Shown piece by piece: positions 1 through 53,312 of a stretch of DNA of 53,312 nucleotides (the stretch's first letter is position 1; every line of letters begins with the position of its first letter). Under the pieces are notes generated by a model that was given only the letters and a program-made list of their open reading frames with translations, was not told where the DNA came from and ran no database searches. The position numbers and the translations under genes are program-made. The DNA is from Prevotella sp. (GTDB lineage Bacteria > Bacteroidota > Bacteroidia > Bacteroidales > Bacteroidaceae): contig JAFRYZ010000034.1 in assembly GCA_017442825.1 (NCBI GenBank), positions 1 to 53,312 of the forward strand. The letters are read 5' to 3'.

Positions 1-1190
1 GGGCTGCGGAACTTAAACAGCGCTTCCTCGTCTTTACGCTCCATCAGCATGTAAGTACAAATATCCTTTATAGAGATTCCATTTACTTCTATCAGGTAAT
101 CACCTGTACGGATACCTTTCTTATAAGCTATTGACCCCTTACGAATGACGGCTTTGAGAACTCCGAGTGTGTCGCCTGCCTCTGAAGGGATAAATGAGGC
201 GCTGCCAGTCTCGCTATTACCGACCGTGATATCCTGTCCGTTATGAGGCATAAATACGAACTGCTTTTTGGGAGCGTCAATAATCAATGAGGCATGTTTC
301 AATACTGCGCTCCCTACTAGCATTGTCGGGTGTGCCGTAGTGATGTATAGGTCGTTGACAGGTAGCTTGTCTATCTTTATCTTTGTGAAGTGAAGAAGTC
401 TGCCTACAAGGGTATCTGTGGACAGACCGTATAATCCCCAACTCGTATTGATAGTAGTGTCCGTCTGTAATGTCAAGTCATCAAGCAGTTTTCTCTTCTT
501 TGGATTTTTCTGAAACCAACGGTCCAGATCTTCTTGAGACAGGGCAAGCCATGTATTCAAGGCACCAGTGTCAAATACCATTTCTATCCATCCGAAAGGT
601 GAATCGACATAAACCAACGGACAGTATGCCCGCTTCATTCTGTATTTGGCGGTAGGCTGTCCTTTTTCTTCCTCAGCAAAGAACTTCTTCCTATCGGTCA
701 CTATCAGCAGGCTGTCCTTTGTGTCCAACTTGAAAGAGAGGCCCTTGCCGACCAGATTGAAACCAATGACACCGTCAAACCTATCGCATGTAAACTCACT
801 CATCGCATCCTCCACTATCATCGGATAATTGTTTATCTGAAGATTTCCCATCTTGATGGTAGGGAACTGGTAGATGATTTGATTGCGGTTTCTCTTGTTG
901 ACATCTCCAAGCATCAGGCTGTCCGTTGTAATCTTTTTCATCCAGTATTCCTTCTGTCCATGCCATAGTCCAAGTGGCGAGCCAGTATCAAACAGGAGGT
1001 TTCTGGTTTGCCCTTCTATCTCCACTGGCACTATAACCGCCCCGTCTAACACTTTTATCTTGATGGTGTCAGCAAAGTCTTTCTTTGAGAAACTAATTGG
1101 AGCCGTTGCGGTCTTTATGAGGTTTTGAGACAACATGGGAGTTGTGGTGACAAGAGCGAGCAGGATGGTGATAATGGTTTGCTTGTTCAT
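1..1190 (-). CDS. Two-lobed retropepsin-like aspartic protease with PDZ domain (3' end cut by window edge)
   Basis: Reading from ATG at 1190 gives 396 codons without a stop before the window edge. By comparison with the paralogue at 19023-20255, about 14 C-terminal residues are missing. A signal peptide (first ~22 residues, ending at LSQ) is followed by two aspartic protease lobes, each with a DTG catalytic triplet (D68 in FDTGSP and a second FDTGA near residue 207), then a C-terminal PDZ-like segment (AVIRKGSIAYKKGIRTGDY). Two DTG motifs in one chain suggest a pseudo-dimeric retropepsin fold able to act as a monomer. The family (Asp_protease_2 plus PDZ) is common in Bacteroidetes and is probably periplasmic; substrates are unknown. 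No clear TAnnTTTG promoter was found just upstream. The protein is roughly two thirds identical to the second copy by eye. Confidence 0.88.
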   Translation of the reverse strand, partial: MNKQTIITILLALVTTTPMLSQNLIKTATAPISFSKKDFADTIKIKVLDGAVIVPVEIEGQTRNLLFDTGSPLGLWHGQKEYWMKKITTDSLMLGDVNKRNRNQIIYQFPTIKMGNLQINNYPMIVEDAMSEFTCDRFDGVIGFNLVGKGLSFKLDTKDSLLIVTDRKKFFAEEEKGQPTAKYRMKRAYCPLVYVDSPFGWIEMVFDTGALNTWLALSQEDLDRWFQKNPKKRKLLDDLTLQTDTTINTSWGLYGLSTDTLVGRLLHFTKIKIDKLPVNDLYITTAHPTMLVGSAVLKHASLIIDAPKKQFVFMPHNGQDITVGNSETGSASFIPSEAGDTLGVLKAVIRKGSIAYKKGIRTGDYLIEVNGISIKDICTYMLMERKDEEALFKFRS

Positions 1191-1267
1191 ATCGTTTCGT
1201 TTAATAGTTTATACCATATTATTATATATTCGACGTTTTCGTGGAGAAATCTCGTTCGAGGCAAAAA

Positions 1268-1981
1268 CTACAATAATCTATACAGATGGAATGGTAGATT
1301 TTTGTTGATGATGGCGAGAATGTTCCATCGCTTGGTAACGTATGCCTTGGACTTCTGCTTGCGAATAGCAGCGACGATTTGATTGGCAACCTTCTCGACG
1401 GGCATCACCCAAAACAATCCTTCGCCTTTGGCCATTGCTGTATCGACAAGACCGGGGCGGATGTCGGTGACGTGGATATTGTTGCCGCTCTTGTGTGCCT
1501 TCTTGCGCAGGGCTTCCATGTAGTTGATTTGATAGGCTTTTGATGCGCTGTAGGCTGGAGCCATCGGCTCGCCGCGCAGTCCACCTGCCGAGGTGATGGC
1601 GACGAGATGGCCGTGACCTTGCTGCTCGAAGATGTGGTAAAGCATATCGATAACGAACGTCCAGCCTGTGATATTGGTGTCGATGGTAGGACGTTCCACG
1701 GTGTAGTCGAGTGTGGCATTGATGTCGCCCGTACCCGAACAGACAATAGCGAGGTCAATGTGTTTCAATTCGGCACGGAGGGCGTCAATGGCTCGTTCTG
1801 TCTCGTCTTGCTTGGTTATATCAGCTGTGGCAGTAACGGTCGTATCAGGATGCTCTTGGCGCAGTTCGTCAAGCAGATGTGTCCGTCGGCCTACAATACC
1901 GAGGCGGTTCCCTTCAGTAACATATCTTTCAAAGAGAGTTTTTCCTATGCCAGATGTGGCTCCGATGATGAGGATATTCAT
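1268..1981 (-). CDS. Short-chain dehydrogenase/reductase (SDR family)
   Basis: A 237-residue classical SDR. The nucleotide-binding glycine motif is at the N-terminus (GATSGIG, residues ~6-12), the catalytic Ser lies in ITSAGG, and the catalytic pair is in AYSASKAYQ (YxxxK), followed by the IRPGLVDT segment. It should be a cytoplasmic NAD(P)-dependent oxidoreductase; the substrate cannot be told. The start at 1981 (MNILIIGATSG) is preferred over an upstream in-frame ATG at 2014. Homologues begin this way, GAAAGG sits just before it, and a TAGCTTTG promoter element at 2012-2019 would start transcription downstream of 2014. It lies downstream of the Crp-like gene in the same direction, separated by a 134-bp gap with its own promoter and a palindrome. 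Confidence 0.87.
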   Translation of the reverse strand: MNILIIGATSGIGKTLFERYVTEGNRLGIVGRRTHLLDELRQEHPDTTVTATADITKQDETERAIDALRAELKHIDLAIVCSGTGDINATLDYTVERPTIDTNITGWTFVIDMLYHIFEQQGHGHLVAITSAGGLRGEPMAPAYSASKAYQINYMEALRKKAHKSGNNIHVTDIRPGLVDTAMAKGEGLFWVMPVEKVANQIVAAIRKQKSKAYVTKRWNILAIINKNLPFHLYRLL

Positions 1982-2011
1982 ATACCTTTCGTTTGTAATA
2001 ATTGTTGACCA

Positions 2012-2019
2012 CAAAGCTA
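2012..2019 (-). promoter_or_regulatory. Putative -7 promoter element for the SDR gene
   Basis: The minus strand reads TAGCTTTG, an exact match to the Bacteroidetes -7 consensus TAnnTTTG, about 30 bp before the SDR start at 1981. The -33 box is weak (TTTTCG, spaced only about 15 bp). Confidence 0.5.
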
Positions 2020-2079
2020 CATAATGTCACACGAAAAAGCCCCCGACATGACCGAAAAGCGGATGCCAAGGGTGAGGGT

Positions 2080-2095
2080 CTTAACCTGGGTTAAG
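2080..2095. promoter_or_regulatory. Perfect 16-bp palindrome, possible operator
   Basis: CTTAACC-TG-GGTTAAG is a perfect inverted repeat with 7-bp arms. It lies 20 bp after the stop of the Crp/Fnr-like gene and about 60-70 bp upstream of the -7 element of the SDR gene. There is no T-tract on either strand, so a terminator is less likely than a protein-binding site. The distance would suit an activator of the Crp family, but this is inference. Confidence 0.4.
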
Positions 2096-2115
2096 AGTTT
2101 TATGAGATGACGGGG

Positions 2116-2691
2116 TTAATCATTAGAGAAAGTGATTTCCTTGCGAATCTTGCTGATAGTCTTGGGAGTGACGTTGAGAAACGAGGCGATATCCTGTAAG
2201 TCGAGATCCTCAACGATGCCTGGACAGCGCTGCAACAGCAATTCGTAACGTTCGCGGGCGGTAGCACGATGGAAGTCGAGATAACGGGCTTGATACTGAC
2301 TAAGTATGTGCTCACCTATAACAGCACGCAACTTCATAGTCTCCATGTTTTGGTCGAAGAACTGTTCGAGTTGCTGCCCAGTGACCCTCAGAACGCGGTT
2401 GGGCATCATAGCCTTGATCGTAGTCTGCGACGGACGGCCGTAAAGGCAAGTGGCATAGTCGCCTACAAACTCGCCCTCGAACGAGAACCATGTAAGATGA
2501 TCGCGCTCGTCGCTGATGCCTCGCGTGATGTACTTGAAGCACCCCTCGATGACGAAGCCGAACCAGCGTGCGGGGTCGCCCTCGCGCTCCAGTTGCTCAC
2601 CCTTGCGGTAAGTCACCTCCTTGCCCTCGCGCTCGCAATACTCGCGCAGCGCCTCAATATCAATACTGTTTTTCCCGAATTTCTGTTCCAT
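2116..2691 (-). CDS. Crp/Fnr family transcriptional regulator
   Basis: A 191-residue protein with an N-terminal cyclic-nucleotide-binding-like beta barrel (about residues 20-120, including GEQLEREGDPARWFGFVIEG). A long helix follows, then a short C-terminal helix-turn-helix (DLQDIASFLNVTPKTISKIR, ~165-185). This is the layout of the small Crp-like regulators abundant in Bacteroidetes. No Cys cluster of the Fnr type is visible, so an oxygen-sensing Fe-S cluster is not supported; the ligand is unknown. The ATG at 2691 lies immediately after the tilS stop at 2693, so it is probably co-transcribed and translationally coupled. A palindrome just downstream (2080-2095) could be its target. Confidence 0.85.
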   Translation of the reverse strand: MEQKFGKNSIDIEALREYCEREGKEVTYRKGEQLEREGDPARWFGFVIEGCFKYITRGISDERDHLTWFSFEGEFVGDYATCLYGRPSQTTIKAMMPNRVLRVTGQQLEQFFDQNMETMKLRAVIGEHILSQYQARYLDFHRATARERYELLLQRCPGIVEDLDLQDIASFLNVTPKTISKIRKEITFSND

Positions 2692-2692
2692 A

Positions 2693-4045
2693 TTATCTCA
2701 TAGCCAGATGATTTTTAAGCTCCTCTGTTCGAATCATGGAAATAGTGAGGGCTTCGGTTGTTTTGTCGGTGATGCGGTAGCGGTTGTCTGGACGTTCACC
2801 CACCAACCAAAGGATGTCACCGTTGCCATTGACCAAAACGAGTTGCTGGCGTTTCTCAAACAGGTTCTTTTTTAAATCTGTCAAATAATCGCTAACGAGT
2901 TTTGAGCCGTTCATGCCGAAGGGAACAAAGCGGTCGCCAACGTGACAAGGTCGCAAGAGGAGTGGAAATTGTATCTTTTTGGTATCCAGCGCTATAATAT
3001 TTCGCGCTTTAGGAATACTAAAACTGTTATCAACGAGCGATTCTTCTATTTTCAGCCTCAGAGTTTCATCGTAAACATACGTTCCCGTTTCAGGAATTTT
3101 CATCTCTTTCAGCGGTGTTTGTCCTATCGGCCTGACATATAACCTGCCACGGTCAACAAGCAGTTCGTGCGTCTTCGACTGCCACATTTTACCCGTTTCC
3201 ATCGGAAGATCTGCCCTGATTTCGTTCAGTTGTGAAGACGAAAAACCATAAGGTGTCAGCAGCTGATATAAAAGATATGCGGGAGAAGCTGTCTTCAATA
3301 GGTCGGTGAGTTCGATGAAACCTGTGGATTTGAGTGCAGAAACAAATGGTTCAGCCACACTATCCAACACCTTTTCGGCATCAGAGAGATATGAAGCCAT
3401 ACGAAGAAGTGTATCATTGAACGACGGATTCAACTCCCGCAGTTGTGGCAGGATGTTCAGCCGCATCTTATTCCGGACCACATCGGCTACAAGATTGGTA
3501 CTGTCGGTAACGAAACTCTGCCCTCTCTCTTGCAGAAAATGCTCGATGTCTGCACGACTGACACACAGCAACGGACGAAGCACTGAACCATTACGGGGCG
3601 ACATACCGGTGAGTCCGTGAACACCCGTACCGCGCACAAGGTTCTGCATGATAGTCTCCACATTGTCGTCGCTATGGTGAGCCACACAAATGCCCTCCAA
3701 CTGCAAATCTTGCCTCAGCTGTTCAAAATAATGGTAGCGCAGTTCGCGAGCCGCCATCTCGATGCTCACATGATGAAGGGCGGCATAAGTTCGTGTATCG
3801 AAATGGGCACGATGGAGAGGGATTGCAAGCTCCTGACAAAGAGAAACGCAAAACGCTTCATCGCGGTCGGACTCATTGCCACGCAGACGGAAATTACAAT
3901 GGGCGGCTTCAAGGGTATAGCCCAACTCCTTCAGCACCAAAAGCAGAGCAACACTGTCGGCTCCGCCCGACAATGCCACCAGATACTTGCCACCAGGATG
4001 AAGTAGCTGGTTCGTATTGATGAAATCGCTGATTTTTGCAACCAT
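2693..4045 (-). CDS. tilS: tRNA(Ile)-lysidine synthetase TilS
   Basis: A 450-residue protein with the PP-loop ATP pyrophosphatase motif SGGADS (residues 26-31) in a Rossmann-like N-terminal domain, followed by the TilS-type substrate-binding and C-terminal domains. It converts cytidine-34 of the CAU anticodon of tRNA(Ile) to lysidine using ATP and lysine, which changes both codon reading and aminoacylation identity; the enzyme is essential in most bacteria. Length and domain order match the family. It sits 6 bp downstream of the rRNA methyltransferase gene and 1 bp upstream of the Crp-like gene, so these three genes form a compact operon with the exonuclease gene upstream. Confidence 0.93.
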   Translation of the reverse strand: MVAKISDFINTNQLLHPGGKYLVALSGGADSVALLLVLKELGYTLEAAHCNFRLRGNESDRDEAFCVSLCQELAIPLHRAHFDTRTYAALHHVSIEMAARELRYHYFEQLRQDLQLEGICVAHHSDDNVETIMQNLVRGTGVHGLTGMSPRNGSVLRPLLCVSRADIEHFLQERGQSFVTDSTNLVADVVRNKMRLNILPQLRELNPSFNDTLLRMASYLSDAEKVLDSVAEPFVSALKSTGFIELTDLLKTASPAYLLYQLLTPYGFSSSQLNEIRADLPMETGKMWQSKTHELLVDRGRLYVRPIGQTPLKEMKIPETGTYVYDETLRLKIEESLVDNSFSIPKARNIIALDTKKIQFPLLLRPCHVGDRFVPFGMNGSKLVSDYLTDLKKNLFEKRQQLVLVNGNGDILWLVGERPDNRYRITDKTTEALTISMIRTEELKNHLAMR

Positions 4046-4051
4046 TGTGAG

Positions 4052-5263
4052 TTACTCAACAAAAAGTACCAAACCTTTCAGGTATTCCCCTTCAGGATGA
4101 TAGATATTAATAGGATGGTCGGCGGGCTGATGTAACTGATGCAGGATGCGAACCTTTCGCCCTGCTTGTGCAGCTGCCGTGAACACCGCCTGCCGGAATT
4201 GGTCTTTCGTCACCACCTGCGAGCAACTGAAAGTAAAGAGGATGCCTCCCTGTCGTATGCGCTCGAAACCTTTGACGTTCAGGCGAGTGTAACCTTTCAA
4301 AGCATTCCGCAAGGCACCACGATGTTTGGCGAAAGCCGGTGGGTCGAGCACTATCATGTCGTACTTGGCGTCGTTGTTGTCAAGATATTTAAAGGCATCG
4401 TCACAGAAGGCTTCATGTCGGGTATCGCTCTCTGGGAAGTTCAAAGCTACATTGCGACGTGTCAGTTCTATTGCCTTGGCGCTACTGTCAACAGAGTGTA
4501 CCAACTCTGCCCCACCCCGCATAGCATAAACAGAAAACCCACCGGTATAGCAGAACATATTGAGGACGCGACGGCCGCGAGCATAACGTTCCAAAAGCGA
4601 ACGATTGTCGCGCTGGTCGATGAAGAAGCCGGTCTTCTGACCTTTCTGCCAATCAACATAAAACTTCAGACCATTTTCCACGGCGATATTGTCTGTGCTT
4701 TCGCCATAGATAAACTCGTTCTCCTGTCCCAACTCAGCCTTAAAAGGCAAGGTGGTTTCGCTCTTGTAATAGATGCTAGTAATCCTGTCGCCCATCACTT
4801 TCGCCACGGCCTTGGCAATATCGTAGCGACAAACGTGCATGCCGACACTGTGCGCTTGCATGACGGCGGTATGACCATAACAGTCTATGACCAGTCCGGG
4901 CAGATTGTCGCCCTCGCCATGAACAAGACGGAAAGTGGAATTGGGGCAAGATGTGTAGGCTGATTCAGAAGGACGAGGTGTCACGCCTATCCGCTCGCGC
5001 ACCTTCAGTGCAGCTGCGATGCGGCTCTGCCAGAATTTGTCGTCGATAGTAATATCGCGGAAGGAGAGCACGCGCACTGCTATAGACCCTATTTGATAAT
5101 GTCCTACGGCGATGAAATCGCCCTTGTCTGTCAGCACACGCACCGTATCGCCCTCCTCAATACCGTCTTCCATACGGGCGATGGCACCGGAGAATATCCA
5201 GGGATGGAAGCGAAGAAGGCTGTCTTCTTTGCCTCTTTTTAGGTATATATGTGGGTAGTTCAT
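4052..5263 (-). CDS. RlmI-like class I SAM-dependent 23S rRNA (cytosine-C5) methyltransferase
   Basis: A 403-residue protein with an N-terminal PUA-type RNA-binding domain (to about residue 75: HPWIFSGAI, EGDTVRVLTDKGDFIAVG). A central RlmI-like region precedes a Rossmann methyltransferase domain with the SAM motif NMFCYTGGFSVYA, the motif VLDPPAFAK and a late FSCSQVV segment holding the candidate catalytic Cys. Family members methylate C5 of cytosine in 23S rRNA (position 1962 in E. coli for RlmI); exact site identity here is inferred. It follows the exonuclease gene by 43 bp and is close-coupled to tilS, so the operon has an RNA-maturation flavour. Confidence 0.88.
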   Translation of the reverse strand: MNYPHIYLKRGKEDSLLRFHPWIFSGAIARMEDGIEEGDTVRVLTDKGDFIAVGHYQIGSIAVRVLSFRDITIDDKFWQSRIAAALKVRERIGVTPRPSESAYTSCPNSTFRLVHGEGDNLPGLVIDCYGHTAVMQAHSVGMHVCRYDIAKAVAKVMGDRITSIYYKSETTLPFKAELGQENEFIYGESTDNIAVENGLKFYVDWQKGQKTGFFIDQRDNRSLLERYARGRRVLNMFCYTGGFSVYAMRGGAELVHSVDSSAKAIELTRRNVALNFPESDTRHEAFCDDAFKYLDNNDAKYDMIVLDPPAFAKHRGALRNALKGYTRLNVKGFERIRQGGILFTFSCSQVVTKDQFRQAVFTAAAQAGRKVRILHQLHQPADHPINIYHPEGEYLKGLVLFVE

Positions 5264-5265
5264 AA

Positions 5266-5301
5266 TCGGAGTAATCGGAATTTTCGGAGTAATCGGAATC
5301 T
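5266..5301. repeat. Tandem duplication of an 18-bp unit
   Basis: Two direct copies, at 5266-5283 and 5284-5301, share TCGGAGTAATCGGAAT and differ only in the last two bases. They fill the short gap between the exonuclease stop and the methyltransferase start. No function is evident. Confidence 0.6.
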
Positions 5302-5306
5302 TCAGC

Positions 5307-5948
5307 CTACTTTGCGTCTTCTGCAGGTTCTTCCTCTGCTGCTATCCATTCATAATCGCCCGTTTCCCGAAGACGACACACCTCTTGGTACAGTTTGATG
5401 CACGTCCACGCATCCGTAGCAGCATAGGACTTCTGCTTGTCATTGAGCACAGGCGCCTCCCAGTTGGATAACTGCTGACGCTTCACTATACGTTCATGGA
5501 AAATGTTGGCATAGAGTTTTTGCAGACTTCTGTCTTCAATGCCAATTTCACCGACAAGGTCTTGCAGATCGATGAACCAACCTTGCTTGAAAGGTCCTCG
5601 TCTGTGCAGCATCATCAAGTCGTCATGAAGAGATAGTCCCACCTTTGGAACCGTAGTGTCTTCCAGCAACCGGACAACACATGGCAGCATGCCGATAAGG
5701 TTCAAGCGGAATAGGAAACAGATGCGCTCATCGCTGACTTGCATCAATGCTACCTCATTGACATGACCACGTCTGAAGGACGGCCGTGTCTCTGTATCAA
5801 ATCCCAATATGGGTCGCGACAACAAATACTCAACGGCTCGATTCGCTTCTTGCTCGGAAAGGACAACGACGATACGCCCATTGAAACTTACTCGTGGCAA
5901 CTCTCCAATGAGACTTTTGTCGTATTTCTGATAAATGATTTTCTTCAT
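5307..5948 (-). CDS. 3'-5' exonuclease of the RNase D / DnaQ-like fold
   Basis: A 213-residue protein carrying the DEDD-type exonuclease pattern: FDTETRPSF (Exo I, D and E), a central SLHDDLMML (Exo II) and a C-terminal segment with SYAATDAWTCIKLY (Exo III, D with Y four residues earlier). The domain resembles the 3'-5' exonuclease part of RNase D and WRN; there is no HRDC domain, so it is a minimal single-domain enzyme. The substrate (RNA or DNA) cannot be decided. Start 5948 (MKKIIYQKYDK) is chosen because a strong promoter ends at 5957, making an in-frame ATG at 5987 untranscribed. The transcript would be nearly leaderless. It heads the operon with the rRNA methyltransferase and tilS. Confidence 0.85.
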   Translation of the reverse strand: MKKIIYQKYDKSLIGELPRVSFNGRIVVVLSEQEANRAVEYLLSRPILGFDTETRPSFRRGHVNEVALMQVSDERICFLFRLNLIGMLPCVVRLLEDTTVPKVGLSLHDDLMMLHRRGPFKQGWFIDLQDLVGEIGIEDRSLQKLYANIFHERIVKRQQLSNWEAPVLNDKQKSYAATDAWTCIKLYQEVCRLRETGDYEWIAAEEEPAEDAK

Positions 5949-5956
5949 GGTTGGTG

Positions 5957-5988
5957 CAAAGGTACAATTAAGCGAGAGAAAAGCCAAA
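5957..5988 (-). promoter_or_regulatory. Sigma-ABfr-type promoter of the exonuclease operon
   Basis: On the minus strand TTTGG (5984-5988) is followed after 19 bp by TACCTTTG (5957-5964), an excellent match to the Bacteroidetes -33/-7 consensus. Transcription should start a few bases before the ATG at 5948. Confidence 0.75.
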
Positions 5989-6018
5989 TTTATTTGGGCT
6001 TTTCCGAGCGTGAGTACC

Positions 6019-6046
6019 TTCTTGCTCCTCTTCGCTTTGCAAGCGC
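6019..6046. repeat. Dispersed 28-bp repeat, copy 1
   Basis: This stretch matches 10891-10918 at 24 of 28 positions (shared core CTTCGCT-TGCAAGCG) and can form a small GC hairpin (CGCTT-TGC-AAGCG). It lies in the spacer between the divergent exonuclease and ftsK genes. Confidence 0.5.
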
Positions 6047-6121
6047 TTAGCGATTAGGACGAAGTCAAAGGAACGATAAATTTGATTTTTTGATGAGAAA
6101 GTAAAAAAAATAGGCGCAATA

Positions 6122-6153
6122 TTGTTGATTCTTCATTTATTTCGCTAATTTTG
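6122..6153 (+). promoter_or_regulatory. Promoter of the ftsK transcript
   Basis: TTGTTG (6122-6127) is followed after 18-21 bp by TAATTTTG (6146-6153). This predicts a leader of about 55 nt before the ftsK ATG at 6214. Confidence 0.65.
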
Positions 6154-6213
6154 CACATTATTTAATAGACAATACCTGCCCTACTGGCATAGGAAAACAT
6201 ATCAGCAACTATT

Positions 6214-8649
6214 ATGGCTAAGAAAAAAGCAAGCAAGAAATCGAAGAGCTTCAGTGAAGCTGTCGGCATCAATTATATTGTCAACGACAAGACTAACTTT
6301 GTCTATGGTCTCATCCTCATCGCCTTTGCCATCTTCCTAATTATAGCGTTCATCAGCTATTTTACTACGGGAGAAGCCGACCAAAGTTTGGTGACGGCGC
6401 TCAGGCCGGGAGAACTTGAAAACACGGAACGTGTCTTTCAGAACACCTGCGGAAGTATTGGCGCAGTACTCTCACATTTCTTTATTGCACGATGCTTCGG
6501 ATTGTCTGCCTTCATGATTCCATTCTTCATTATCCTATGCGGATTACAGTTGATGAGTGCCTATAAAGTCAACCTCATCAAGTGGTTCTTTGGAACTGCT
6601 TTGGTCATGATTTGGTCGTCGGTAACTATGGCTGAATTTATCACACCCATGATGGGAGACACTATTTTCAATGCTGGCGGCGACCATGGAGCTTTCATCT
6701 GCCAATGGCTGAAGAATGTTATTGGCTCACCGGGATTGCTTGCCATCCTGCTGATTTCTGCACTTGCATTTCTTACCTACCTCACATCGGAAACGATTAC
6801 GGTGGTCAGAAAGATGTTGAATCCTGTCGGATACATTACTAATAAGGTTACTTTCACTATCACCAACAACGAAAAATCCTCGGAAGAGGGTTCCGAAGAT
6901 GGATATAACAACGCCGACCCTGAAGTCTTCGACGACCCTGCACCTCAAACCGTGGAGTTCCTGGAAAATGGAACTGTAATCAATACGCCTGCCTCAACGG
7001 ACGAGATGGAACAAAAGAAAAAGTCTCCGTCTGCCAGAGCAAGAACGGGCAACCAGGTGGACATGGAAGTGGAAGTTGCTGCTGACGAAGAGAAAGCAAG
7101 CGGCAAAAACCTTGCTGGCAACAACGACATGACACCAATCAACCCACGCGAACCATGGACACGTTACAAGTTCCCGACACTGGAACTGCTCAAGAAATAC
7201 GATACCGATGGCAAGACATACGTCGACCAGATGGAACAGGAAGCCAACAAGAATCGAATCATCGAGGTGTTGCACAACTTCGGTGTAGATATTGCTTCTA
7301 TCCGGGCAACCGTCGGACCGACCATCACGCTCTACGAAATCACTCCGGCACAAGGTGTGCGTATCTCAAGGATTAAGAATCTGGAAGACGACATCGCACT
7401 GAGCCTTGCAGCATTGGGAATCCGTATCATTGCTCCGATGCCTGGCAAGGGAACTATCGGTATAGAAGTACCGAATGCCAAACCGAGCGTGGTCTCTATG
7501 CAGAGCATCCTTAACTCGAAAAAATTCCAGGAGACAACGATGGAACTGCCTATTGCACTTGGTAAAACCATCACCAACGAGGTGTTCATGGTGGATTTGG
7601 CTAAGATTCCACACCTGCTCGTTGCTGGTGCTACGGGGCAAGGTAAGTCTGTCGGTATGAACGCCATCATCACTTCACTGCTCTACAAGAAGCATCCGAA
7701 CGAATTGAAATTTGTCCTCGTCGATCCAAAGAAGGTGGAATTCAGCGTCTATAGCTCTATTGCCAATCACTTCATGGCGGCATTGGAAGAAAACGAGGAA
7801 GAGCCGATTATCACCGACACGCAAAAGGTGGTGAAAACGCTGAAAGGTCTGTGTGTACTTATGGACAGCCGATATGACTTGCTGAAGAAAGCCGGTACAC
7901 GAAACATCAAGGAATATAATGCAAAATATCTCAATCATAAGTTGAATCCAGAGGATGGTCATGAGTATATGCCATACATCGTTGTCATCATCGATGAGTT
8001 TGCCGACCTCATCATGACAGCAGGAAAAGAGGTTGAGATGCCTATCACCCGTATAGCACAGCTAGCCCGTGCCGTTGGTATGCACATGGTTATTGCCACT
8101 CAGCGTCCATCGACCAAAGTCATCACGGGTGGTATCAAAGCGAACTTCCCCGGTCGTGTAGCTTTCAAGGTGGCAGGACGTATAGACTCCAGCATCATCC
8201 TTGACCGCACGGGTGCTCACCAACTGATAGGTCGCGGTGACATGCTCTACTCCAACGGTACTGAACCCGTTCGTGTACAGTGTGCCTTCGTCGATACACC
8301 TGAGGTTGAACGCATTAACCAGTATATATCCGAACAACCTGGTCCGTTGCATCCATTAGAGATACCAGAACCGTTGAGCGAAGATGCCGGTGCCGGTGGA
8401 GGCAGTGCCGTTGATGTAAAGAACATCGACCCGCTCTTCGAAGAGGCTGCCCGCCATATCGTATTGACACAGCAGGGCTCTACCAGCATGGTACAGCGCC
8501 GTTTCTCTATAGGTTACAACCGTGCAGGCAGACTGATGGACCAGTTGGAGCAGGCTGGCATCGTAGGAACGGCACAAGGCAGCAAGCCGCGTGAGGTGCT
8601 CATCTCCGACGAAGTCAGTCTCGACAACCTGCTGGCTTCGATGAGATAG
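6214..8649 (+). CDS. ftsK: DNA translocase FtsK/SpoIIIE
   Basis: An 811-residue protein with four or so N-terminal membrane segments (residues ~25-215) and an acidic, low-complexity linker (~225-310). The motor follows: Walker A GATGQGKS (~472-479), Walker B VVIIDEFADLI (~590) and the conserved RITRIAQLARAVGMH-type arginine region. A winged-helix gamma domain (~740-811) would read the chromosome's polarity sequences. It pumps chromosomal DNA through the division septum and helps dimer resolution at dif. The linker is much shorter than in E. coli FtsK, as is usual for Bacteroidetes. It is followed on the same strand by the LolA-like gene after 80 bp, a conserved arrangement in the order. Confidence 0.95.
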   Translation: MAKKKASKKSKSFSEAVGINYIVNDKTNFVYGLILIAFAIFLIIAFISYFTTGEADQSLVTALRPGELENTERVFQNTCGSIGAVLSHFFIARCFGLSAFMIPFFIILCGLQLMSAYKVNLIKWFFGTALVMIWSSVTMAEFITPMMGDTIFNAGGDHGAFICQWLKNVIGSPGLLAILLISALAFLTYLTSETITVVRKMLNPVGYITNKVTFTITNNEKSSEEGSEDGYNNADPEVFDDPAPQTVEFLENGTVINTPASTDEMEQKKKSPSARARTGNQVDMEVEVAADEEKASGKNLAGNNDMTPINPREPWTRYKFPTLELLKKYDTDGKTYVDQMEQEANKNRIIEVLHNFGVDIASIRATVGPTITLYEITPAQGVRISRIKNLEDDIALSLAALGIRIIAPMPGKGTIGIEVPNAKPSVVSMQSILNSKKFQETTMELPIALGKTITNEVFMVDLAKIPHLLVAGATGQGKSVGMNAIITSLLYKKHPNELKFVLVDPKKVEFSVYSSIANHFMAALEENEEEPIITDTQKVVKTLKGLCVLMDSRYDLLKKAGTRNIKEYNAKYLNHKLNPEDGHEYMPYIVVIIDEFADLIMTAGKEVEMPITRIAQLARAVGMHMVIATQRPSTKVITGGIKANFPGRVAFKVAGRIDSSIILDRTGAHQLIGRGDMLYSNGTEPVRVQCAFVDTPEVERINQYISEQPGPLHPLEIPEPLSEDAGAGGGSAVDVKNIDPLFEEAARHIVLTQQGSTSMVQRRFSIGYNRAGRLMDQLEQAGIVGTAQGSKPREVLISDEVSLDNLLASMR

Positions 8650-8729
8650 GAACCAAAAGTAATGGTGGAAATCGGCAGTCTTGCGTTAAACACATTTGCA
8701 AGACTATCGTCAAAACTAGAAAACGAGCA

Positions 8730-9329
8730 ATGAAGACAAGACTATTTATCTGTATCTTGGCATTGGTGTTCACGTTGAATGCCAACGCACAAACAGCAAA
8801 GGACGTTTTGGACAAGACTGCCGCATTGGTAGGACGTAAGGGGGGCGCCTCTGCCAACTTTACCATAAGCGGAAACAAAATCAAACCAACGACAGGAACC
8901 TTCTGCATGAAAGGTAAGAAATTCTTTGCCAGCACTCCAAATGCTAAAGTTTGGTTTGACGGGAAAACACAATGGTCGTATATGCAAGCCACTGACGAAG
9001 TGAATATCTCTACTCCGACACAAGCAGAGCAGATGCAGGCAAACCCCTACTCTTTTATTTTTATCTATAAAACTGGATACAATATGAGTATGAAGCAGGT
9101 GGGTGGAGACTACGAAGTACACCTTGTGGCACAAAATCAGAAAAGAACCGTACAAGAACTATATATCACCATTGCAAAGAACTACCAGCCAAAGCTCATC
9201 AAGATGCGCCAGAAGCAGAATTGGATAACCATCGGTATCAGCAATTTCCAAGCAAAGAACCAAAGTGATGCCACATTCCGATTCAATGGCAAGGCTTATC
9301 CACAGGCAGAGGTGATTGACTTGAGATAA
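8730..9329 (+). CDS. LolA-like outer-membrane lipoprotein carrier protein
   Basis: A 199-residue protein with a clear signal peptide (cleavage predicted after ANA, residue 20) and a LolA-like half-barrel: repeated short beta strands with FTISGNKI, GTFCMKGKKFF and WFDGKTQWSYM. LolA shuttles lipoproteins across the periplasm from the LolCDE complex; this divergent Bacteroidetes type is assigned by fold-pattern and position after ftsK rather than by strong motif identity. The following DUF5687 gene is 34 bp away on the same strand. Confidence 0.8.
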   Translation: MKTRLFICILALVFTLNANAQTAKDVLDKTAALVGRKGGASANFTISGNKIKPTTGTFCMKGKKFFASTPNAKVWFDGKTQWSYMQATDEVNISTPTQAEQMQANPYSFIFIYKTGYNMSMKQVGGDYEVHLVAQNQKRTVQELYITIAKNYQPKLIKMRQKQNWITIGISNFQAKNQSDATFRFNGKAYPQAEVIDLR

Positions 9330-9363
9330 AAAGCAAGACGCTTACAAGTGATAGTTTAAGATC

Positions 9364-10875
9364 ATGAAGAAATTAGAATTGCTGCGTACGCTCAGAAACC
9401 ACCTTCGACTATCCGAAAAACGAAGTCCGGCATGGGAGCAGAACAAGATTGGAAAGGCTTTCCTTTGGTTTGTCGTCATCATTGCGGCTTTCTATCTCAT
9501 CATGTTGGCTATCATGATGTCACTCATCGTCAACAGTTCTGAATCTATCACTGCGTATGAGTTCATGTACGGCATTCTGCCATTCATCACGGCAATAGAT
9601 TTCCTATTTCGATTTGTTTTCCAGCAGACACCGGCACAAATGGTAAAACCCTATGCCTTGCTGCCCATCTCCAAATATGCATGCATTGACTGTTTTCTGG
9701 TCAACTCTCTTTTAAGCGGATACAACTGGGTATGGATGTTGATGTTTGTACCCTACTCTATCATGTCGGTCGTTTTCAGCGAAGGACTATTTGCCATGAT
9801 AGGATTCCTTTTGGGACTACTGCTGATCATGTTGCTCAACTCACAATGGTATATGCTGGCACGCTCGCTGATCAACCGTCATATAGGATGGTGGGGAATG
9901 GTATTAGTCGTATATGCCGTTATTTTCGCCCCATGTTACATCGGCAAGAATGCCGGCATTGATACGTTTTGTGATTTGTATGCGAAAGCTGGTGAAGGCT
10001 TTACATTCTGGAATCCACTCTACTACTTTGCAGTCTTCCTTGCTATTGCAGTTCTTTTGTTCATCAACCGACGGCTACAGCACCGTATCGTATGGGAGGA
10101 ATTGGGTAAGATAGAGACAGAAACCGTACGTGGTGCAGTTCAGTTCACAGCCTTCAACCGTATGGGTGAACTGGGAGAATACCTGAAACTGGAAATCAAA
10201 GGAATTCTCCGCAACAAGAACCAGCGAAAAAGTTTCATCTTTTCCACAGTGCTGATAACAGCCTTAAGTTTGTTGTTATCTTTTACAGAAATCTATGATA
10301 ACCCCTGGATGACCAATTTCTGGTGCATCTACTGCTTCGCATTATATGGAGCCATGGGCCTAGTGAAGATTATGTGTTACGAAGGCAACTACATTGACTG
10401 CCTGATGATACATCAAGAACATATCATCTCGCTGCTCCGTGCCAAATACTATTTCTTTACCGTACTGCTCCTTTTGCCGTTTTTGCTGATGTTGCCAACG
10501 GTATTCACCGGCAAATGCACGTTGTTGATGTTGCTGTCGTATGCTGTGTTCACTGCCGGCTTTGAATATTTCCTTTTCTTCCAAATGGCAGTATATAACA
10601 AGCAGACCATGCCTCTCAACACCAAATTCATCGGAAAAGGCTCCATGGAGAACAGTTGGCTGCAAGTGGGCATACAGATGGCCGTTTTCATCGCCCCAAT
10701 CATCGTCATCTCCATGCTTCGTTCGTTACTTTCAGAAACAGGTGCATACCTTATTATATTATTAATAGGTTTGATCTTTATTACTATTCATCAGTATTGG
10801 ATAAGAAATATCTACCGTAGAATGATGCAAAGACGCTACGAGAACTTGGAAAGTTTCCGGGCAACGAGGAGTTGA
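9364..10875 (+). CDS. DUF5687 family polytopic membrane protein (ABC-exporter permease-like)
   Basis: A 503-residue inner-membrane protein with about twelve hydrophobic segments in two blocks separated by a charged cytoplasmic stretch around residues 240-290 (ELGKIETETVRGAV, GEYLKLEIKGILRNKNQRKS). The pattern resembles the DUF5687 family of Bacteroidetes, which looks like the permease half of an ABC exporter. No ATP-binding subunit lies next to it: the neighbours are the LolA-like gene upstream and rubrerythrin downstream. If it is a transporter permease, its ATPase is encoded elsewhere. The family name is given from recognition of the overall pattern; the function is unknown. Confidence 0.75.
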   Translation: MKKLELLRTLRNHLRLSEKRSPAWEQNKIGKAFLWFVVIIAAFYLIMLAIMMSLIVNSSESITAYEFMYGILPFITAIDFLFRFVFQQTPAQMVKPYALLPISKYACIDCFLVNSLLSGYNWVWMLMFVPYSIMSVVFSEGLFAMIGFLLGLLLIMLLNSQWYMLARSLINRHIGWWGMVLVVYAVIFAPCYIGKNAGIDTFCDLYAKAGEGFTFWNPLYYFAVFLAIAVLLFINRRLQHRIVWEELGKIETETVRGAVQFTAFNRMGELGEYLKLEIKGILRNKNQRKSFIFSTVLITALSLLLSFTEIYDNPWMTNFWCIYCFALYGAMGLVKIMCYEGNYIDCLMIHQEHIISLLRAKYYFFTVLLLLPFLLMLPTVFTGKCTLLMLLSYAVFTAGFEYFLFFQMAVYNKQTMPLNTKFIGKGSMENSWLQVGIQMAVFIAPIIVISMLRSLLSETGAYLIILLIGLIFITIHQYWIRNIYRRMMQRRYENLESFRATRS

Positions 10876-10890
10876 CCTGTACATTAATAA

Positions 10891-10918
10891 TTCTTGCGCC
10901 GCTTCGCTCTGCAAGCGA
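10891..10918. repeat. Dispersed 28-bp repeat, copy 2
   Basis: This stretch matches 6019-6046 at 24 of 28 positions. Here it lies between the DUF5687 gene and rubrerythrin and is followed by the AT-rich tandem AATTAACAATTAACAATTAA before the rubrerythrin ATG. Confidence 0.5.
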
Positions 10919-10971
10919 GCAAGCTCGATACACAATTCATAATTAACAATTAACAATTAAACAAAAACACT

Positions 10972-11514
10972 ATGAAACCATTAGCAGGAACAAAAACAGA
11001 GAAGAACTTATTGGAAGCCTTTGCAGGCGAGTCTATGGCACGCAACAAGTACACTTACTTCGCTTCTAAAGCCAAGAAAGATGGCTACGTACAGATTTCT
11101 GCCATCTTCGAAGAGACGGCAAACAACGAGAAGGAGCACGCCAAACTGTGGTTCAAATATTTGGAAGGCGGTGCAGTGAAAGCTACCACCGAAAACCTGA
11201 AGGCTGCTGCCGAAGGAGAGAACTTTGAATGGACGGATATGTATGAGCGCATGGCAAGGGAAGCTGATGAGGAAGGCTTCACAGAGATCGCCGAGAAGAT
11301 GCGTGGCGTGGCTGCCATTGAAAAGCACCACGAGGAGCGTTATCGCAAACTGTTACAGAACATCGAGGATAAGGTTATATTCTCACGCGACGGCGATGCC
11401 ATCTGGCAGTGCCGCAACTGCGGACATATCGTAGTCGGTAAGAATGCGCCTGAGGTATGCCCCGTTTGCGACCATCCGCAAGCTCACTTCGAACTGTTGG
11501 CAGCAAATTATTAA
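10972..11514 (+). CDS. rbr: Rubrerythrin (peroxide-reducing diiron protein)
   Basis: A 180-residue cytoplasmic protein. The N-terminal ferritin-like four-helix domain (residues ~1-135) carries the diiron ligands in [22 protein letters not shown] and [11 protein letters not shown]. The C-terminal rubredoxin-like domain binds one Fe through two CxxC pairs (CRNCG and CPVC). Rubrerythrins reduce hydrogen peroxide to water with electrons from NADH via rubredoxin or related carriers and are a main peroxide defence of anaerobes. It has its own ~95-bp upstream spacer and ends before a strong terminator hairpin. In this window it complements the superoxide dismutase at 51441. Confidence 0.95.
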
Positions 11515-11558
11515 TATTTGTCCAACAAAAAACGAATACACCTTATTTAATAATAGTA

Positions 11559-11594
11559 TGAGGGGGCGTCAAGCTGTTGACGCCCCCTCATTTT
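11559..11594. terminator. Bidirectional intrinsic terminator between rubrerythrin and sulP
   Basis: A 14-bp perfect stem, TGAGGGGGCGTCAA (11559-11572) and its complement (11577-11590), closes on a GCTG loop and is followed by TTTT. It sits in the 80-bp gap between the convergent genes and abuts the sulP stop codon. Confidence 0.88.
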
Positions 11595-13265
11595 CTATAG
11601 CAATTCCTTTGCCCGTTCCAAAGCCAGGTTGATGTGACTGCAGATATTTGCTTCGCCCACCAACTCATAGAAACCGGCTTTCTGGAGAACGGCATTCACG
11701 GTCGGATTAACACCGGAAAGAATGATCTGAATGCCCTCGTTCTGACTCATGATACAAAGGTTGGTGAGGTTGTGAATACCTGTTGAATCGACAAACGGTA
11801 CCTTTCGCATACGGATGATGCGCACCTTTGGGCGCTTTTTGTGCAAAGCCCCCATGATTTCCTCGAAACGGTTACCCACACCGAAATAGTAAGGACCGTT
11901 GATTTCATAGACCTCAACGTCTTCAGGTATGGTCAGATGTTCAAGGTTGCCCATCTGAAAATCACTGTCTTCCTGACTAGGGTCTATCTCCTGACTAATG
12001 ATTTTGACGTCGCTTGTCTCTGCCATACGTCGCATGAAGAGCAGGCAGGCACAGATAAGTCCTACTTCTATGGCAACAGTAAGGTCGAAGATAATCGTCA
12101 AAAAGAAAGTAATCAGCAACACCGTAACGTCACTCTTCGGATTCTTCATGATGCTCAAGAACGAGCGCCAACCGCACATGCCGTAACTGACCATTACAAG
12201 CACACCAGCCAGACATGCCATGGGGATATACTGAGCCAACGGCATCAGGAAAAGGAATATCAGCAAGAGCACGACAGCATGGATGATTCCGGCTATCGGA
12301 GTCTTGCCGCCATTGTTGATGTTCGTCATGGTGCGAGCTATGGCTCCTGTTGCCGGAATACCTCCAAAGAGAGGCGATGCAAGGTTGGCGACACCCTGTG
12401 CCACCAACTCCGTATTAGAATTATGATGTTCACCTATGACACCATCTGCTACGGTTGCAGAGAGTAACGACTCTATGGCACCCAACACAGCAATCGTCAA
12501 CGCAGGTGCCACCAATCCCTTGATGGTTGTCCATGAAATTGCAGGCACTTGAGCATCAGGCAACTGGTTGCTGATGGAAAAACGATCGCCAATGGTCTCT
12601 ATCGTCGTCACACCAGCATAGTTTTTCAACAACAGCGCAACAACAGTTAACAAGACAATGGCTATGAGCGAACCAGGCACTTTCTTAGTTATGCGAGGCA
12701 TTAAAGCTATAACTGCCACACTAGCTAATCCTATCAATGTACTCCACCAGTCAATAGTAGCTATGTTTTGCACATAACAAATCCATTTCTCCACAAAATC
12801 TGAAGGCACTTCCGCTATCGTCAGCCCAAACAAGTCCTTCATCTGTGTCGTAAAAATGGTCACAGCAATACCACTGGTAAAACCCACTACTATAGGATAA
12901 GGAATGTATTTGATAATCGTTCCCAGATGCAACAAACCAAAAAGGATAAGAAAAGCACCTGCCATTAGTGTGGCAATGGTAAGTCCTTGCATGCCATACT
13001 GTTGGATAATGCCGTAGATGATGATGATAAACGCACCCGTAGGTCCGCCTATCTGTACCTTACTGCCACCCAACAGGGAAATCAATACGCCTGCAACAAT
13101 TGCCGTGATGATACCTTTCTCTGGTGTTACACCCGAAGCAATTCCAAAAGCTATGGCAAGAGGCAGTGCCACAATGCCTACAATAACACCCGCCATCAAG
13201 TCCGATGTGAACTGACGGCGGTTATAGTTTTTCAAGGATGAGAATAAAGCTGGAATCATTGACAT
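11595..13265 (-). CDS. SulP family anion transporter with STAS domain
   Basis: A 556-residue protein with about 10-12 transmembrane segments over residues 20-420 and a cytoplasmic C-terminal STAS domain (~440-556: VEVYEINGPYYFGVGNRF, VPFVDSTGIHNL). The SulP signature region (DLMAGVIVGIVALPLAIAFG) is near the N-terminus. Members move sulfate, bicarbonate or other inorganic/dicarboxylic anions, often with Na+ or H+; the substrate is not decidable from sequence. It begins 3 bp after the dapA stop, so the two are co-transcribed from the promoter upstream of dapA, a pairing with no obvious metabolic link. Confidence 0.9.
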   Translation of the reverse strand: MSMIPALFSSLKNYNRRQFTSDLMAGVIVGIVALPLAIAFGIASGVTPEKGIITAIVAGVLISLLGGSKVQIGGPTGAFIIIIYGIIQQYGMQGLTIATLMAGAFLILFGLLHLGTIIKYIPYPIVVGFTSGIAVTIFTTQMKDLFGLTIAEVPSDFVEKWICYVQNIATIDWWSTLIGLASVAVIALMPRITKKVPGSLIAIVLLTVVALLLKNYAGVTTIETIGDRFSISNQLPDAQVPAISWTTIKGLVAPALTIAVLGAIESLLSATVADGVIGEHHNSNTELVAQGVANLASPLFGGIPATGAIARTMTNINNGGKTPIAGIIHAVVLLLIFLFLMPLAQYIPMACLAGVLVMVSYGMCGWRSFLSIMKNPKSDVTVLLITFFLTIIFDLTVAIEVGLICACLLFMRRMAETSDVKIISQEIDPSQEDSDFQMGNLEHLTIPEDVEVYEINGPYYFGVGNRFEEIMGALHKKRPKVRIIRMRKVPFVDSTGIHNLTNLCIMSQNEGIQIILSGVNPTVNAVLQKAGFYELVGEANICSHINLALERAKELL

Positions 13266-13268
13266 GAG

Positions 13269-14156
13269 TTAAATCCTGAGTCCTTTCAGTATTTCAGCCA
13301 TTTTCTGTTTTGTTGTTACCTTGGTCGGTACAAGCGGCAGACGCAACACATTCTCAATCATACCCATTTCTGACAGCAATGCCTTCACACCTGCGGGGTT
13401 GCCATCTACGAAAAGCAAACTGTAAAGCTCGGTAAAACGATGGTGGATGCGACGGGCTGGTTCGTATTCGCCGCGGAACTCATAGCGAATCATGCGCGAA
13501 AACTCTTTAGGAAGTGCGTTACCTATCACCGAAATAACACCTGCAGCACCACTGGCGACCATCGAGAATGTCAAGGCATCATCACCACTCAATACGTCAA
13601 AGTCTGCGGGTTTACCCTTAATAATTTCATCTACCTGCTCCAGTGAACCGCATGCCTCTTTAATAGCAACAATATTCTGGCAATCGTTAGCCAGACGTAT
13701 CGTAGTTTCCGGTTTCAGATTGATGCCTGTTCTGCCAGGAACATTATAGAGGACTACTGGCAACGGACTTGCTTCTGCTATTTTTTTGAAGTGTTGGTAC
13801 AATCCCTCTTGTGATGGTTTGTTATAGTATGGGCAAACACTCAAGATGCCATCAATGCCACTCCAATCCGCCTGACGGATTTCCTCGACAACGGCAAGTG
13901 TATTGTTTCCACCGCAGCCCATCAAAATCGGAAGTTTTCCATCAACCAGTTTCACCACCAAATTTTTAATGCGAACCTTCTCTTCTGCCGTGAGGCAAGG
14001 AGTCTCACCTGTCGTTGCCAGAATGCAGAAGAAGTCTGCACCACTCTCTATCTGATAGTTCACAACTTGTTCAAGCGCCTCCCAATCAACAGAGCCGTCA
14101 CTCTTGAACGGAGTAACCAATGCTATACCTAATCCCTTAAAAATATTACGTGCCAT
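13269..14156 (-). CDS. dapA: 4-hydroxy-tetrahydrodipicolinate synthase DapA
   Basis: A 295-residue (beta/alpha)8-barrel enzyme condensing pyruvate with aspartate semialdehyde, the first committed step of lysine and diaminopimelate synthesis. Visible signatures are the pyruvate-binding TTGE (48-51), the catalytic Tyr137 in LYNVPGRTG and the Schiff-base Lys166 in VAIKEACG. Length and motif spacing are typical. The product feeds both protein lysine and peptidoglycan. It is followed directly by the sulP gene. A TACCTTTG box upstream (14193-14200) probably drives both. Confidence 0.94.
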   Translation of the reverse strand: MARNIFKGLGIALVTPFKSDGSVDWEALEQVVNYQIESGADFFCILATTGETPCLTAEEKVRIKNLVVKLVDGKLPILMGCGGNNTLAVVEEIRQADWSGIDGILSVCPYYNKPSQEGLYQHFKKIAEASPLPVVLYNVPGRTGINLKPETTIRLANDCQNIVAIKEACGSLEQVDEIIKGKPADFDVLSGDDALTFSMVASGAAGVISVIGNALPKEFSRMIRYEFRGEYEPARRIHHRFTELYSLLFVDGNPAGVKALLSEMGMIENVLRLPLVPTKVTTKQKMAEILKGLRI

Positions 14157-14192
14157 AAAAGAGCTAATTTCCTATACGCTATTATCAAGGCG

Positions 14193-14200
14193 CAAAGGTA
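14193..14200 (-). promoter_or_regulatory. -7 promoter element for dapA-sulP
   Basis: The minus strand reads TACCTTTG, an exact -7 match about 37 bp before the dapA start. The -33 region is only TTTC-like. Confidence 0.55.
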
Positions 14201-14273
14201 GGAAAAAAAAACGATTGAAAGCATAAAAGGAACGCTCATATATAGATTTTAACATTCATTTACCCCCTAAGAG

Positions 14274-14304
14274 TTGGTGGAATGGAATGATTTCCTTATT
14301 TTTG
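14274..14304 (+). promoter_or_regulatory. Promoter of the repeat-tail secreted protein
   Basis: TTGG (14274-14277), 19 bp, then TATTTTTG (14297-14304). This predicts a leader of about 28 nt before the ATG at 14339. Confidence 0.65.
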
Positions 14305-14338
14305 CGGTGAAATATTCATCTATTAAAACTTTACAGTT

Positions 14339-14989
14339 ATGAAAAAGACCATTATGTTACTCTTCGCGCTCGTCACAATGGCAAGCGTTGACGCACAGAA
14401 TGTTTACATCGCTCCGTCGAAAAGTGCTATCGCTTATCACAAGAGCAAGGACTGTAGTTATTTGCGCAATTCAGTAAACGTTACAGCCATAAAGACTTCT
14501 GAGGCAAAGGATATAGGGCGTCACGCCTGCGTTCGCTGTTATCCAGAATTGAAAGAGCAGACCATGAAGGATATTGCCAAAGAGAAGACTACCAAAAAGA
14601 CTACCACAAAGAAGGCTGCTCCGGCACGCGACGAGAAGGGGCGCTTCGTAAAGAAAGAGACAGCCGAAAAGAAGACTACTACCAAGAAGGCTACTCCAGC
14701 ACGTGACGAGAAGGGGCGCTTCGTAAAGAAAGAAACTGCAGAAAAGAAAGCTACCACAAAGAAGGCCACTCCGGCACGTGACGAGAAGGGGCGCTTTGTA
14801 AAGAAAGAGACTACAGAAAAGAAAACTACCACTGAGAAGAAAACTACTACAAGCAAGAAGAATACTCCGGCACGTGATGAAAAAGGACGCTTTATCAAGA
14901 AGTCTGATGCCGAGAAGAAAGCTTCGAGTACAAAGAAATCAACTCCTGCTCGTGATGAAAAGGGACGTTTCGTCAAGAAGGCTGCATAA
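14339..14989 (+). CDS. Secreted protein with His/Cys metal-site motif and five-copy lysine-rich repeat tail
   Basis: A 216-residue protein of unknown function. Residues 1-19 form a signal peptide (cut near VDA/QN). Residues 22-72 hold a compact motif, YHKSKDCSYL followed by EAKDIGRHACVRCYPEL. H34, C39, C64 and C67 could bind one zinc, as in small Ada-like or nuclease-associated metal-binding domains. The rest (from ~90) is a very basic Lys/Thr-rich tail with five copies of PARDEKGRFVKK separated by 14-20-residue linkers of EKKTTTKK type. The tail resembles histone H1-like or DNA-binding basic tails, but the signal peptide places it outside the cytoplasm. A terminator follows at 15019. The TonB receptor downstream has no shared function that I can see. 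Confidence 0.8.
   Translation: MKKTIMLLFALVTMASVDAQNVYIAPSKSAIAYHKSKDCSYLRNSVNVTAIKTSEAKDIGRHACVRCYPELKEQTMKDIAKEKTTKKTTTKKAAPARDEKGRFVKKETAEKKTTTKKATPARDEKGRFVKKETAEKKATTKKATPARDEKGRFVKKETTEKKTTTEKKTTTSKKNTPARDEKGRFIKKSDAEKKASSTKKSTPARDEKGRFVKKAA
14615..14985 (+). repeat. Coding tandem repeat, five units
   Basis: Each unit encodes TPARDEKGRFVKK (first A-P, fourth with I for V). Unit cores start near 14621, 14696, 14771, 14866 and 14946, so the first three are exactly 75 bp apart and nearly identical in DNA while the last two diverge. This suggests recent slippage or unequal crossing-over within units 1-3. Confidence 0.85.
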
Positions 14990-15018
14990 TAAATAGGTAA
15001 CAACCAAATCAAATAGGA

Positions 15019-15045
15019 ATGGGCACCACAAGGTGTCCATTTTTT
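15019..15045 (+). terminator. Intrinsic terminator after the repeat-tail gene
   Basis: The stem ATGGGCACC / GGTGTCCAT (one G-U pair) with loop ACAA is followed directly by a run of six T. It separates the repeat-tail gene from the TonB receptor gene. Confidence 0.82.
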
Positions 15046-15088
15046 GATGCCACACAATAATATAATGGATATTGCGTTATAGTATAAT

Positions 15089-17500
15089 ATGAAACAGAAA
15101 GCATTTCAACTTATCATATTTTTCATCCTCCTGCTCAGTTCTTCTGTAGCACATGCCCAGTCGTTTACCTTGCAGGGCAAGGTTTCCGACAAGGACAACA
15201 ACCCGATAGAACTAGCCAGTGTCAGCGTATTATCACAAGGAAAACTGACGATGACCAATCTCAAGGGAGAGTTTAGCATGCAATTGCATTCCTCTGATTC
15301 TGTGGTCGTTAAATTCTCAATGGTTGGCTACAAAGCAAAGACACGCGTCCTGAGAAACCCTCGAGGCAAACAGACGTTGCAGATTCAGCTCGCAGACGAC
15401 AACACGCTTGGTGAAGTTGTTGTTGAAGGCAAGACGCCCCAACATGGCACAACACAACAACTCGACATCAAAGATGTGCAGACAGCACCATCGACAACAG
15501 GAAATGCCATTGAGGAGATGATTCAAGGACAGGCAGGCGTGAGTACCCATAGCGAACTGTCTTCACAATACAACGTACGCGGCGGTTCGTTCGACGAAAA
15601 TTCCGTATATATTAACAATGTGGAAGTGTTCCGTCCTTTCCTTGTTCGTGCAGGCCAACAAGAAGGACTGTCTGTTATTAATGCGGATTTGGTTGAGAGT
15701 GTAGGCTTCTCCACTGGTGGTTTTGAAGCCAAATATGGCGACAAGATGTCGTCGGCATTGGACATTACTTACAAAAAGCTCAAACCCAAGTACGGTGACA
15801 ATTTTTATGCCGAAGGTAGCCTTGCCGCCAGTCTGCTTGGAGGAAGCGCCTATGCTGGTATCGCTACAAAAAAACTGTCATGGCTCAATGGCATACGCTA
15901 CAAGACCAACCGCTATCTGCTCGGCTCGTTGGAGACAAAGGGTGAGTACAACCCAAACTTCCTCGACTACCAGACCTACTTCAGTTGGTCGCCTTCAAAA
16001 CGCTGGCAGGTGGACTTGATTGGATACATTTCGGAAAATCACTATAATTTTAAGCCTGAAGACCGTGAGACTAAGTTTGGAACAATGGAAAATGTGAAGG
16101 ACTTTAAGGTGTATTTCGACGGTCACGAAAAAGATTTGTTCCGTACGCTCTTCGGATCTCTCAGTCTGACGCATAAGTTTGCAAACAACAAGACATCCGT
16201 TTCCCTAATTGCATCAGCATTCCACACCAAAGAGCAAGAAAGATATGACATTCAGGGACAGTACTGGCTGACGCAGACAGAGACATCGGAGAATCTTGGT
16301 GTAGGTACTTATATGGAACACTCGCGTGACTATCTGAAAGCAGATGTAATGAGTTGGAAATTGATGATGCGCCACCGTACGCTCAAACATCATTTCGAGG
16401 GAGGCTTCACATTTAAGACTGAACGCATCAAAGAAGACTCACGAGAATACGAATACCGCGATTCAGCTGGATACAGCGTGCCGCATACGGGCAAAGACCT
16501 GTACATGATATACTCACTTCGAGCCAAGAACGAACTGAAGGCCAACCGCATAGAAGCTTATCTGCAAGACACATGGCACTTCCGTTCTGGCAGCGACTCC
16601 ATTCCCACATTGTGGACGCTGAATTATGGTGTACGCTTTGCCCATTGGGATTTCAACGGTGAGAGCATCGTCTCGCCACGTGCATCTTTGAGTGTTGTAC
16701 CCTCATGGAACCGTGACGTCACTTTCCGATTAGCTACAGGTTTGTATTACCAAGCTCCTTTCTATAAAGAATTGCGCGATACTTCAACGATAAACGGGGT
16801 GACCGTAGCCACCCTGAACAACAAAATTAAAAGTCAGCGCTCTATCCACTTCATTGGCTCTTTCGACTATCGTTTCAAGGCTATGGGCAGACCATTCAAG
16901 TTTACGGCAGAAGCTTATTACAAAGCCTTGTCGAATCTTATCCCCTACTCCGTTAACAACGTCAAGGTGGTCTATTATGGTGAAAACAAATGTTCGGGAC
17001 ATGCAATGGGTATTGACCTAAAACTATACGGCGAGTTTGTGCCTGGTGCCGACTCATGGCTTACGTTCAGTCTGATGAAGGCAAGCATGAAACTCAACGG
17101 ACAGAGCATTCCGCTACCCACAGACCAACGGTATGCTGTCAACCTCTTCTTTACCGACTATTTTCCGGGAACGACAAGATGGCGCATGTCCCTAAAACTC
17201 GCCTTTGCCGACGGACTACCCTTCTCGGCTCCTCACCAGGAGATGGAACGTAGTGCATTCCGAGCACCAGCATACAAGCGAGTTGATATCGGTATGAGTT
17301 ACCGGCTTTTAGATAATAACGACCGACAAAAGAAGAATATCTTTAAAAACATCTGGTTGGGTGTCGATTGTCTGAACCTTTTCGGTATCAGTAACGTCAA
17401 TTCCTACTACTGGATTACAGACGTCACCAGCCAGCAATATGCAGTCCCCAACTATTTGACAGGCAGACAAATCAACGGTCGTGTACTCTTCGAATTCTAA
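15089..17500 (+). CDS. TonB-dependent outer-membrane receptor with carboxypeptidase-like N-terminal domain
   Basis: An 803-residue protein: signal peptide (to AHA, residue 23), a carboxypeptidase-regulatory-like beta domain (FTLQGKVSDKDNNPIELASV, ~25-105), a plug domain (~120-225: YNVRGGSFDENSVYINNVEVFRP) and a 22-strand-type barrel ending in an aromatic residue (RVLFEF), the usual BAM recognition signal. It imports a ligand energised by TonB-ExbBD. There is no SusD-like partner nearby, so it is not a standard polysaccharide-utilisation pair; iron chelates, vitamins or peptides are possible. At about 800 residues it is shorter than SusC proteins (~1000). Confidence 0.9.
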   Translation: MKQKAFQLIIFFILLLSSSVAHAQSFTLQGKVSDKDNNPIELASVSVLSQGKLTMTNLKGEFSMQLHSSDSVVVKFSMVGYKAKTRVLRNPRGKQTLQIQLADDNTLGEVVVEGKTPQHGTTQQLDIKDVQTAPSTTGNAIEEMIQGQAGVSTHSELSSQYNVRGGSFDENSVYINNVEVFRPFLVRAGQQEGLSVINADLVESVGFSTGGFEAKYGDKMSSALDITYKKLKPKYGDNFYAEGSLAASLLGGSAYAGIATKKLSWLNGIRYKTNRYLLGSLETKGEYNPNFLDYQTYFSWSPSKRWQVDLIGYISENHYNFKPEDRETKFGTMENVKDFKVYFDGHEKDLFRTLFGSLSLTHKFANNKTSVSLIASAFHTKEQERYDIQGQYWLTQTETSENLGVGTYMEHSRDYLKADVMSWKLMMRHRTLKHHFEGGFTFKTERIKEDSREYEYRDSAGYSVPHTGKDLYMIYSLRAKNELKANRIEAYLQDTWHFRSGSDSIPTLWTLNYGVRFAHWDFNGESIVSPRASLSVVPSWNRDVTFRLATGLYYQAPFYKELRDTSTINGVTVATLNNKIKSQRSIHFIGSFDYRFKAMGRPFKFTAEAYYKALSNLIPYSVNNVKVVYYGENKCSGHAMGIDLKLYGEFVPGADSWLTFSLMKASMKLNGQSIPLPTDQRYAVNLFFTDYFPGTTRWRMSLKLAFADGLPFSAPHQEMERSAFRAPAYKRVDIGMSYRLLDNNDRQKKNIFKNIWLGVDCLNLFGISNVNSYYWITDVTSQQYAVPNYLTGRQINGRVLFEF

Positions 17501-17528
17501 GTTGACGCCTTGTCATTAAATAAGGTGA

Positions 17529-17942
17529 CTATAAAACTACTTCTGGGAATGAGGAATCTTTGCGTATTCGAAGTATATCATGCACATTGCTGACAATACT
17601 CATTGTACCAAAAATCATCAACAAAGATAGAAGTGTAGCAGTGATAAGTCGGGAGTTTTCTGACACCCAAAGCAACCAGCTCGTTTGCACACTAAAAGTG
17701 AAAAGTGGAACATTAGCAGGCGCTGCAAGAACAAAAGTAATGGCAACGGCACTGCTGATAATACCGACAACGAAAGCGACTACTACGGCCATCTTATAAC
17801 GTCTGATGGTTGCTTCTTGATGTAGTTTGATGTATTCAACTGTATCCAGACGCCTCGAAAGTTTCGCCATAAAGTCGGCACCATCATTAAACTGTGGTGT
17901 TTGTGCTAGGAATAGTTCCCTAAGGGCTTTGTCGTCATTCAT
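17529..17942 (-). CDS. Small membrane protein, putative anti-sigma or accessory factor of the ECF cassette
   Basis: A 137-residue protein with a charged N-terminal ~48 residues (NDDKALRELFLAQTPQFNDG) and two transmembrane segments (~51-74 and ~98-117). It is the last gene of a three-gene minus-strand set, 44 bp after the ECF sigma gene, with the cytosolic-helical start and membrane anchor expected of a small anti-sigma factor. No zinc-binding HxxxCxxC anti-sigma motif is present, so the role is inferred from position only. Confidence 0.7.
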   Translation of the reverse strand: MNDDKALRELFLAQTPQFNDGADFMAKLSRRLDTVEYIKLHQEATIRRYKMAVVVAFVVGIISSAVAITFVLAAPANVPLFTFSVQTSWLLWVSENSRLITATLLSLLMIFGTMSIVSNVHDILRIRKDSSFPEVVL

Positions 17943-17986
17943 AACAGAAGGCTTGTTTTATTGTTTAGATGTAATAGGGGCATTCC

Positions 17987-18463
17987 TCAAAATTGTAATA
18001 TCTCTTTCAATTTGGTGCGCCCCCTTGATAATAGTTGCTTAACTGCGTCATCCGAAGAATCGGTAATAGCAGCAATATCCTTGATAGAATATCCGTTCAG
18101 ATAGAACAATGTGATAGCAAAACGTTCTTTTGGTGGAAGTGATCGTAGAGCAAGATGGAGACTTTGGTGCTTAAATCCGTCATCGGCAGATGTACTACTG
18201 ACGAGAGTACGGGCCTCATCGACACTTTCCATGGTACAACAGCTGGCCTTATGATTCAAAAATGTATTGTAGGCAATCTTGAACAGCCATGAACGGAAAC
18301 GTCCATTTTCCTGATAACCCGCACTAGACAGGTAGGCTTTTACCAACGAGTCCTGCGCAAGGTCGTCGGCATCACTCTTGTTGCCACAGCAGAGAGCGAA
18401 CAAGAAACCACGAAGGGCTTTCTGCTCACGCTCTACATTGGCAATAAACTGGGTGCGAGTCAT
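17987..18463 (-). CDS. ECF-type RNA polymerase sigma factor
   Basis: A 158-residue sigma-70 family protein with region 2 (ADDLAQDSLVKAYLS and FRSWLFKIAYNTFLNHK, residues ~32-75) and region 4 (LPPKERFAITLFYLNGYSIKDIA plus a helix-turn-helix, ~108-155), and no regions 1 or 3. This is the ECF layout. It should redirect polymerase to a small regulon in response to an envelope or other external signal. The gene lies between a DUF6249-like membrane protein (6-bp gap upstream) and the small two-helix membrane protein downstream, which are likely its regulators. Confidence 0.92.
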   Translation of the reverse strand: MTRTQFIANVEREQKALRGFLFALCCGNKSDADDLAQDSLVKAYLSSAGYQENGRFRSWLFKIAYNTFLNHKASCCTMESVDEARTLVSSTSADDGFKHQSLHLALRSLPPKERFAITLFYLNGYSIKDIAAITDSSDDAVKQLLSRGRTKLKEILQF

Positions 18464-18469
18464 AATCGT

Positions 18470-18916
18470 TTACCCCTGACAGGCAAGTTGTTGTTCCTCT
18501 GCCTCCAACTCTTTGGCGAGCATATTCTTTCCTATGCCATAATTAACAAGGAAAGCAATTCCGATAGCGAGCAGAATTAACCCTGCACAAATAGCCATCA
18601 CCGGGTTGTCGGTTCCTCCTCTGCCTGCATAACTAAGCCATGCACCAAAGCCGACAAAACCAAGTCCCAGTAAAGCACAAAGTGTACCTTTTAATAATTT
18701 AGAAAGCAATTTCTCTTTTAATAGTTTCTGCTTGGGCGAGATTTTCTTCATCCATTCTTCAATATCCATTTCCGGATTCTTCTCTATGGCAGCCAATACT
18801 ATTTCTGTACGTTTGTTGGTCTCGTTCATACGACGACGAACACTAAACCAAACGACCATGATTGGAAGCAAACATCCACATCCCAATGGTACTAATATAC
18901 CTATAAGTTCTTTCAT
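18470..18916 (-). CDS. DUF6249-like membrane protein
   Basis: A 148-residue protein with three hydrophobic segments: residues ~3-25 (LIGILVPLGCGCLLPIMVVW), ~78-98 and ~106-128. Between the first two is a charged cytoplasmic loop (RRRMNETNKRTEIVLAAIEK, EEWMKKISPKQKLLKEKL). The pattern matches proteins annotated DUF6249 that precede ECF sigma genes in Bacteroidetes. As first gene of the cassette it may sense or transmit the signal, but there is no direct evidence. Confidence 0.75.
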   Translation of the reverse strand: MKELIGILVPLGCGCLLPIMVVWFSVRRRMNETNKRTEIVLAAIEKNPEMDIEEWMKKISPKQKLLKEKLLSKLLKGTLCALLGLGFVGFGAWLSYAGRGGTDNPVMAICAGLILLAIGIAFLVNYGIGKNMLAKELEAEEQQLACQG

Positions 18917-19022
18917 TTTTCTTTTTTTATGGGTTAGACTTCATTTCATTGTGAACCGATTCAACTATATAACAGTTCTGAAATGAAAAAGGTGACATCG
19001 ATATGAAAAAATTGTTCAATTC

Positions 19023-20255
19023 TTAATTTGTTCTTATCAACCAAACAACTTTTTCTGTACCATCAGGACTGCAGAACTTGCACTGAGTCTCAACGTCTTT
19101 CCATTCTATCCGCATATAGGTGCAGATATCATTGATAGCGATACCATTAACTTCTTTCAGGTAATCACCTGTACGAATTCCTTTCTGATAGGCTATTGAC
19201 CCTTTACGGATAACAGCTTTCAGCAATCCACGAGTGTCTCCAGCGTCTGCTGGTATGAGTGCTATGCTACCAGCCTGACTGTTGCCAACAGTAATACCCT
19301 GCTTATTATGAGGCAGAAAGACAAACTGCTTCCGCGGTGCGTCAATAATCAATGAGGCATGCTTCAATATGGCACTCCCAAGTCTCATCGTTCGATGAAC
19401 TGTTGTACAGTAAAAGTCGTTAAGAGGCAGTTCACCGATCTTCATCGTTGGAAAGTGCAGAAGTCTCCCCACTAAAGTATCAGTGGTCAAGCCATACAAT
19501 CCCGCACTGGCTTTAATTACAGTATCCATTTGTTCCGTCAAGTTATCCAGCATCTTTCTGTTTTCTGGATATTGCAACAGCCATTGGTCCAAATATTCTT
19601 GAGGCAATTCATACCAGATGTTAAAGGCGCCAGTATCAAATACTGATTCTATCAATCCCAGAGGAGTTTCAACTATAACTTCTGGACAATAGGGCTCTTT
19701 CATTGTATATTTAGTTACGGGCTTTCCTTTTTCTTCTTCTAAAAAGAAATTCTTCTTGTCCGTGACGATGAGCAAACTATCTTTCGTATCCAACTTAAAC
19801 GAAAGTCCGGCACCGACGAGATTAAAACCAAGCACTCCGTCAAACATATCACACAGGAAGTCACCCATCGAATCTTCCACTAACATCGGATAGTTCTCAA
19901 TAAGCAGATTCCCCATCTTCATCGCTGGGAATTGATAAAGGGTTTGACTGCCCATGTTCATATTGGCATCACCGACAATCAGGCTGTCTGCCGTTATGGG
20001 TCTCATCCAACGTTCTTTCTGTCGTTGCCATACACCGAGAGGCGCACCAGTATCAAGAACAAAGCGTCTGGTTTGTCCTTCAATTTCAACAGGAACAATG
20101 ACTGCACCGTCCGTCACTTTAATCTTGATCGTATCAACAAAATTCTTTTTGGAAAAACAGATGGAACGAGAGGCGGTCTTGATGATGTTTTGCGCTAGCA
20201 CCGGAGTTACGCAGGCTAAGGTAAGCAGTGCGGTGATAATCGTTTTCTTGTTCAT
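19023..20255 (-). CDS. Two-lobed retropepsin-like aspartic protease with PDZ domain (complete paralogue)
   Basis: A 410-residue protein. The start at 20255 (MNKKTIITALL) gives a clean signal peptide ending near VLAQ (residue ~22). An ATG 14 codons upstream would put extra residues before the signal peptide, and the promoter at 20317-20346 leaves a 55-nt leader. The two catalytic triplets are D68-TG (VLDTGAP) and D207-TG (VFDTGAF). Each is followed by a hydrophobic flap and GFNLVG/GSAILKHASLIID strands, then a C-terminal PDZ domain (~345-410: GLLKAVIRKGSIAYQKGIR). It is predicted to be a periplasmic or surface protease. It is a direct-repeat paralogue of the gene at 1-1190. It follows its own promoter and is 106 bp upstream of the ECF cassette, not clearly part of it. 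Confidence 0.9.
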   Translation of the reverse strand: MNKKTIITALLTLACVTPVLAQNIIKTASRSICFSKKNFVDTIKIKVTDGAVIVPVEIEGQTRRFVLDTGAPLGVWQRQKERWMRPITADSLIVGDANMNMGSQTLYQFPAMKMGNLLIENYPMLVEDSMGDFLCDMFDGVLGFNLVGAGLSFKLDTKDSLLIVTDKKNFFLEEEKGKPVTKYTMKEPYCPEVIVETPLGLIESVFDTGAFNIWYELPQEYLDQWLLQYPENRKMLDNLTEQMDTVIKASAGLYGLTTDTLVGRLLHFPTMKIGELPLNDFYCTTVHRTMRLGSAILKHASLIIDAPRKQFVFLPHNKQGITVGNSQAGSIALIPADAGDTRGLLKAVIRKGSIAYQKGIRTGDYLKEVNGIAINDICTYMRIEWKDVETQCKFCSPDGTEKVVWLIRTN

Positions 20256-20316
20256 AATTGATTCGTGGTTATTCTTTGTTTTAATATACGACAACAATCG
20301 TCATTGAATTTGTTGA

Positions 20317-20346
20317 CAAAGATAAGCATTTTATTCCTACTTCCAA
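20317..20346 (-). promoter_or_regulatory. Promoter of the second aspartic protease gene
   Basis: The minus strand has TTG (20344-20346), 19 bp, then TATCTTTG (20317-20324). It is back to back with the mmdA promoter (20376-20407). Confidence 0.65.
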
Positions 20347-20375
20347 CCAACAGAACGAAGAAAAACAAGCATTTC

Positions 20376-20407
20376 TTTTGCTTTGTCCTCTCTAATTTGT
20401 ACCTTTG
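20376..20407 (+). promoter_or_regulatory. Promoter of the mmdA-biotin carrier operon
   Basis: TTTTG (20376-20380), 19 bp, then TACCTTTG (20400-20407), a near-ideal match. The leader to the ATG at 20445 would be about 30 nt. Confidence 0.75.
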
Positions 20408-20444
20408 CACAAAATTTGTAAAAGGTAAAGAACTGATATAAATT

Positions 20445-22010
20445 ATGAGTAAACAAACAGAGAAAATCAAGGAACTGATTACCAAGCGCGAGCAAGCTCG
20501 TCTCGGTGGCGGTGAGAAAGCTATTGAGAAACAGCACCAGCGTGGTAAGTACACGGCACGAGAACGTATAGAGATGCTTGTCGATAAAGATTCATTCGAA
20601 GAATACGATATGTTCAAACTACATCGTTGCCACAACTTCGGTATGGAGAAAAAACAGTATCTGGGTGACGGTGTCGTTGTCGGCAGTGCAACTATTGACG
20701 GCAGATTGGTGTATGTCAGCGCACAAGACTTTACAGTAAATGGAGGATCGCTCTCTGAGACAATGAGCCAGAAAATATGCAAGGTCATGGATATGGCTGT
20801 GCAGAATGGTGCTCCGATGATATGCATCAACGACTCTGGTGGTGCACGTATTCAGGAAGGCATCAATTCTTTGGCTGGCTATGGTGAAATTTTTGAGCGT
20901 AACATCCTTGCCAGTGGTGTTATTCCACAGATTAGTGGTATCTTCGGTCCTTGTGCCGGTGGTGCCGTTTATTCCCCAGCCCTCACTGATTTCATTCTGA
21001 TGATGGAGAATACCAGCTATATGTTCCTGACAGGACCTGCGGTTGTGAAAACTGTGACAGGCGAGGATGTCGATGCTGAACACCTCGGCGGAGCAAGTGT
21101 ACATGCCAGCAAGAGTGGTGTTACCTCGTTCACGGCAAAGACCGAAGAGGAAGCTATGGAGATGATTAAGACATTGCTGAGCTATATTCCTAGCAACAAC
21201 ATGGAAGAAGCTCCTCGTGTTGAGTGTGACGACCCCATCGACCGAAAGGAAGATATTCTGAACGAGATTATCCCCGACGACCCGAACAAGGCATACGATA
21301 TGTATAAGGTTATCTCTGCCATTACGGACAACGGCGAGTTCTTTGAGGTGCAGCCAAAATTTGCCAAAAACATTATCGTCGGCTTCGCTCGTTTCAATGG
21401 TCAGAGTGTAGGTATCGTTGCGAATCAGCCTTCAGCTTACGCTGGTGTATTGGATGCCAATGCAAGCCGTAAGGGTGCCCGTTTTGTGCGTTTCTGCGAT
21501 GCTTTCAATATTCCTATTGTATCGTTGGTTGATGTACCAGGATTCCTGCCTGGTACAGGTCAGGAATACAACGCCGTCATACTGCACGGAGCGCAGTTGC
21601 TCTATGCTTATGGTGAGGCTACCGTTCCAAAGATTACGATTACTCTTCGCAAAAGTTACGGTGGCAGCCACATTGTGATGGGCTGCAAGCAGTTGCGTGC
21701 CGACTTGAACTTTGCATGGCCATCAAGTGAGATCGCAGTAATGGGTGCCAGCGGTGCCGTAGCCGTACTCTCTGCACGTGAGGCAAAGGCTAAGAAAGAA
21801 GCTGGTGAAGACGTGAAGGCATTCCTCGCTGAGAAAGAACAAGAATACACAGACCTCTTTGCCAATCCGTATCAGGCTGCTCAGTATGGTTACATTGATG
21901 ACGTTATAGAACCACGTAATACTCGATTCCGCATTTGCCGTGGATTGGCTCAGCTGGCTTGCAAGAAACAAAGTCTGCCGGCAAAGAAACACGGATGTAT
22001 GCCTATGTAA
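20445..22010 (+). CDS. mmdA: Methylmalonyl-CoA decarboxylase / propionyl-CoA carboxylase carboxyltransferase subunit
   Basis: A 521-residue biotin-dependent carboxyltransferase with two crotonase-like halves: the N-half has DSGGARIQEGI and FGPCAGGAVYSPALTD, the C-half has VDVPGFLPGTGQEY and KSYGGSHIVMG. It transfers CO2 between (S)-methylmalonyl-CoA and carrier-bound biotin. In Bacteroidales this family is assigned to the Na+-pumping methylmalonyl-CoA decarboxylase of the succinate-propionate pathway, but the same fold serves propionyl-CoA carboxylase. No biotin carboxylase and no membrane decarboxylase beta subunit are in the window, so the direction cannot be proved. It is followed by the 50-residue gene (45-bp gap) and the biotin carrier. 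Confidence 0.93.
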   Translation: MSKQTEKIKELITKREQARLGGGEKAIEKQHQRGKYTARERIEMLVDKDSFEEYDMFKLHRCHNFGMEKKQYLGDGVVVGSATIDGRLVYVSAQDFTVNGGSLSETMSQKICKVMDMAVQNGAPMICINDSGGARIQEGINSLAGYGEIFERNILASGVIPQISGIFGPCAGGAVYSPALTDFILMMENTSYMFLTGPAVVKTVTGEDVDAEHLGGASVHASKSGVTSFTAKTEEEAMEMIKTLLSYIPSNNMEEAPRVECDDPIDRKEDILNEIIPDDPNKAYDMYKVISAITDNGEFFEVQPKFAKNIIVGFARFNGQSVGIVANQPSAYAGVLDANASRKGARFVRFCDAFNIPIVSLVDVPGFLPGTGQEYNAVILHGAQLLYAYGEATVPKITITLRKSYGGSHIVMGCKQLRADLNFAWPSSEIAVMGASGAVAVLSAREAKAKKEAGEDVKAFLAEKEQEYTDLFANPYQAAQYGYIDDVIEPRNTRFRICRGLAQLACKKQSLPAKKHGCMPM

Positions 22011-22055
22011 AATATAGAATACTGAATCTAGAGAATCTAGAAAACAGAAAAGACA

Positions 22056-22208
22056 ATGAAAGATAAAAACATATATGCAGTCATAGCTCTTGCTCTCCAC
22101 GAGTTCAAGGGTAACAACGTGCACGATAAGGAGCCGGGCGTTATCACCATTAAGCCCCGACACACCTTGTGGAATGCAAAGTTTCAAGTTATGACGCCGA
22201 AACCGTAA
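22056..22208 (+). CDS. 50-residue MmdE/OadG-tail-like small subunit
   Basis: The ATG at 22056 opens 50 codons ending in TAA at 22208, placed between the carboxyltransferase and biotin-carrier genes. The N-terminal pattern IYAVIALALHE and a later TLWNAKFQVM segment resemble the cytosolic C-terminal tail of OadG/MmdD subunits. In Veillonella the decarboxylase operon has a separate ~55-residue epsilon chain (MmdE), homologous to the delta-chain C-terminus, that stabilises the complex. There is no transmembrane helix here, unlike OadG. It is assigned by position and pattern; it is too short for a firm homology call by eye. Confidence 0.72.
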   Translation: MKDKNIYAVIALALHEFKGNNVHDKEPGVITIKPRHTLWNAKFQVMTPKP

Positions 22209-22254
22209 GAATGGAAATGACGTCCTACTGTTTTACTGATAAAATCACAAAGCA

Positions 22255-22680
22255 ATGAAAGAATATAAATATACCATAGAAGGTAAGGAATACAAGGTTG
22301 CCATCGGTGATATTGCCGACAATGTTGCTGAAGTAACCGTTAACGGTGAAGTTTTCAAGGTGGAGATGGAACCGGAAACAGAACCTGAGAAGAAGAAGGT
22401 CGTATTGGGACAGCCTGCAAAAGAAAGTGCCTCAGACGAAGCAACACCTTCAGCTCATGTCAACACAGCAAATGCCGTAAAGGCTCCACTGCCTGGTGTC
22501 ATTACTTCTATCGAAGTGGAAGTAGGTCAGGAAGTAAATGCCGGTGATACCGTTGTGGTATTGGAAGCAATGAAGATGGCTAACAATATCGAGGCAGAGA
22601 AGAGCGGAAAGGTCACTGCTATTTGCGTTAAGCAGGGCGAAAATGTCTTGGAAGATGCTCCACTGGTTGTGATTGAATAA
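22255..22680 (+). CDS. Biotin carboxyl carrier protein (MmdC-like)
   Basis: A 141-residue protein: an N-terminal ~40-residue beta segment, a flexible Ala/Pro/Glu linker (~41-72) and a C-terminal biotinyl domain (~73-141) with the biotinylation site EAMKMAN, Lys107. It carries carboxyl groups between the carboxyltransferase and a decarboxylase or carboxylase partner. The gene starts 46 bp after the 50-residue gene. Downstream is a terminator and then the convergent panD gene, so the operon ends here and the usual Bacteroidales beta subunit gene is absent from this place. Confidence 0.93.
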
Positions 22681-22733
22681 TCCCCCCTCCTGCCCCCCCC
22701 TCAAGGGGAGTGAATGAGATAAGAAGTAAATAT

Positions 22734-22761
22734 AAACGGACGGAAAAATTTCCGTCCGTTT
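22734..22761. terminator. Bidirectional terminator between the biotin carrier and panD
   Basis: 13-bp perfect arms (AAACGGACGGAAA at 22734-22746 and its complement at 22749-22761) enclose a 2-nt loop, with A-rich and T-rich flanks. It lies between convergent genes. Confidence 0.82.
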
Positions 22762-22788
22762 ATTTCTTCTATCTCCTTACTACTTTCA

Positions 22789-23133
22789 TCACAGTTTGTT
22801 GCCTTCTTTCGGGAAGATGACAGAAGGAATGAAGGTTTTAGCTTCTTCAAAATCCATCAAGGCATAGGATATAATAATAATCGTATCGCCTGGTAGAACT
22901 TTACGAGCTGCGGCTCCGTTCAAGCAAACTGCGCCAGAGCCACGCTCACCTTTTATAATATAGGTTTCAAAACGCTCGCCATTGTCATTGTCGAGTATTT
23001 GCACTTTTTCTCCTGCAATCAGGTTGGCAGCATCCATCAGGTCCTCGTCAATAGTGACGCTTCCCATATAATGTAGATTCGCTTCTGTGACTGTAGCACA
23101 GTGAATCTTACTCTTCATGACTTCTATCAGCAT
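22789..23133 (-). CDS. panD: Aspartate 1-decarboxylase PanD
   Basis: A 114-residue pyruvoyl enzyme making beta-alanine from L-aspartate for pantothenate and CoA synthesis. The proenzyme self-cleaves between Gly24 and Ser25 (YMGS), creating the pyruvoyl group at the new alpha-chain start; Lys9 and Tyr22, part of the usual active site, are present. It follows panC by 26 bp in the same operon, so both substrates-to-pantothenate steps are co-expressed. Confidence 0.95.
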
Positions 23134-23159
23134 GGTCCGGTTATCTATATAAACAAAAA

Positions 23160-24011
23160 TTATTCTCTAAATGTGATATGATCTATTAAACGAATCGGAG
23201 TTTTTCCGCAATATACCGTTATACAACCTACAACGGAGTCGCTGTCATCCCACGAATCCACATCGAGCAGCGTGTTGCCATCGACAATAGAGAAATACTC
23301 CACATCGAGACCATCAACGGCATTGATGTCATTGACCACCTTGTCATGTGTCTCCTGTACAGTATGTGTCTTAGAAAAAGTAACACCGGTTTTGAGAGCC
23401 TGGTAAATCTTCGGAGCTATAGCACGCTCTTCCTCAGAAAGTAAGGTATTGCGGCTACTCTTTGCCAAACCGTCTTTCTCACGAATGGTTTCGCACTCTA
23501 CTATCTGAATAGGCATACCGATATATTTCACCAACTGCTTTATTACAGCTATCTGTTGCCAATCCTTTTTACCAAGGTAAGCACGATCAGGACGAACAAT
23601 ATAAAACAGACGACTGACAACCTGGCAAACACCGTTAAAATGTCCAGGACGTTTGGCGCCCTCCATCACCGTTGAAACAGGAGGAAATTCAAACTTACGA
23701 GTGTCTGGTATCGGATACATCTCTTCTACTGATGGAGCCAACACATAGTCAGCACCGACTTTCTCCAGTAGTTCGCAATCGGCATCCAGCGTGCGCGGAT
23801 AACGGTCAAGGTCGCCTTGGTCGTTAAACTGTGTCGGATTAAGAAACACACTCACCACCGTTACGTCGTTCTCCTTGACACTGCGCTTCACCAGCGAGGC
23901 ATGTCCTTCATGCAGGGCACCCATAGTAGGCACCAACCCCACACTCTTACCATCTTTGCGAACGGCGAAGAGTTCGTTCTGAAGGTCAACGATCTTACTG
24001 AATACTTTCAT
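23160..24011 (-). CDS. panC: Pantothenate synthetase PanC
   Basis: A 283-residue ligase condensing pantoate and beta-alanine with ATP. Signatures are [11 protein letters not shown] (the HIGH-like motif), [12 protein letters not shown], a KDWQQ segment and the KMSKS-like region [10 protein letters not shown]. Start 24011 ([10 protein letters not shown]) is preferred to an ATG 49 codons upstream. AGAAAGGAT precedes it, homologues begin here, and the extension is hydrophobic with no relation to the family. The promoter region is shared with the divergent starch synthase gene. It forms an operon with panD. Confidence 0.93.
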
Positions 24012-24167
24012 ATCCTTTCTCTTTTTCGGGGTGCAAAGTAACAAAGAATTTCTTAAAAAGACAAGGTTTAGCCTGAAAATATGGCAAAATGCGTTCGAAA
24101 TTGCCAAAATTAAGTAAAAGAAAAGGCTTTTTTCATGTTGAAATAGCATATTTTTCAACTTTTTTCA

Positions 24168-24175
24168 TACCTTTG
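24168..24175 (+). promoter_or_regulatory. -7 promoter element of the starch synthase-DUF4270 operon
   Basis: TACCTTTG is an exact -7 match about 50 bp before the ATG at 24226. No good -33 box was seen at the standard spacing. Confidence 0.5.
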
Positions 24176-24225
24176 CATGTTGTTGGTGCTTAACAAAGCT
24201 TCCGACATAACTTAAAACTTGCGAA

Positions 24226-25035
24226 ATGGGAAAGAAAGTATTATTCATCAACCAGGAAATCACTCCTTACGTACCAGAGTCTGAAATGTCACTCATGGGT
24301 AACCTAATGCCACTTAAGATGCAGGAATCAGGTTTTGAAATCCGCACGTTCATGCCGAAATGGGGCACCATCAACGAGCGTCGCGGACAGTTACATGAGG
24401 TTATCCGACTATCGGGTATGAATATGATTATTGATGATACCGACCATCCGCTGATTATCAAAGTGGCAAGTATTCCCCAATCGCGCATTCAAGTCTATTT
24501 TATCGACAACGAAGACTACTTCCAGAAGCGTAAGACCACTGTCGATGAACAAGGAGACGAGTATGCCGACAATGGTGAGCGTGCCATCTTTTTTGCACGG
24601 GGAGTTTTGGAAACAGTAAAAAAACTGCGTTGGGCTCCCGACATCATCCACTGTCAGGGCTGGATGAGTGCCGTCATTCCATTCTATGTGAAGACAGCCT
24701 ATCGCGAGGAACCTCAGTTTGAGAATACAAAGGTTATCACCTCCCTCTTCTCCGAGCAACCGAAAGACGACTTCGGCACAAAGTTCAAAGAGATATTGGA
24801 ATTTCGAGAGGCTAAAAGTGACATGCTGACGAAATACGACGAGATATTCGATTTCATAGAATTAGGGAAACTTGCCATCGACTATTCTGACGGCATTGTG
24901 AAGACGAGCAACGACGTTAACACTGAACTGCTGAACTATGCCGAGAAGAACGATAAGAGCATACTAACTCATCCGGCAGAAGAACAGATTACCGACACTT
25001 ACACCGATTTCTATAACAAGCTAATAGGAGAATGA
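24226..25035 (+). CDS. Stand-alone glycogen/starch synthase N-terminal catalytic domain (GT5 type)
   Basis: A 269-residue protein corresponding only to the N-terminal Rossmann half of a GT5 glycogen/starch synthase. It has an N-terminal VLFINQEITPYVPESEMSL in place of the KxGGL loop, DIIHCQGWMSAVIP, and DYSDGIVKTSNDV near the end. The C-terminal nucleotide-sugar-binding half is missing, and the ADP-glucose Lys-x-Gly-Gly motif is not recognisable, so catalysis as a normal synthase is doubtful. The one-domain form followed by a DUF4270 gene is a conserved Bacteroidales arrangement. The stop overlaps the next start by 4 bp, indicating coupling. Confidence 0.85.
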   Translation: MGKKVLFINQEITPYVPESEMSLMGNLMPLKMQESGFEIRTFMPKWGTINERRGQLHEVIRLSGMNMIIDDTDHPLIIKVASIPQSRIQVYFIDNEDYFQKRKTTVDEQGDEYADNGERAIFFARGVLETVKKLRWAPDIIHCQGWMSAVIPFYVKTAYREEPQFENTKVITSLFSEQPKDDFGTKFKEILEFREAKSDMLTKYDEIFDFIELGKLAIDYSDGIVKTSNDVNTELLNYAEKNDKSILTHPAEEQITDTYTDFYNKLIGE

Positions 25036-26519
25036 AAATCAAATATATCACTGCAGTCATTGTCACCCTCATGTTGACAATGACTGCCTGCGAAGATACA
25101 ACTGACGTTATTGGAACCTCACTAATTGGGGATGTCGATAAACTTCATATAGAAGCTGACACCTTTGATGTTGCCTCCGAGACCATCCCTACCGGTCCCG
25201 TTTTGTCGCGTTCTATCAATGCTTATCTAGGACGAATCAAGGATCCCGAAACTAATAATCTTATCAAGGGCGACATTATGATTCAGTTCAATACGCGTAA
25301 CAACTTCAACATGCTTGCGGAGAATCTGATTACCAGTCGCGATGCCGACAACAAGGTGATTGCCGATTCGTGCGAGATACGTCTATATTACAAAAGTTTT
25401 GTTGGTGATTCTTTGGCACAGATGAAAGTGACGGCTTACGAGATGAGCAAGCCCATGGAGGAAAATACCATGTACTATTCCAGCTTCGACCCCATGACAG
25501 CAGGATATGTAAAGACTGACGCTTTCCAACAAAGCCGCACCTACACACTTCAAGACCACACACAGTCTGTGGCCGACAGGACAAGTAGTGACTACACCCC
25601 CAACATCCGCTTTGTCATGAATGGAAAATATACGGATAAAAACGGTGTCACCTACAACAATTTCGGCACTTATATCATGCGTAAGTATTATGAGACTCCC
25701 GAAAACTTCCGTGACGTCTACAAATTTATCCATAATATCAACCCAGGCTTCTTCTTCAAGACTATCAACGGTATAGGTTCAATGGCGAAGATTTACTCTG
25801 CACAACTCTTCGTTCACTTCCGTTATAGCAATGGAGGCACGGAGACAAAAGCCAGCACTGCATTTGTCAGCACGGAGGAAGTTCTCCAAACCACAACCTT
25901 CACCAACGAAGAAGAAACACTGGAAAAACTCATCAACGACCAAACGTGTACCTATCTGAAGACTCCTGCAGGTCTCTTTACACAGTTGACGCTCCCCATC
26001 TCTGACAAGACTGTCGTCGTTGATGGTGTCAGCAAACTGATTAGGGGTATTGAAACGGGGCATCAGAATGACAGCATCAATACTGCCAAATTAGAGATTT
26101 TCAGAAAGAACAATCAAGTACAAACCTTCTATTCTTTAGGTATACCGCAAACGCTATTACTGGTACCACTTGATGATTTGGAATCATTCTTTATCAGCAA
26201 TAAGGTGGCAGACTATAACACCACTTTCTTGGCAACATACTCCAGCACACGCAACAGCTATACCTTTAATAATATAGCAGGACTCATCAACATGATGATC
26301 AAGAAAAAGAAGGAAGGAACCATCTCCGAGAATTGGAACAAGGTGGTCTTGGTGCCTGTAACCACAGAGTACAGCAAGACATCATCATCTTCATCGGTTT
26401 CTGTTTTGAGCAAGGTGATGCACGACATGTCGCTCACCAGTACGCGACTGATGAAAGGAACGGATACGGATTCACCGATCAAACTTAGCATCATCTACGG
26501 TAAGTTCTCCGAACAATAG
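25032..26519 (+). CDS. DUF4270 family lipoprotein
   Basis: A 495-residue secreted protein with a lipoprotein signal peptide and lipobox LTMTAC (lipidated Cys20), followed by CEDTTDVIGTSL, the typical DUF4270 start. The body is beta-rich with many Thr/Ser/Asn and no enzymatic motif I recognise. It should be anchored to the outer membrane. Translational coupling with the one-domain starch synthase (ATGA overlap) suggests a linked role, perhaps in cell-surface glycan handling, but this is inference only. Confidence 0.85.
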   Translation: MKIKYITAVIVTLMLTMTACEDTTDVIGTSLIGDVDKLHIEADTFDVASETIPTGPVLSRSINAYLGRIKDPETNNLIKGDIMIQFNTRNNFNMLAENLITSRDADNKVIADSCEIRLYYKSFVGDSLAQMKVTAYEMSKPMEENTMYYSSFDPMTAGYVKTDAFQQSRTYTLQDHTQSVADRTSSDYTPNIRFVMNGKYTDKNGVTYNNFGTYIMRKYYETPENFRDVYKFIHNINPGFFFKTINGIGSMAKIYSAQLFVHFRYSNGGTETKASTAFVSTEEVLQTTTFTNEEETLEKLINDQTCTYLKTPAGLFTQLTLPISDKTVVVDGVSKLIRGIETGHQNDSINTAKLEIFRKNNQVQTFYSLGIPQTLLLVPLDDLESFFISNKVADYNTTFLATYSSTRNSYTFNNIAGLINMMIKKKKEGTISENWNKVVLVPVTTEYSKTSSSSSVSVLSKVMHDMSLTSTRLMKGTDTDSPIKLSIIYGKFSEQ

Positions 26520-26530
26520 ACTCTCACGTT

Positions 26531-26662
26531 ATGGCAGACAACTATCTTGAACGCCACCGCGAAGAGTACGAGCAACGCAAACAGGCATGGTTGCGCAAGC
26601 AGAAGCACCTGCCGAAGAACTACTCGCGCAACATACAGCGTCCCGACGACGAAGCGCTGTAA
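26531..26662 (+). CDS. 43-residue charged small protein
   Basis: The ATG at 26531 opens 43 codons ending in TAA at 26662, 11 bp after the DUF4270 gene and 41 bp before clpC. The product begins MADNYLERHREEYEQRKQAW and is rich in Arg, Lys and Glu, likely one long helix ending RPDDEAL. Similar short proteins starting MADNYLE occur in Bacteroidales to my recollection, sometimes carrying an unsupported 'dehydrogenase' name. The reading frame shows clear coding character. Function unknown. Confidence 0.68.
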   Translation: MADNYLERHREEYEQRKQAWLRKQKHLPKNYSRNIQRPDDEAL

Positions 26663-26703
26663 GAGATTTGGCACAGCATTTGCATGTTGGTATAAAAAAG
26701 CCA

Positions 26704-29262
26704 ATGATGAATCAGTTTTCACCAAAAGTATCAGAAATATTATCGTTCAGCCGCGAAGAAGCAGAACGACTCGCTAGCACTTCTGTTGGTCCCGAACATA
26801 TCCTATTAGGCATACTCAGGGAAAAGAACAGTCCCGTCAAGGAATTGTTCGACACCATGCATCTAGACATTGAAAGCCTAAAAAACAGCTTGGAAGAGCG
26901 CGTACGCCAAAACAACAGCGGACGTCTGCTTTTCTCATCCGACATGTTGTTGAACGACATGGCGAATAACATCCTGCGACTTGCCGTTTTGGAAGCACGC
27001 ATCCAACACACACAGACAGTCGATATTCAACATCTTTTCCTAGCCATCCTGCACGACAACGCCAACAATGGTGCTAAACTCGTGCTCGAGGAATATGACC
27101 TTGACTATCAGACTGCCACGAAGATGCTGACGCCAAAGACGAGCAAAACCCGTGACGGGCTGGACATTCCAGAAGAAGAGAACGAGGACGAAGAAGATCC
27201 AATGCTGAAGTCTGCCAACTCACAAAGTACGAAGACAGCACAGAAGTCCAATCCAAGTGAGTCAAAGACTCCCGTATTGGACAACTTCTCTACCGACCTG
27301 ACACGTTTGGCAGCAGAAAACAAACTCGACCCTGTCGTCGGACGCGAGAAAGAGATTCAACGCGTCAGCGAAATACTCGGTCGTCGCAAGAAGAACAACC
27401 CCATACTCATTGGCGAACCTGGTGTCGGCAAGAGTGCCATTGTCGAAGGACTGGCACAAATGGTTGTCAAGCACCATACCTCACCCATGCTTTTCAACAA
27501 GCGCATTGTCAGTCTTGACATGACAGCTGTTGTTGCAGGAACAAAATATCGCGGACAATTTGAAGAGCGCATCCGTGCCCTCATCAAGGAAATAGAGCAG
27601 AATCCAGACCTCATTGTCTTTATTGATGAAATCCACACCATCATTGGAGCAGGTTCGGCACCTGGTTCCATGGATGCTGCCAATATACTGAAACCAGCTT
27701 TGGCACGTGGAACCATACAGTGCATTGGTGCAACAACACTCAGCGAATATCGCAACTCCATAGAGAAAGACGGTGCCTTGGAACGTCGTTTTCAGAAAGT
27801 ACTCGTTGAACCGACGACGGTCGAAGAGACCATCCAGATTCTTCATAACATTAAAGACCGATATGAAGACCACCACCACGTCACCTATACTGATGAGGCG
27901 TTGGCGGCATGTGTCAAACTGACAGAACGCTATGTCACAGACCGCTTCTTCCCCGACAAGGCTATAGACGCGATGGACGAAGTGGGTTCTCGCTGCCACT
28001 TGCAGCATGCCACCATACCACCTGAAATTATCGCGAAGGAAAAGGAACTGGAAGAGGTGAAGTTGAAGAAGAAGGACGCTGCTTCACGACAGAACTATGA
28101 GTTGGCAGCAGGCTATCGCGACCGCCAGCTGAGACTGGAACAGGAGATTGCGAAACTGAACGAAGATTGGACGAAAGGTAGCAACGACCAACGTGAAATC
28201 ATTACCGACGAACATGTTGCCGATGTTGTATCCATGATGACGGGCATTCCCGTACAGCGCATGCAACAGGCTGAAGGAGAACGACTCAGAAACATGGCTA
28301 ACGAACTGAAAAAGGAAGTCGTCGCCCAAGATGCAGCCATCGAAAAAATGGTCAAAGCCATCCAACGCAACCGCGTCGGACTGAAAGAGCCTAACCACCC
28401 CATCGGTGCCTTCATGTTCCTCGGTCCTACTGGTGTGGGCAAGACTTACCTCGCCAAGAAGCTGGCAGAACAGATGTTCGGTTCTGCCGATGCTATCATT
28501 CGCGTAGATATGAGCGAATATACAGAGAGTTTCAACACCTCGCGACTCATCGGTGCTCCTCCGGGATATGTCGGTTATGAAGAAGGGGGCCAGTTGACAG
28601 AGCGCGTACGCCGTCACCCCTACTCCATCGTCTTGCTCGACGAGATAGAGAAAGCCCACGGCAACGTCTTCAACCTGCTGTTGCAGGTGCTCGATGAAGG
28701 TCGCCTCACCGATGGCAATGGTCGTCTGATTGACTTCCGAAATACCGTCATCATCATGACTTCCAATGCTGGCACACGTCAGTTGAAAGAGTTTGGTCGC
28801 GGTGTTGGTTTCAATGCTGGCGGAACCTCAGCCTTCTCTCATGACGAGAAAGACAAAGAACACGCTCGTTCCATCGTACAGAAAGCGCTCTCCAAGCAGT
28901 TCTCGCCAGAGTTCCTGAACCGTCTTGACGAGATTATCACCTTCGACCAACTCGACCTGAACGCTATCAAGCGCATCATCGACATCGAACTGCGTGGACT
29001 CTATAAGCGCATTGAACAACTGGGCTACCAAATGCAAATCACCGACGAGGCGAAAGCATTCGTTGCAGAGAAGGGCTACGACGTTCAGTTCGGCGCCCGC
29101 CCGCTGAAGCGAGCCATACAGACGTACATAGAAGACCCTGTATGCGAACTGCTACTCAACAATGTTGCACCACTAAATGCGGAACAAGGCACAGCCCCCA
29201 TTACCATTCTTGCTGATAAACAAGCAGATGAAGACCATTTAAAAGTCGAGGTATGCTCGTGA
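26704..29262 (+). CDS. clpC: ClpC-type AAA+ unfoldase
   Basis: An 852-residue Hsp100 protein: N-terminal double Clp-N domain (~1-145), a flexible acidic linker (~150-195), AAA-1 with Walker A GEPGVGKS (~237-244) and Walker B VFIDEIHTI, a middle region with a UVR-like helix (RQNYELAAGYRDRQLRLEQE), AAA-2 with GPTGVGKT (~574-581) and VLLDEIEKAH, and a C-terminal ClpB D2-small domain. The UVR-type short middle identifies ClpC rather than ClpB. It feeds unfolded proteins to ClpP. The start at 26704 (MMNQFSPKVSEIL) matches family starts; an in-frame ATG at 26587 lies inside the 43-residue gene and is rejected. Confidence 0.93.
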   Translation: MMNQFSPKVSEILSFSREEAERLASTSVGPEHILLGILREKNSPVKELFDTMHLDIESLKNSLEERVRQNNSGRLLFSSDMLLNDMANNILRLAVLEARIQHTQTVDIQHLFLAILHDNANNGAKLVLEEYDLDYQTATKMLTPKTSKTRDGLDIPEEENEDEEDPMLKSANSQSTKTAQKSNPSESKTPVLDNFSTDLTRLAAENKLDPVVGREKEIQRVSEILGRRKKNNPILIGEPGVGKSAIVEGLAQMVVKHHTSPMLFNKRIVSLDMTAVVAGTKYRGQFEERIRALIKEIEQNPDLIVFIDEIHTIIGAGSAPGSMDAANILKPALARGTIQCIGATTLSEYRNSIEKDGALERRFQKVLVEPTTVEETIQILHNIKDRYEDHHHVTYTDEALAACVKLTERYVTDRFFPDKAIDAMDEVGSRCHLQHATIPPEIIAKEKELEEVKLKKKDAASRQNYELAAGYRDRQLRLEQEIAKLNEDWTKGSNDQREIITDEHVADVVSMMTGIPVQRMQQAEGERLRNMANELKKEVVAQDAAIEKMVKAIQRNRVGLKEPNHPIGAFMFLGPTGVGKTYLAKKLAEQMFGSADAIIRVDMSEYTESFNTSRLIGAPPGYVGYEEGGQLTERVRRHPYSIVLLDEIEKAHGNVFNLLLQVLDEGRLTDGNGRLIDFRNTVIIMTSNAGTRQLKEFGRGVGFNAGGTSAFSHDEKDKEHARSIVQKALSKQFSPEFLNRLDEIITFDQLDLNAIKRIIDIELRGLYKRIEQLGYQMQITDEAKAFVAEKGYDVQFGARPLKRAIQTYIEDPVCELLLNNVAPLNAEQGTAPITILADKQADEDHLKVEVCS

Positions 29263-29280
29263 CCACATCACGGCATACCT
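29249..29280 (+). terminator. Hairpin overlapping the clpC stop codon
   Basis: Arms AGGTATGC-CGTGA (29249-29262, one bulged T) and TCACG-GCATACCT (29268-29280) close on CCACA. The T-rich tract starts only ~17 bp later. It is probably a 3'-end or weak terminator structure for clpC. Confidence 0.5.
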
Positions 29281-29295
29281 GCGACTGAAAAGCGG

Positions 29296-29494
29296 TTATT
29301 TTTTAACGATCTTACGTCCGTTTGTAATAAAGACGCCTTTTTCGGGATGCATAACCTGTTGGCCGTTCAGGTTATAGTATTTGTCCGTTGTTGTCTTCTT
29401 CTGATTCGTTATGCTATTGATACCAGTTATGTCTTCCTGTATCTCTGACACTATTACATCAAATTCTCCCAATAAAATATCATCCTTCTTCTCA
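29296..29494 (-). pseudogene. C-terminal remnant of a secreted surface protein
   Basis: This minus-strand frame ends in YYNLNGQQVMHPEKGVFITNGRKIVKK-like sequence (stop at 29296). The YxLxGQxV…P.KG.YI.NGRK.VxK form is the common C-terminal module of Prevotella and Bacteroides extracytoplasmic proteins. Only about 65 residues remain; upstream the frame runs into a transposase remnant on the opposite strand. An ATG at 29529 lies within the transposase part, so this is not a functional small gene. The breakpoint is near 29495. Confidence 0.6.
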
Positions 29495-29677
29495 ATACGG
29501 GAGGTCAGGAAAGCCTTGAAGGTAGCCATAGACTTCTACAACAACGAGCGGCCGCATATGAGCCTTGAATGGAGGACGCCTGCAGAAGCAGCACTCTGCT
29601 CAGGGGAATTGAAGAAAAAAATGGAAGAGCTACAGGGAAAATGCCATCAAAAGACTTGGCTGCATGAAATAAATTAG
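29495..29677 (+). pseudogene. 3' fragment of an IS3-family transposase (integrase core end)
   Basis: The plus-strand frame reads EVRKALKVAIDFYNNERPH, then MSLEWRTPAEAA and a basic tail ending at TAG (29675-29677). YNNERPHxSL.xxTPAE is the hallmark C-terminus of IS3-family orfB transposases. The first ~200 residues, including the catalytic D,D and the start, are missing. The fragment is fused at its 5' end to a surface-protein remnant, so this is an old insertion followed by deletion. Confidence 0.75.
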
Positions 29678-29869
29678 GTAGTTTTGCAGTCGACTTTGGG
29701 GAACAACCCTATTTGTGACTAATAAGAAACTGATAGCAACTGAAATTAAAAGTAAACAAAAAGAGAGTCGACAGAAAGTATAACTAAGTATTAACCAAAG
29801 TCAACCACAACTACAAATAAGACTCAAAGTAGTCAACTAAAATCGTTAAACTACAACAGGTGAATCAAA

Positions 29870-29994
29870 TACCAAACTGTGGTAAGGCTATTACCAAACT
29901 GTGGTACGACAATTACCAAGCTGTGGTACGGCGCGTACCAAACTGTGGTAACGAGCATACCAAGCTATGATACGGCAAATACCAAAGTGTGGTT
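29870..29994. repeat. Six-unit tandem array, exact 22-bp period, with internal inverted repeat
   Basis: Units start at 29870, 29892, 29914, 29936, 29958 and 29980. Each contains TACCA-N5-TGGTA (for example TACCAAACTGTGGTA); unit 5 ends TGATA and unit 6 ends TGGTT. Between cores lie 7-bp degenerate spacers such as CGGCGCG. It sits in a 417-bp gene-free stretch (29678-30094) between the IS3 remnant and the end of nqrF. Apart from this array and two hairpins I see nothing else there. It is not CRISPR: there are no unique spacers. Confidence 0.88.
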
Positions 29995-30006
29995 TTTCAA
30001 CGAATT

Positions 30007-30037
30007 ATCCCCAAATCGCATAAAACGATTTGGGGAT
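30007..30037. terminator. 12-bp perfect hairpin downstream of nqrF
   Basis: ATCCCCAAATCG (30007-30018) pairs with CGATTTGGGGAT (30026-30037) around a 7-nt loop. It lies about 60 bp after the nqrF stop on the minus strand. No T-tract follows on either side, so it may terminate weakly or protect the mRNA 3' end. Confidence 0.55.
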
Positions 30038-30041
30038 GATG

Positions 30042-30075
30042 TTTGTTCTGCCATTCGCTGCTTGCAGCGAACAAA
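30042..30075. other. Second hairpin just after nqrF
   Basis: TTCGCTGC (30054-30061), TT, GCAGCGAA (30064-30071) is a perfect 8-bp stem. An outer TTTGTTC/GAACAAA pair (30042-30048, 30069-30075) offers an alternative fold. With 30007-30037 it forms a double-hairpin 3' end for the nqr operon. Confidence 0.5.
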
Positions 30076-30094
30076 ATCTGATGAGCAGGAGTTT

Positions 30095-31363
30095 TTATCC
30101 GCCGAAGTTATCGTACATGATGCTTTCAGACTCAACGCCGAGGGAGTCGAGCATCTGGACAACAGCGTTGGACATGGGGCCGGGGCCGCACATGTAGTAC
30201 TCGATGTCTTCGGGAGCCTCGTGGTCCTTGAGGTAGGTTTCGTACATCACCTGATGGACGAATCCCGGTGTGTACTTCACTCCTGCGGCATCGGCTGCAG
30301 GGTCTGGACGGTCGAGAGCCAGATGGAAGTGGAAGTTCTTGAACTCCTTCTCCAGCGAGTGGAAGTCGTCGAGGTAGAAGACTTCGTTCAGGGCGCGTGC
30401 TCCGTAGAAGTAGTGCATCTCGCGGTCTGTCGTGTTCAGCGTCTTCGTCATGTGCATAATCTGAGCGCGCAAAGGTGCCATACCTGCACCGCCGCCGACC
30501 CATATCATTTCCTTCTTCGTGTCGAAGTGCGGGTGGAAGTCGCCGAAAGGTCCGCTCATAATCACCTTGTCGCCGGGCTTCAGCGAGAAGATGTATGACG
30601 AAGCTATACCCGGATTGACATCCATGAATCCGCTCTTGTCAGCCTTGAACGGCGGTGTTGCAATACGTACGGTAAGCATGAACACATCACCCTCAGCTGG
30701 ATAGTTAGCCATTGAATAGGCACGAATGGTAGGTTCAGGATTCTTACACTTTAAGTCGAACATTTTGAATTTCTCCCATGCCGGCTGGTATTCGTCTGTG
30801 ATGAGCTCACGGTCGAAGTCCTTGCCGTAGTCGATGCAGTCGAAAGCTGGAATCTTGATCTGTGCATACGAACCTGGCAGGAAGTCCATGTGCTCTCCGG
30901 CAGGCAGCTGTACCTTGAATTCCTTGATGAAGGTGGCGACGTTCTTGTTGCTGATGACCGTACACTCGTACTCCTTCACGCCCAGGATACTTTCGTCTAC
31001 GTGAATCTTCAGGTCGCCCTTGACCTTGCACTGGCAGCCCAGACGCCAGCCCGACTTGATTTCCTTACGGGTGAAGTGGGGCTTCTCGGAGTCGAGAATC
31101 TCGCCGCCGCCTTCGAGCACCTGCACCTTGCACTGTCCGCACGAAGCCTTACCACCGCAGGCACTGGGCAGGAAGATGCCGTTCTCGTTGAGTGTCGACA
31201 TGAGTGACGCGCCTTGAGGCACGTTGATGGTGCGGTCGCCATTGATTTCGATGTTCACGTTTCCGCTGGGCGACAGGTATTTCTTTGCCACCAGCAGGAG
31301 AATCACTAAGAGGAGTATCGTAACGAGGAAAACTCCTATGCTAATTCCAATAAATTGTCCCAT
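30095..31363 (-). CDS. nqrF: Na+-translocating NADH:quinone reductase subunit F
   Basis: A 422-residue subunit that accepts electrons from NADH. It has an N-terminal membrane helix (~5-27) and a plant-type 2Fe-2S domain with Cys69, Cys75, Cys78 and Cys110, matching the spacing of the Vibrio protein. An FAD domain (RAYSMANYP) and an NADH-binding domain (GGGAGMAPLRAQI, near residue 295) follow. Electrons pass FAD to 2Fe-2S and on to the membrane subunits. It is the last gene of the six-gene operon, 18 bp after nqrE, followed by two hairpins. Confidence 0.96.
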   Translation of the reverse strand: MGQFIGISIGVFLVTILLLVILLLVAKKYLSPSGNVNIEINGDRTINVPQGASLMSTLNENGIFLPSACGGKASCGQCKVQVLEGGGEILDSEKPHFTRKEIKSGWRLGCQCKVKGDLKIHVDESILGVKEYECTVISNKNVATFIKEFKVQLPAGEHMDFLPGSYAQIKIPAFDCIDYGKDFDRELITDEYQPAWEKFKMFDLKCKNPEPTIRAYSMANYPAEGDVFMLTVRIATPPFKADKSGFMDVNPGIASSYIFSLKPGDKVIMSGPFGDFHPHFDTKKEMIWVGGGAGMAPLRAQIMHMTKTLNTTDREMHYFYGARALNEVFYLDDFHSLEKEFKNFHFHLALDRPDPAADAAGVKYTPGFVHQVMYETYLKDHEAPEDIEYYMCGPGPMSNAVVQMLDSLGVESESIMYDNFGG

Positions 31364-31381
31364 AGTTTTATTTCCTCCTTA

Positions 31382-32008
31382 TTATATGTTTAGTCCGCTG
31401 AAACACATCATTGCCATTGCCATCAGCCCCACGGTGATGAACGTAATGCCGAGGCCCTGGAGTGGACGGGGCACGTCGCTGTACTGCATCTTCTCGCGGA
31501 TGGCACCCATGGCTACGATGGCGAGGGTCCAGCCGATGCCCGAACCAATGGCGTAGGCTACGGCATCGGCGATGCTGGTGATGGCCTGCGAGTTGGAAGG
31601 ATCGAGCAGGATGCGCTGCTGCATGAAGAGCGAGGCTCCCATGATGGCACAGTTGACGGCGATCAGGGGCAGGAAGATGCCGAGTGCCGCATAGAGCGAC
31701 GGGCTGTACTTCTCTACTGCCATCTCTACCAGCTGGACGATGCCGGCGATGACGGCAATGAAGAGGATGAAGCTCAGGTAGCTCAAGTCAACTCCCGGAA
31801 CGAGACAGTCGGGACCCAGCACGCGGGTCTGAAGCAGATAGTCTACGGGGACGGTGACGAGCAGCACGAAGGTGACGGCACAGCCCAGTCCGAGAGAGGT
31901 CTTCACGTTCTTAGACACGGCAAGGAACGAACACATGCCGAGGAAGAAGGCGAAGATCATGTTGTCGACGAATATCGACCGGAAAAACAAACTTATTATA
32001 TGTTCCAT
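31382..32008 (-). CDS. nqrE: Na+-translocating NADH:quinone reductase subunit E
   Basis: A 208-residue integral membrane subunit with six hydrophobic segments, homologous to and pseudo-symmetric with NqrD. The conserved start ([34 protein letters not shown]) contains the membrane Cys near residue 26 that, together with an NqrD Cys, holds the intramembrane iron centre in this complex. It is only 3 bp downstream of nqrD. The long antisense frames here are composition artefacts of GC-richer codons. Confidence 0.95.
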
Positions 32009-32011
32009 ATC

Positions 32012-32635
32012 TTACTTCTCCTTATAAAAATAGGCACGATGTACCCAGATGACACATCCGACGAGTATCAATGCCATGGCGGGCATCGTCATCATACCGT
32101 TGTTGATATAACCTGCGTCATAGACGCTCTGAGGAAGGAGCTGGAAGCCCAGCAGGGAGCCGCGTCCGAAGAACTCGCGGAAGGCTCCGACGATGACCAG
32201 TATCATCGCATAGCCCAGTCCGTTGCCCACACCGTCGAGGAACGACGGCCACGGCTTGTTCATCATGGCGAACGCCTCCAGGCGTCCCATCAGGATACAG
32301 TTGGTGATGATCAGACCAACATAGACAGAGAGCTGGACGCTCACGTCGTAGGCAAACGCCTTCAGCACCTGCGACACGATGGTCACCAGCGCTGCCACGA
32401 CCACAAGCTGCACGATGATACGGATGCGGTTGGGGATGGTGTTGCGGATGATGGAAATAATCACATTGGAGAATGCCGTGATGATGGTTACGGCAAGTCC
32501 CATCACGATGGCCGGCTTCAACTGTGAAGTCACGGCGAGGGCTGAACAAATGCCGAGCACCTGACCAAGTATAGGATGGTCGACGTTCAGCGGATTGGTA
32601 AAGACCTCTTTATTTTGTTTACTGAATAAAGCCAT
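32012..32635 (-). CDS. nqrD: Na+-translocating NADH:quinone reductase subunit D
   Basis: A 207-residue six-helix membrane subunit, partner of NqrE. The N-terminal LGQVLGICSALAVTSQLKPA segment carries the Cys that helps ligate the intramembrane Fe site. Nucleotide composition in nqrD and nqrE is richer in G+C at third positions than in neighbouring genes, a sign of high expression. It starts 53 bp after nqrC, the only sizeable gap inside the operon. Confidence 0.95.
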   Translation of the reverse strand: MALFSKQNKEVFTNPLNVDHPILGQVLGICSALAVTSQLKPAIVMGLAVTIITAFSNVIISIIRNTIPNRIRIIVQLVVVAALVTIVSQVLKAFAYDVSVQLSVYVGLIITNCILMGRLEAFAMMNKPWPSFLDGVGNGLGYAMILVIVGAFREFFGRGSLLGFQLLPQSVYDAGYINNGMMTMPAMALILVGCVIWVHRAYFYKEK

Positions 32636-32688
32636 TAGATTTCACTATTTTTGAGGTTTACTGTTTATGGTTTACAGGTTTTAATTTT

Positions 32689-33300
32689 TTACCTTTTAAA
32701 GAACTTCCCATACTTTTGGATGCAATCCTTCAGCATGTCGCTCACACCGTTGGAGGTCAGCGTAGCACCCGTCACGGCATCCACCTGCGACTGGCTGTCT
32801 TCAACCTTCTTCACTACAGACAATGCCACTTCGTCCGTTCCGTCCTTGAAGAGCTTCTTGCCACGGAACTTCTCCTGCCACGACTGAGAGTCCTTGATTT
32901 CGGCACCAAGGCCGGCAGTCTCGCTCTCGTGGTTGAAGTAGGCTCCATAGACCGTCGCCTTGTCTTCGTTGATGGCGAGGAAGCCGCTGATGCCACCCCA
33001 CAGGCCCATGCCCTTCAGGGGAATAACGTACTTGTCTTTACCGTCAACATTACACTTGTACAGTGTGTTGCCGTCAATCTGCTCTTCGCTCTTGACCACC
33101 TCTTTATACTTGCTTTCAGCAGCTTCGCCGTCCAGCCCGCGGATGTTGAGCGAATAGAGAATCTGCTTCTTCTGGTCGAGCGCTACGTTGGCATCCTGCT
33201 TAGACTTCAGCGCCTGAGACACAAAGGCGAGCAAGAAAGCCACTATCACAACAAGAATTGCTGAATAGATAATCGTATATGTATTACTGTTTGTCTTCAT
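32689..33300 (-). CDS. nqrC: Na+-translocating NADH:quinone reductase subunit C
   Basis: A 203-residue subunit with one N-terminal transmembrane helix (~9-30) and a periplasmic FMN-binding domain. The flavinylation motif is VDAVTGATLTS, with FMN expected on Thr180 through a phosphoester bond added by ApbE. It is shorter than the Vibrio subunit (~255 residues), mainly in the loop regions. It relays electrons from the iron site to NqrB. ApbE is not encoded in this window. Confidence 0.94.
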   Translation of the reverse strand: MKTNSNTYTIIYSAILVVIVAFLLAFVSQALKSKQDANVALDQKKQILYSLNIRGLDGEAAESKYKEVVKSEEQIDGNTLYKCNVDGKDKYVIPLKGMGLWGGISGFLAINEDKATVYGAYFNHESETAGLGAEIKDSQSWQEKFRGKKLFKDGTDEVALSVVKKVEDSQSQVDAVTGATLTSNGVSDMLKDCIQKYGKFFKR

Positions 33301-33315
33301 ACTTTGTCCTCCAAA

Positions 33316-34476
33316 TTATTTATTAGCAACTCGTTTGGCACGCTTCGAGATGTTGCGCTGAACTACGCAATAGTCTATTAGCGGAGCTAACAGATTCATC
33401 AAGAGGATGGCAAGCATCATGCCTTCGGGATAGCCAGGGTTCTTCACACGGATGACGATGGCCATCGCACCAATCAGGAAGCCGTAGACCCACTTGCCAC
33501 ACTCCGTACGAGCTGAGGTCACGGGGTCGGTAGCCATGAAGACGGCACCAAAGGCGAAGCCGCCCAGCACCAAATGCTCATACCAGGGGATAGGCGTCAT
33601 GTCGCCGGCAGCAAACAAGGCTGCCACCACTCCACCGCCGACAAAGACGCTCAGCATGGTCTTCCAGGAAGCAATGCCCGTCCACAACAGCAGCAGGGCA
33701 CCCAAGGCGATGGCTATGACGCTGGTCTCACCGATGGAACCGGGAATCAGACCCGTCACCATGTCGCACAATGAAGCCTGGACGGGCTGGCTGGCACCAA
33801 TCTCGCCCAGCGGCGTAGCCATCGTGAAACCGTCGGGGAGCGTGTTGCCAAGACCGAAGATTTGGTCGGTAGCTACCCACACGCTGTCGCCGCTCATCTT
33901 CTGCGGATAGGAGAAGAAGAGGAATGCACGCGTAATGAGCGCTACGTTGAAGATGTTCATACCCGTGCCACCGAAGATTTCCTTGGCGAAAATCACGGCA
34001 AAGGCAGTGGCGAGGGCAAGTATCCACAACGGACAACCTACGGGGACTATCATCGGAATCAGGATGCCGCTCACGAGGAATCCTTCCTGAATCTCCTCAC
34101 CTTTCCACTGTGCCCAGGCAAACTCGATGCCCAGACCAACGATGTAGCTCACCAAAATCTTGGGAAGTACGGCAAGGAAGCCGTAAAGGAACAGGTCGAA
34201 GAACGAAGCCTGAGCCAGCGTACCGGCAGCAGCATAGTTCTGATAACCCACGTTATACATACCGAACAACAGAGCCGGAATCAAGGCTATCACCACGAAA
34301 CTCATGATGCGCTTCGAGTCGATAGCATCGTGGATGCTCACGCCGCTTTTTGATGTCGTGTTGGGAACGAACAGGAATGTGTCAAAGCCGTCGTAGACAC
34401 TGCGGAAAGCATGCAGTTTTCCGCCTTCCTCAAAGTTCGGCTTGATCTTGTCGAGATATTTTCTTAATGCTTTCAT
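33316..34476 (-). CDS. nqrB: Na+-translocating NADH:quinone reductase subunit B
   Basis: A 386-residue polytopic subunit (about ten membrane segments) that forms the Na+ path and binds riboflavin and covalent FMN. The flavinylation motif is DGFTMATPL, with FMN expected on Thr221. The N-terminal ~50 residues are cytoplasmic. It lies 15 bp before nqrC and 2 bp after nqrA. Confidence 0.95.
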   Translation of the reverse strand: MKALRKYLDKIKPNFEEGGKLHAFRSVYDGFDTFLFVPNTTSKSGVSIHDAIDSKRIMSFVVIALIPALLFGMYNVGYQNYAAAGTLAQASFFDLFLYGFLAVLPKILVSYIVGLGIEFAWAQWKGEEIQEGFLVSGILIPMIVPVGCPLWILALATAFAVIFAKEIFGGTGMNIFNVALITRAFLFFSYPQKMSGDSVWVATDQIFGLGNTLPDGFTMATPLGEIGASQPVQASLCDMVTGLIPGSIGETSVIAIALGALLLLWTGIASWKTMLSVFVGGGVVAALFAAGDMTPIPWYEHLVLGGFAFGAVFMATDPVTSARTECGKWVYGFLIGAMAIVIRVKNPGYPEGMMLAILLMNLLAPLIDYCVVQRNISKRAKRVANK

Positions 34477-34478
34477 CT

Positions 34479-35831
34479 TTATGCATTCTCCTTTCTGAGG
34501 ATGTCGAGACCCTCTCTAACGATTTTCTGAAGTTCCAGTTTAGACGAGTCAACAAACTCAGCCAGGGCAAAGTCCTCGGGAGAAACCTCGTAGATGCCGA
34601 GTTGCTCCTGCTTGTCTATGTCGCCGGCGATGATGGCTTTGATGAGGTATTCGCCGTAGATGTCCATTGGCAGCACCTTGTCGTATTCGCCGCTCATGAT
34701 CATCTTGCGCTCACCACCCTTCACACGGGCGTCGATGGTATACTGCTTGTTCTTGCCGAAGAGCCATGAGAAATAGGAGCGGCTGACGGAGAACTGCTTG
34801 AAGCGAGGCATGATCCAGCCGGCAAACTCGTCGGCATCGTCGCCTTCAGGAATAGCGGTCACCTCTGAGGTGTGGGCACCGAGAAAGTCATCCGCCGTAC
34901 AGGGGCGTCCGGTCAGCGGATTGCCGTTGATGAGACGCACCTTCTTGGCATCGTCTATGTTGCCGTCTACAATCGCAGAGATAGGTGTACCCACCAGTGC
35001 GTCGACGTAAGCCGGCTGCTTCACCTCACTTCCGGCAACGGCAACGGTGCGCAACAGGTTCACCTTGCCTGTATTAAACAGACGACCAAAGAAAATCACA
35101 GCCGTCGGGTCAACTGTCCATACCACCTCACCCTTGTTGACAGGATCAAGGTGATTGACCTGCACACTGACATTTCCTGCAGGACAGGGACCATCGAAAG
35201 CTGTTACTTCGACATCGTTGGCTTTGACTAATGCCTCGGAAGACTGCATCTTACCAATTCCAAGATACACCTTGGCAATCTTTGAGAGTGCAGACAAGCC
35301 TGTCTGGAAATCTTGCTCATTGCCTTTCAACTCTACCTCAAAGTCACCAGCCAAGGGCATGTCACGCAAGGCTGATACGAAAATAGCCTTCGGCGTTGTA
35401 TTTGGGGTTGTCGATACGGCATAAGGAAGTTGGTTGATGTATCCAAACAAACCAGCTTCGAGCAGTTCTTGCTTCACTTCATCTGCAGAAAGAGAACTGA
35501 CAAGATGCTTTCCGAAATCGGTATAAACTTGCTCTTTGTCAGCTTTCACTTTCACGCAGAGCACTTTACGGCGCTCACCACGCACCACAGCGGATACAGT
35601 ACCGCTCACAGGCGAGGCAAACCGTACATCAGGACAGTTCTTGTTTACAAAAAGAGCGTCCCCGGCTTTTACGCTAGCACCTTCACGAACTACGACCTTT
35701 GGCGTCACTCCAACAAAATCATCTGGGACAAGTGCATACTCATCCGCTGGTTTCAATGGCAGTTTCGTCTCAGCCGCATGTCCCTTTAGGTTCACGTTCA
35801 AGCCTTTACGTAACTTGATTACATTTGCCAT
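34479..35831 (-). CDS. nqrA: Na+-translocating NADH:quinone reductase subunit A
   Basis: A 450-residue peripheral cytoplasmic subunit with no membrane helix. It has a barrel-sandwich-like N-terminus (LKGHAAETKLPLKPADEYAL) and the Rnf/Nqr SLBB-like C-terminal half (PTAVIFFGRLFNTGKVN, RPCTADDFLG). It docks on NqrB and contributes to ubiquinone/menaquinone interaction. It is the first gene of the operon; a TAATTTTG box lies 66 bp upstream. The complex exports Na+ while passing electrons from NADH to quinone. Confidence 0.95.
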   Translation of the reverse strand: MANVIKLRKGLNVNLKGHAAETKLPLKPADEYALVPDDFVGVTPKVVVREGASVKAGDALFVNKNCPDVRFASPVSGTVSAVVRGERRKVLCVKVKADKEQVYTDFGKHLVSSLSADEVKQELLEAGLFGYINQLPYAVSTTPNTTPKAIFVSALRDMPLAGDFEVELKGNEQDFQTGLSALSKIAKVYLGIGKMQSSEALVKANDVEVTAFDGPCPAGNVSVQVNHLDPVNKGEVVWTVDPTAVIFFGRLFNTGKVNLLRTVAVAGSEVKQPAYVDALVGTPISAIVDGNIDDAKKVRLINGNPLTGRPCTADDFLGAHTSEVTAIPEGDDADEFAGWIMPRFKQFSVSRSYFSWLFGKNKQYTIDARVKGGERKMIMSGEYDKVLPMDIYGEYLIKAIIAGDIDKQEQLGIYEVSPEDFALAEFVDSSKLELQKIVREGLDILRKENA

Positions 35832-35896
35832 AAATGAAAATATTATTCAGAATTCTTTTACCTTCTCTAATTAATTACCTATATTTAAAGTGGGTG

Positions 35897-35904
35897 CAAA
35901 ATTA
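35897..35904 (-). promoter_or_regulatory. -7 promoter element of the nqr operon
   Basis: The minus strand reads TAATTTTG, an exact -7 match about 66 bp before the nqrA start. No -33 box at the ideal distance is visible. Confidence 0.5.
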
Positions 35905-35943
35905 CTAAAAAACGGGCAATTAAAGCAGAAAAGCAAAGTATTA

Positions 35944-35975
35944 TTTCATGAAAAACAATAATTTTTGTAGTTTTG
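35944..35975 (+). promoter_or_regulatory. Promoter of tamB
   Basis: TTTC (35944-35947), 20 bp, then TAGTTTTG (35968-35975). The -7 match is exact, the -33 match partial. It is divergent from the nqr promoter. Confidence 0.55.
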
Positions 35976-36005
35976 CAATGCGTTTGAAACGTTGAGATTA
36001 CAATT

Positions 36006-39000
36006 TTGAAAAGAATAAAGACAATTGTCAGTGTTGCGATATGGACCATCGTTGGACTATATCTCCTTTTTATGGTATTGCTCCATATACCGGCAATACA
36101 GACTTTTATGGGTTCTCAAGCTGGCAGTTTTCTTGGAAAAAAGTTAGGTACCGTTGTATCTGTAGGACGTATTAATTTAGGCTTTTTCAATCGCATTGTC
36201 ATCGCTGACATTACCATCTATGACCAACAACAACAGAAAATGCTCCATGCTTCCCGACTGGCAGGAAAAATCGACGTATTACCACTAGTGTTCGACGGAA
36301 AAGTACGTGTGTCTTCAGCTCAATTATTCGGACTGGAAGCAGACTTCTATAAGAAAACGGCAACAGCAAAGCCTAACTTTCAATTCGCATTGGACTCTCT
36401 TGCATCAAAAGACACCCTATCCCACACCCCACTTGACATCCAGATACAGTCTCTTGTCATCCGTCACGGAAAAGTGAGATACAACCAATGGGACGCTCCG
36501 AAAACGCCTCACCAGTTCAATCTCAAGCATCTTGACCTGACAGAACTCTCTACACACATCAATCTCTACACCTTGACGGACGACTCATTGGCTGTCAAGG
36601 TAAAAAAAATGGCATTCAAGGAAAAATCTGGATTAGACATTCATTCACTCACCTTCCAACTTCATGCAGGCAAAAACCGCAGCCAACTCAGCAACTTTGT
36701 CCTGCAATTACCGGCTACCCACATCAATATCCCCAATGCTACCGTTTCTTACAAGATGAAGAACAAGCAAATCGAGAAGAAATCGATTTCTTATGTGGCT
36801 TCTTTAAATGAATCAACGATAACGCCCTGTGATGTAGCTTGTTTTATACCGAACCTGAAGCATTTCAGAAATAGCCTCTCACTACGTTCAGATATACATG
36901 GAACAGCATCGGCGTTGCATCTTGACCTACTCAGCATCACTTCATCTACAGGAAGTATCACGCTGAATGGTAACGGCATGATTTCCAACTGGGATACGAC
37001 ACCTATATGGAAGATTCAACTGGACGAAACCAAGCTCAGTGCCGATGGTCTTCAGTTTGTAGCTAAGAACTTCAATGGTACGAAAATACGCATCCCGCAA
37101 GAAATCCTCCGTTTGGGCAATATTCGCATAAAAGGCAATGCGCAAGGAAAAGGACAGACCTTCTCCAGCCGTGGAAACATTCAAACTGATGCAGGCAACA
37201 CACAACTACAATTATCACTTATCGATAACCAGTTTAGTGGAAAAATTCAAACTGATGGCATCAACCTTTCACGTATCCTTAATGACAACCATTACGGACA
37301 AGTAGTTGCCGACATTAAAGCAGAAGGAAGACTGACAGCATACAGACAACAAAGCCAAAAGGAACTACCCGTGGACCAACTAACATTAAAAGGCAATATC
37401 GGTCGTTTCGATTACAAAGGTTATTCTTATCGTAACCTGACTGTTGACGGCAGCCTGAACAACCACACCATTGGAGGTTTGTTGACTATGGACGATCCGA
37501 ACGGAAAAGTCGAACTCAACGGTAGTGTGAATTTCTCCAAGCAAGCGCCAACTGTTCATCTAACGGGTAGTGTCAGGAATTTTAACGCCCAAGCCCTACA
37601 GCTGACCAACGCTCTTGGCAACCGCATACTTGACTTTGATGCAAAGGCTGATTTTACTGGAAATTCCTTAGCTCATGCTAATGGCTACCTCCATTTAGAG
37701 AATGTACAGTCTGTAGATGCAAAGCATCGTCTATATTTTAATAATATTGATCTTTCTACAGGGTATCAGGACGACGAACATTTCGTTAGTCTGGAAAGTG
37801 ATTTCGGTAACATTCTGATACGCGGAAATTACAACTATAAAACGCTGACCCAGAGTTTCATCAATGTCATAGCCGACAAACTGCCGTCCGTTCCCGGATT
37901 GCCGCCGGCATCAAAAGGCTTATCCAATGATTTTGCCGTTATTGCCAACATCTATGATGCCAGCCTTGTACAGAGTTTGTTCGGCACCCCCTTGCAACTC
38001 CATGAACCACTACACATAAAGGGCGCACTCAACGACAACGACCATCAAGTAAACATCGATATCGACGCACCAGGACTTACCTATGACGGTATGCATTTCA
38101 CCAACTCTCACATTTACCTTTTTACACGTGGAGAAAGTCTTTACTCGAATGCCACCGTCAACTACGTTGCAGAAAACGGCAGGAAAACGACACTCGACTT
38201 GGAAGGATATGCCGCAAACAACAAACTGACGACGACCATGAACTGGAAGATTCCAGGTACAAAACCATTAAGAGGATTACTGAAAGCTGAAAGTGAATTC
38301 TACGTCAACGAAAACGGCAAAGATGCAGCACACATACATATCCTTCCTTCTGAAGTTTTCCTCGATGATACGCGACTGGAAGTAAAACCTGCTGATATCT
38401 ATTATTCCAAGAAGGACCTATATGTTGACCACTTCCAAATCAGCAATAACAACCAGCACATCATCATCAGCGGCAGGGCTACCGACAACCCTGAAGATGC
38501 CATCTATGCCGATCTTCAAGATATCGATGTCGCTTACGTTCTTGAACTCATCAATTTCCACAGCATAGACTTCGCTGGATTTGCCAGCGGACGCGCAACG
38601 TTGAAAAACGTATTTGGAACACCAGATGCAGAAGCACGTCTCGACGTGAAAGATTTCCGTTTTGAAAACGGCCGAATGGGGATACTTCATGCTTATGCCG
38701 ATTACAATACTTCAGAAGGAAACATCAATATTGATGCTGTCACTGACGACGAACCGTATGGAACGACCTTGATCAAAGGCTATATCTCGCCTGTGAGAAA
38801 CTATATCGACCTACATATTCAGGCTCAAGGTACACGCTTGGAGTTTGTTGAAAACTATTGCAGTTCGTTCTTGGACAACGTCAACGCAAAAGGTAATGGC
38901 CATTGCCGTGTCTTTGGCGACCTGAAACATGTGAATATCGAGGGAGGAATCGTAGCTGACGGAGACTTGCACATTAAGACTCTGAATACAACATATACTC

Positions 39001-40463
39001 TACGCAACGACACCATTGTTATGGTGCCGAACGAAATCATCTTCCATAGAGACAGTATATATGACCGAGAGGGTCACTTAGGCATTGTCACTGGAGCACT
39101 TCACCATAAGGAACTGAAACAGATGACATTCGACATTAATGTCGAGGGCAACAACCTGTTGGCTTACGATTTCCACGATTATGGTGACCAAATTTTCTAT
39201 GGCACAGTCTATGGAACGGGAAATTGCTACATCAAAGGAAGAAAGGGGGAAATTTCATTCAATATCGAAGCAACATTGAACAAAGAATCATTCATCGAAT
39301 ACAATGCTGCCAGTCCGGAAGGTATCAGTAAGGGCGACTTTATTCACTGGGAACAAATGACACCAGAGATTACGAGTGTAGAAAGTCGAGGAACGAGCAG
39401 CTATAGTTGGAGGAAGACGGTATCACGCCCTAGCGATATCCGCATCAACTTCCTAGTGAATACCACGCCAGACTTTACTCTCCGCCTACTCATGGATGAG
39501 AATACAGGCGATATGATTTCATTGAACGGTAACGGAGTGTTACGCGCCACCTATTTTAATAAAGGGGGACTGGAAATGTTCGGTAACTACCTCATCGACT
39601 ATGGCACTTATACTATGACCGTCCAAAATGTCATCAAGAAAGTATTTACCTTCCAACCAGGCTCCACCATTGTCTTCGGAGGCGATCCCTTCAATGCCAC
39701 ACTGAATATGAAAGGGCAATATACCGTTCCCGCCGTAAGTTTGTCTGACTTGCAAATGGGTAACTCCTTTACCAATAACAACATCCGCGTGAACTGTCTG
39801 ATGAATATCGGAGGAACGGCAGGAGACCCTAAAGTCACCTTCGACCTCGACTTGCCGACACTCAGCACGGATGCACAGCAGATGATACGCTCCGTCATCA
39901 ACTCCGAAGAAGATATGAACCAACAGGTCATCTACTTGCTTGCAGTAGGCAGATTCATGCCACAAACAACAAACAACGCCACAATAGAAAACCCGGCACA
40001 ACCCAACCAGACCACTCTTGCCATGCAGAGTCTGCTGAGTGGTACGCTAAGCCAACAAATCAATACGGTGCTCAGCAATGTAGTTAAGAGTAGCAATTGG
40101 AATTTCGGAGCTCACATCTCACCGGGCAATGAAGGCTTTAACAATGCAGAATACGAAGGTTTGCTGTCTGGACGATTGCTCAACAACCGACTCCTCATCA
40201 ACGGCGAATTTGGCTATCGCGACAACGTAAAGTCACAACAGTCCAGTTTTATAGGCGATTTTGATGTCCAGTATCTCCTTTTCCCTAACGGAAATCTCTC
40301 TGTGAAAGTATATAACAAAACCAACGACCGCTATTTCACGCGTAACTCACTGACAACACAAGGCATTGGTATCCTGATGAAAAAAGACTTTACAACATTG
40401 AAAGATCTCTTTGGCAGAGAAAAGAATAAGAAGAAAAAAATGAAGCCGTCTGCAAAAAAATAA
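36006..40463 (+). CDS. tamB: TamB-like translocation/assembly module protein
   Basis: A 1485-residue protein with one N-terminal signal-anchor helix (~8-30), followed by a very long beta-rich AsmA/TamB-type shaft and the C-terminal TamB (DUF490) domain (~1040-1430: DFTLRLLMDENTGDMISLNG, GSTIVFGGDPFNATLNM). TamB proteins span the periplasm and are implicated in phospholipid transfer to the outer membrane and barrel assembly. The start is TTG at 36006: an in-frame TGA lies at 35985 with no ATG or GTG between, and the next ATG would remove the helix. There is no TamA-like barrel gene adjacent. Confidence 0.9.
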   Translation: MKRIKTIVSVAIWTIVGLYLLFMVLLHIPAIQTFMGSQAGSFLGKKLGTVVSVGRINLGFFNRIVIADITIYDQQQQKMLHASRLAGKIDVLPLVFDGKVRVSSAQLFGLEADFYKKTATAKPNFQFALDSLASKDTLSHTPLDIQIQSLVIRHGKVRYNQWDAPKTPHQFNLKHLDLTELSTHINLYTLTDDSLAVKVKKMAFKEKSGLDIHSLTFQLHAGKNRSQLSNFVLQLPATHINIPNATVSYKMKNKQIEKKSISYVASLNESTITPCDVACFIPNLKHFRNSLSLRSDIHGTASALHLDLLSITSSTGSITLNGNGMISNWDTTPIWKIQLDETKLSADGLQFVAKNFNGTKIRIPQEILRLGNIRIKGNAQGKGQTFSSRGNIQTDAGNTQLQLSLIDNQFSGKIQTDGINLSRILNDNHYGQVVADIKAEGRLTAYRQQSQKELPVDQLTLKGNIGRFDYKGYSYRNLTVDGSLNNHTIGGLLTMDDPNGKVELNGSVNFSKQAPTVHLTGSVRNFNAQALQLTNALGNRILDFDAKADFTGNSLAHANGYLHLENVQSVDAKHRLYFNNIDLSTGYQDDEHFVSLESDFGNILIRGNYNYKTLTQSFINVIADKLPSVPGLPPASKGLSNDFAVIANIYDASLVQSLFGTPLQLHEPLHIKGALNDNDHQVNIDIDAPGLTYDGMHFTNSHIYLFTRGESLYSNATVNYVAENGRKTTLDLEGYAANNKLTTTMNWKIPGTKPLRGLLKAESEFYVNENGKDAAHIHILPSEVFLDDTRLEVKPADIYYSKKDLYVDHFQISNNNQHIIISGRATDNPEDAIYADLQDIDVAYVLELINFHSIDFAGFASGRATLKNVFGTPDAEARLDVKDFRFENGRMGILHAYADYNTSEGNINIDAVTDDEPYGTTLIKGYISPVRNYIDLHIQAQGTRLEFVENYCSSFLDNVNAKGNGHCRVFGDLKHVNIEGGIVADGDLHIKTLNTTYTLRNDTIVMVPNEIIFHRDSIYDREGHLGIVTGALHHKELKQMTFDINVEGNNLLAYDFHDYGDQIFYGTVYGTGNCYIKGRKGEISFNIEATLNKESFIEYNAASPEGISKGDFIHWEQMTPEITSVESRGTSSYSWRKTVSRPSDIRINFLVNTTPDFTLRLLMDENTGDMISLNGNGVLRATYFNKGGLEMFGNYLIDYGTYTMTVQNVIKKVFTFQPGSTIVFGGDPFNATLNMKGQYTVPAVSLSDLQMGNSFTNNNIRVNCLMNIGGTAGDPKVTFDLDLPTLSTDAQQMIRSVINSEEDMNQQVIYLLAVGRFMPQTTNNATIENPAQPNQTTLAMQSLLSGTLSQQINTVLSNVVKSSNWNFGAHISPGNEGFNNAEYEGLLSGRLLNNRLLINGEFGYRDNVKSQQSSFIGDFDVQYLLFPNGNLSVKVYNKTNDRYFTRNSLTTQGIGILMKKDFTTLKDLFGREKNKKKKMKPSAKK

Positions 40464-40464
40464 C

Positions 40465-40472
40465 TACCTTTG
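40465..40472 (+). promoter_or_regulatory. -7 promoter element of the FadL-type gene
   Basis: TACCTTTG is an exact match immediately after the tamB stop and 34 bp before the ATG at 40506. It indicates an independent transcript and excludes an upstream in-frame TTG at 40470 as the start. Confidence 0.55.
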
Positions 40473-40505
40473 CAACGCAATTTATCACCAAAACCAACAA
40501 AAAAC

Positions 40506-41954
40506 ATGAAAAAACTATTCCTTGTAGCACTGGCAACAGTTTGCATGATGGCAATACATGCTGGTGGACTGATGACCAACACAAACTACCACATTGCATT
40601 TGATCGCATGATGGCACGCGGTGCTTCAACAGAAATCGATGCTGCTTACAGCAACCCAGCTGGTTTAGCATGGGGATACGAGGGATGGCAACTTTCATTG
40701 AACTTCCAAAAACCTTGGCAAAACCGTGATATAGAAACGACAATTCCCAACTTTTTAGCGAATCCTGCGTTAGGTTATAACGGTTATACCATCGACAAAA
40801 AGTTTAAAGGAAAAGCATCTGCCCCCATTGTTCCTGCCTTATTTGCATCCTATAAGAAAGAACGATGGGCAGTTTCCTCTATGATTGGCATTGTGGGCAG
40901 CGGCGGCTTTGTCAAATACAGTGACGGTATCCCGATGTTCAACGTGATGACGATGGGAAAGATTTTCGAAAAATCTGTTGCCGCTCATTTGGCAAACCCA
41001 GCAAGCCCTGTTATCACTCCCGAAATGTATAATATTGCCTCAGAAGTGAAAGGAAAGCAATATATCTATGGTGGGCAAGTGAATTTCACCTACAAATTTA
41101 CTGATTGGCTGGCAGCAGCAGTTGGCGTTCGAGCCAATTACTACGACGGTTACAATCGCGGCTATGTAACAGCAACCACCGTTGAGCAACTAGGCAGTCA
41201 GCAACTCATGCATCTTCAGTTAGACGTAACACAGCGTGCGTGGGGATTTGCCCCGATCATCAGCATCGACTTTCATAAAGGTCCGCTGACCATTGCTGCC
41301 CGTTACGAATTCCGCACAAAAATAAACACCAAAAACACTACTGATGCCCTCAAAGTCACCATGATGGGACAGCAGACCGACATCAAAGCCATGGCAGACC
41401 AATTTGGTAACGAGATGACATTGGCTGGCATTGCACAAAGTATGGGTAATGAAATGGCAGCAAAACTCAAGAACTACATGCCAGGTGAACGAGTTCGCTA
41501 CGACATGCCTGCACTCTTGGTTGCTGCTGTAGGCTATGAATTTACACCCAAACTGCGTGCTACATTGGAGTATCACTTCTTCGATGACAAAAACGCAAAG
41601 ATGGCCGACAACCGTCAGAAAGAGTTGAAACACGGTACCCACGAAATACTGGCAGGCATAGAATACGACATCAACGACAAGTTCACTGTCAGTTGTGGTG
41701 CTCAACGTACAGACTACGGCCTGAGCGATGGCTATCAGCAGAATACATCATTTGCCTGCGACAGTTATTCCATCGGTGTCGGAGGAGCATGGAACATCAC
41801 AGAAAAAATGCGCTTGAACGCCGGATATTTCATCACATTATACAGCGATTACACACACAACCAACCCAACTACCTAGGCACACCCTATGCAGGAAAAGAT
41901 GTCTATTCGCGTACCAACAATGTCATCGGAGTAGGTCTTGACTACAAGTTCTAA
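40506..41954 (+). CDS. FadL/OmpP1/TodX family outer-membrane transporter
   Basis: A 482-residue outer-membrane protein: signal peptide (~1-19, ending IHA), a FadL-like N-terminal hatch (ASTEIDAAYSNPAGLAWG), a 14-strand-type barrel with alternating aromatic strands, and the terminal VGLDYKF with C-terminal Phe. FadL proteins let long-chain fatty acids or other hydrophobic compounds diffuse laterally through the wall of the barrel. The NPAGLA motif is a good family marker. It is followed by the small His-rich gene after 70 bp. Confidence 0.9.
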   Translation: MKKLFLVALATVCMMAIHAGGLMTNTNYHIAFDRMMARGASTEIDAAYSNPAGLAWGYEGWQLSLNFQKPWQNRDIETTIPNFLANPALGYNGYTIDKKFKGKASAPIVPALFASYKKERWAVSSMIGIVGSGGFVKYSDGIPMFNVMTMGKIFEKSVAAHLANPASPVITPEMYNIASEVKGKQYIYGGQVNFTYKFTDWLAAAVGVRANYYDGYNRGYVTATTVEQLGSQQLMHLQLDVTQRAWGFAPIISIDFHKGPLTIAARYEFRTKINTKNTTDALKVTMMGQQTDIKAMADQFGNEMTLAGIAQSMGNEMAAKLKNYMPGERVRYDMPALLVAAVGYEFTPKLRATLEYHFFDDKNAKMADNRQKELKHGTHEILAGIEYDINDKFTVSCGAQRTDYGLSDGYQQNTSFACDSYSIGVGGAWNITEKMRLNAGYFITLYSDYTHNQPNYLGTPYAGKDVYSRTNNVIGVGLDYKF

Positions 41955-42024
41955 AAAAGAACACCTCTCGATAAGACTAATAAGATAATTTCTTTTTAAC
42001 TCAAACAAACAAAGCATTTCAACC

Positions 42025-42249
42025 ATGAGCACAGAATCAACACAAGAACAACACAAACACGTCAATAGTGGGCTTCATCACCACAGTGACAAGGACAAAA
42101 AACATCAGCACCACCATCATGAAATGAACCACCACCTGTCAGCAGCACAAAGGGGAAGAATCATTGAGAAGGTGCTTCTTGTTACAGGTTGTTTATTGGT
42201 AATAGTGATTTCTATCGCCATCTTCTTTGCCTACTTCATCGACAGATAA
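42025..42249 (+). CDS. 74-residue His-rich single-pass membrane protein
   Basis: The protein has a cytoplasmic-side-like hydrophilic N-terminus of ~44 residues with 14 histidines (HHHSDKDKKHQHHHHEMNHH), then AAQRGRIIEKV and one transmembrane helix (~50-70, LLVTGCLLVIVISIAIFFAY) ending IDR. The His clusters suggest metal binding (Ni, Zn or Cu). There is no signal peptide, so it is N-in or tail-anchored. It lies between the FadL-type gene and a strong terminator. Function unknown; it may be a metal-buffering or complex-associated peptide. Confidence 0.72.
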   Translation: MSTESTQEQHKHVNSGLHHHSDKDKKHQHHHHEMNHHLSAAQRGRIIEKVLLVTGCLLVIVISIAIFFAYFIDR

Positions 42250-42257
42250 CATTAATA

Positions 42258-42289
42258 AAAAAACGCTGTACCGCGGTACAGCGTTTTTT
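42258..42289. terminator. Bidirectional terminator (perfect 32-bp palindrome)
   Basis: Arms of 16 bp (AAAAAACGCTGTACCG and its complement) with T6 on the plus side and T6 on the minus side. It separates the His-rich gene from the convergent GH43 gene. Confidence 0.92.
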
Positions 42290-42309
42290 ATTGAGAAACC
42301 GTAACGTAA

Positions 42310-44118
42310 TTATTTTGTGATGCGGAACCAGTCTGCATCAACCCATCCGCGGTTCTCATTACCCGCCGGCTGAACAGCTACGAGTCCCACTTTAGCCCCA
42401 ATCCATTTGCCTTGGCGCATAGTGAAAGATTCGCCTGCAGACAAAAACTTCTTTCCGTCGCGCGAATATGCAAACTGTACACGAGCCTCATGCTTATTGG
42501 TACCGTCGGCATTAGTTCCACCTACATAGCTGACTGAAAGACGCAGATAGATGTCACAATGGATGGCAGGTTGATAGTCAACTTTATCCTCTGCTGTTGG
42601 TTTCAACGTTGCCAGCGTTTCTATCGTTTCTGGTTTCCCTTTGTCTGCCTTTTTGCAGGTAATACGTTGCAAGAGGAACTCTTTGCCTACCCGCTTGACG
42701 ACTAGAGCCGAATAGTCGAGCCCCATCATGATTAGGCCACCATATTGGTTATCCTCCTTTGCTGTCATGCGAATCTTCGTCGTTGCTGTAAAATTATCAG
42801 CCGGGGTCTTCTGCAATAACAGGTTGGGAACGTCCCAGATACGCTCACAAACCGCTTTAATTGAATCCTTCTTACTTTTTCCAACGATAATACACCCACT
42901 CTGTTCGTTTTTCTTCTCTGCCCAATATGGAACGCTCAAGTTATCGTGCGAACCTGCTTTGTAGCAATAGACACGGAAGACACCCCAAGGAGTGGGCATA
43001 CCAAATTTCTGGTCGTAGTTGGCATGCCACTGCCACTGTAGTCCCATACGCGGCTCATTGAACTCGTCACTCTCTATAGGATTCTCGTTGGCAACCTTAG
43101 CAGCCGTCTTCGGTTTCTTATAAGTAAGCACAGGTTCGCCACAGTAGCCTTTCGATGGCACCTTGCCCATGACAGGCCAGTTGTCTTTCCATGTTACAGG
43201 TTGCAAGTGGACAACACGTCCGTAAGCCTCTTTATCCTGGAAATGAAGAAACCAGTCTTCACCGTATTTCGTATGTACCCATGCACCTTGATGAGGACCA
43301 TTTATATTGGTCTTACCCTGTGCAAGTACTACCTTCGACTCATAAGGACCATAGGGAGACTTCGAACGCATTACCAATTGGAAACCAGTGGGTACGCCAC
43401 CAGCCGGACACATAATCCAGTACCATCCGTCGCGTTTGTAGAATTTCGGACCTTCACACGTGCGGTTCTCCGTACCGTTACCGTCGAAGACTATAACAGG
43501 TTCAGAAATGGCTTTTGTCCCTTCTGCATTCATCTCGCGCACCGTCAGCACACTGGCAAAGCGACTGCGAGAGTTTGCCCATCCGTTCACCAAGTAACAA
43601 CGACCGTCATCGTCCCAAAGCGGTGTTGTGTCAATCATGCCCTTACCTTCGATAACACAGACTGGTTCACTCCATTCGCCAGCAGGATTCTTCGTTTTCA
43701 CCATGTACACACCATAATCGGGATCACCCCAATAAATGTAGTATTCCCCGTTATGGTAGCGGATGCTCGGAGCCCAAACGCCGTCACCATGACGCACGCT
43801 CGCAAAGTGGCGTTGCATCTTTTTGTCACCGGCATAGAGCGACTTCAGTGCATAACCAACAATTCTCCAATTGACCAAATCCTTTGAATGCAGGATGGGG
43901 AGACCTGGTGTACATTGGAACGAACTTGCCGTAAGGTAATAATCTTCGCCCGATGCTCCTACGCAGACATCAGGGTCGCTATAGTCGGCATTGATGACAG
44001 GATTGGTATATGTCCCGTCACCATTGTCTGGATTCCACACTTGGGAAACATAGGGTTTCTGTGCTTGCAGGGAAAGAGCACCGCACAACACGCAAAGGGA
44101 ACAAAAAAGTTTTCTCAT
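42310..44118 (-). CDS. Glycoside hydrolase family 43 protein with C-terminal beta-sandwich
   Basis: A 602-residue secreted enzyme with a signal peptide (~1-19). The five-bladed GH43 propeller (~35-345) carries the catalytic base Asp48 (DYSDPD), the pKa-modulating Asp163 (MIDTTPLWDDDG) and the general acid Glu222 (CEGPKFYK). A C-terminal beta-sandwich (~370-600, DUF1349-like/GH43 C2) follows. Such enzymes remove xylose or arabinose units from plant hemicelluloses; the exact specificity is not decidable. It is a lone gene with no SusCD pair or regulator beside it. The lipobox is absent, so it is periplasmic or secreted. Confidence 0.92.
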   Translation of the reverse strand: MRKLFCSLCVLCGALSLQAQKPYVSQVWNPDNGDGTYTNPVINADYSDPDVCVGASGEDYYLTASSFQCTPGLPILHSKDLVNWRIVGYALKSLYAGDKKMQRHFASVRHGDGVWAPSIRYHNGEYYIYWGDPDYGVYMVKTKNPAGEWSEPVCVIEGKGMIDTTPLWDDDGRCYLVNGWANSRSRFASVLTVREMNAEGTKAISEPVIVFDGNGTENRTCEGPKFYKRDGWYWIMCPAGGVPTGFQLVMRSKSPYGPYESKVVLAQGKTNINGPHQGAWVHTKYGEDWFLHFQDKEAYGRVVHLQPVTWKDNWPVMGKVPSKGYCGEPVLTYKKPKTAAKVANENPIESDEFNEPRMGLQWQWHANYDQKFGMPTPWGVFRVYCYKAGSHDNLSVPYWAEKKNEQSGCIIVGKSKKDSIKAVCERIWDVPNLLLQKTPADNFTATTKIRMTAKEDNQYGGLIMMGLDYSALVVKRVGKEFLLQRITCKKADKGKPETIETLATLKPTAEDKVDYQPAIHCDIYLRLSVSYVGGTNADGTNKHEARVQFAYSRDGKKFLSAGESFTMRQGKWIGAKVGLVAVQPAGNENRGWVDADWFRITK

Positions 44119-44188
44119 AAGAATTATTATATTATAAGTTAGTATCTAGCGAATCAATTACATATCAGGTTATCATTTATCGAATCAA

Positions 44189-45259
44189 TCAATATATCAC
44201 ACTGGTATTCAGTGCATTATCATTTGTTTTCAGTCTTCTGAAATGATAGTGCCCACCATCATATTCTATGCGCATCAATTGGTGAGGAGCAGTCCCGTCG
44301 GGGTTGATCTTATCAGTCAAAGCTATTGCAACATGTCCCATCGTGCGACGAAGATTCATTTCAACACATGGCAAAACTGCATATTGACCATCATCGTTCA
44401 CATAAATCATCATGTCAACACCAAATGGTCCAATATAGATATTACGCAACACTCCAGACATACCCTTAATGATTTTCTCGCAGGCTGCACGCAACACCTC
44501 AACACCAACGTGTTTGCAAAGCATCTCCTCCTTATCCTTCTCACTCGCCAGGACATTGCCTTGATAAGCTCCATTGACAGTATTAAAGATTGACAGTCCC
44601 ACATAAATGACCTTACCATCGGGAAGAGCTTCAAATTCCATTCCGAAATCACGCACCTTATTATAATAAGGTTCTACCATGATGCCCTGCTGAGTATCTA
44701 TAACTCGCTGCGTCCATGCCGCCAACGGCGCCGTCAATTCTTCAACATATCGCACCCCTCTTCCACTGCTACTCCAAGGAGCCTTCAATACATGACACTT
44801 GCCATCATTCATCAGCTGTCTGACAGCCTCTAACGAGCGACAGTAAACTCCTGTATTCCCTAATCGTGCGGCAGCCCATTTCCTACTGCTGAGAAAACGA
44901 ATTTTAGACAACTGCTCTTCTGAAGGAAGAAGTTCTTCAGCAATTCCAGCCTTCTCAAACTGGTGTTTCAATGCTGCATCCCAGCCCCACGGCAGAATCT
45001 GCAAATCTTCTTGCGCAATTTTTGCCAACTCGTCACGGGTCACAAACATTACGTCAGCCGCATTGGAACGACTCAAACGCAATTGGTAAAGTGCATTATC
45101 CACATCGTCCACCAAAACAGCATCACCATCTTCTGCCCATATAGACGGCAAAAAAGAGAGGTCCGAACGCAGCTGACGTCCGGCATGGGGAGCCGTGAAG
45201 AACCTGCCGCCAAATGCCAATGCGAGGTCGTGTTCTGGGTTAAATACGTGCAGTTTCAT
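44189..45259 (-). CDS. ATP-grasp-like protein of unknown function
   Basis: A 356-residue cytoplasmic protein. The N-terminus (MKLHVFNPEHDLALAFG) is distinctive. The ATP-grasp pattern is visible as VLKAPWSSSGRGVRYV (nucleotide-binding loop and Lys), VEPYYNKVRDFGMEFE and, near the end, YIGPFGVDMMIYV with EMNLRRTMGH (the metal-binding E-x-N-x-R). This predicts an ATP-dependent carboxylate-amine/thiol ligase, but the acceptor is not identifiable. It has its own promoter (45282-45313), divergent from the AAA ATPase gene, and is 70 bp before the GH43 gene. Confidence 0.78.
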   Translation of the reverse strand: MKLHVFNPEHDLALAFGGRFFTAPHAGRQLRSDLSFLPSIWAEDGDAVLVDDVDNALYQLRLSRSNAADVMFVTRDELAKIAQEDLQILPWGWDAALKHQFEKAGIAEELLPSEEQLSKIRFLSSRKWAAARLGNTGVYCRSLEAVRQLMNDGKCHVLKAPWSSSGRGVRYVEELTAPLAAWTQRVIDTQQGIMVEPYYNKVRDFGMEFEALPDGKVIYVGLSIFNTVNGAYQGNVLASEKDKEEMLCKHVGVEVLRAACEKIIKGMSGVLRNIYIGPFGVDMMIYVNDDGQYAVLPCVEMNLRRTMGHVAIALTDKINPDGTAPHQLMRIEYDGGHYHFRRLKTNDNALNTSVIY

Positions 45260-45281
45260 CTACTTCATACGTTTGTGAGTG

Positions 45282-45313
45282 CAAAAATACATAAAAAATT
45301 CCATTTTTTGCAA
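45282..45313 (-). promoter_or_regulatory. Promoter of the ATP-grasp gene
   Basis: On the minus strand TTG (45311-45313), 21 bp, then TATTTTTG (45282-45289). The leader is about 17 nt. Confidence 0.55.
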
Positions 45314-45321
45314 GATAAGCG

Positions 45322-45352
45322 TTTGTAAATCGAGAAATAAATACTATCTTTG
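45322..45352 (+). promoter_or_regulatory. Promoter of the AAA ATPase gene
   Basis: TTTG (45322-45325), 19 bp, then TATCTTTG (45345-45352): a consensus-quality match. Transcription should start near 45359, which fixes the start codon at 45375 rather than any upstream ATG. Confidence 0.75.
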
Positions 45353-45374
45353 CCGAATAAAAAATAAAAACACA

Positions 45375-46565
45375 ATGCCAATGGACGCTTTCTTCCGCAC
45401 ACATACCTATTTAGTGGAGCATACGAACGCGCCAGTTCATCGTACCCTGATGGATGAGATAGACTGGAGCGACCGTATGATAGGTATTAAAGGAACAAGG
45501 GGTGTTGGCAAAACCACCTTCCTGCTGCAATACGCTAAAGAAAACTTCGCCTCTACAGACAAGCGTTGTCTTTATGTCAACATGAACAATTTCTATTTCC
45601 AGGGACGAGGCATTGCCGACTTTGCAGGCGAATTTTGCAAGAGAGGTGGTAAGGTGTTGCTGATTGACCAAGTCTTCAAACAGCCAGAATGGAGCAAGGA
45701 ATTGCGCAAATGCTACGATTTGTATCCCAACTTGAAAATCATCTTCACCGGTTCGAGTGTGATGCGACTGAAGGAAGAAAACCCAGAGCTGAACGGCATT
45801 GTGAAGAGTTACAATTTGCGTGGCTTTTCTTTCCGTGAATACTTGAACCTGCAGACTGGAAACAACTTTGAGGCATACACGCTGGACGAGATACTCAACG
45901 ACCACGAGCGTATCATCAAGAAGATACTGCCTAAGGCAAGTCCTGCCGCACATTTCCAGAACTACATCCATCATGGTTTCTACCCCTTCTTTCTGGAGCA
46001 TCGCAATTTCTCCGAGAATCTGCTTAAGACCATGAACATGATGACAGAAGTGGACATCCTGCTTATCAAGCAGATGGAACTGAAATACCTCACGAAAATC
46101 AAGAAACTGTTCTATATGCTGGCGGTAGATGGACCGAAAGCGCCCAATGTGAGCCAATTGGCTCACGACATCCAGACAAGCCGTGCAACAGTTATGAACT
46201 ATATCAAGAACCTTGCCGATGCTCGACTAATCAATATGATTTACCCCGTAGGACAGGAATATCCCAAGAAACCAGCTAAAGTGATGATGCACAACTCCAA
46301 CCTGATGTATGCGATCTATCCCAACCGGGTTGAGAAGCAAGATCTCATGGAGACATTCTTTGTCAATGCTTTGTGGAAAGACCATAAAGTAAACAACGGA
46401 GCGAAAGCAGAATACTACATCGTAGATCAAGTGAAGAAGTTCCGTATTTGCGATGCGGAGAATCCGAAGATGCGATACAATTCCGACACCATCTACGCCC
46501 GTTACAATACTGAAGTTGGCAAAGACAATCGCATACCATTGTGGCTATTGGGATTCCTCTATTAG
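45375..46565 (+). CDS. AAA ATPase (AAA_14 type) with C-terminal DUF4143-like domain
   Basis: A 396-residue protein with an N-terminal P-loop GTRGVGKT (residues 40-47) and sensor-1 IIFTGSSVMRL. The C-terminal half contains a winged-helix-like segment (SQLAHDIQTSRATVMNYIKN) and a DUF4143-type end. The Walker B reads VLLIDQVFK, so Gln99 occupies the position of the usual catalytic Glu (gac caa at 45666-45671). Such stand-alone ATPases are multicopy in Prevotella and have no known role. Start 45375 is set by the promoter. It is followed by the CTAG repeat array and the PFOR gene. Confidence 0.82.
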   Translation: MPMDAFFRTHTYLVEHTNAPVHRTLMDEIDWSDRMIGIKGTRGVGKTTFLLQYAKENFASTDKRCLYVNMNNFYFQGRGIADFAGEFCKRGGKVLLIDQVFKQPEWSKELRKCYDLYPNLKIIFTGSSVMRLKEENPELNGIVKSYNLRGFSFREYLNLQTGNNFEAYTLDEILNDHERIIKKILPKASPAAHFQNYIHHGFYPFFLEHRNFSENLLKTMNMMTEVDILLIKQMELKYLTKIKKLFYMLAVDGPKAPNVSQLAHDIQTSRATVMNYIKNLADARLINMIYPVGQEYPKKPAKVMMHNSNLMYAIYPNRVEKQDLMETFFVNALWKDHKVNNGAKAEYYIVDQVKKFRICDAENPKMRYNSDTIYARYNTEVGKDNRIPLWLLGFLY

Positions 46566-46583
46566 CAGGAAGATCGAGAAAAG

Positions 46584-46640
46584 CCTAGAAATTCTCTAGA
46601 AAAGCCTAGGAAAGCCTAGACATACCTAGAAGAACCTAGT
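46584..46640. repeat. CTAG-motif array with ~10-bp spacing before nifJ
   Basis: Six [C/T]CTAG motifs begin at 46584, 46595, 46605, 46615, 46625 and 46635 (spacings 11, 10, 10, 10, 10), in a context like AAAGCCTAGA. They start 19 bp after the ATPase stop and end about 65 bp before the nifJ ATG. The nifJ promoter was not identifiable by consensus in this 141-bp gap. A shorter TCTAG pair (22027, 22036) occurs before the 50-residue gene. Confidence 0.7.
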
Positions 46641-46706
46641 ACAAAAAAGAGAATCGAGAACAATTAACATTATACATTAACATTAACAACCAATTAGTAA
46701 AACAAA

Positions 46707-49700
46707 ATGGCTAAAGAAAAAAAGTTTATCACTTGTGATGGTAACGAGGCTGCTGCTCACGTGAGCTATATGTTCTCCGAAGTAGCTGCCATCTATCCTA
46801 TCACTCCGTCTTCGCCAATGGCGGAGCATGTTGATGAGTGGGCTGCCCGCGGTCGTAAGAACCTTTGGGGACAGAACGTAAGCGTACAGGAAATGCAGTC
46901 AGAAGGTGGTGCTGCCGGTGCTCTTCACGGATCACTGCAGGCTGGTGCCCTGACAACAACCTTCACCGCTTCTCAGGGTCTGTTGCTCATGATTCCTAAC
47001 ATGTATAAGATTGCAGGTGAGATGCTTCCTTGCGTTTTCGACGTTTCTGCTCGTACGCTTGCTTCTCACTCTCTCTGTATCTTTGGCGACCATCAGGATG
47101 TTATGGCTTGCCGCCAGACTGGTTTCGCTATGTTCTGCTCTGGTTCTGTTCAGGAGGTTATGGACCTTACTGCTGTTCCTCACCTGGCAACTCTGAAGAC
47201 TGAGATTCCATTCGTTAACTTCTTCGACGGTTTCCGTACTTCTCACGAGTACCACAAGATTGAAGTAATGGATCAGGAAGACATCGCCAAGCTCGTTGAT
47301 CCGGCTGACGTTGAGCGTTTCCGCAACCGTGCACTCACTCCTGAGCGCCCAATGACTCGCGGTACTGCTGAGAACCCAGAGACCTTCTTCACACACCGTG
47401 AGGCATGCAACGCTGCTTACGACAAGGTACCTGAGGTTGTCGAGTACTATCTGAACAAGATTAGCGAAATCACTGGTCGTGAGTATCACCTCTTCGACTA
47501 CTACGGCGCCAAGGATGCTGACCGTGTTATCATCCTGATGGGTTCTGCTACAGAGGCAGCTCGCGAGGCTATTGACTACCTGACCGCTCAGGGCGAAAAG
47601 GTTGGTATGGTTGCCGTTCACCTCTATCGTCCGTTCTCAGTCAAGCACCTGCTCGCTGCTGTTCCTAAGACAGCAAAGCGCATCGCCGTGCTCGACCGTA
47701 CGAAGGAGCCAGGAGCAGAGGGTGAACCTCTGTATCTCGATGTAAAGAGTGCATTCTACGATGTAGAAGACAAGCCTCTGATTGTCGGCGGTCGCTATGG
47801 TCTCGGTTCTTCCGACACCACACCTGCTAAGATTATCGCCGTCTTCAAGAACCTTGCTCTCAACGAGCCGAAGAACCACTTCACCGTTGGTATCGTTGAC
47901 GACGTTACCTTCACCTCTCTCCCAGAGGAAGAAGAAATCGCAATGGGTGGTGCTGGCATGTTCCAGGCTAAGTTCTATGGTCTGGGTGCTGACGGTACCG
48001 TTGGTGCCAACAAGAACTCTGTGAAAATTATCGGTGACTCTACCGACAAGTACTGCCAGGCATACTTCTCTTATGACTCTAAGAAGTCTGGTGGTTTCAC
48101 CTGTTCTCACCTCCGTTTCGGTGACACTCCTATCCGTTCTACCTATCTGGTAACAACACCTAACTTCGTTGCTTGCCACGTTCAGGCTTACCTCCACATG
48201 TACGACGTTACTCGTGGTCTGCAGAAGAACGGAACCTTCCTGTTGAACACTATCTTCGAAGGTGAGGAGCTGGCTAACTTCATGCCTAACAAGGTAAAGC
48301 GCTACTTCGCTCAGAACAACATCACCGTTTATACCATCAACGCTACGAAGATTGCTCAGGAGATTGGTCTCGGCAACCGTACTAACACCATCCTCCAGTC
48401 TGCATTCTTCCGCATCACGGGCGTTATCCCCGTTGACCTCGCCGTTGAGCAGATGAAGAAGTTCATCGTGAAGTCTTACGGCAAGAAGGGTGAGGATGTT
48501 GTCAACATGAACTACGCAGCAGTTGACCGCGGTGACGAGTACAAGAAGTTCGACGTTGATCCCGCATGGGCTAACCTCGCTGACGACGCTGAGCAGGCTG
48601 ACGACGCTCCCGCATTCGTTAAGGAACTTGTTCGTCCTATCAACGCACAGGCTGGTGACCTGCTGAAGGTTTCCGACTTCGTGAAGTTCGACACCGTTGA
48701 CGGTTCTTGGGCTAACGGTACTGCCGCTTACGAGAAGCGCGGTGTTGAGGCATTCGTTCCCGTTTGGAACTCAGAGAACTGTATCCAGTGTAACAAGTGT
48801 GCATTCGTTTGTCCTCACGCAGCTATCCGTCCGTTCGTTCTGACTGACGAGGAAATGGCTAAGTTCGACTTCGACGCTATCACCATGAAGGCTCCGAAGG
48901 CTATGGCAGGCATGCACTTCCGTATTGAGACTTCTGTTCTCGACTGTCTGGGCTGCGGCAACTGTGCCGACGTTTGTCCGGGCAACCCGAAGACAGGCAA
49001 GGCCCTCCAGATGGTTCCGTTCAATCCGGACGCTGAGGATATGAAGAAGGAGGCACAGAACTGGGATCGCCTCGTCAAGGAAGTAACCTCTAAGCAAGAT
49101 CTCGTTGACATCAAGAGCAACGTGAAGAACTCTCAGTTCGCACAGCCGCTCTTCGAGTTCTCTGGCGCATGCTCTGGTTGCGGTGAGACTCCTTACGTGA
49201 AGCTCATCTCTCAGCTCTTCGGTGACCGTGAGATGATTGCTAACGCAACAGGTTGCTCTTCAATCTATTCTGCTTCTATCCCGTCAACACCTTACACCAC
49301 CAACGCTAAGGGTCAGGGTCCTGCATTCGACAACTCACTGTTCGAGGACTTCTGCGAGTTCGGTATGGGTATGGTACTCGGTAACAAGAAGATGAAGGAG
49401 CGCGTAACTATGTTGCTCAAGGAAGCTTGCGAGAAGTGCGACGTTACTCCCGAATACAAGGCTCTTGCCGAAGAGTGGATTGCTAACCAGGAGGATGCAG
49501 AAAAGACCAAGGAGATTGCTCCGAAGCTGAAGGCTGAGATTGACGCATGCGCAGCTAAGGGATGCCCAATCTGCAAGGAACTGCAGACCCTCGACCACTA
49601 TCTCATCAAGCGCAGCCAGTGGATCATCGGCGGTGACGGTGCTTCTTACGACATCGGCTACGGCGGTCTCGACCACGTGATTGCTTCCGGTGAAGATGTC

Positions 49701-50279
49701 AACCTCCTCGTACTCGATACAGAGGTTTACTCTAATACTGGTGGTCAGGCTTCTAAGGCTACTCCGCTCGGTGCCATCGCACAGTTCGCTGCTCAGGGTA
49801 AGCGTATCCGCAAGAAGGACCTCGGTATGATTGCTACTTCTTACGGCTATGTATATGTTGCTCAGGTGGCTATGGGTGCCGACAATGCTCAGTGCCTGAA
49901 GGCTATCCGCGAGGCAGAAGCATATCCTGGACCATCACTCGTCATCGCTTACGCTCCATGTATCAACCACGGTCTGAAGATCAAGGGTGGCATGGGTCGC
50001 AGCCAGGCTGAGGAAGGTCGCGCCGTTGAGTGTGGTTACTGGCACCTGTGGCGTTACAACCCACAGCTGGCAGAGGAAGGCAAGAACCCGTTCTCACTCG
50101 ACTCTAAGGAGCCCGATTGGGATAAGTTCCACGACTTCCTCCTCGGTGAGGTTCGTTATCTGTCAGTTAAGAAGGCTTATCCTAACGAGGCAGAAGAGCT
50201 CTTCGCCGAGGCTAAGCGCATGGCACAGCTCCGTTACAAGAGCTATGTTCGCAAAGCTGCAGAAGACTGGAGTGAGTAA
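46707..50279 (+). CDS. nifJ: Pyruvate:ferredoxin (flavodoxin) oxidoreductase
   Basis: A 1190-residue single-chain enzyme that oxidatively decarboxylates pyruvate to acetyl-CoA and CO2, reducing ferredoxin or flavodoxin. The domain order is pyrimidine-binding (MSEGGAA-like MQSEGGAAG), C-terminal transketolase-like, gamma, then a two-cluster ferredoxin domain (CIQCNKCAFVCP ~691 and CLGCGNCADVCP ~748). The TPP domain follows with the third-cluster CSGCGE (~823) and the TPP-binding GDGASYDIGYGG. Length matches the family. Codon use is strongly biased (GCT, CGT, AAG, GAG), so it is highly expressed. It is oxygen-sensitive and central to anaerobic energy metabolism. Confidence 0.96.
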   Translation: MAKEKKFITCDGNEAAAHVSYMFSEVAAIYPITPSSPMAEHVDEWAARGRKNLWGQNVSVQEMQSEGGAAGALHGSLQAGALTTTFTASQGLLLMIPNMYKIAGEMLPCVFDVSARTLASHSLCIFGDHQDVMACRQTGFAMFCSGSVQEVMDLTAVPHLATLKTEIPFVNFFDGFRTSHEYHKIEVMDQEDIAKLVDPADVERFRNRALTPERPMTRGTAENPETFFTHREACNAAYDKVPEVVEYYLNKISEITGREYHLFDYYGAKDADRVIILMGSATEAAREAIDYLTAQGEKVGMVAVHLYRPFSVKHLLAAVPKTAKRIAVLDRTKEPGAEGEPLYLDVKSAFYDVEDKPLIVGGRYGLGSSDTTPAKIIAVFKNLALNEPKNHFTVGIVDDVTFTSLPEEEEIAMGGAGMFQAKFYGLGADGTVGANKNSVKIIGDSTDKYCQAYFSYDSKKSGGFTCSHLRFGDTPIRSTYLVTTPNFVACHVQAYLHMYDVTRGLQKNGTFLLNTIFEGEELANFMPNKVKRYFAQNNITVYTINATKIAQEIGLGNRTNTILQSAFFRITGVIPVDLAVEQMKKFIVKSYGKKGEDVVNMNYAAVDRGDEYKKFDVDPAWANLADDAEQADDAPAFVKELVRPINAQAGDLLKVSDFVKFDTVDGSWANGTAAYEKRGVEAFVPVWNSENCIQCNKCAFVCPHAAIRPFVLTDEEMAKFDFDAITMKAPKAMAGMHFRIETSVLDCLGCGNCADVCPGNPKTGKALQMVPFNPDAEDMKKEAQNWDRLVKEVTSKQDLVDIKSNVKNSQFAQPLFEFSGACSGCGETPYVKLISQLFGDREMIANATGCSSIYSASIPSTPYTTNAKGQGPAFDNSLFEDFCEFGMGMVLGNKKMKERVTMLLKEACEKCDVTPEYKALAEEWIANQEDAEKTKEIAPKLKAEIDACAAKGCPICKELQTLDHYLIKRSQWIIGGDGASYDIGYGGLDHVIASGEDVNLLVLDTEVYSNTGGQASKATPLGAIAQFAAQGKRIRKKDLGMIATSYGYVYVAQVAMGADNAQCLKAIREAEAYPGPSLVIAYAPCINHGLKIKGGMGRSQAEEGRAVECGYWHLWRYNPQLAEEGKNPFSLDSKEPDWDKFHDFLLGEVRYLSVKKAYPNEAEELFAEAKRMAQLRYKSYVRKAAEDWSE

Positions 50280-50300
50280 TAATCTCCCCCTTATATCATC

Positions 50301-50333
50301 AAAGGAGCATCCGAAATTCGGGTGCTCCTTTTT
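50301..50333 (+). terminator. Intrinsic terminator of nifJ
   Basis: GGAGCATCCGA (50304-50314) pairs with TCGGGTGCTCC (50318-50328; one G-U), loop AAT, followed by T5. Confidence 0.9.
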
Positions 50334-50444
50334 CCTATATCATCGTGAATTCGGTGTAAAAATAGATGTATAATTATTCCTTTATGTCGTTTGTACTTTT
50401 ATCTGTCCATTGGCATAACAGATTTAATGCTTACATCCTTTTTA

Positions 50445-50789
50445 TTAAAATACTGCCACAATGCGGCGTATGTGTTTGAGTTTCTCCATGAACGAGTCGT
50501 CTCGTTCTGCCATCCTCATGTCGTATTCGTTCTGCATAGCCAGCAGAGGGGCGGCATCCACACCGAGGGCTGCCTCCATCATCATTGCAAGTTCGGGGCT
50601 GAGCGACCGCTTGCCATTCAGCATTTCGTTGAAGGCGGAGTAGGAAATGCCTATCTCCTTAGCCAGTCCGCGTTGCGAAATGCCACGGAATTCCAGTTCG
50701 TCCTTCAACACCTCGCCAGGATGGGTGGGCTGAAAGGGCTTCAAGTTGTTTGCTATCATCTGCGGATTTACTCCTTCAAGTGTCGTCAT
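50445..50789 (-). CDS. higA: HigA-type antitoxin (XRE family)
   Basis: A 114-residue protein with the HigA signature THPGEVLKDELEFRGISQRGLAK, an XRE helix-turn-helix (SQRGLAKEIGISYSAFNEML, ~38-58) and the NGKRSLSPELAMMMEAALG segment. It binds its own promoter and neutralises the toxin encoded 14 bp upstream. The toxin-first order (higB then higA) is typical of HigBA and unlike most toxin-antitoxin pairs. Confidence 0.9.
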   Translation of the reverse strand: MTTLEGVNPQMIANNLKPFQPTHPGEVLKDELEFRGISQRGLAKEIGISYSAFNEMLNGKRSLSPELAMMMEAALGVDAAPLLAMQNEYDMRMAERDDSFMEKLKHIRRIVAVF

Positions 50790-50803
50790 GTTTCGTCCTC
50801 CTT

Positions 50804-51121
50804 CTACTTATAATGGTTTGACAATTCCGTAATGTTACATATTGTGGCTATCTGCTTACCAGCCTCCGTGCCTTCGGTAAACTCAATGCGGTACTGGTCG
50901 TTAACACGTACGGAGGAGATTCCCTCCTTGTCACCGTGCAGTTTCTCGTAGTGCAAGGAGCCGTACTTGGCCAGTCCTAAGACATTCTCCTGCTGTTTCA
51001 TCAGGTTGACAACCTTCACATACTTGCTAACAATCTGAGGTTGGTAACGATGTTTCTTATCACTTGCCTTGCCATCAGTGTAGAGTTGCTGTAGGTATGT
51101 CTGCTTGAATGTAACTATCAT
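50804..51121 (-). CDS. higB: HigB-like RelE-superfamily toxin
   Basis: A 105-residue protein of the RelE/HigB ribosome-dependent mRNA endonuclease superfamily. Features are an N-terminal helix, KYGSLHYEKLHGDKEGISSVRV and DQYRIEFTEGT (core beta strands with catalytic basic residues), and a C-terminal ICNITELSNHYK. The start at 51121 (MIVTFKQTYL) is chosen over an ATG at 51151. The promoter's -7 box ends at 51129, so the longer frame would lie upstream of the transcript, and the mRNA would be leaderless or nearly so. The pair forms a stabilisation or stress module. Confidence 0.87.
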   Translation of the reverse strand: MIVTFKQTYLQQLYTDGKASDKKHRYQPQIVSKYVKVVNLMKQQENVLGLAKYGSLHYEKLHGDKEGISSVRVNDQYRIEFTEGTEAGKQIATICNITELSNHYK

Positions 51122-51128
51122 TTGAGCG

Positions 51129-51160
51129 CAAAGATACGATAATCCATTCATGTTCGCAAA
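51129..51160 (-). promoter_or_regulatory. Promoter of higBA
   Basis: The minus strand has TTTG (51157-51160), 20 bp, then TATCTTTG (51129-51136). The start codon lies within about 8 bp of the -7 box. Confidence 0.72.
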
Positions 51161-51171
51161 TTTATGAACAA

Positions 51172-51258
51172 CTATTTAAGAAAAATGATAGTATCTTCAG
51201 AGAGAACACCAATCTTCAGCTCCTCAGGCAATAGTCCTGCATAGTCGGCGTCGAAGTC
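51172..51258 (-). pseudogene. Possible 28-codon gene remnant upstream of higB
   Basis: The minus-strand frame reads DFDADYAGLLPEELKIGVLS and on to a stop (TAG at 51172-51174), preceded by an in-frame TAG (51259-51261). It has protein-like composition but no start. It may be the C-terminal stub of a deleted gene; I do not recognise the family. Confidence 0.35.
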
Positions 51259-51290
51259 CTACCTACACTCTTAACTGCAAAAACAATCTC

Positions 51291-51347
51291 AAATCGGCTC
51301 AATGTGGATATAAAATCGGCTCAAATTCTTGCAGATTTGAGCCGATT
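51291..51347. repeat. 22-bp direct repeats and 13-bp hairpin upstream of superoxide dismutase
   Basis: AAATCGGCTCAA occurs at 51291 and 51313 (22 bp apart), and an inverted copy, ATTTGAGCCGATT, starts at 51335, again 22 bp on. The last two form a perfect 13-bp stem with an 8-nt loop. The array occupies much of the ~290-bp spacer between higB and the superoxide dismutase gene. Confidence 0.8.
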
Positions 51348-51359
51348 ATCGTACATTTG
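51329..51359 (+). promoter_or_regulatory. Upstream promoter candidate for superoxide dismutase
   Basis: TTG (51329-51331), 20 bp, then TACATTTG (51352-51359). It overlaps the hairpin's right arm. A second -7 match, TATATTTG, is at 51401-51408, closer to the ATG at 51441. Confidence 0.45.
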
Positions 51360-51400
51360 TGAGTTGATTTAATCCAAAACAAGTAAGGATAAGAACATGG

Positions 51401-51408
51401 TATATTTG
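51401..51408 (+). promoter_or_regulatory. Proximal -7 element for superoxide dismutase
   Basis: TATATTTG is an exact -7 match about 32 bp before the ATG. The -33 region is not clear. Confidence 0.45.
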
Positions 51409-51440
51409 CACAAAAATAAATAAACAAAAACGAAAGCGAT

Positions 51441-52052
51441 ATGAAGAAGTTTGAATTGATAACGCTCCCCTACGCTGAGGACGCATTGGAGCCGGTGATT
51501 AGCAGCGAAACAATAGGCTTCCATTACGGCAAGCACCTGCTGACATATGTAAACAACTTAAATGCACTGCTTTCAAATACTCCGATGGAAGGACTGCCGC
51601 TGGAAGAGATTGTCAAGAAGGCTGAGGGCGGAATATTGAACAACGCAGGACAGATTCTCAACCATGAGATGTATTTTCTGCAGTTTAAGCATCCAACAGA
51701 AAACAACATTCCGACGGGAACAATTGCCGATGCCATCATGAACAACTTCGGTTCGTTTGACGCCTTCAAGGAAGAGTTTCAGAAAAAAGGCACAACCCTG
51801 TTCGGCTCCGGATGGGTATGGCTCTCAGCAGACCAGAACGGCAACCTCATCATCACACAAGAGACCAATGCCGCCAACCCCATTCAAAAGGGTCTCACCC
51901 CGTTGCTTACCTTCGACGTATGGGAGCATGCCTACTACCTGGACTATCAGAACCGACGTGCCGACCACCTTGCTGCCCTCTGGCAGATTGTCGATTGGGA
52001 CATCATTGAGCAACGCTACCGTCGTCACCATGATGCCATCACTTCCAAGTAG
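51441..52052 (+). CDS. sodB: Superoxide dismutase, iron or cambialistic type
   Basis: A 203-residue Fe/Mn superoxide dismutase. The metal ligands are His28 (FHYGKH), His75 (ILNHEMYF), Asp159 and His163 (FDVWEHAYY). Gln71, four residues before the second His, is the position used by iron enzymes, so Fe is preferred, though Bacteroidales enzymes are often cambialistic. It converts superoxide to peroxide, then handled by rubrerythrin and others. The 3' end overlaps the convergent TIGR04076 gene by 28 bp. Confidence 0.95.
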   Translation: MKKFELITLPYAEDALEPVISSETIGFHYGKHLLTYVNNLNALLSNTPMEGLPLEEIVKKAEGGILNNAGQILNHEMYFLQFKHPTENNIPTGTIADAIMNNFGSFDAFKEEFQKKGTTLFGSGWVWLSADQNGNLIITQETNAANPIQKGLTPLLTFDVWEHAYYLDYQNRRADHLAALWQIVDWDIIEQRYRRHHDAITSK

Positions 52053-52375
52053 AAGCTGACGGGGCGGAAGCCGTCGTTACAGCTGATCATCGCACTCATG
52101 GGATTCTTCATCCAACCGTTGTGATATTCAACGGTTCCGTCAGGGGCAACTTTTCGTTCAGCGAAAAAGTTGCCCTCACCACATGCAAGAGACTCTACGA
52201 ACGGACGAACGGAGTCCCATGCCGATGGACAAAAGCCGTCAGGACACTTGCCGTCGACAGAAACCCACTCCTGCCCTATCCTCACATCGCATGCATGCTC
52301 GATGGCATTCTCATATTTTGCCATCAAGTCCTTGTATTCCGTTTGGCGCACCGCCGTAATCCTAACCTTGTTCAT
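52025..52375 (-). CDS. TIGR04076 family protein
   Basis: A 116-residue protein with the family's central Cys-rich segment (GKCPDGFCPSAWDSVRPFVE) and a later SLACGEG. Proteins annotated TIGR04076 are small, of unknown biochemical role, with a conserved CPxGxC-like motif that may bind metal or undergo redox chemistry. Its stop lies 28 bp inside the superoxide dismutase gene on the other strand. The upstream region opens into the repeat-rich stretch. Confidence 0.85.
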   Translation of the reverse strand: MNKVRITAVRQTEYKDLMAKYENAIEHACDVRIGQEWVSVDGKCPDGFCPSAWDSVRPFVESLACGEGNFFAERKVAPDGTVEYHNGWMKNPMSAMISCNDGFRPVSFYLEVMASW

Positions 52376-52509
52376 TCCTTTCGTTCTGTTTTTACTTCCT
52401 TCGCCTACAAAGATAACACTTTTCTTTTTCTTCCATCCATAATGGCGAGCAAATAATTTGTCTTTTTGTAGATAAAAAAGGGTGTTTGCATATTTCAGTT
52501 AAGAACGAA

Positions 52510-52660
52510 TTGTATTGCAAGGGCATTGAGTTTGTCTTGCAAAGGGATAGGTTTTGGACGGCAAAAGAGGTGAGTTTGGAACGCAAAGGGATAGGTTTTG
52601 AAAAAGGGGCGTTTTTTGAATCAAAAAGTGGACTTTTTGCAACGAAAAGTGTGCTTTTTC
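52510..52660. repeat. Degenerate tandem array with 22-bp period
   Basis: Units anchored on TTG begin at 52510, 52532, 52554, 52576 and 52598 (exactly 22 bp apart), then 52616, 52637 and 52658 (18, 21, 21 bp). Units 2 and 4 share GCAAAGGGATAGGTT exactly, and units 1 and 3 both end in GAGT, giving a 44-bp higher-order pattern. It lies in the 937-bp gene-free region 52376-53312. Low-complexity peptides in its frames are by-products. Confidence 0.75.
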
Positions 52661-52723
52661 GCAACAACACCTAACACCTACCTCAAAATGCTCGGAACAG
52701 CGATAAACACAGGGATTAGCAAC

Positions 52724-52776
52724 AGGTAGGTGTTGACGAAACACCTACCTCAACACCTACCCTGTCACCTACCTTA
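52724..52776. repeat. Inverted repeat plus 12-bp tandem of ACACCTACC
   Basis: AGGTAGGTGTT (52724-52734) and AACACCTACCT (52740-52750) form an 11-bp stem with a 5-nt loop. From 52741 three 12-bp units follow, each built on [A/T]CACCTACC (52741, 52753, 52765). A further ACACCTAACACCTACCT run lies at 52667-52683. Confidence 0.72.
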
Positions 52777-52856
52777 TTACTCGACATCGAATGAACAACG
52801 AAAGCTGAATTTTATACTACGAATGAAACTAATTTCACGAAGATTTTTTGAACAAC

Positions 52857-53169
52857 TAAAACTCCTTGACTCCTTTGCTCCTTAGAATATGAATGATTAT
52901 TGCCCACAGATAGAATGCAGATGAACACAGATTATATTTCATCCATCTGCGCTATCCGCGATATCTGCGAGCCTTTATTATCTCACGCTGATACCGCTGA
53001 TACCGCAGATATTTCTATTTAGAACATCGGAAAAAACTCCTTAACTCCTTAGAATTATAACAACGGAAAACACGGAAATCACGGAAAACTCCTTAACTCC
53101 TTGACTCCTTAGAATTATAACAACGAATTGCACGAATGGACACGAAAAACTCCTTGACTCCTTAGAAAT
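52857..53169. repeat. Interspersed repeat, four copies of ACTCCTT-based unit
   Basis: Copies of AACTCCTTnACTCCTTAGAA occur near 52857, 53035, 53086 and 53147, the last three followed by ATTATAACAACG or ATTCAACAACGG. Between them are CACGGAAA-type runs. They look like remains of a non-coding dispersed family; no gene is present. Confidence 0.7.
52941..53012. repeat. Degenerate ATCTGCG/CGCAGAT inverted repeat block
   Basis: ATATCTGCG (52961-52969) and CGCAGATAT (53004-53012) are inverted, embedded in repeated [A/C]TCTGCG and GATACCGC(T/A)GAT motifs. The pattern resembles widespread intergenic repeats of Bacteroidetes; no coding potential. Confidence 0.5.
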
Positions 53170-53224
53170 TCAACAACGGAAAACACTCTAAGTTTGCAGC
53201 GTCTAAGAAAAAGATAGATTTTTT

Positions 53225-53256
53225 TTTGCTTAGTAAGGTTCGATTCCCTACCTTTG
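53225..53256 (+). promoter_or_regulatory. Strong promoter at the right edge
   Basis: TTTG (53225-53228), 20 bp, then TACCTTTG (53249-53256), consensus quality. Transcription would begin near 53262 and run out of the window. Confidence 0.65.
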
Positions 53257-53261
53257 TTGTA

Positions 53262-53312
53262 AGAAGGAGGAATCGACCTGCTGGAGAGGGAAACTCAGGA
53301 TTACACAGGGAC
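53262..53312 (+). other. Start of a transcript cut by the window edge (gene not identified)
   Basis: About 51 bases remain after the predicted start, beginning AAGAAGGAGGAATCG. No ATG, GTG or TTG opens a frame. The frame from 53263 is open (EGGIDLLERETQDYTG) but lacks a standard start, so this may be a leader, an RNA gene or an unusual start. It cannot be decided here. Confidence 0.35.

What the first reader, a model, noticed from the sequence alone, without database searches (positions are those of the whole stretch)
29870..52660. A genome-level family of 22-bp intergenic arrays
Three unrelated intergenic regions in 53 kb carry repeats with one period but different sequences. A shared period without a shared sequence suggests a common process that makes or reads the arrays, such as a helix-phased DNA-binding factor or a repeat-generating mechanism. 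This is the strongest candidate here for an undescribed system. No gene next to any array is an obvious partner.
Basis: inference. Interest (0 to 1): 0.75.

Follow-up and report, generated by a model that had tools for sequence, protein, structure and literature searches.

The report
Helix-phased intergenic dyad arrays, IS-targeted
Prevotella-type bacteria carry many short intergenic DNA arrays whose units differ in sequence but repeat every 22 base pairs (two helix turns), and a jumping gene sits beside them in helical register, so something in the cell probably reads the spacing rather than the letters.

Summary
Arrays at 29866-29993 and 52510-52667 are real (0/2000 shuffles at lag 22 over 44 positions); the third site, before a superoxide dismutase gene (51284-51346), is weak. 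In samples of 7 same-genus genomes, lag 22 gives 41 intergenic arrays against about 2.6 in shuffled DNA. Units are imperfect palindromes with sequence classes that differ between loci and genomes. G-T and A-C mismatches are equal (143:145), so the symmetry belongs to duplex DNA, not RNA hairpins.

In a second set, drawn by a 27-bp IS-end pattern, 65 of 81 ends face an array, best lag 22 in 63 of those 65. An array copy without the IS and an array flanked by two inward-facing ends (L352) show that arrays came first. IS-end-to-dyad distance is locked to 11 bp (42 arrays not in the first set, R=0.84, p~1e-13).

Best reading: rows of operator-like dyads, read in register by an unidentified factor and exploited by the IS. 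Nearest known: REP/BIME with IS1397; P. gingivalis BrickBuilt.

The parts
29411..29677 (+). ORF with the C-terminal end of an IS3-type OrfB transposase (homology 29483-29620); a remnant, the rest of the IS is missing on the left
   Evidence: Pfam rve_3 4.7e-9; tblastn with G186 OrfB, 54% over 46 aa; 227 bp reaching into it are 98% identical to the start of contig C1
29690..29855 (+). right end of the IS3-family element (first called 'leader'); 13 matches of varying length in this genome, with nearly the same right boundary
   Evidence: model R1 hit 29765-29854
29829..29854 (+). terminal 26-bp dyad GTAGTCAAC-TAAAATC-GTTAAACTAC of the IS right end
   Evidence: RNAalifold consensus of 17 sequences; 2 of its 12 pairs, both in this stem, have a double compensatory change
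29866..29993 (.). array A: six 22-bp units, TACCA-N5-TGGTA dyads
30007..30037 (.). 12-bp inverted repeat (ATCCCCAAATCG/CGATTTGGGGAT) between array A and the end of the nqrF-like gene; possible terminator
   Evidence: sequence, by eye; not tested further
51284..51346 (.). two direct half-sites AAATCGGCTCAA 22 bp apart plus one inverted copy, upstream of a Fe/Mn superoxide dismutase gene; operator-like, marginal as an array
   Evidence: (family D20), sequence; gene by Pfam
52510..52667 (.). array B: degenerate 22-bp units (GCAAAGGGATAGGTTTTGGAAC and AAAAAGTGGACTTTTTTGAAAC consensus)
   Evidence: paralogues at C1:375-726 (89.5% over 352 bp) and C32 (95.9% over 244 bp)
52666..52776 (.). AACACCTACCT-type direct and inverted repeats that follow array B, also found after its C1 paralogue

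Best explanation
The arrays are clusters of operator-like dyad sites in double-stranded DNA, mostly three to six units of 22 bp, so the dyads lie on the same face of the helix. A DNA-binding factor (probably a family with several specificities, since sequence classes recur across species) is inferred to occupy them in a row. An IS3-family insertion sequence uses the arrays as landing sites: it lies beside them with its right end facing the array, at a fixed rotational register to the dyad axes and whatever their sequence. Shown here: the period, the dyad symmetry at DNA level, arrays that pre-exist the IS in the cases compared, the right-end-in orientation and the 11-bp register. Inferred: that a protein fills the sites, and that the IS transposase reads this protein or the dyad geometry. 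Function for the host is unknown; operator clusters or nucleoid sites seem likeliest.
For: Period: the intergenic spectrum peaks at 22 and 44; lag 22 is the top lag in 5 of 7 same-genus samples; 41 arrays against a mean of about 2.6 over 20 shuffles (the one shuffle gave 1), and 8 in 901 kb coding. DNA-level dyads: 57 arrays give WC 1153, GU 143, AC 145; 62 arrays of the second set, partly overlapping, give GU 161, AC 142. Fixed layout: nine class-C arrays found by a pattern in this genome, each with four units. IS next to arrays: 51 of 63 right ends in hand, then 65 of 81 in a set drawn by pattern, 15 of which overlap the first; 4 of 4 in another genus, G258 (0/500 shuffles each). Arrays first: C32 carries the same array and right flank without the IS end (95.6% over 386 bp with C1); IS ends can be less diverged than the arrays beside them (C1 against C63: 96.9% and 78.2%); the IS sits left of class C at two loci and right of it at three; two right ends face one array in L352. 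Register: mod 11, R=0.70, n=35, p~3e-8; arrays not in that set, R=0.84, n=42, p~1.5e-13, and one per genome n=25, p~3e-8. Family: IS3 (NCBIfam NF033516, OrfB 204 bits, cut-off 160).
Against: No binding protein was found or sought by profiling. Array positions are not conserved: the nqrF 3' region has a lag-22 array in only 3 of 17 other same-genus genomes examined (G007, G012, G016), with unrelated sequences. Some IS ends lack arrays: 16 of 81, 4 of 4 in G186 and 2 of 2 in G336; the one in G277 is ambiguous (25/44 at lag 22, 3/500 shuffles). G103 shows no lag-22 array in its sample. For 22 of 57 arrays the dyad score is within 2.5 standard deviations of shuffled DNA, most of those of G131 among them, and low-scoring arrays were left out of the register test. 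This genome gives 13 right-end matches but 3 full left-end matches plus one of 28 bp, unexplained. Array-IS modules may have been copied as units within a genome, so insertions within a genome need not be independent; with one array per genome and class and the least favourable representatives the first set gives only p~0.008.
Confidence: 0.6

Rival explanations
1. The arrays are REP/BIME-like selfish or structural palindromes. The IS and other factors recognise extruded hairpins or cruciforms, or the bare dyad geometry, and no sequence-specific host protein exists.
For: Palindromic units, intergenic position, mosaics of different unit types, fast positional turnover, and IS3-family elements known to target REPs (PMC1525189 passages). 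GU=AC fits DNA-level palindromes equally well.
Against: Hairpins do not need a strict 22-bp spacing or a fixed unit number (inference). Y1 transposases (RAYTs) were not found in 10 of 20 genomes searched, among them G024, G186, G147 and G131 with arrays; they are present in others with arrays (G002, G016).
Confidence: 0.22
2. The arrays are neutral minisatellites made by replication slippage that happens to favour two helical turns.
For: Tandem layout, rapid turnover, and a separate 7-bp repeat series in the same intergenic DNA.
Against: The same four-unit layout at nine loci, dyad symmetry, and the IS register. Degenerate arrays keep the period although slippage should need near-identical units (inference).
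Confidence: 0.08
3. The array belongs to the mobile element: right end plus array move together, and arrays diverge quickly.
For: Right ends are followed by an array in most cases; solo right ends occur with arrays; left flanks show no clear array in the 4 copies read (best lag 21-23 scores 17-23 of 44, reached by 10 to 382 of 500 shuffles).
Against: Array and right flank without the IS at C32, IS on either side of class C, two right ends facing one array in L352; G186 IS copies with short direct repeats and no array; arrays in G016 and G024, which have one weak match and no match to the IS end.
Confidence: 0.06
4. The units act as RNA hairpins (3' UTR stabilisers or attenuators).
For: Arrays are somewhat more often between convergent genes (11 of 31 array-bearing intergenic regions, against 48 of 227 of those of 150 bp or more).
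Against: No clear G-U preference in either set (143:145, 161:142), though strand choice varying by locus could hide one. Arrays also occur between divergent genes (4 of 31).
Confidence: 0.04

Closest known systems
REP/BIME palindromic units and the IS3-family IS1397/ISKpn1 that insert in them
   Same: Intergenic palindromic units in clusters, mosaics of unit types, an IS3-family element that targets them (PMC1525189, passages seen)
   Different: Strict 22-bp period with unrelated sequences, mostly three to six units, IS beside the array with one end facing in and at a fixed helical register, arrays also in genomes where no RAYT was found
BrickBuilt of Porphyromonas gingivalis
   Same: Bacteroidales; intergenic tandem 23-nt repeats with a 'leader', in 19 copies (PMC4596501, passages seen)
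   Different: One repeat consensus, MITE with IS5-type ends and a tail; here the repeats differ by locus, and the 'leader' is an IS3 right end
PINSR of Prevotella intermedia
   Same: Non-coding intergenic repeat in about 180 copies in Prevotella, function unknown (PMC4755523, section 3.4 read)
   Different: Reported as one 188-bp consensus, given only in a figure, so it could not be compared
Iterons and multi-operator clusters
   Same: Helix-phased sites about 22 bp apart (recalled, no call)
   Different: Here many loci per genome with many sequences; replication or partition genes beside the arrays were not searched for

Membership tests
IS3 family (the element beside the arrays) | OrfA plus OrfB with DDE integrase core, IS3 model above cut-off | tested here: met
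   NF033516 204.2 and 204.8 bits, cut-off 160, for OrfB of G186 and G111; OrfA alone hits the same model with 26.3 and 24.5 bits, under the cut-off; rve domains
IS3 family (the element beside the arrays) | terminal inverted repeats starting TG and a short target duplication | tested here: met
   three G186 copies (L092, L093, L090; L090 is internally deleted): TGTC...TACA with flanks GTT/GTT, ATTT/ATTT and CAA/CAA, read by eye
REP/BIME | clustered intergenic palindromic units of about 20-40 bp | tested here: met
REP/BIME | GTAG- or CGTC-type tag beside the palindrome | tested here: inconclusive
   no common tag seen by eye in the unit consensuses; no formal search; a GTAG stands in the IS end
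REP/BIME | associated Y1 (RAYT) transposase | tested here: not met
   PF01797 absent from the own genome (79% complete) and from 9 more of the 20 genomes searched, several with arrays; present in the other 10, among them G002 and G016
BrickBuilt | one 23-nt repeat, leader and tail with IS5-like inverted repeats | tested here: not met
   unit length 22, many consensuses; leader is an IS3 right end
PINSR | 188-bp consensus | not testable with these tools
   sequence only in a figure
CRISPR array | identical repeats with unique spacers and cas genes | tested here: not met
   units are contiguous 22-bp dyads without spacers; cas genes were not searched for
Structured RNA of Rfam | match above a gathering score | tested here: not met
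   0 matches in the window; the other loci were not searched

The most novel reading that the evidence does not exclude
A Bacteroidales-wide family of DNA-binding proteins with interchangeable sequence specificities polymerises on arrays of dyads spaced exactly two helical turns apart. The proteins share a conserved surface to which an IS3 transposase docks, so the IS finds arrays of any sequence by their protein filament and inserts at a fixed rotational angle.
Probability: 0.3. Interest if true: 0.88.

Novelty: new variant of a known kind. Interest (0 to 1): 0.72.

Why it matters
Many repeat families are recognised by sequence. Here the constant is a spacing of two helical turns plus dyad symmetry, while the letters change from locus to locus and species to species. 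A mobile element that lies in register next to such arrays in records named Prevotella, Leyella, Xylanibacter, Phocaeicola, Mediterranea and Parabacteroides works as a natural probe: some shared physical feature, most simply a bound protein, should be read.

Tried and rejected
RNA hairpin reading: rejected on the GU/AC counts. CRISPR-leader-like or integron attC-like reading of the conserved block beside array A: dropped once it proved to be an IS3 right end; integron integrases were not searched for. RAYT/REPtron: PF01797 absent from the own genome and from several others with arrays. Array as part of the IS: rejected on the array without IS, either-side insertions and the double-flanked array. 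Conserved position at nqrF: 3 of 17; one search had picked a wrong ORF in G013, mended, and picked a wrong one in G011, for which stands. Rfam: nothing in the window.

Rows dropped before counts; the loci in hand were those given out (capped lists); ends with more than 7 substitutions in the last 27 bases (for example L041 and L104), with under 120 bases downstream, or repeated were left out, leaving 63. Of these, 12 lacked a lag-22 array at 0/100 shuffles: by eye four have 23-bp units (L082, L083, L084, L088), two about 21-22 (L062, L087), L077 is unclear, and L060, L064, L078, L089 and L106 have none. One search used 57 (those 63 less L060, L064, L077, L078, L089, L106); 61 arrays, 36 with dyad score 20 or more, 35 of them at period 22 tested; 62 of 81 fitted, 56 with score 18 or more, 42 of them not in the first set by their first 44 bases; the 25 'one per genome' may include genomes that also gave arrays to the first set. 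The 'new only' figure printed is wrong by an offset of one base; one search corrects the overlap to 15 of 81. Class names come from regular expressions of my own; 43 of 110 consensuses were unclassified, and the two sets overlap there. The gene caller was a simple ORF picker (300 bases or more), so gene-context counts are rough.

Papers: PMC4596501, PMC5771137, PMC1525189 and PMC3733652 seen as passages, PMC4755523 as passages plus section 3.4, others as search listings only. No description of these arrays was seen in the searches (open-licence PMC papers only).
Full report
What is in the window. Array A (29866-29993) has six units at 22-bp steps, TACCA-N5-TGGTA, and array B (52510-52667) is a degenerate array with the same step. 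Both beat 2000 dinucleotide shuffles over 44 positions; over 22 positions B is reached by 9 of 2000. The third place, before a superoxide dismutase gene (51284-51346), has two direct half-sites 22 bp apart and one inverted copy and is marginal (6/2000 and 57/2000 shuffles). The repeat at 46577-46639 has another period.

It is a genome-level property. The window's genome has 2.31 Mb in 69 contigs and is 79% complete. In a 420-kb sample, intergenic DNA matches itself best at lag 22, with 44 and, separately, multiples of 7 next; coding DNA does not. Tandem Repeats Finder gives 19 intergenic rows of period 22 and none in coding DNA. In samples of 7 same-genus genomes together, lag 22 yields 41 intergenic arrays, lag 20 three and lag 23 six, with 21 and 28 raised by the 7-bp series; shuffled DNA gives about 2.6 on average over 20 shuffles. 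The samples were partly chosen on contigs with hits; without the four stretches holding class-A hits and the window G000 keeps 10 of its 17, and the evenly spaced stretches of G016 and G024 have 7 and 3 against 0.3 each. Lag 22 is the top lag in G000, G016, G024, G147 and G131 and third in G186; G103 is led by the 7-bp series and lag 24. Of 6 genomes from other families, G053 shows 23 clearly, G037 weakly, G043 and G050 weak 21-22, and G056 and G059 no peak near 22.

Units are DNA dyads. Class A is TACCA..TGGTA. Class C is AGTACGAAGSCTTCGTACT plus 3 bp. G002 has AGTACT/AGTANT units and G258 has GTTTCCC..GGGAAAC. Among 57 arrays, pairs at the fitted dyads were 1153 Watson-Crick, 143 G-T, 145 A-C and 383 other on the strand fixed by the IS; in 62 arrays of a second, partly overlapping set, G-T 161 and A-C 142. 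RNA hairpins on that strand would favour G-U; there is no clear asymmetry. Strand choice varying by locus could hide some. In 22 of 57 arrays the dyad score lies within 2.5 standard deviations of shuffled DNA, most of those of G131 among them. A pattern search finds class C nine times in the own genome: the first-to-last span is the same 85 bp, four units, at eight places, and four units are seen at the ninth. Over 57 IS-linked arrays the unit number is 2:2, 3:17, 4:22, 5:7, 6:9.

A mobile element next door. Upstream of array A lies a block of about 165 bp with 13 matches in the genome. Its homologue in G186 is the right end of a complete element of about 1.58 kb with orfA and orfB, TG..CA ends and short direct repeats. 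It belongs to the IS3 family (NF033516, OrfB 204 bits, cut-off 160). In the window only the OrfB C-terminal end (within 29411-29677) and the right end remain. The right end closes with a conserved 26-bp dyad in which two pairs show compensatory changes. A sequence-only model of the right end hits 53 of 200 same-genus genomes at E up to 0.01 and 4 of 149 order-wide at E up to 1e-5, own genome included in both.

The IS faces arrays. Of 63 distinct right ends in hand, 51 are followed within 175 bp by a lag-22 array (0/100 shuffles); the misses are listed under Tried and rejected. As a second, differently drawn set, a GTDB scan by a 27-bp end pattern, capped at 80 of at least 116 stretches, gave 81 right ends with enough sequence: 65 of 81 have an array (0/200 shuffles at lags 21-23), and lag 22 is best of lags 15-30 in 63 of those 65; 15 of the 81 overlap the first set. 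Ends with arrays come from records named Leyella stercorea, Xylanibacter ruminicola, Mediterranea, Phocaeicola plebeius and Parabacteroides faecis; the one of Hallella multisaccharivorax has none. All four ends in G258, another genus, have arrays (0/500 shuffles). An IS subgroup ending CAGGAAACTAC has none in G186 (4 of 4) and G336 (2 of 2); G277 is ambiguous.

Arrays came first. Contig C32 holds array C with the same right flank as C1 (95.6% over 386 bp) but no IS end at the place where C1 carries it. At two class-C loci the IS lies left of the array and at three right of it, with its right end inward each time. In L352 two right ends face one array. The IS ends of C1 and C63 are 96.9% identical, the arrays beside them 78.2%. 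Left flanks of four IS copies carry no clear array; the best is 23 of 44 at lag 22 in L182, reached by 10 of 500 shuffles.

Helical register. The distance from the IS end to the dyad axes was fitted on Watson-Crick pairs alone. It clusters modulo 11 bp and not modulo 22: R=0.70, n=35, p~3e-8; one per genome and class, n=18, p~7e-5, with the least favourable representatives p~0.008. In 42 arrays not in the first set, R=0.84, p~1.5e-13, with 27 at the same rounded phase; one per genome, n=25, p~3e-8. The period itself is only loosely fixed by this test: values from 10 to 12 fit nearly as well. Unit and linker dyads alternate every 11 bp, which would explain the 11. The insertion machinery thus appears to see the rotational setting of the array while being indifferent to its letters.

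Mechanism. The simplest account is a row of protein-bound dyads, one per two turns, with the IS transposase docking on the protein or on a structural feature that the dyads share. Recurrence of sequence classes in different genera (TACC..GGTA, TTCCC..GGGAA, TACTnnAGTA) suggests a family of binders with a few specificities; this is inference. The positions turn over: at the nqrF 3' region 3 of 17 other same-genus genomes have a lag-22 array, each of a different sequence, so a conserved regulatory role at a given gene is unlikely. Host function remains open. Gene context leans to convergent regions (11 of 31 against 48 of 227) and away from divergent ones (4 of 31 against 58 of 227), with a crude gene caller and no test of significance.

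Known kinds. It works like REP/BIME arrays that serve as IS targets (IS1397, ISKpn1; PMC1525189 passages), but RAYTs are missing from several genomes with arrays and no tag was seen by eye. BrickBuilt (PMC4596501 passages) shares leader plus 23-nt repeats but has one consensus and IS5-type ends. PINSR could not be compared.

Noticed in passing
intergenic DNA of the own genome; also G059: A second repeat series at multiples of 7 bp (7, 14, 21, 28, 35), nearly as strong as the 22-bp peak in this genome and dominant in G059.
   Followed up: no
L073:1-1900 (G111:C88): A complete IS plus array sits in the middle of inverted arms of about 180 bp that carry ACCTAAC repeats (by eye).
   Followed up: partly
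L051, L062, L262, L267: The last 20-33 bp of the IS right end are duplicated in tandem before the array in several genomes (by eye).
   Followed up: no
own genome: 13 right-end matches but 3 full left-end matches (plus one of 28 bp) of the IS; at three loci read (L032, L039, L040) a solo right end follows a stop codon directly.
   Followed up: partly
29768-29837: GTCRAC boxes recur about every 32 bp (three turns) inside the IS right end (29768, 29800, 29832; by eye).
   Followed up: no
46577-46639: CCTAG-type repeats of period about 10/21/31 before a pyruvate:ferredoxin oxidoreductase gene; similar CTAG-rich repeats in L016 and L019.
   Followed up: no
14600-14839: 75-bp repeat, 3.2 copies, inside an ORF.
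   Followed up: no
C50:84947 and C50:114712 (L237, L239): Two paralogous 175-bp modules (94.9% identical) with array C and a promoter-like stretch, in inverted orientation 30 kb apart.
   Followed up: partly
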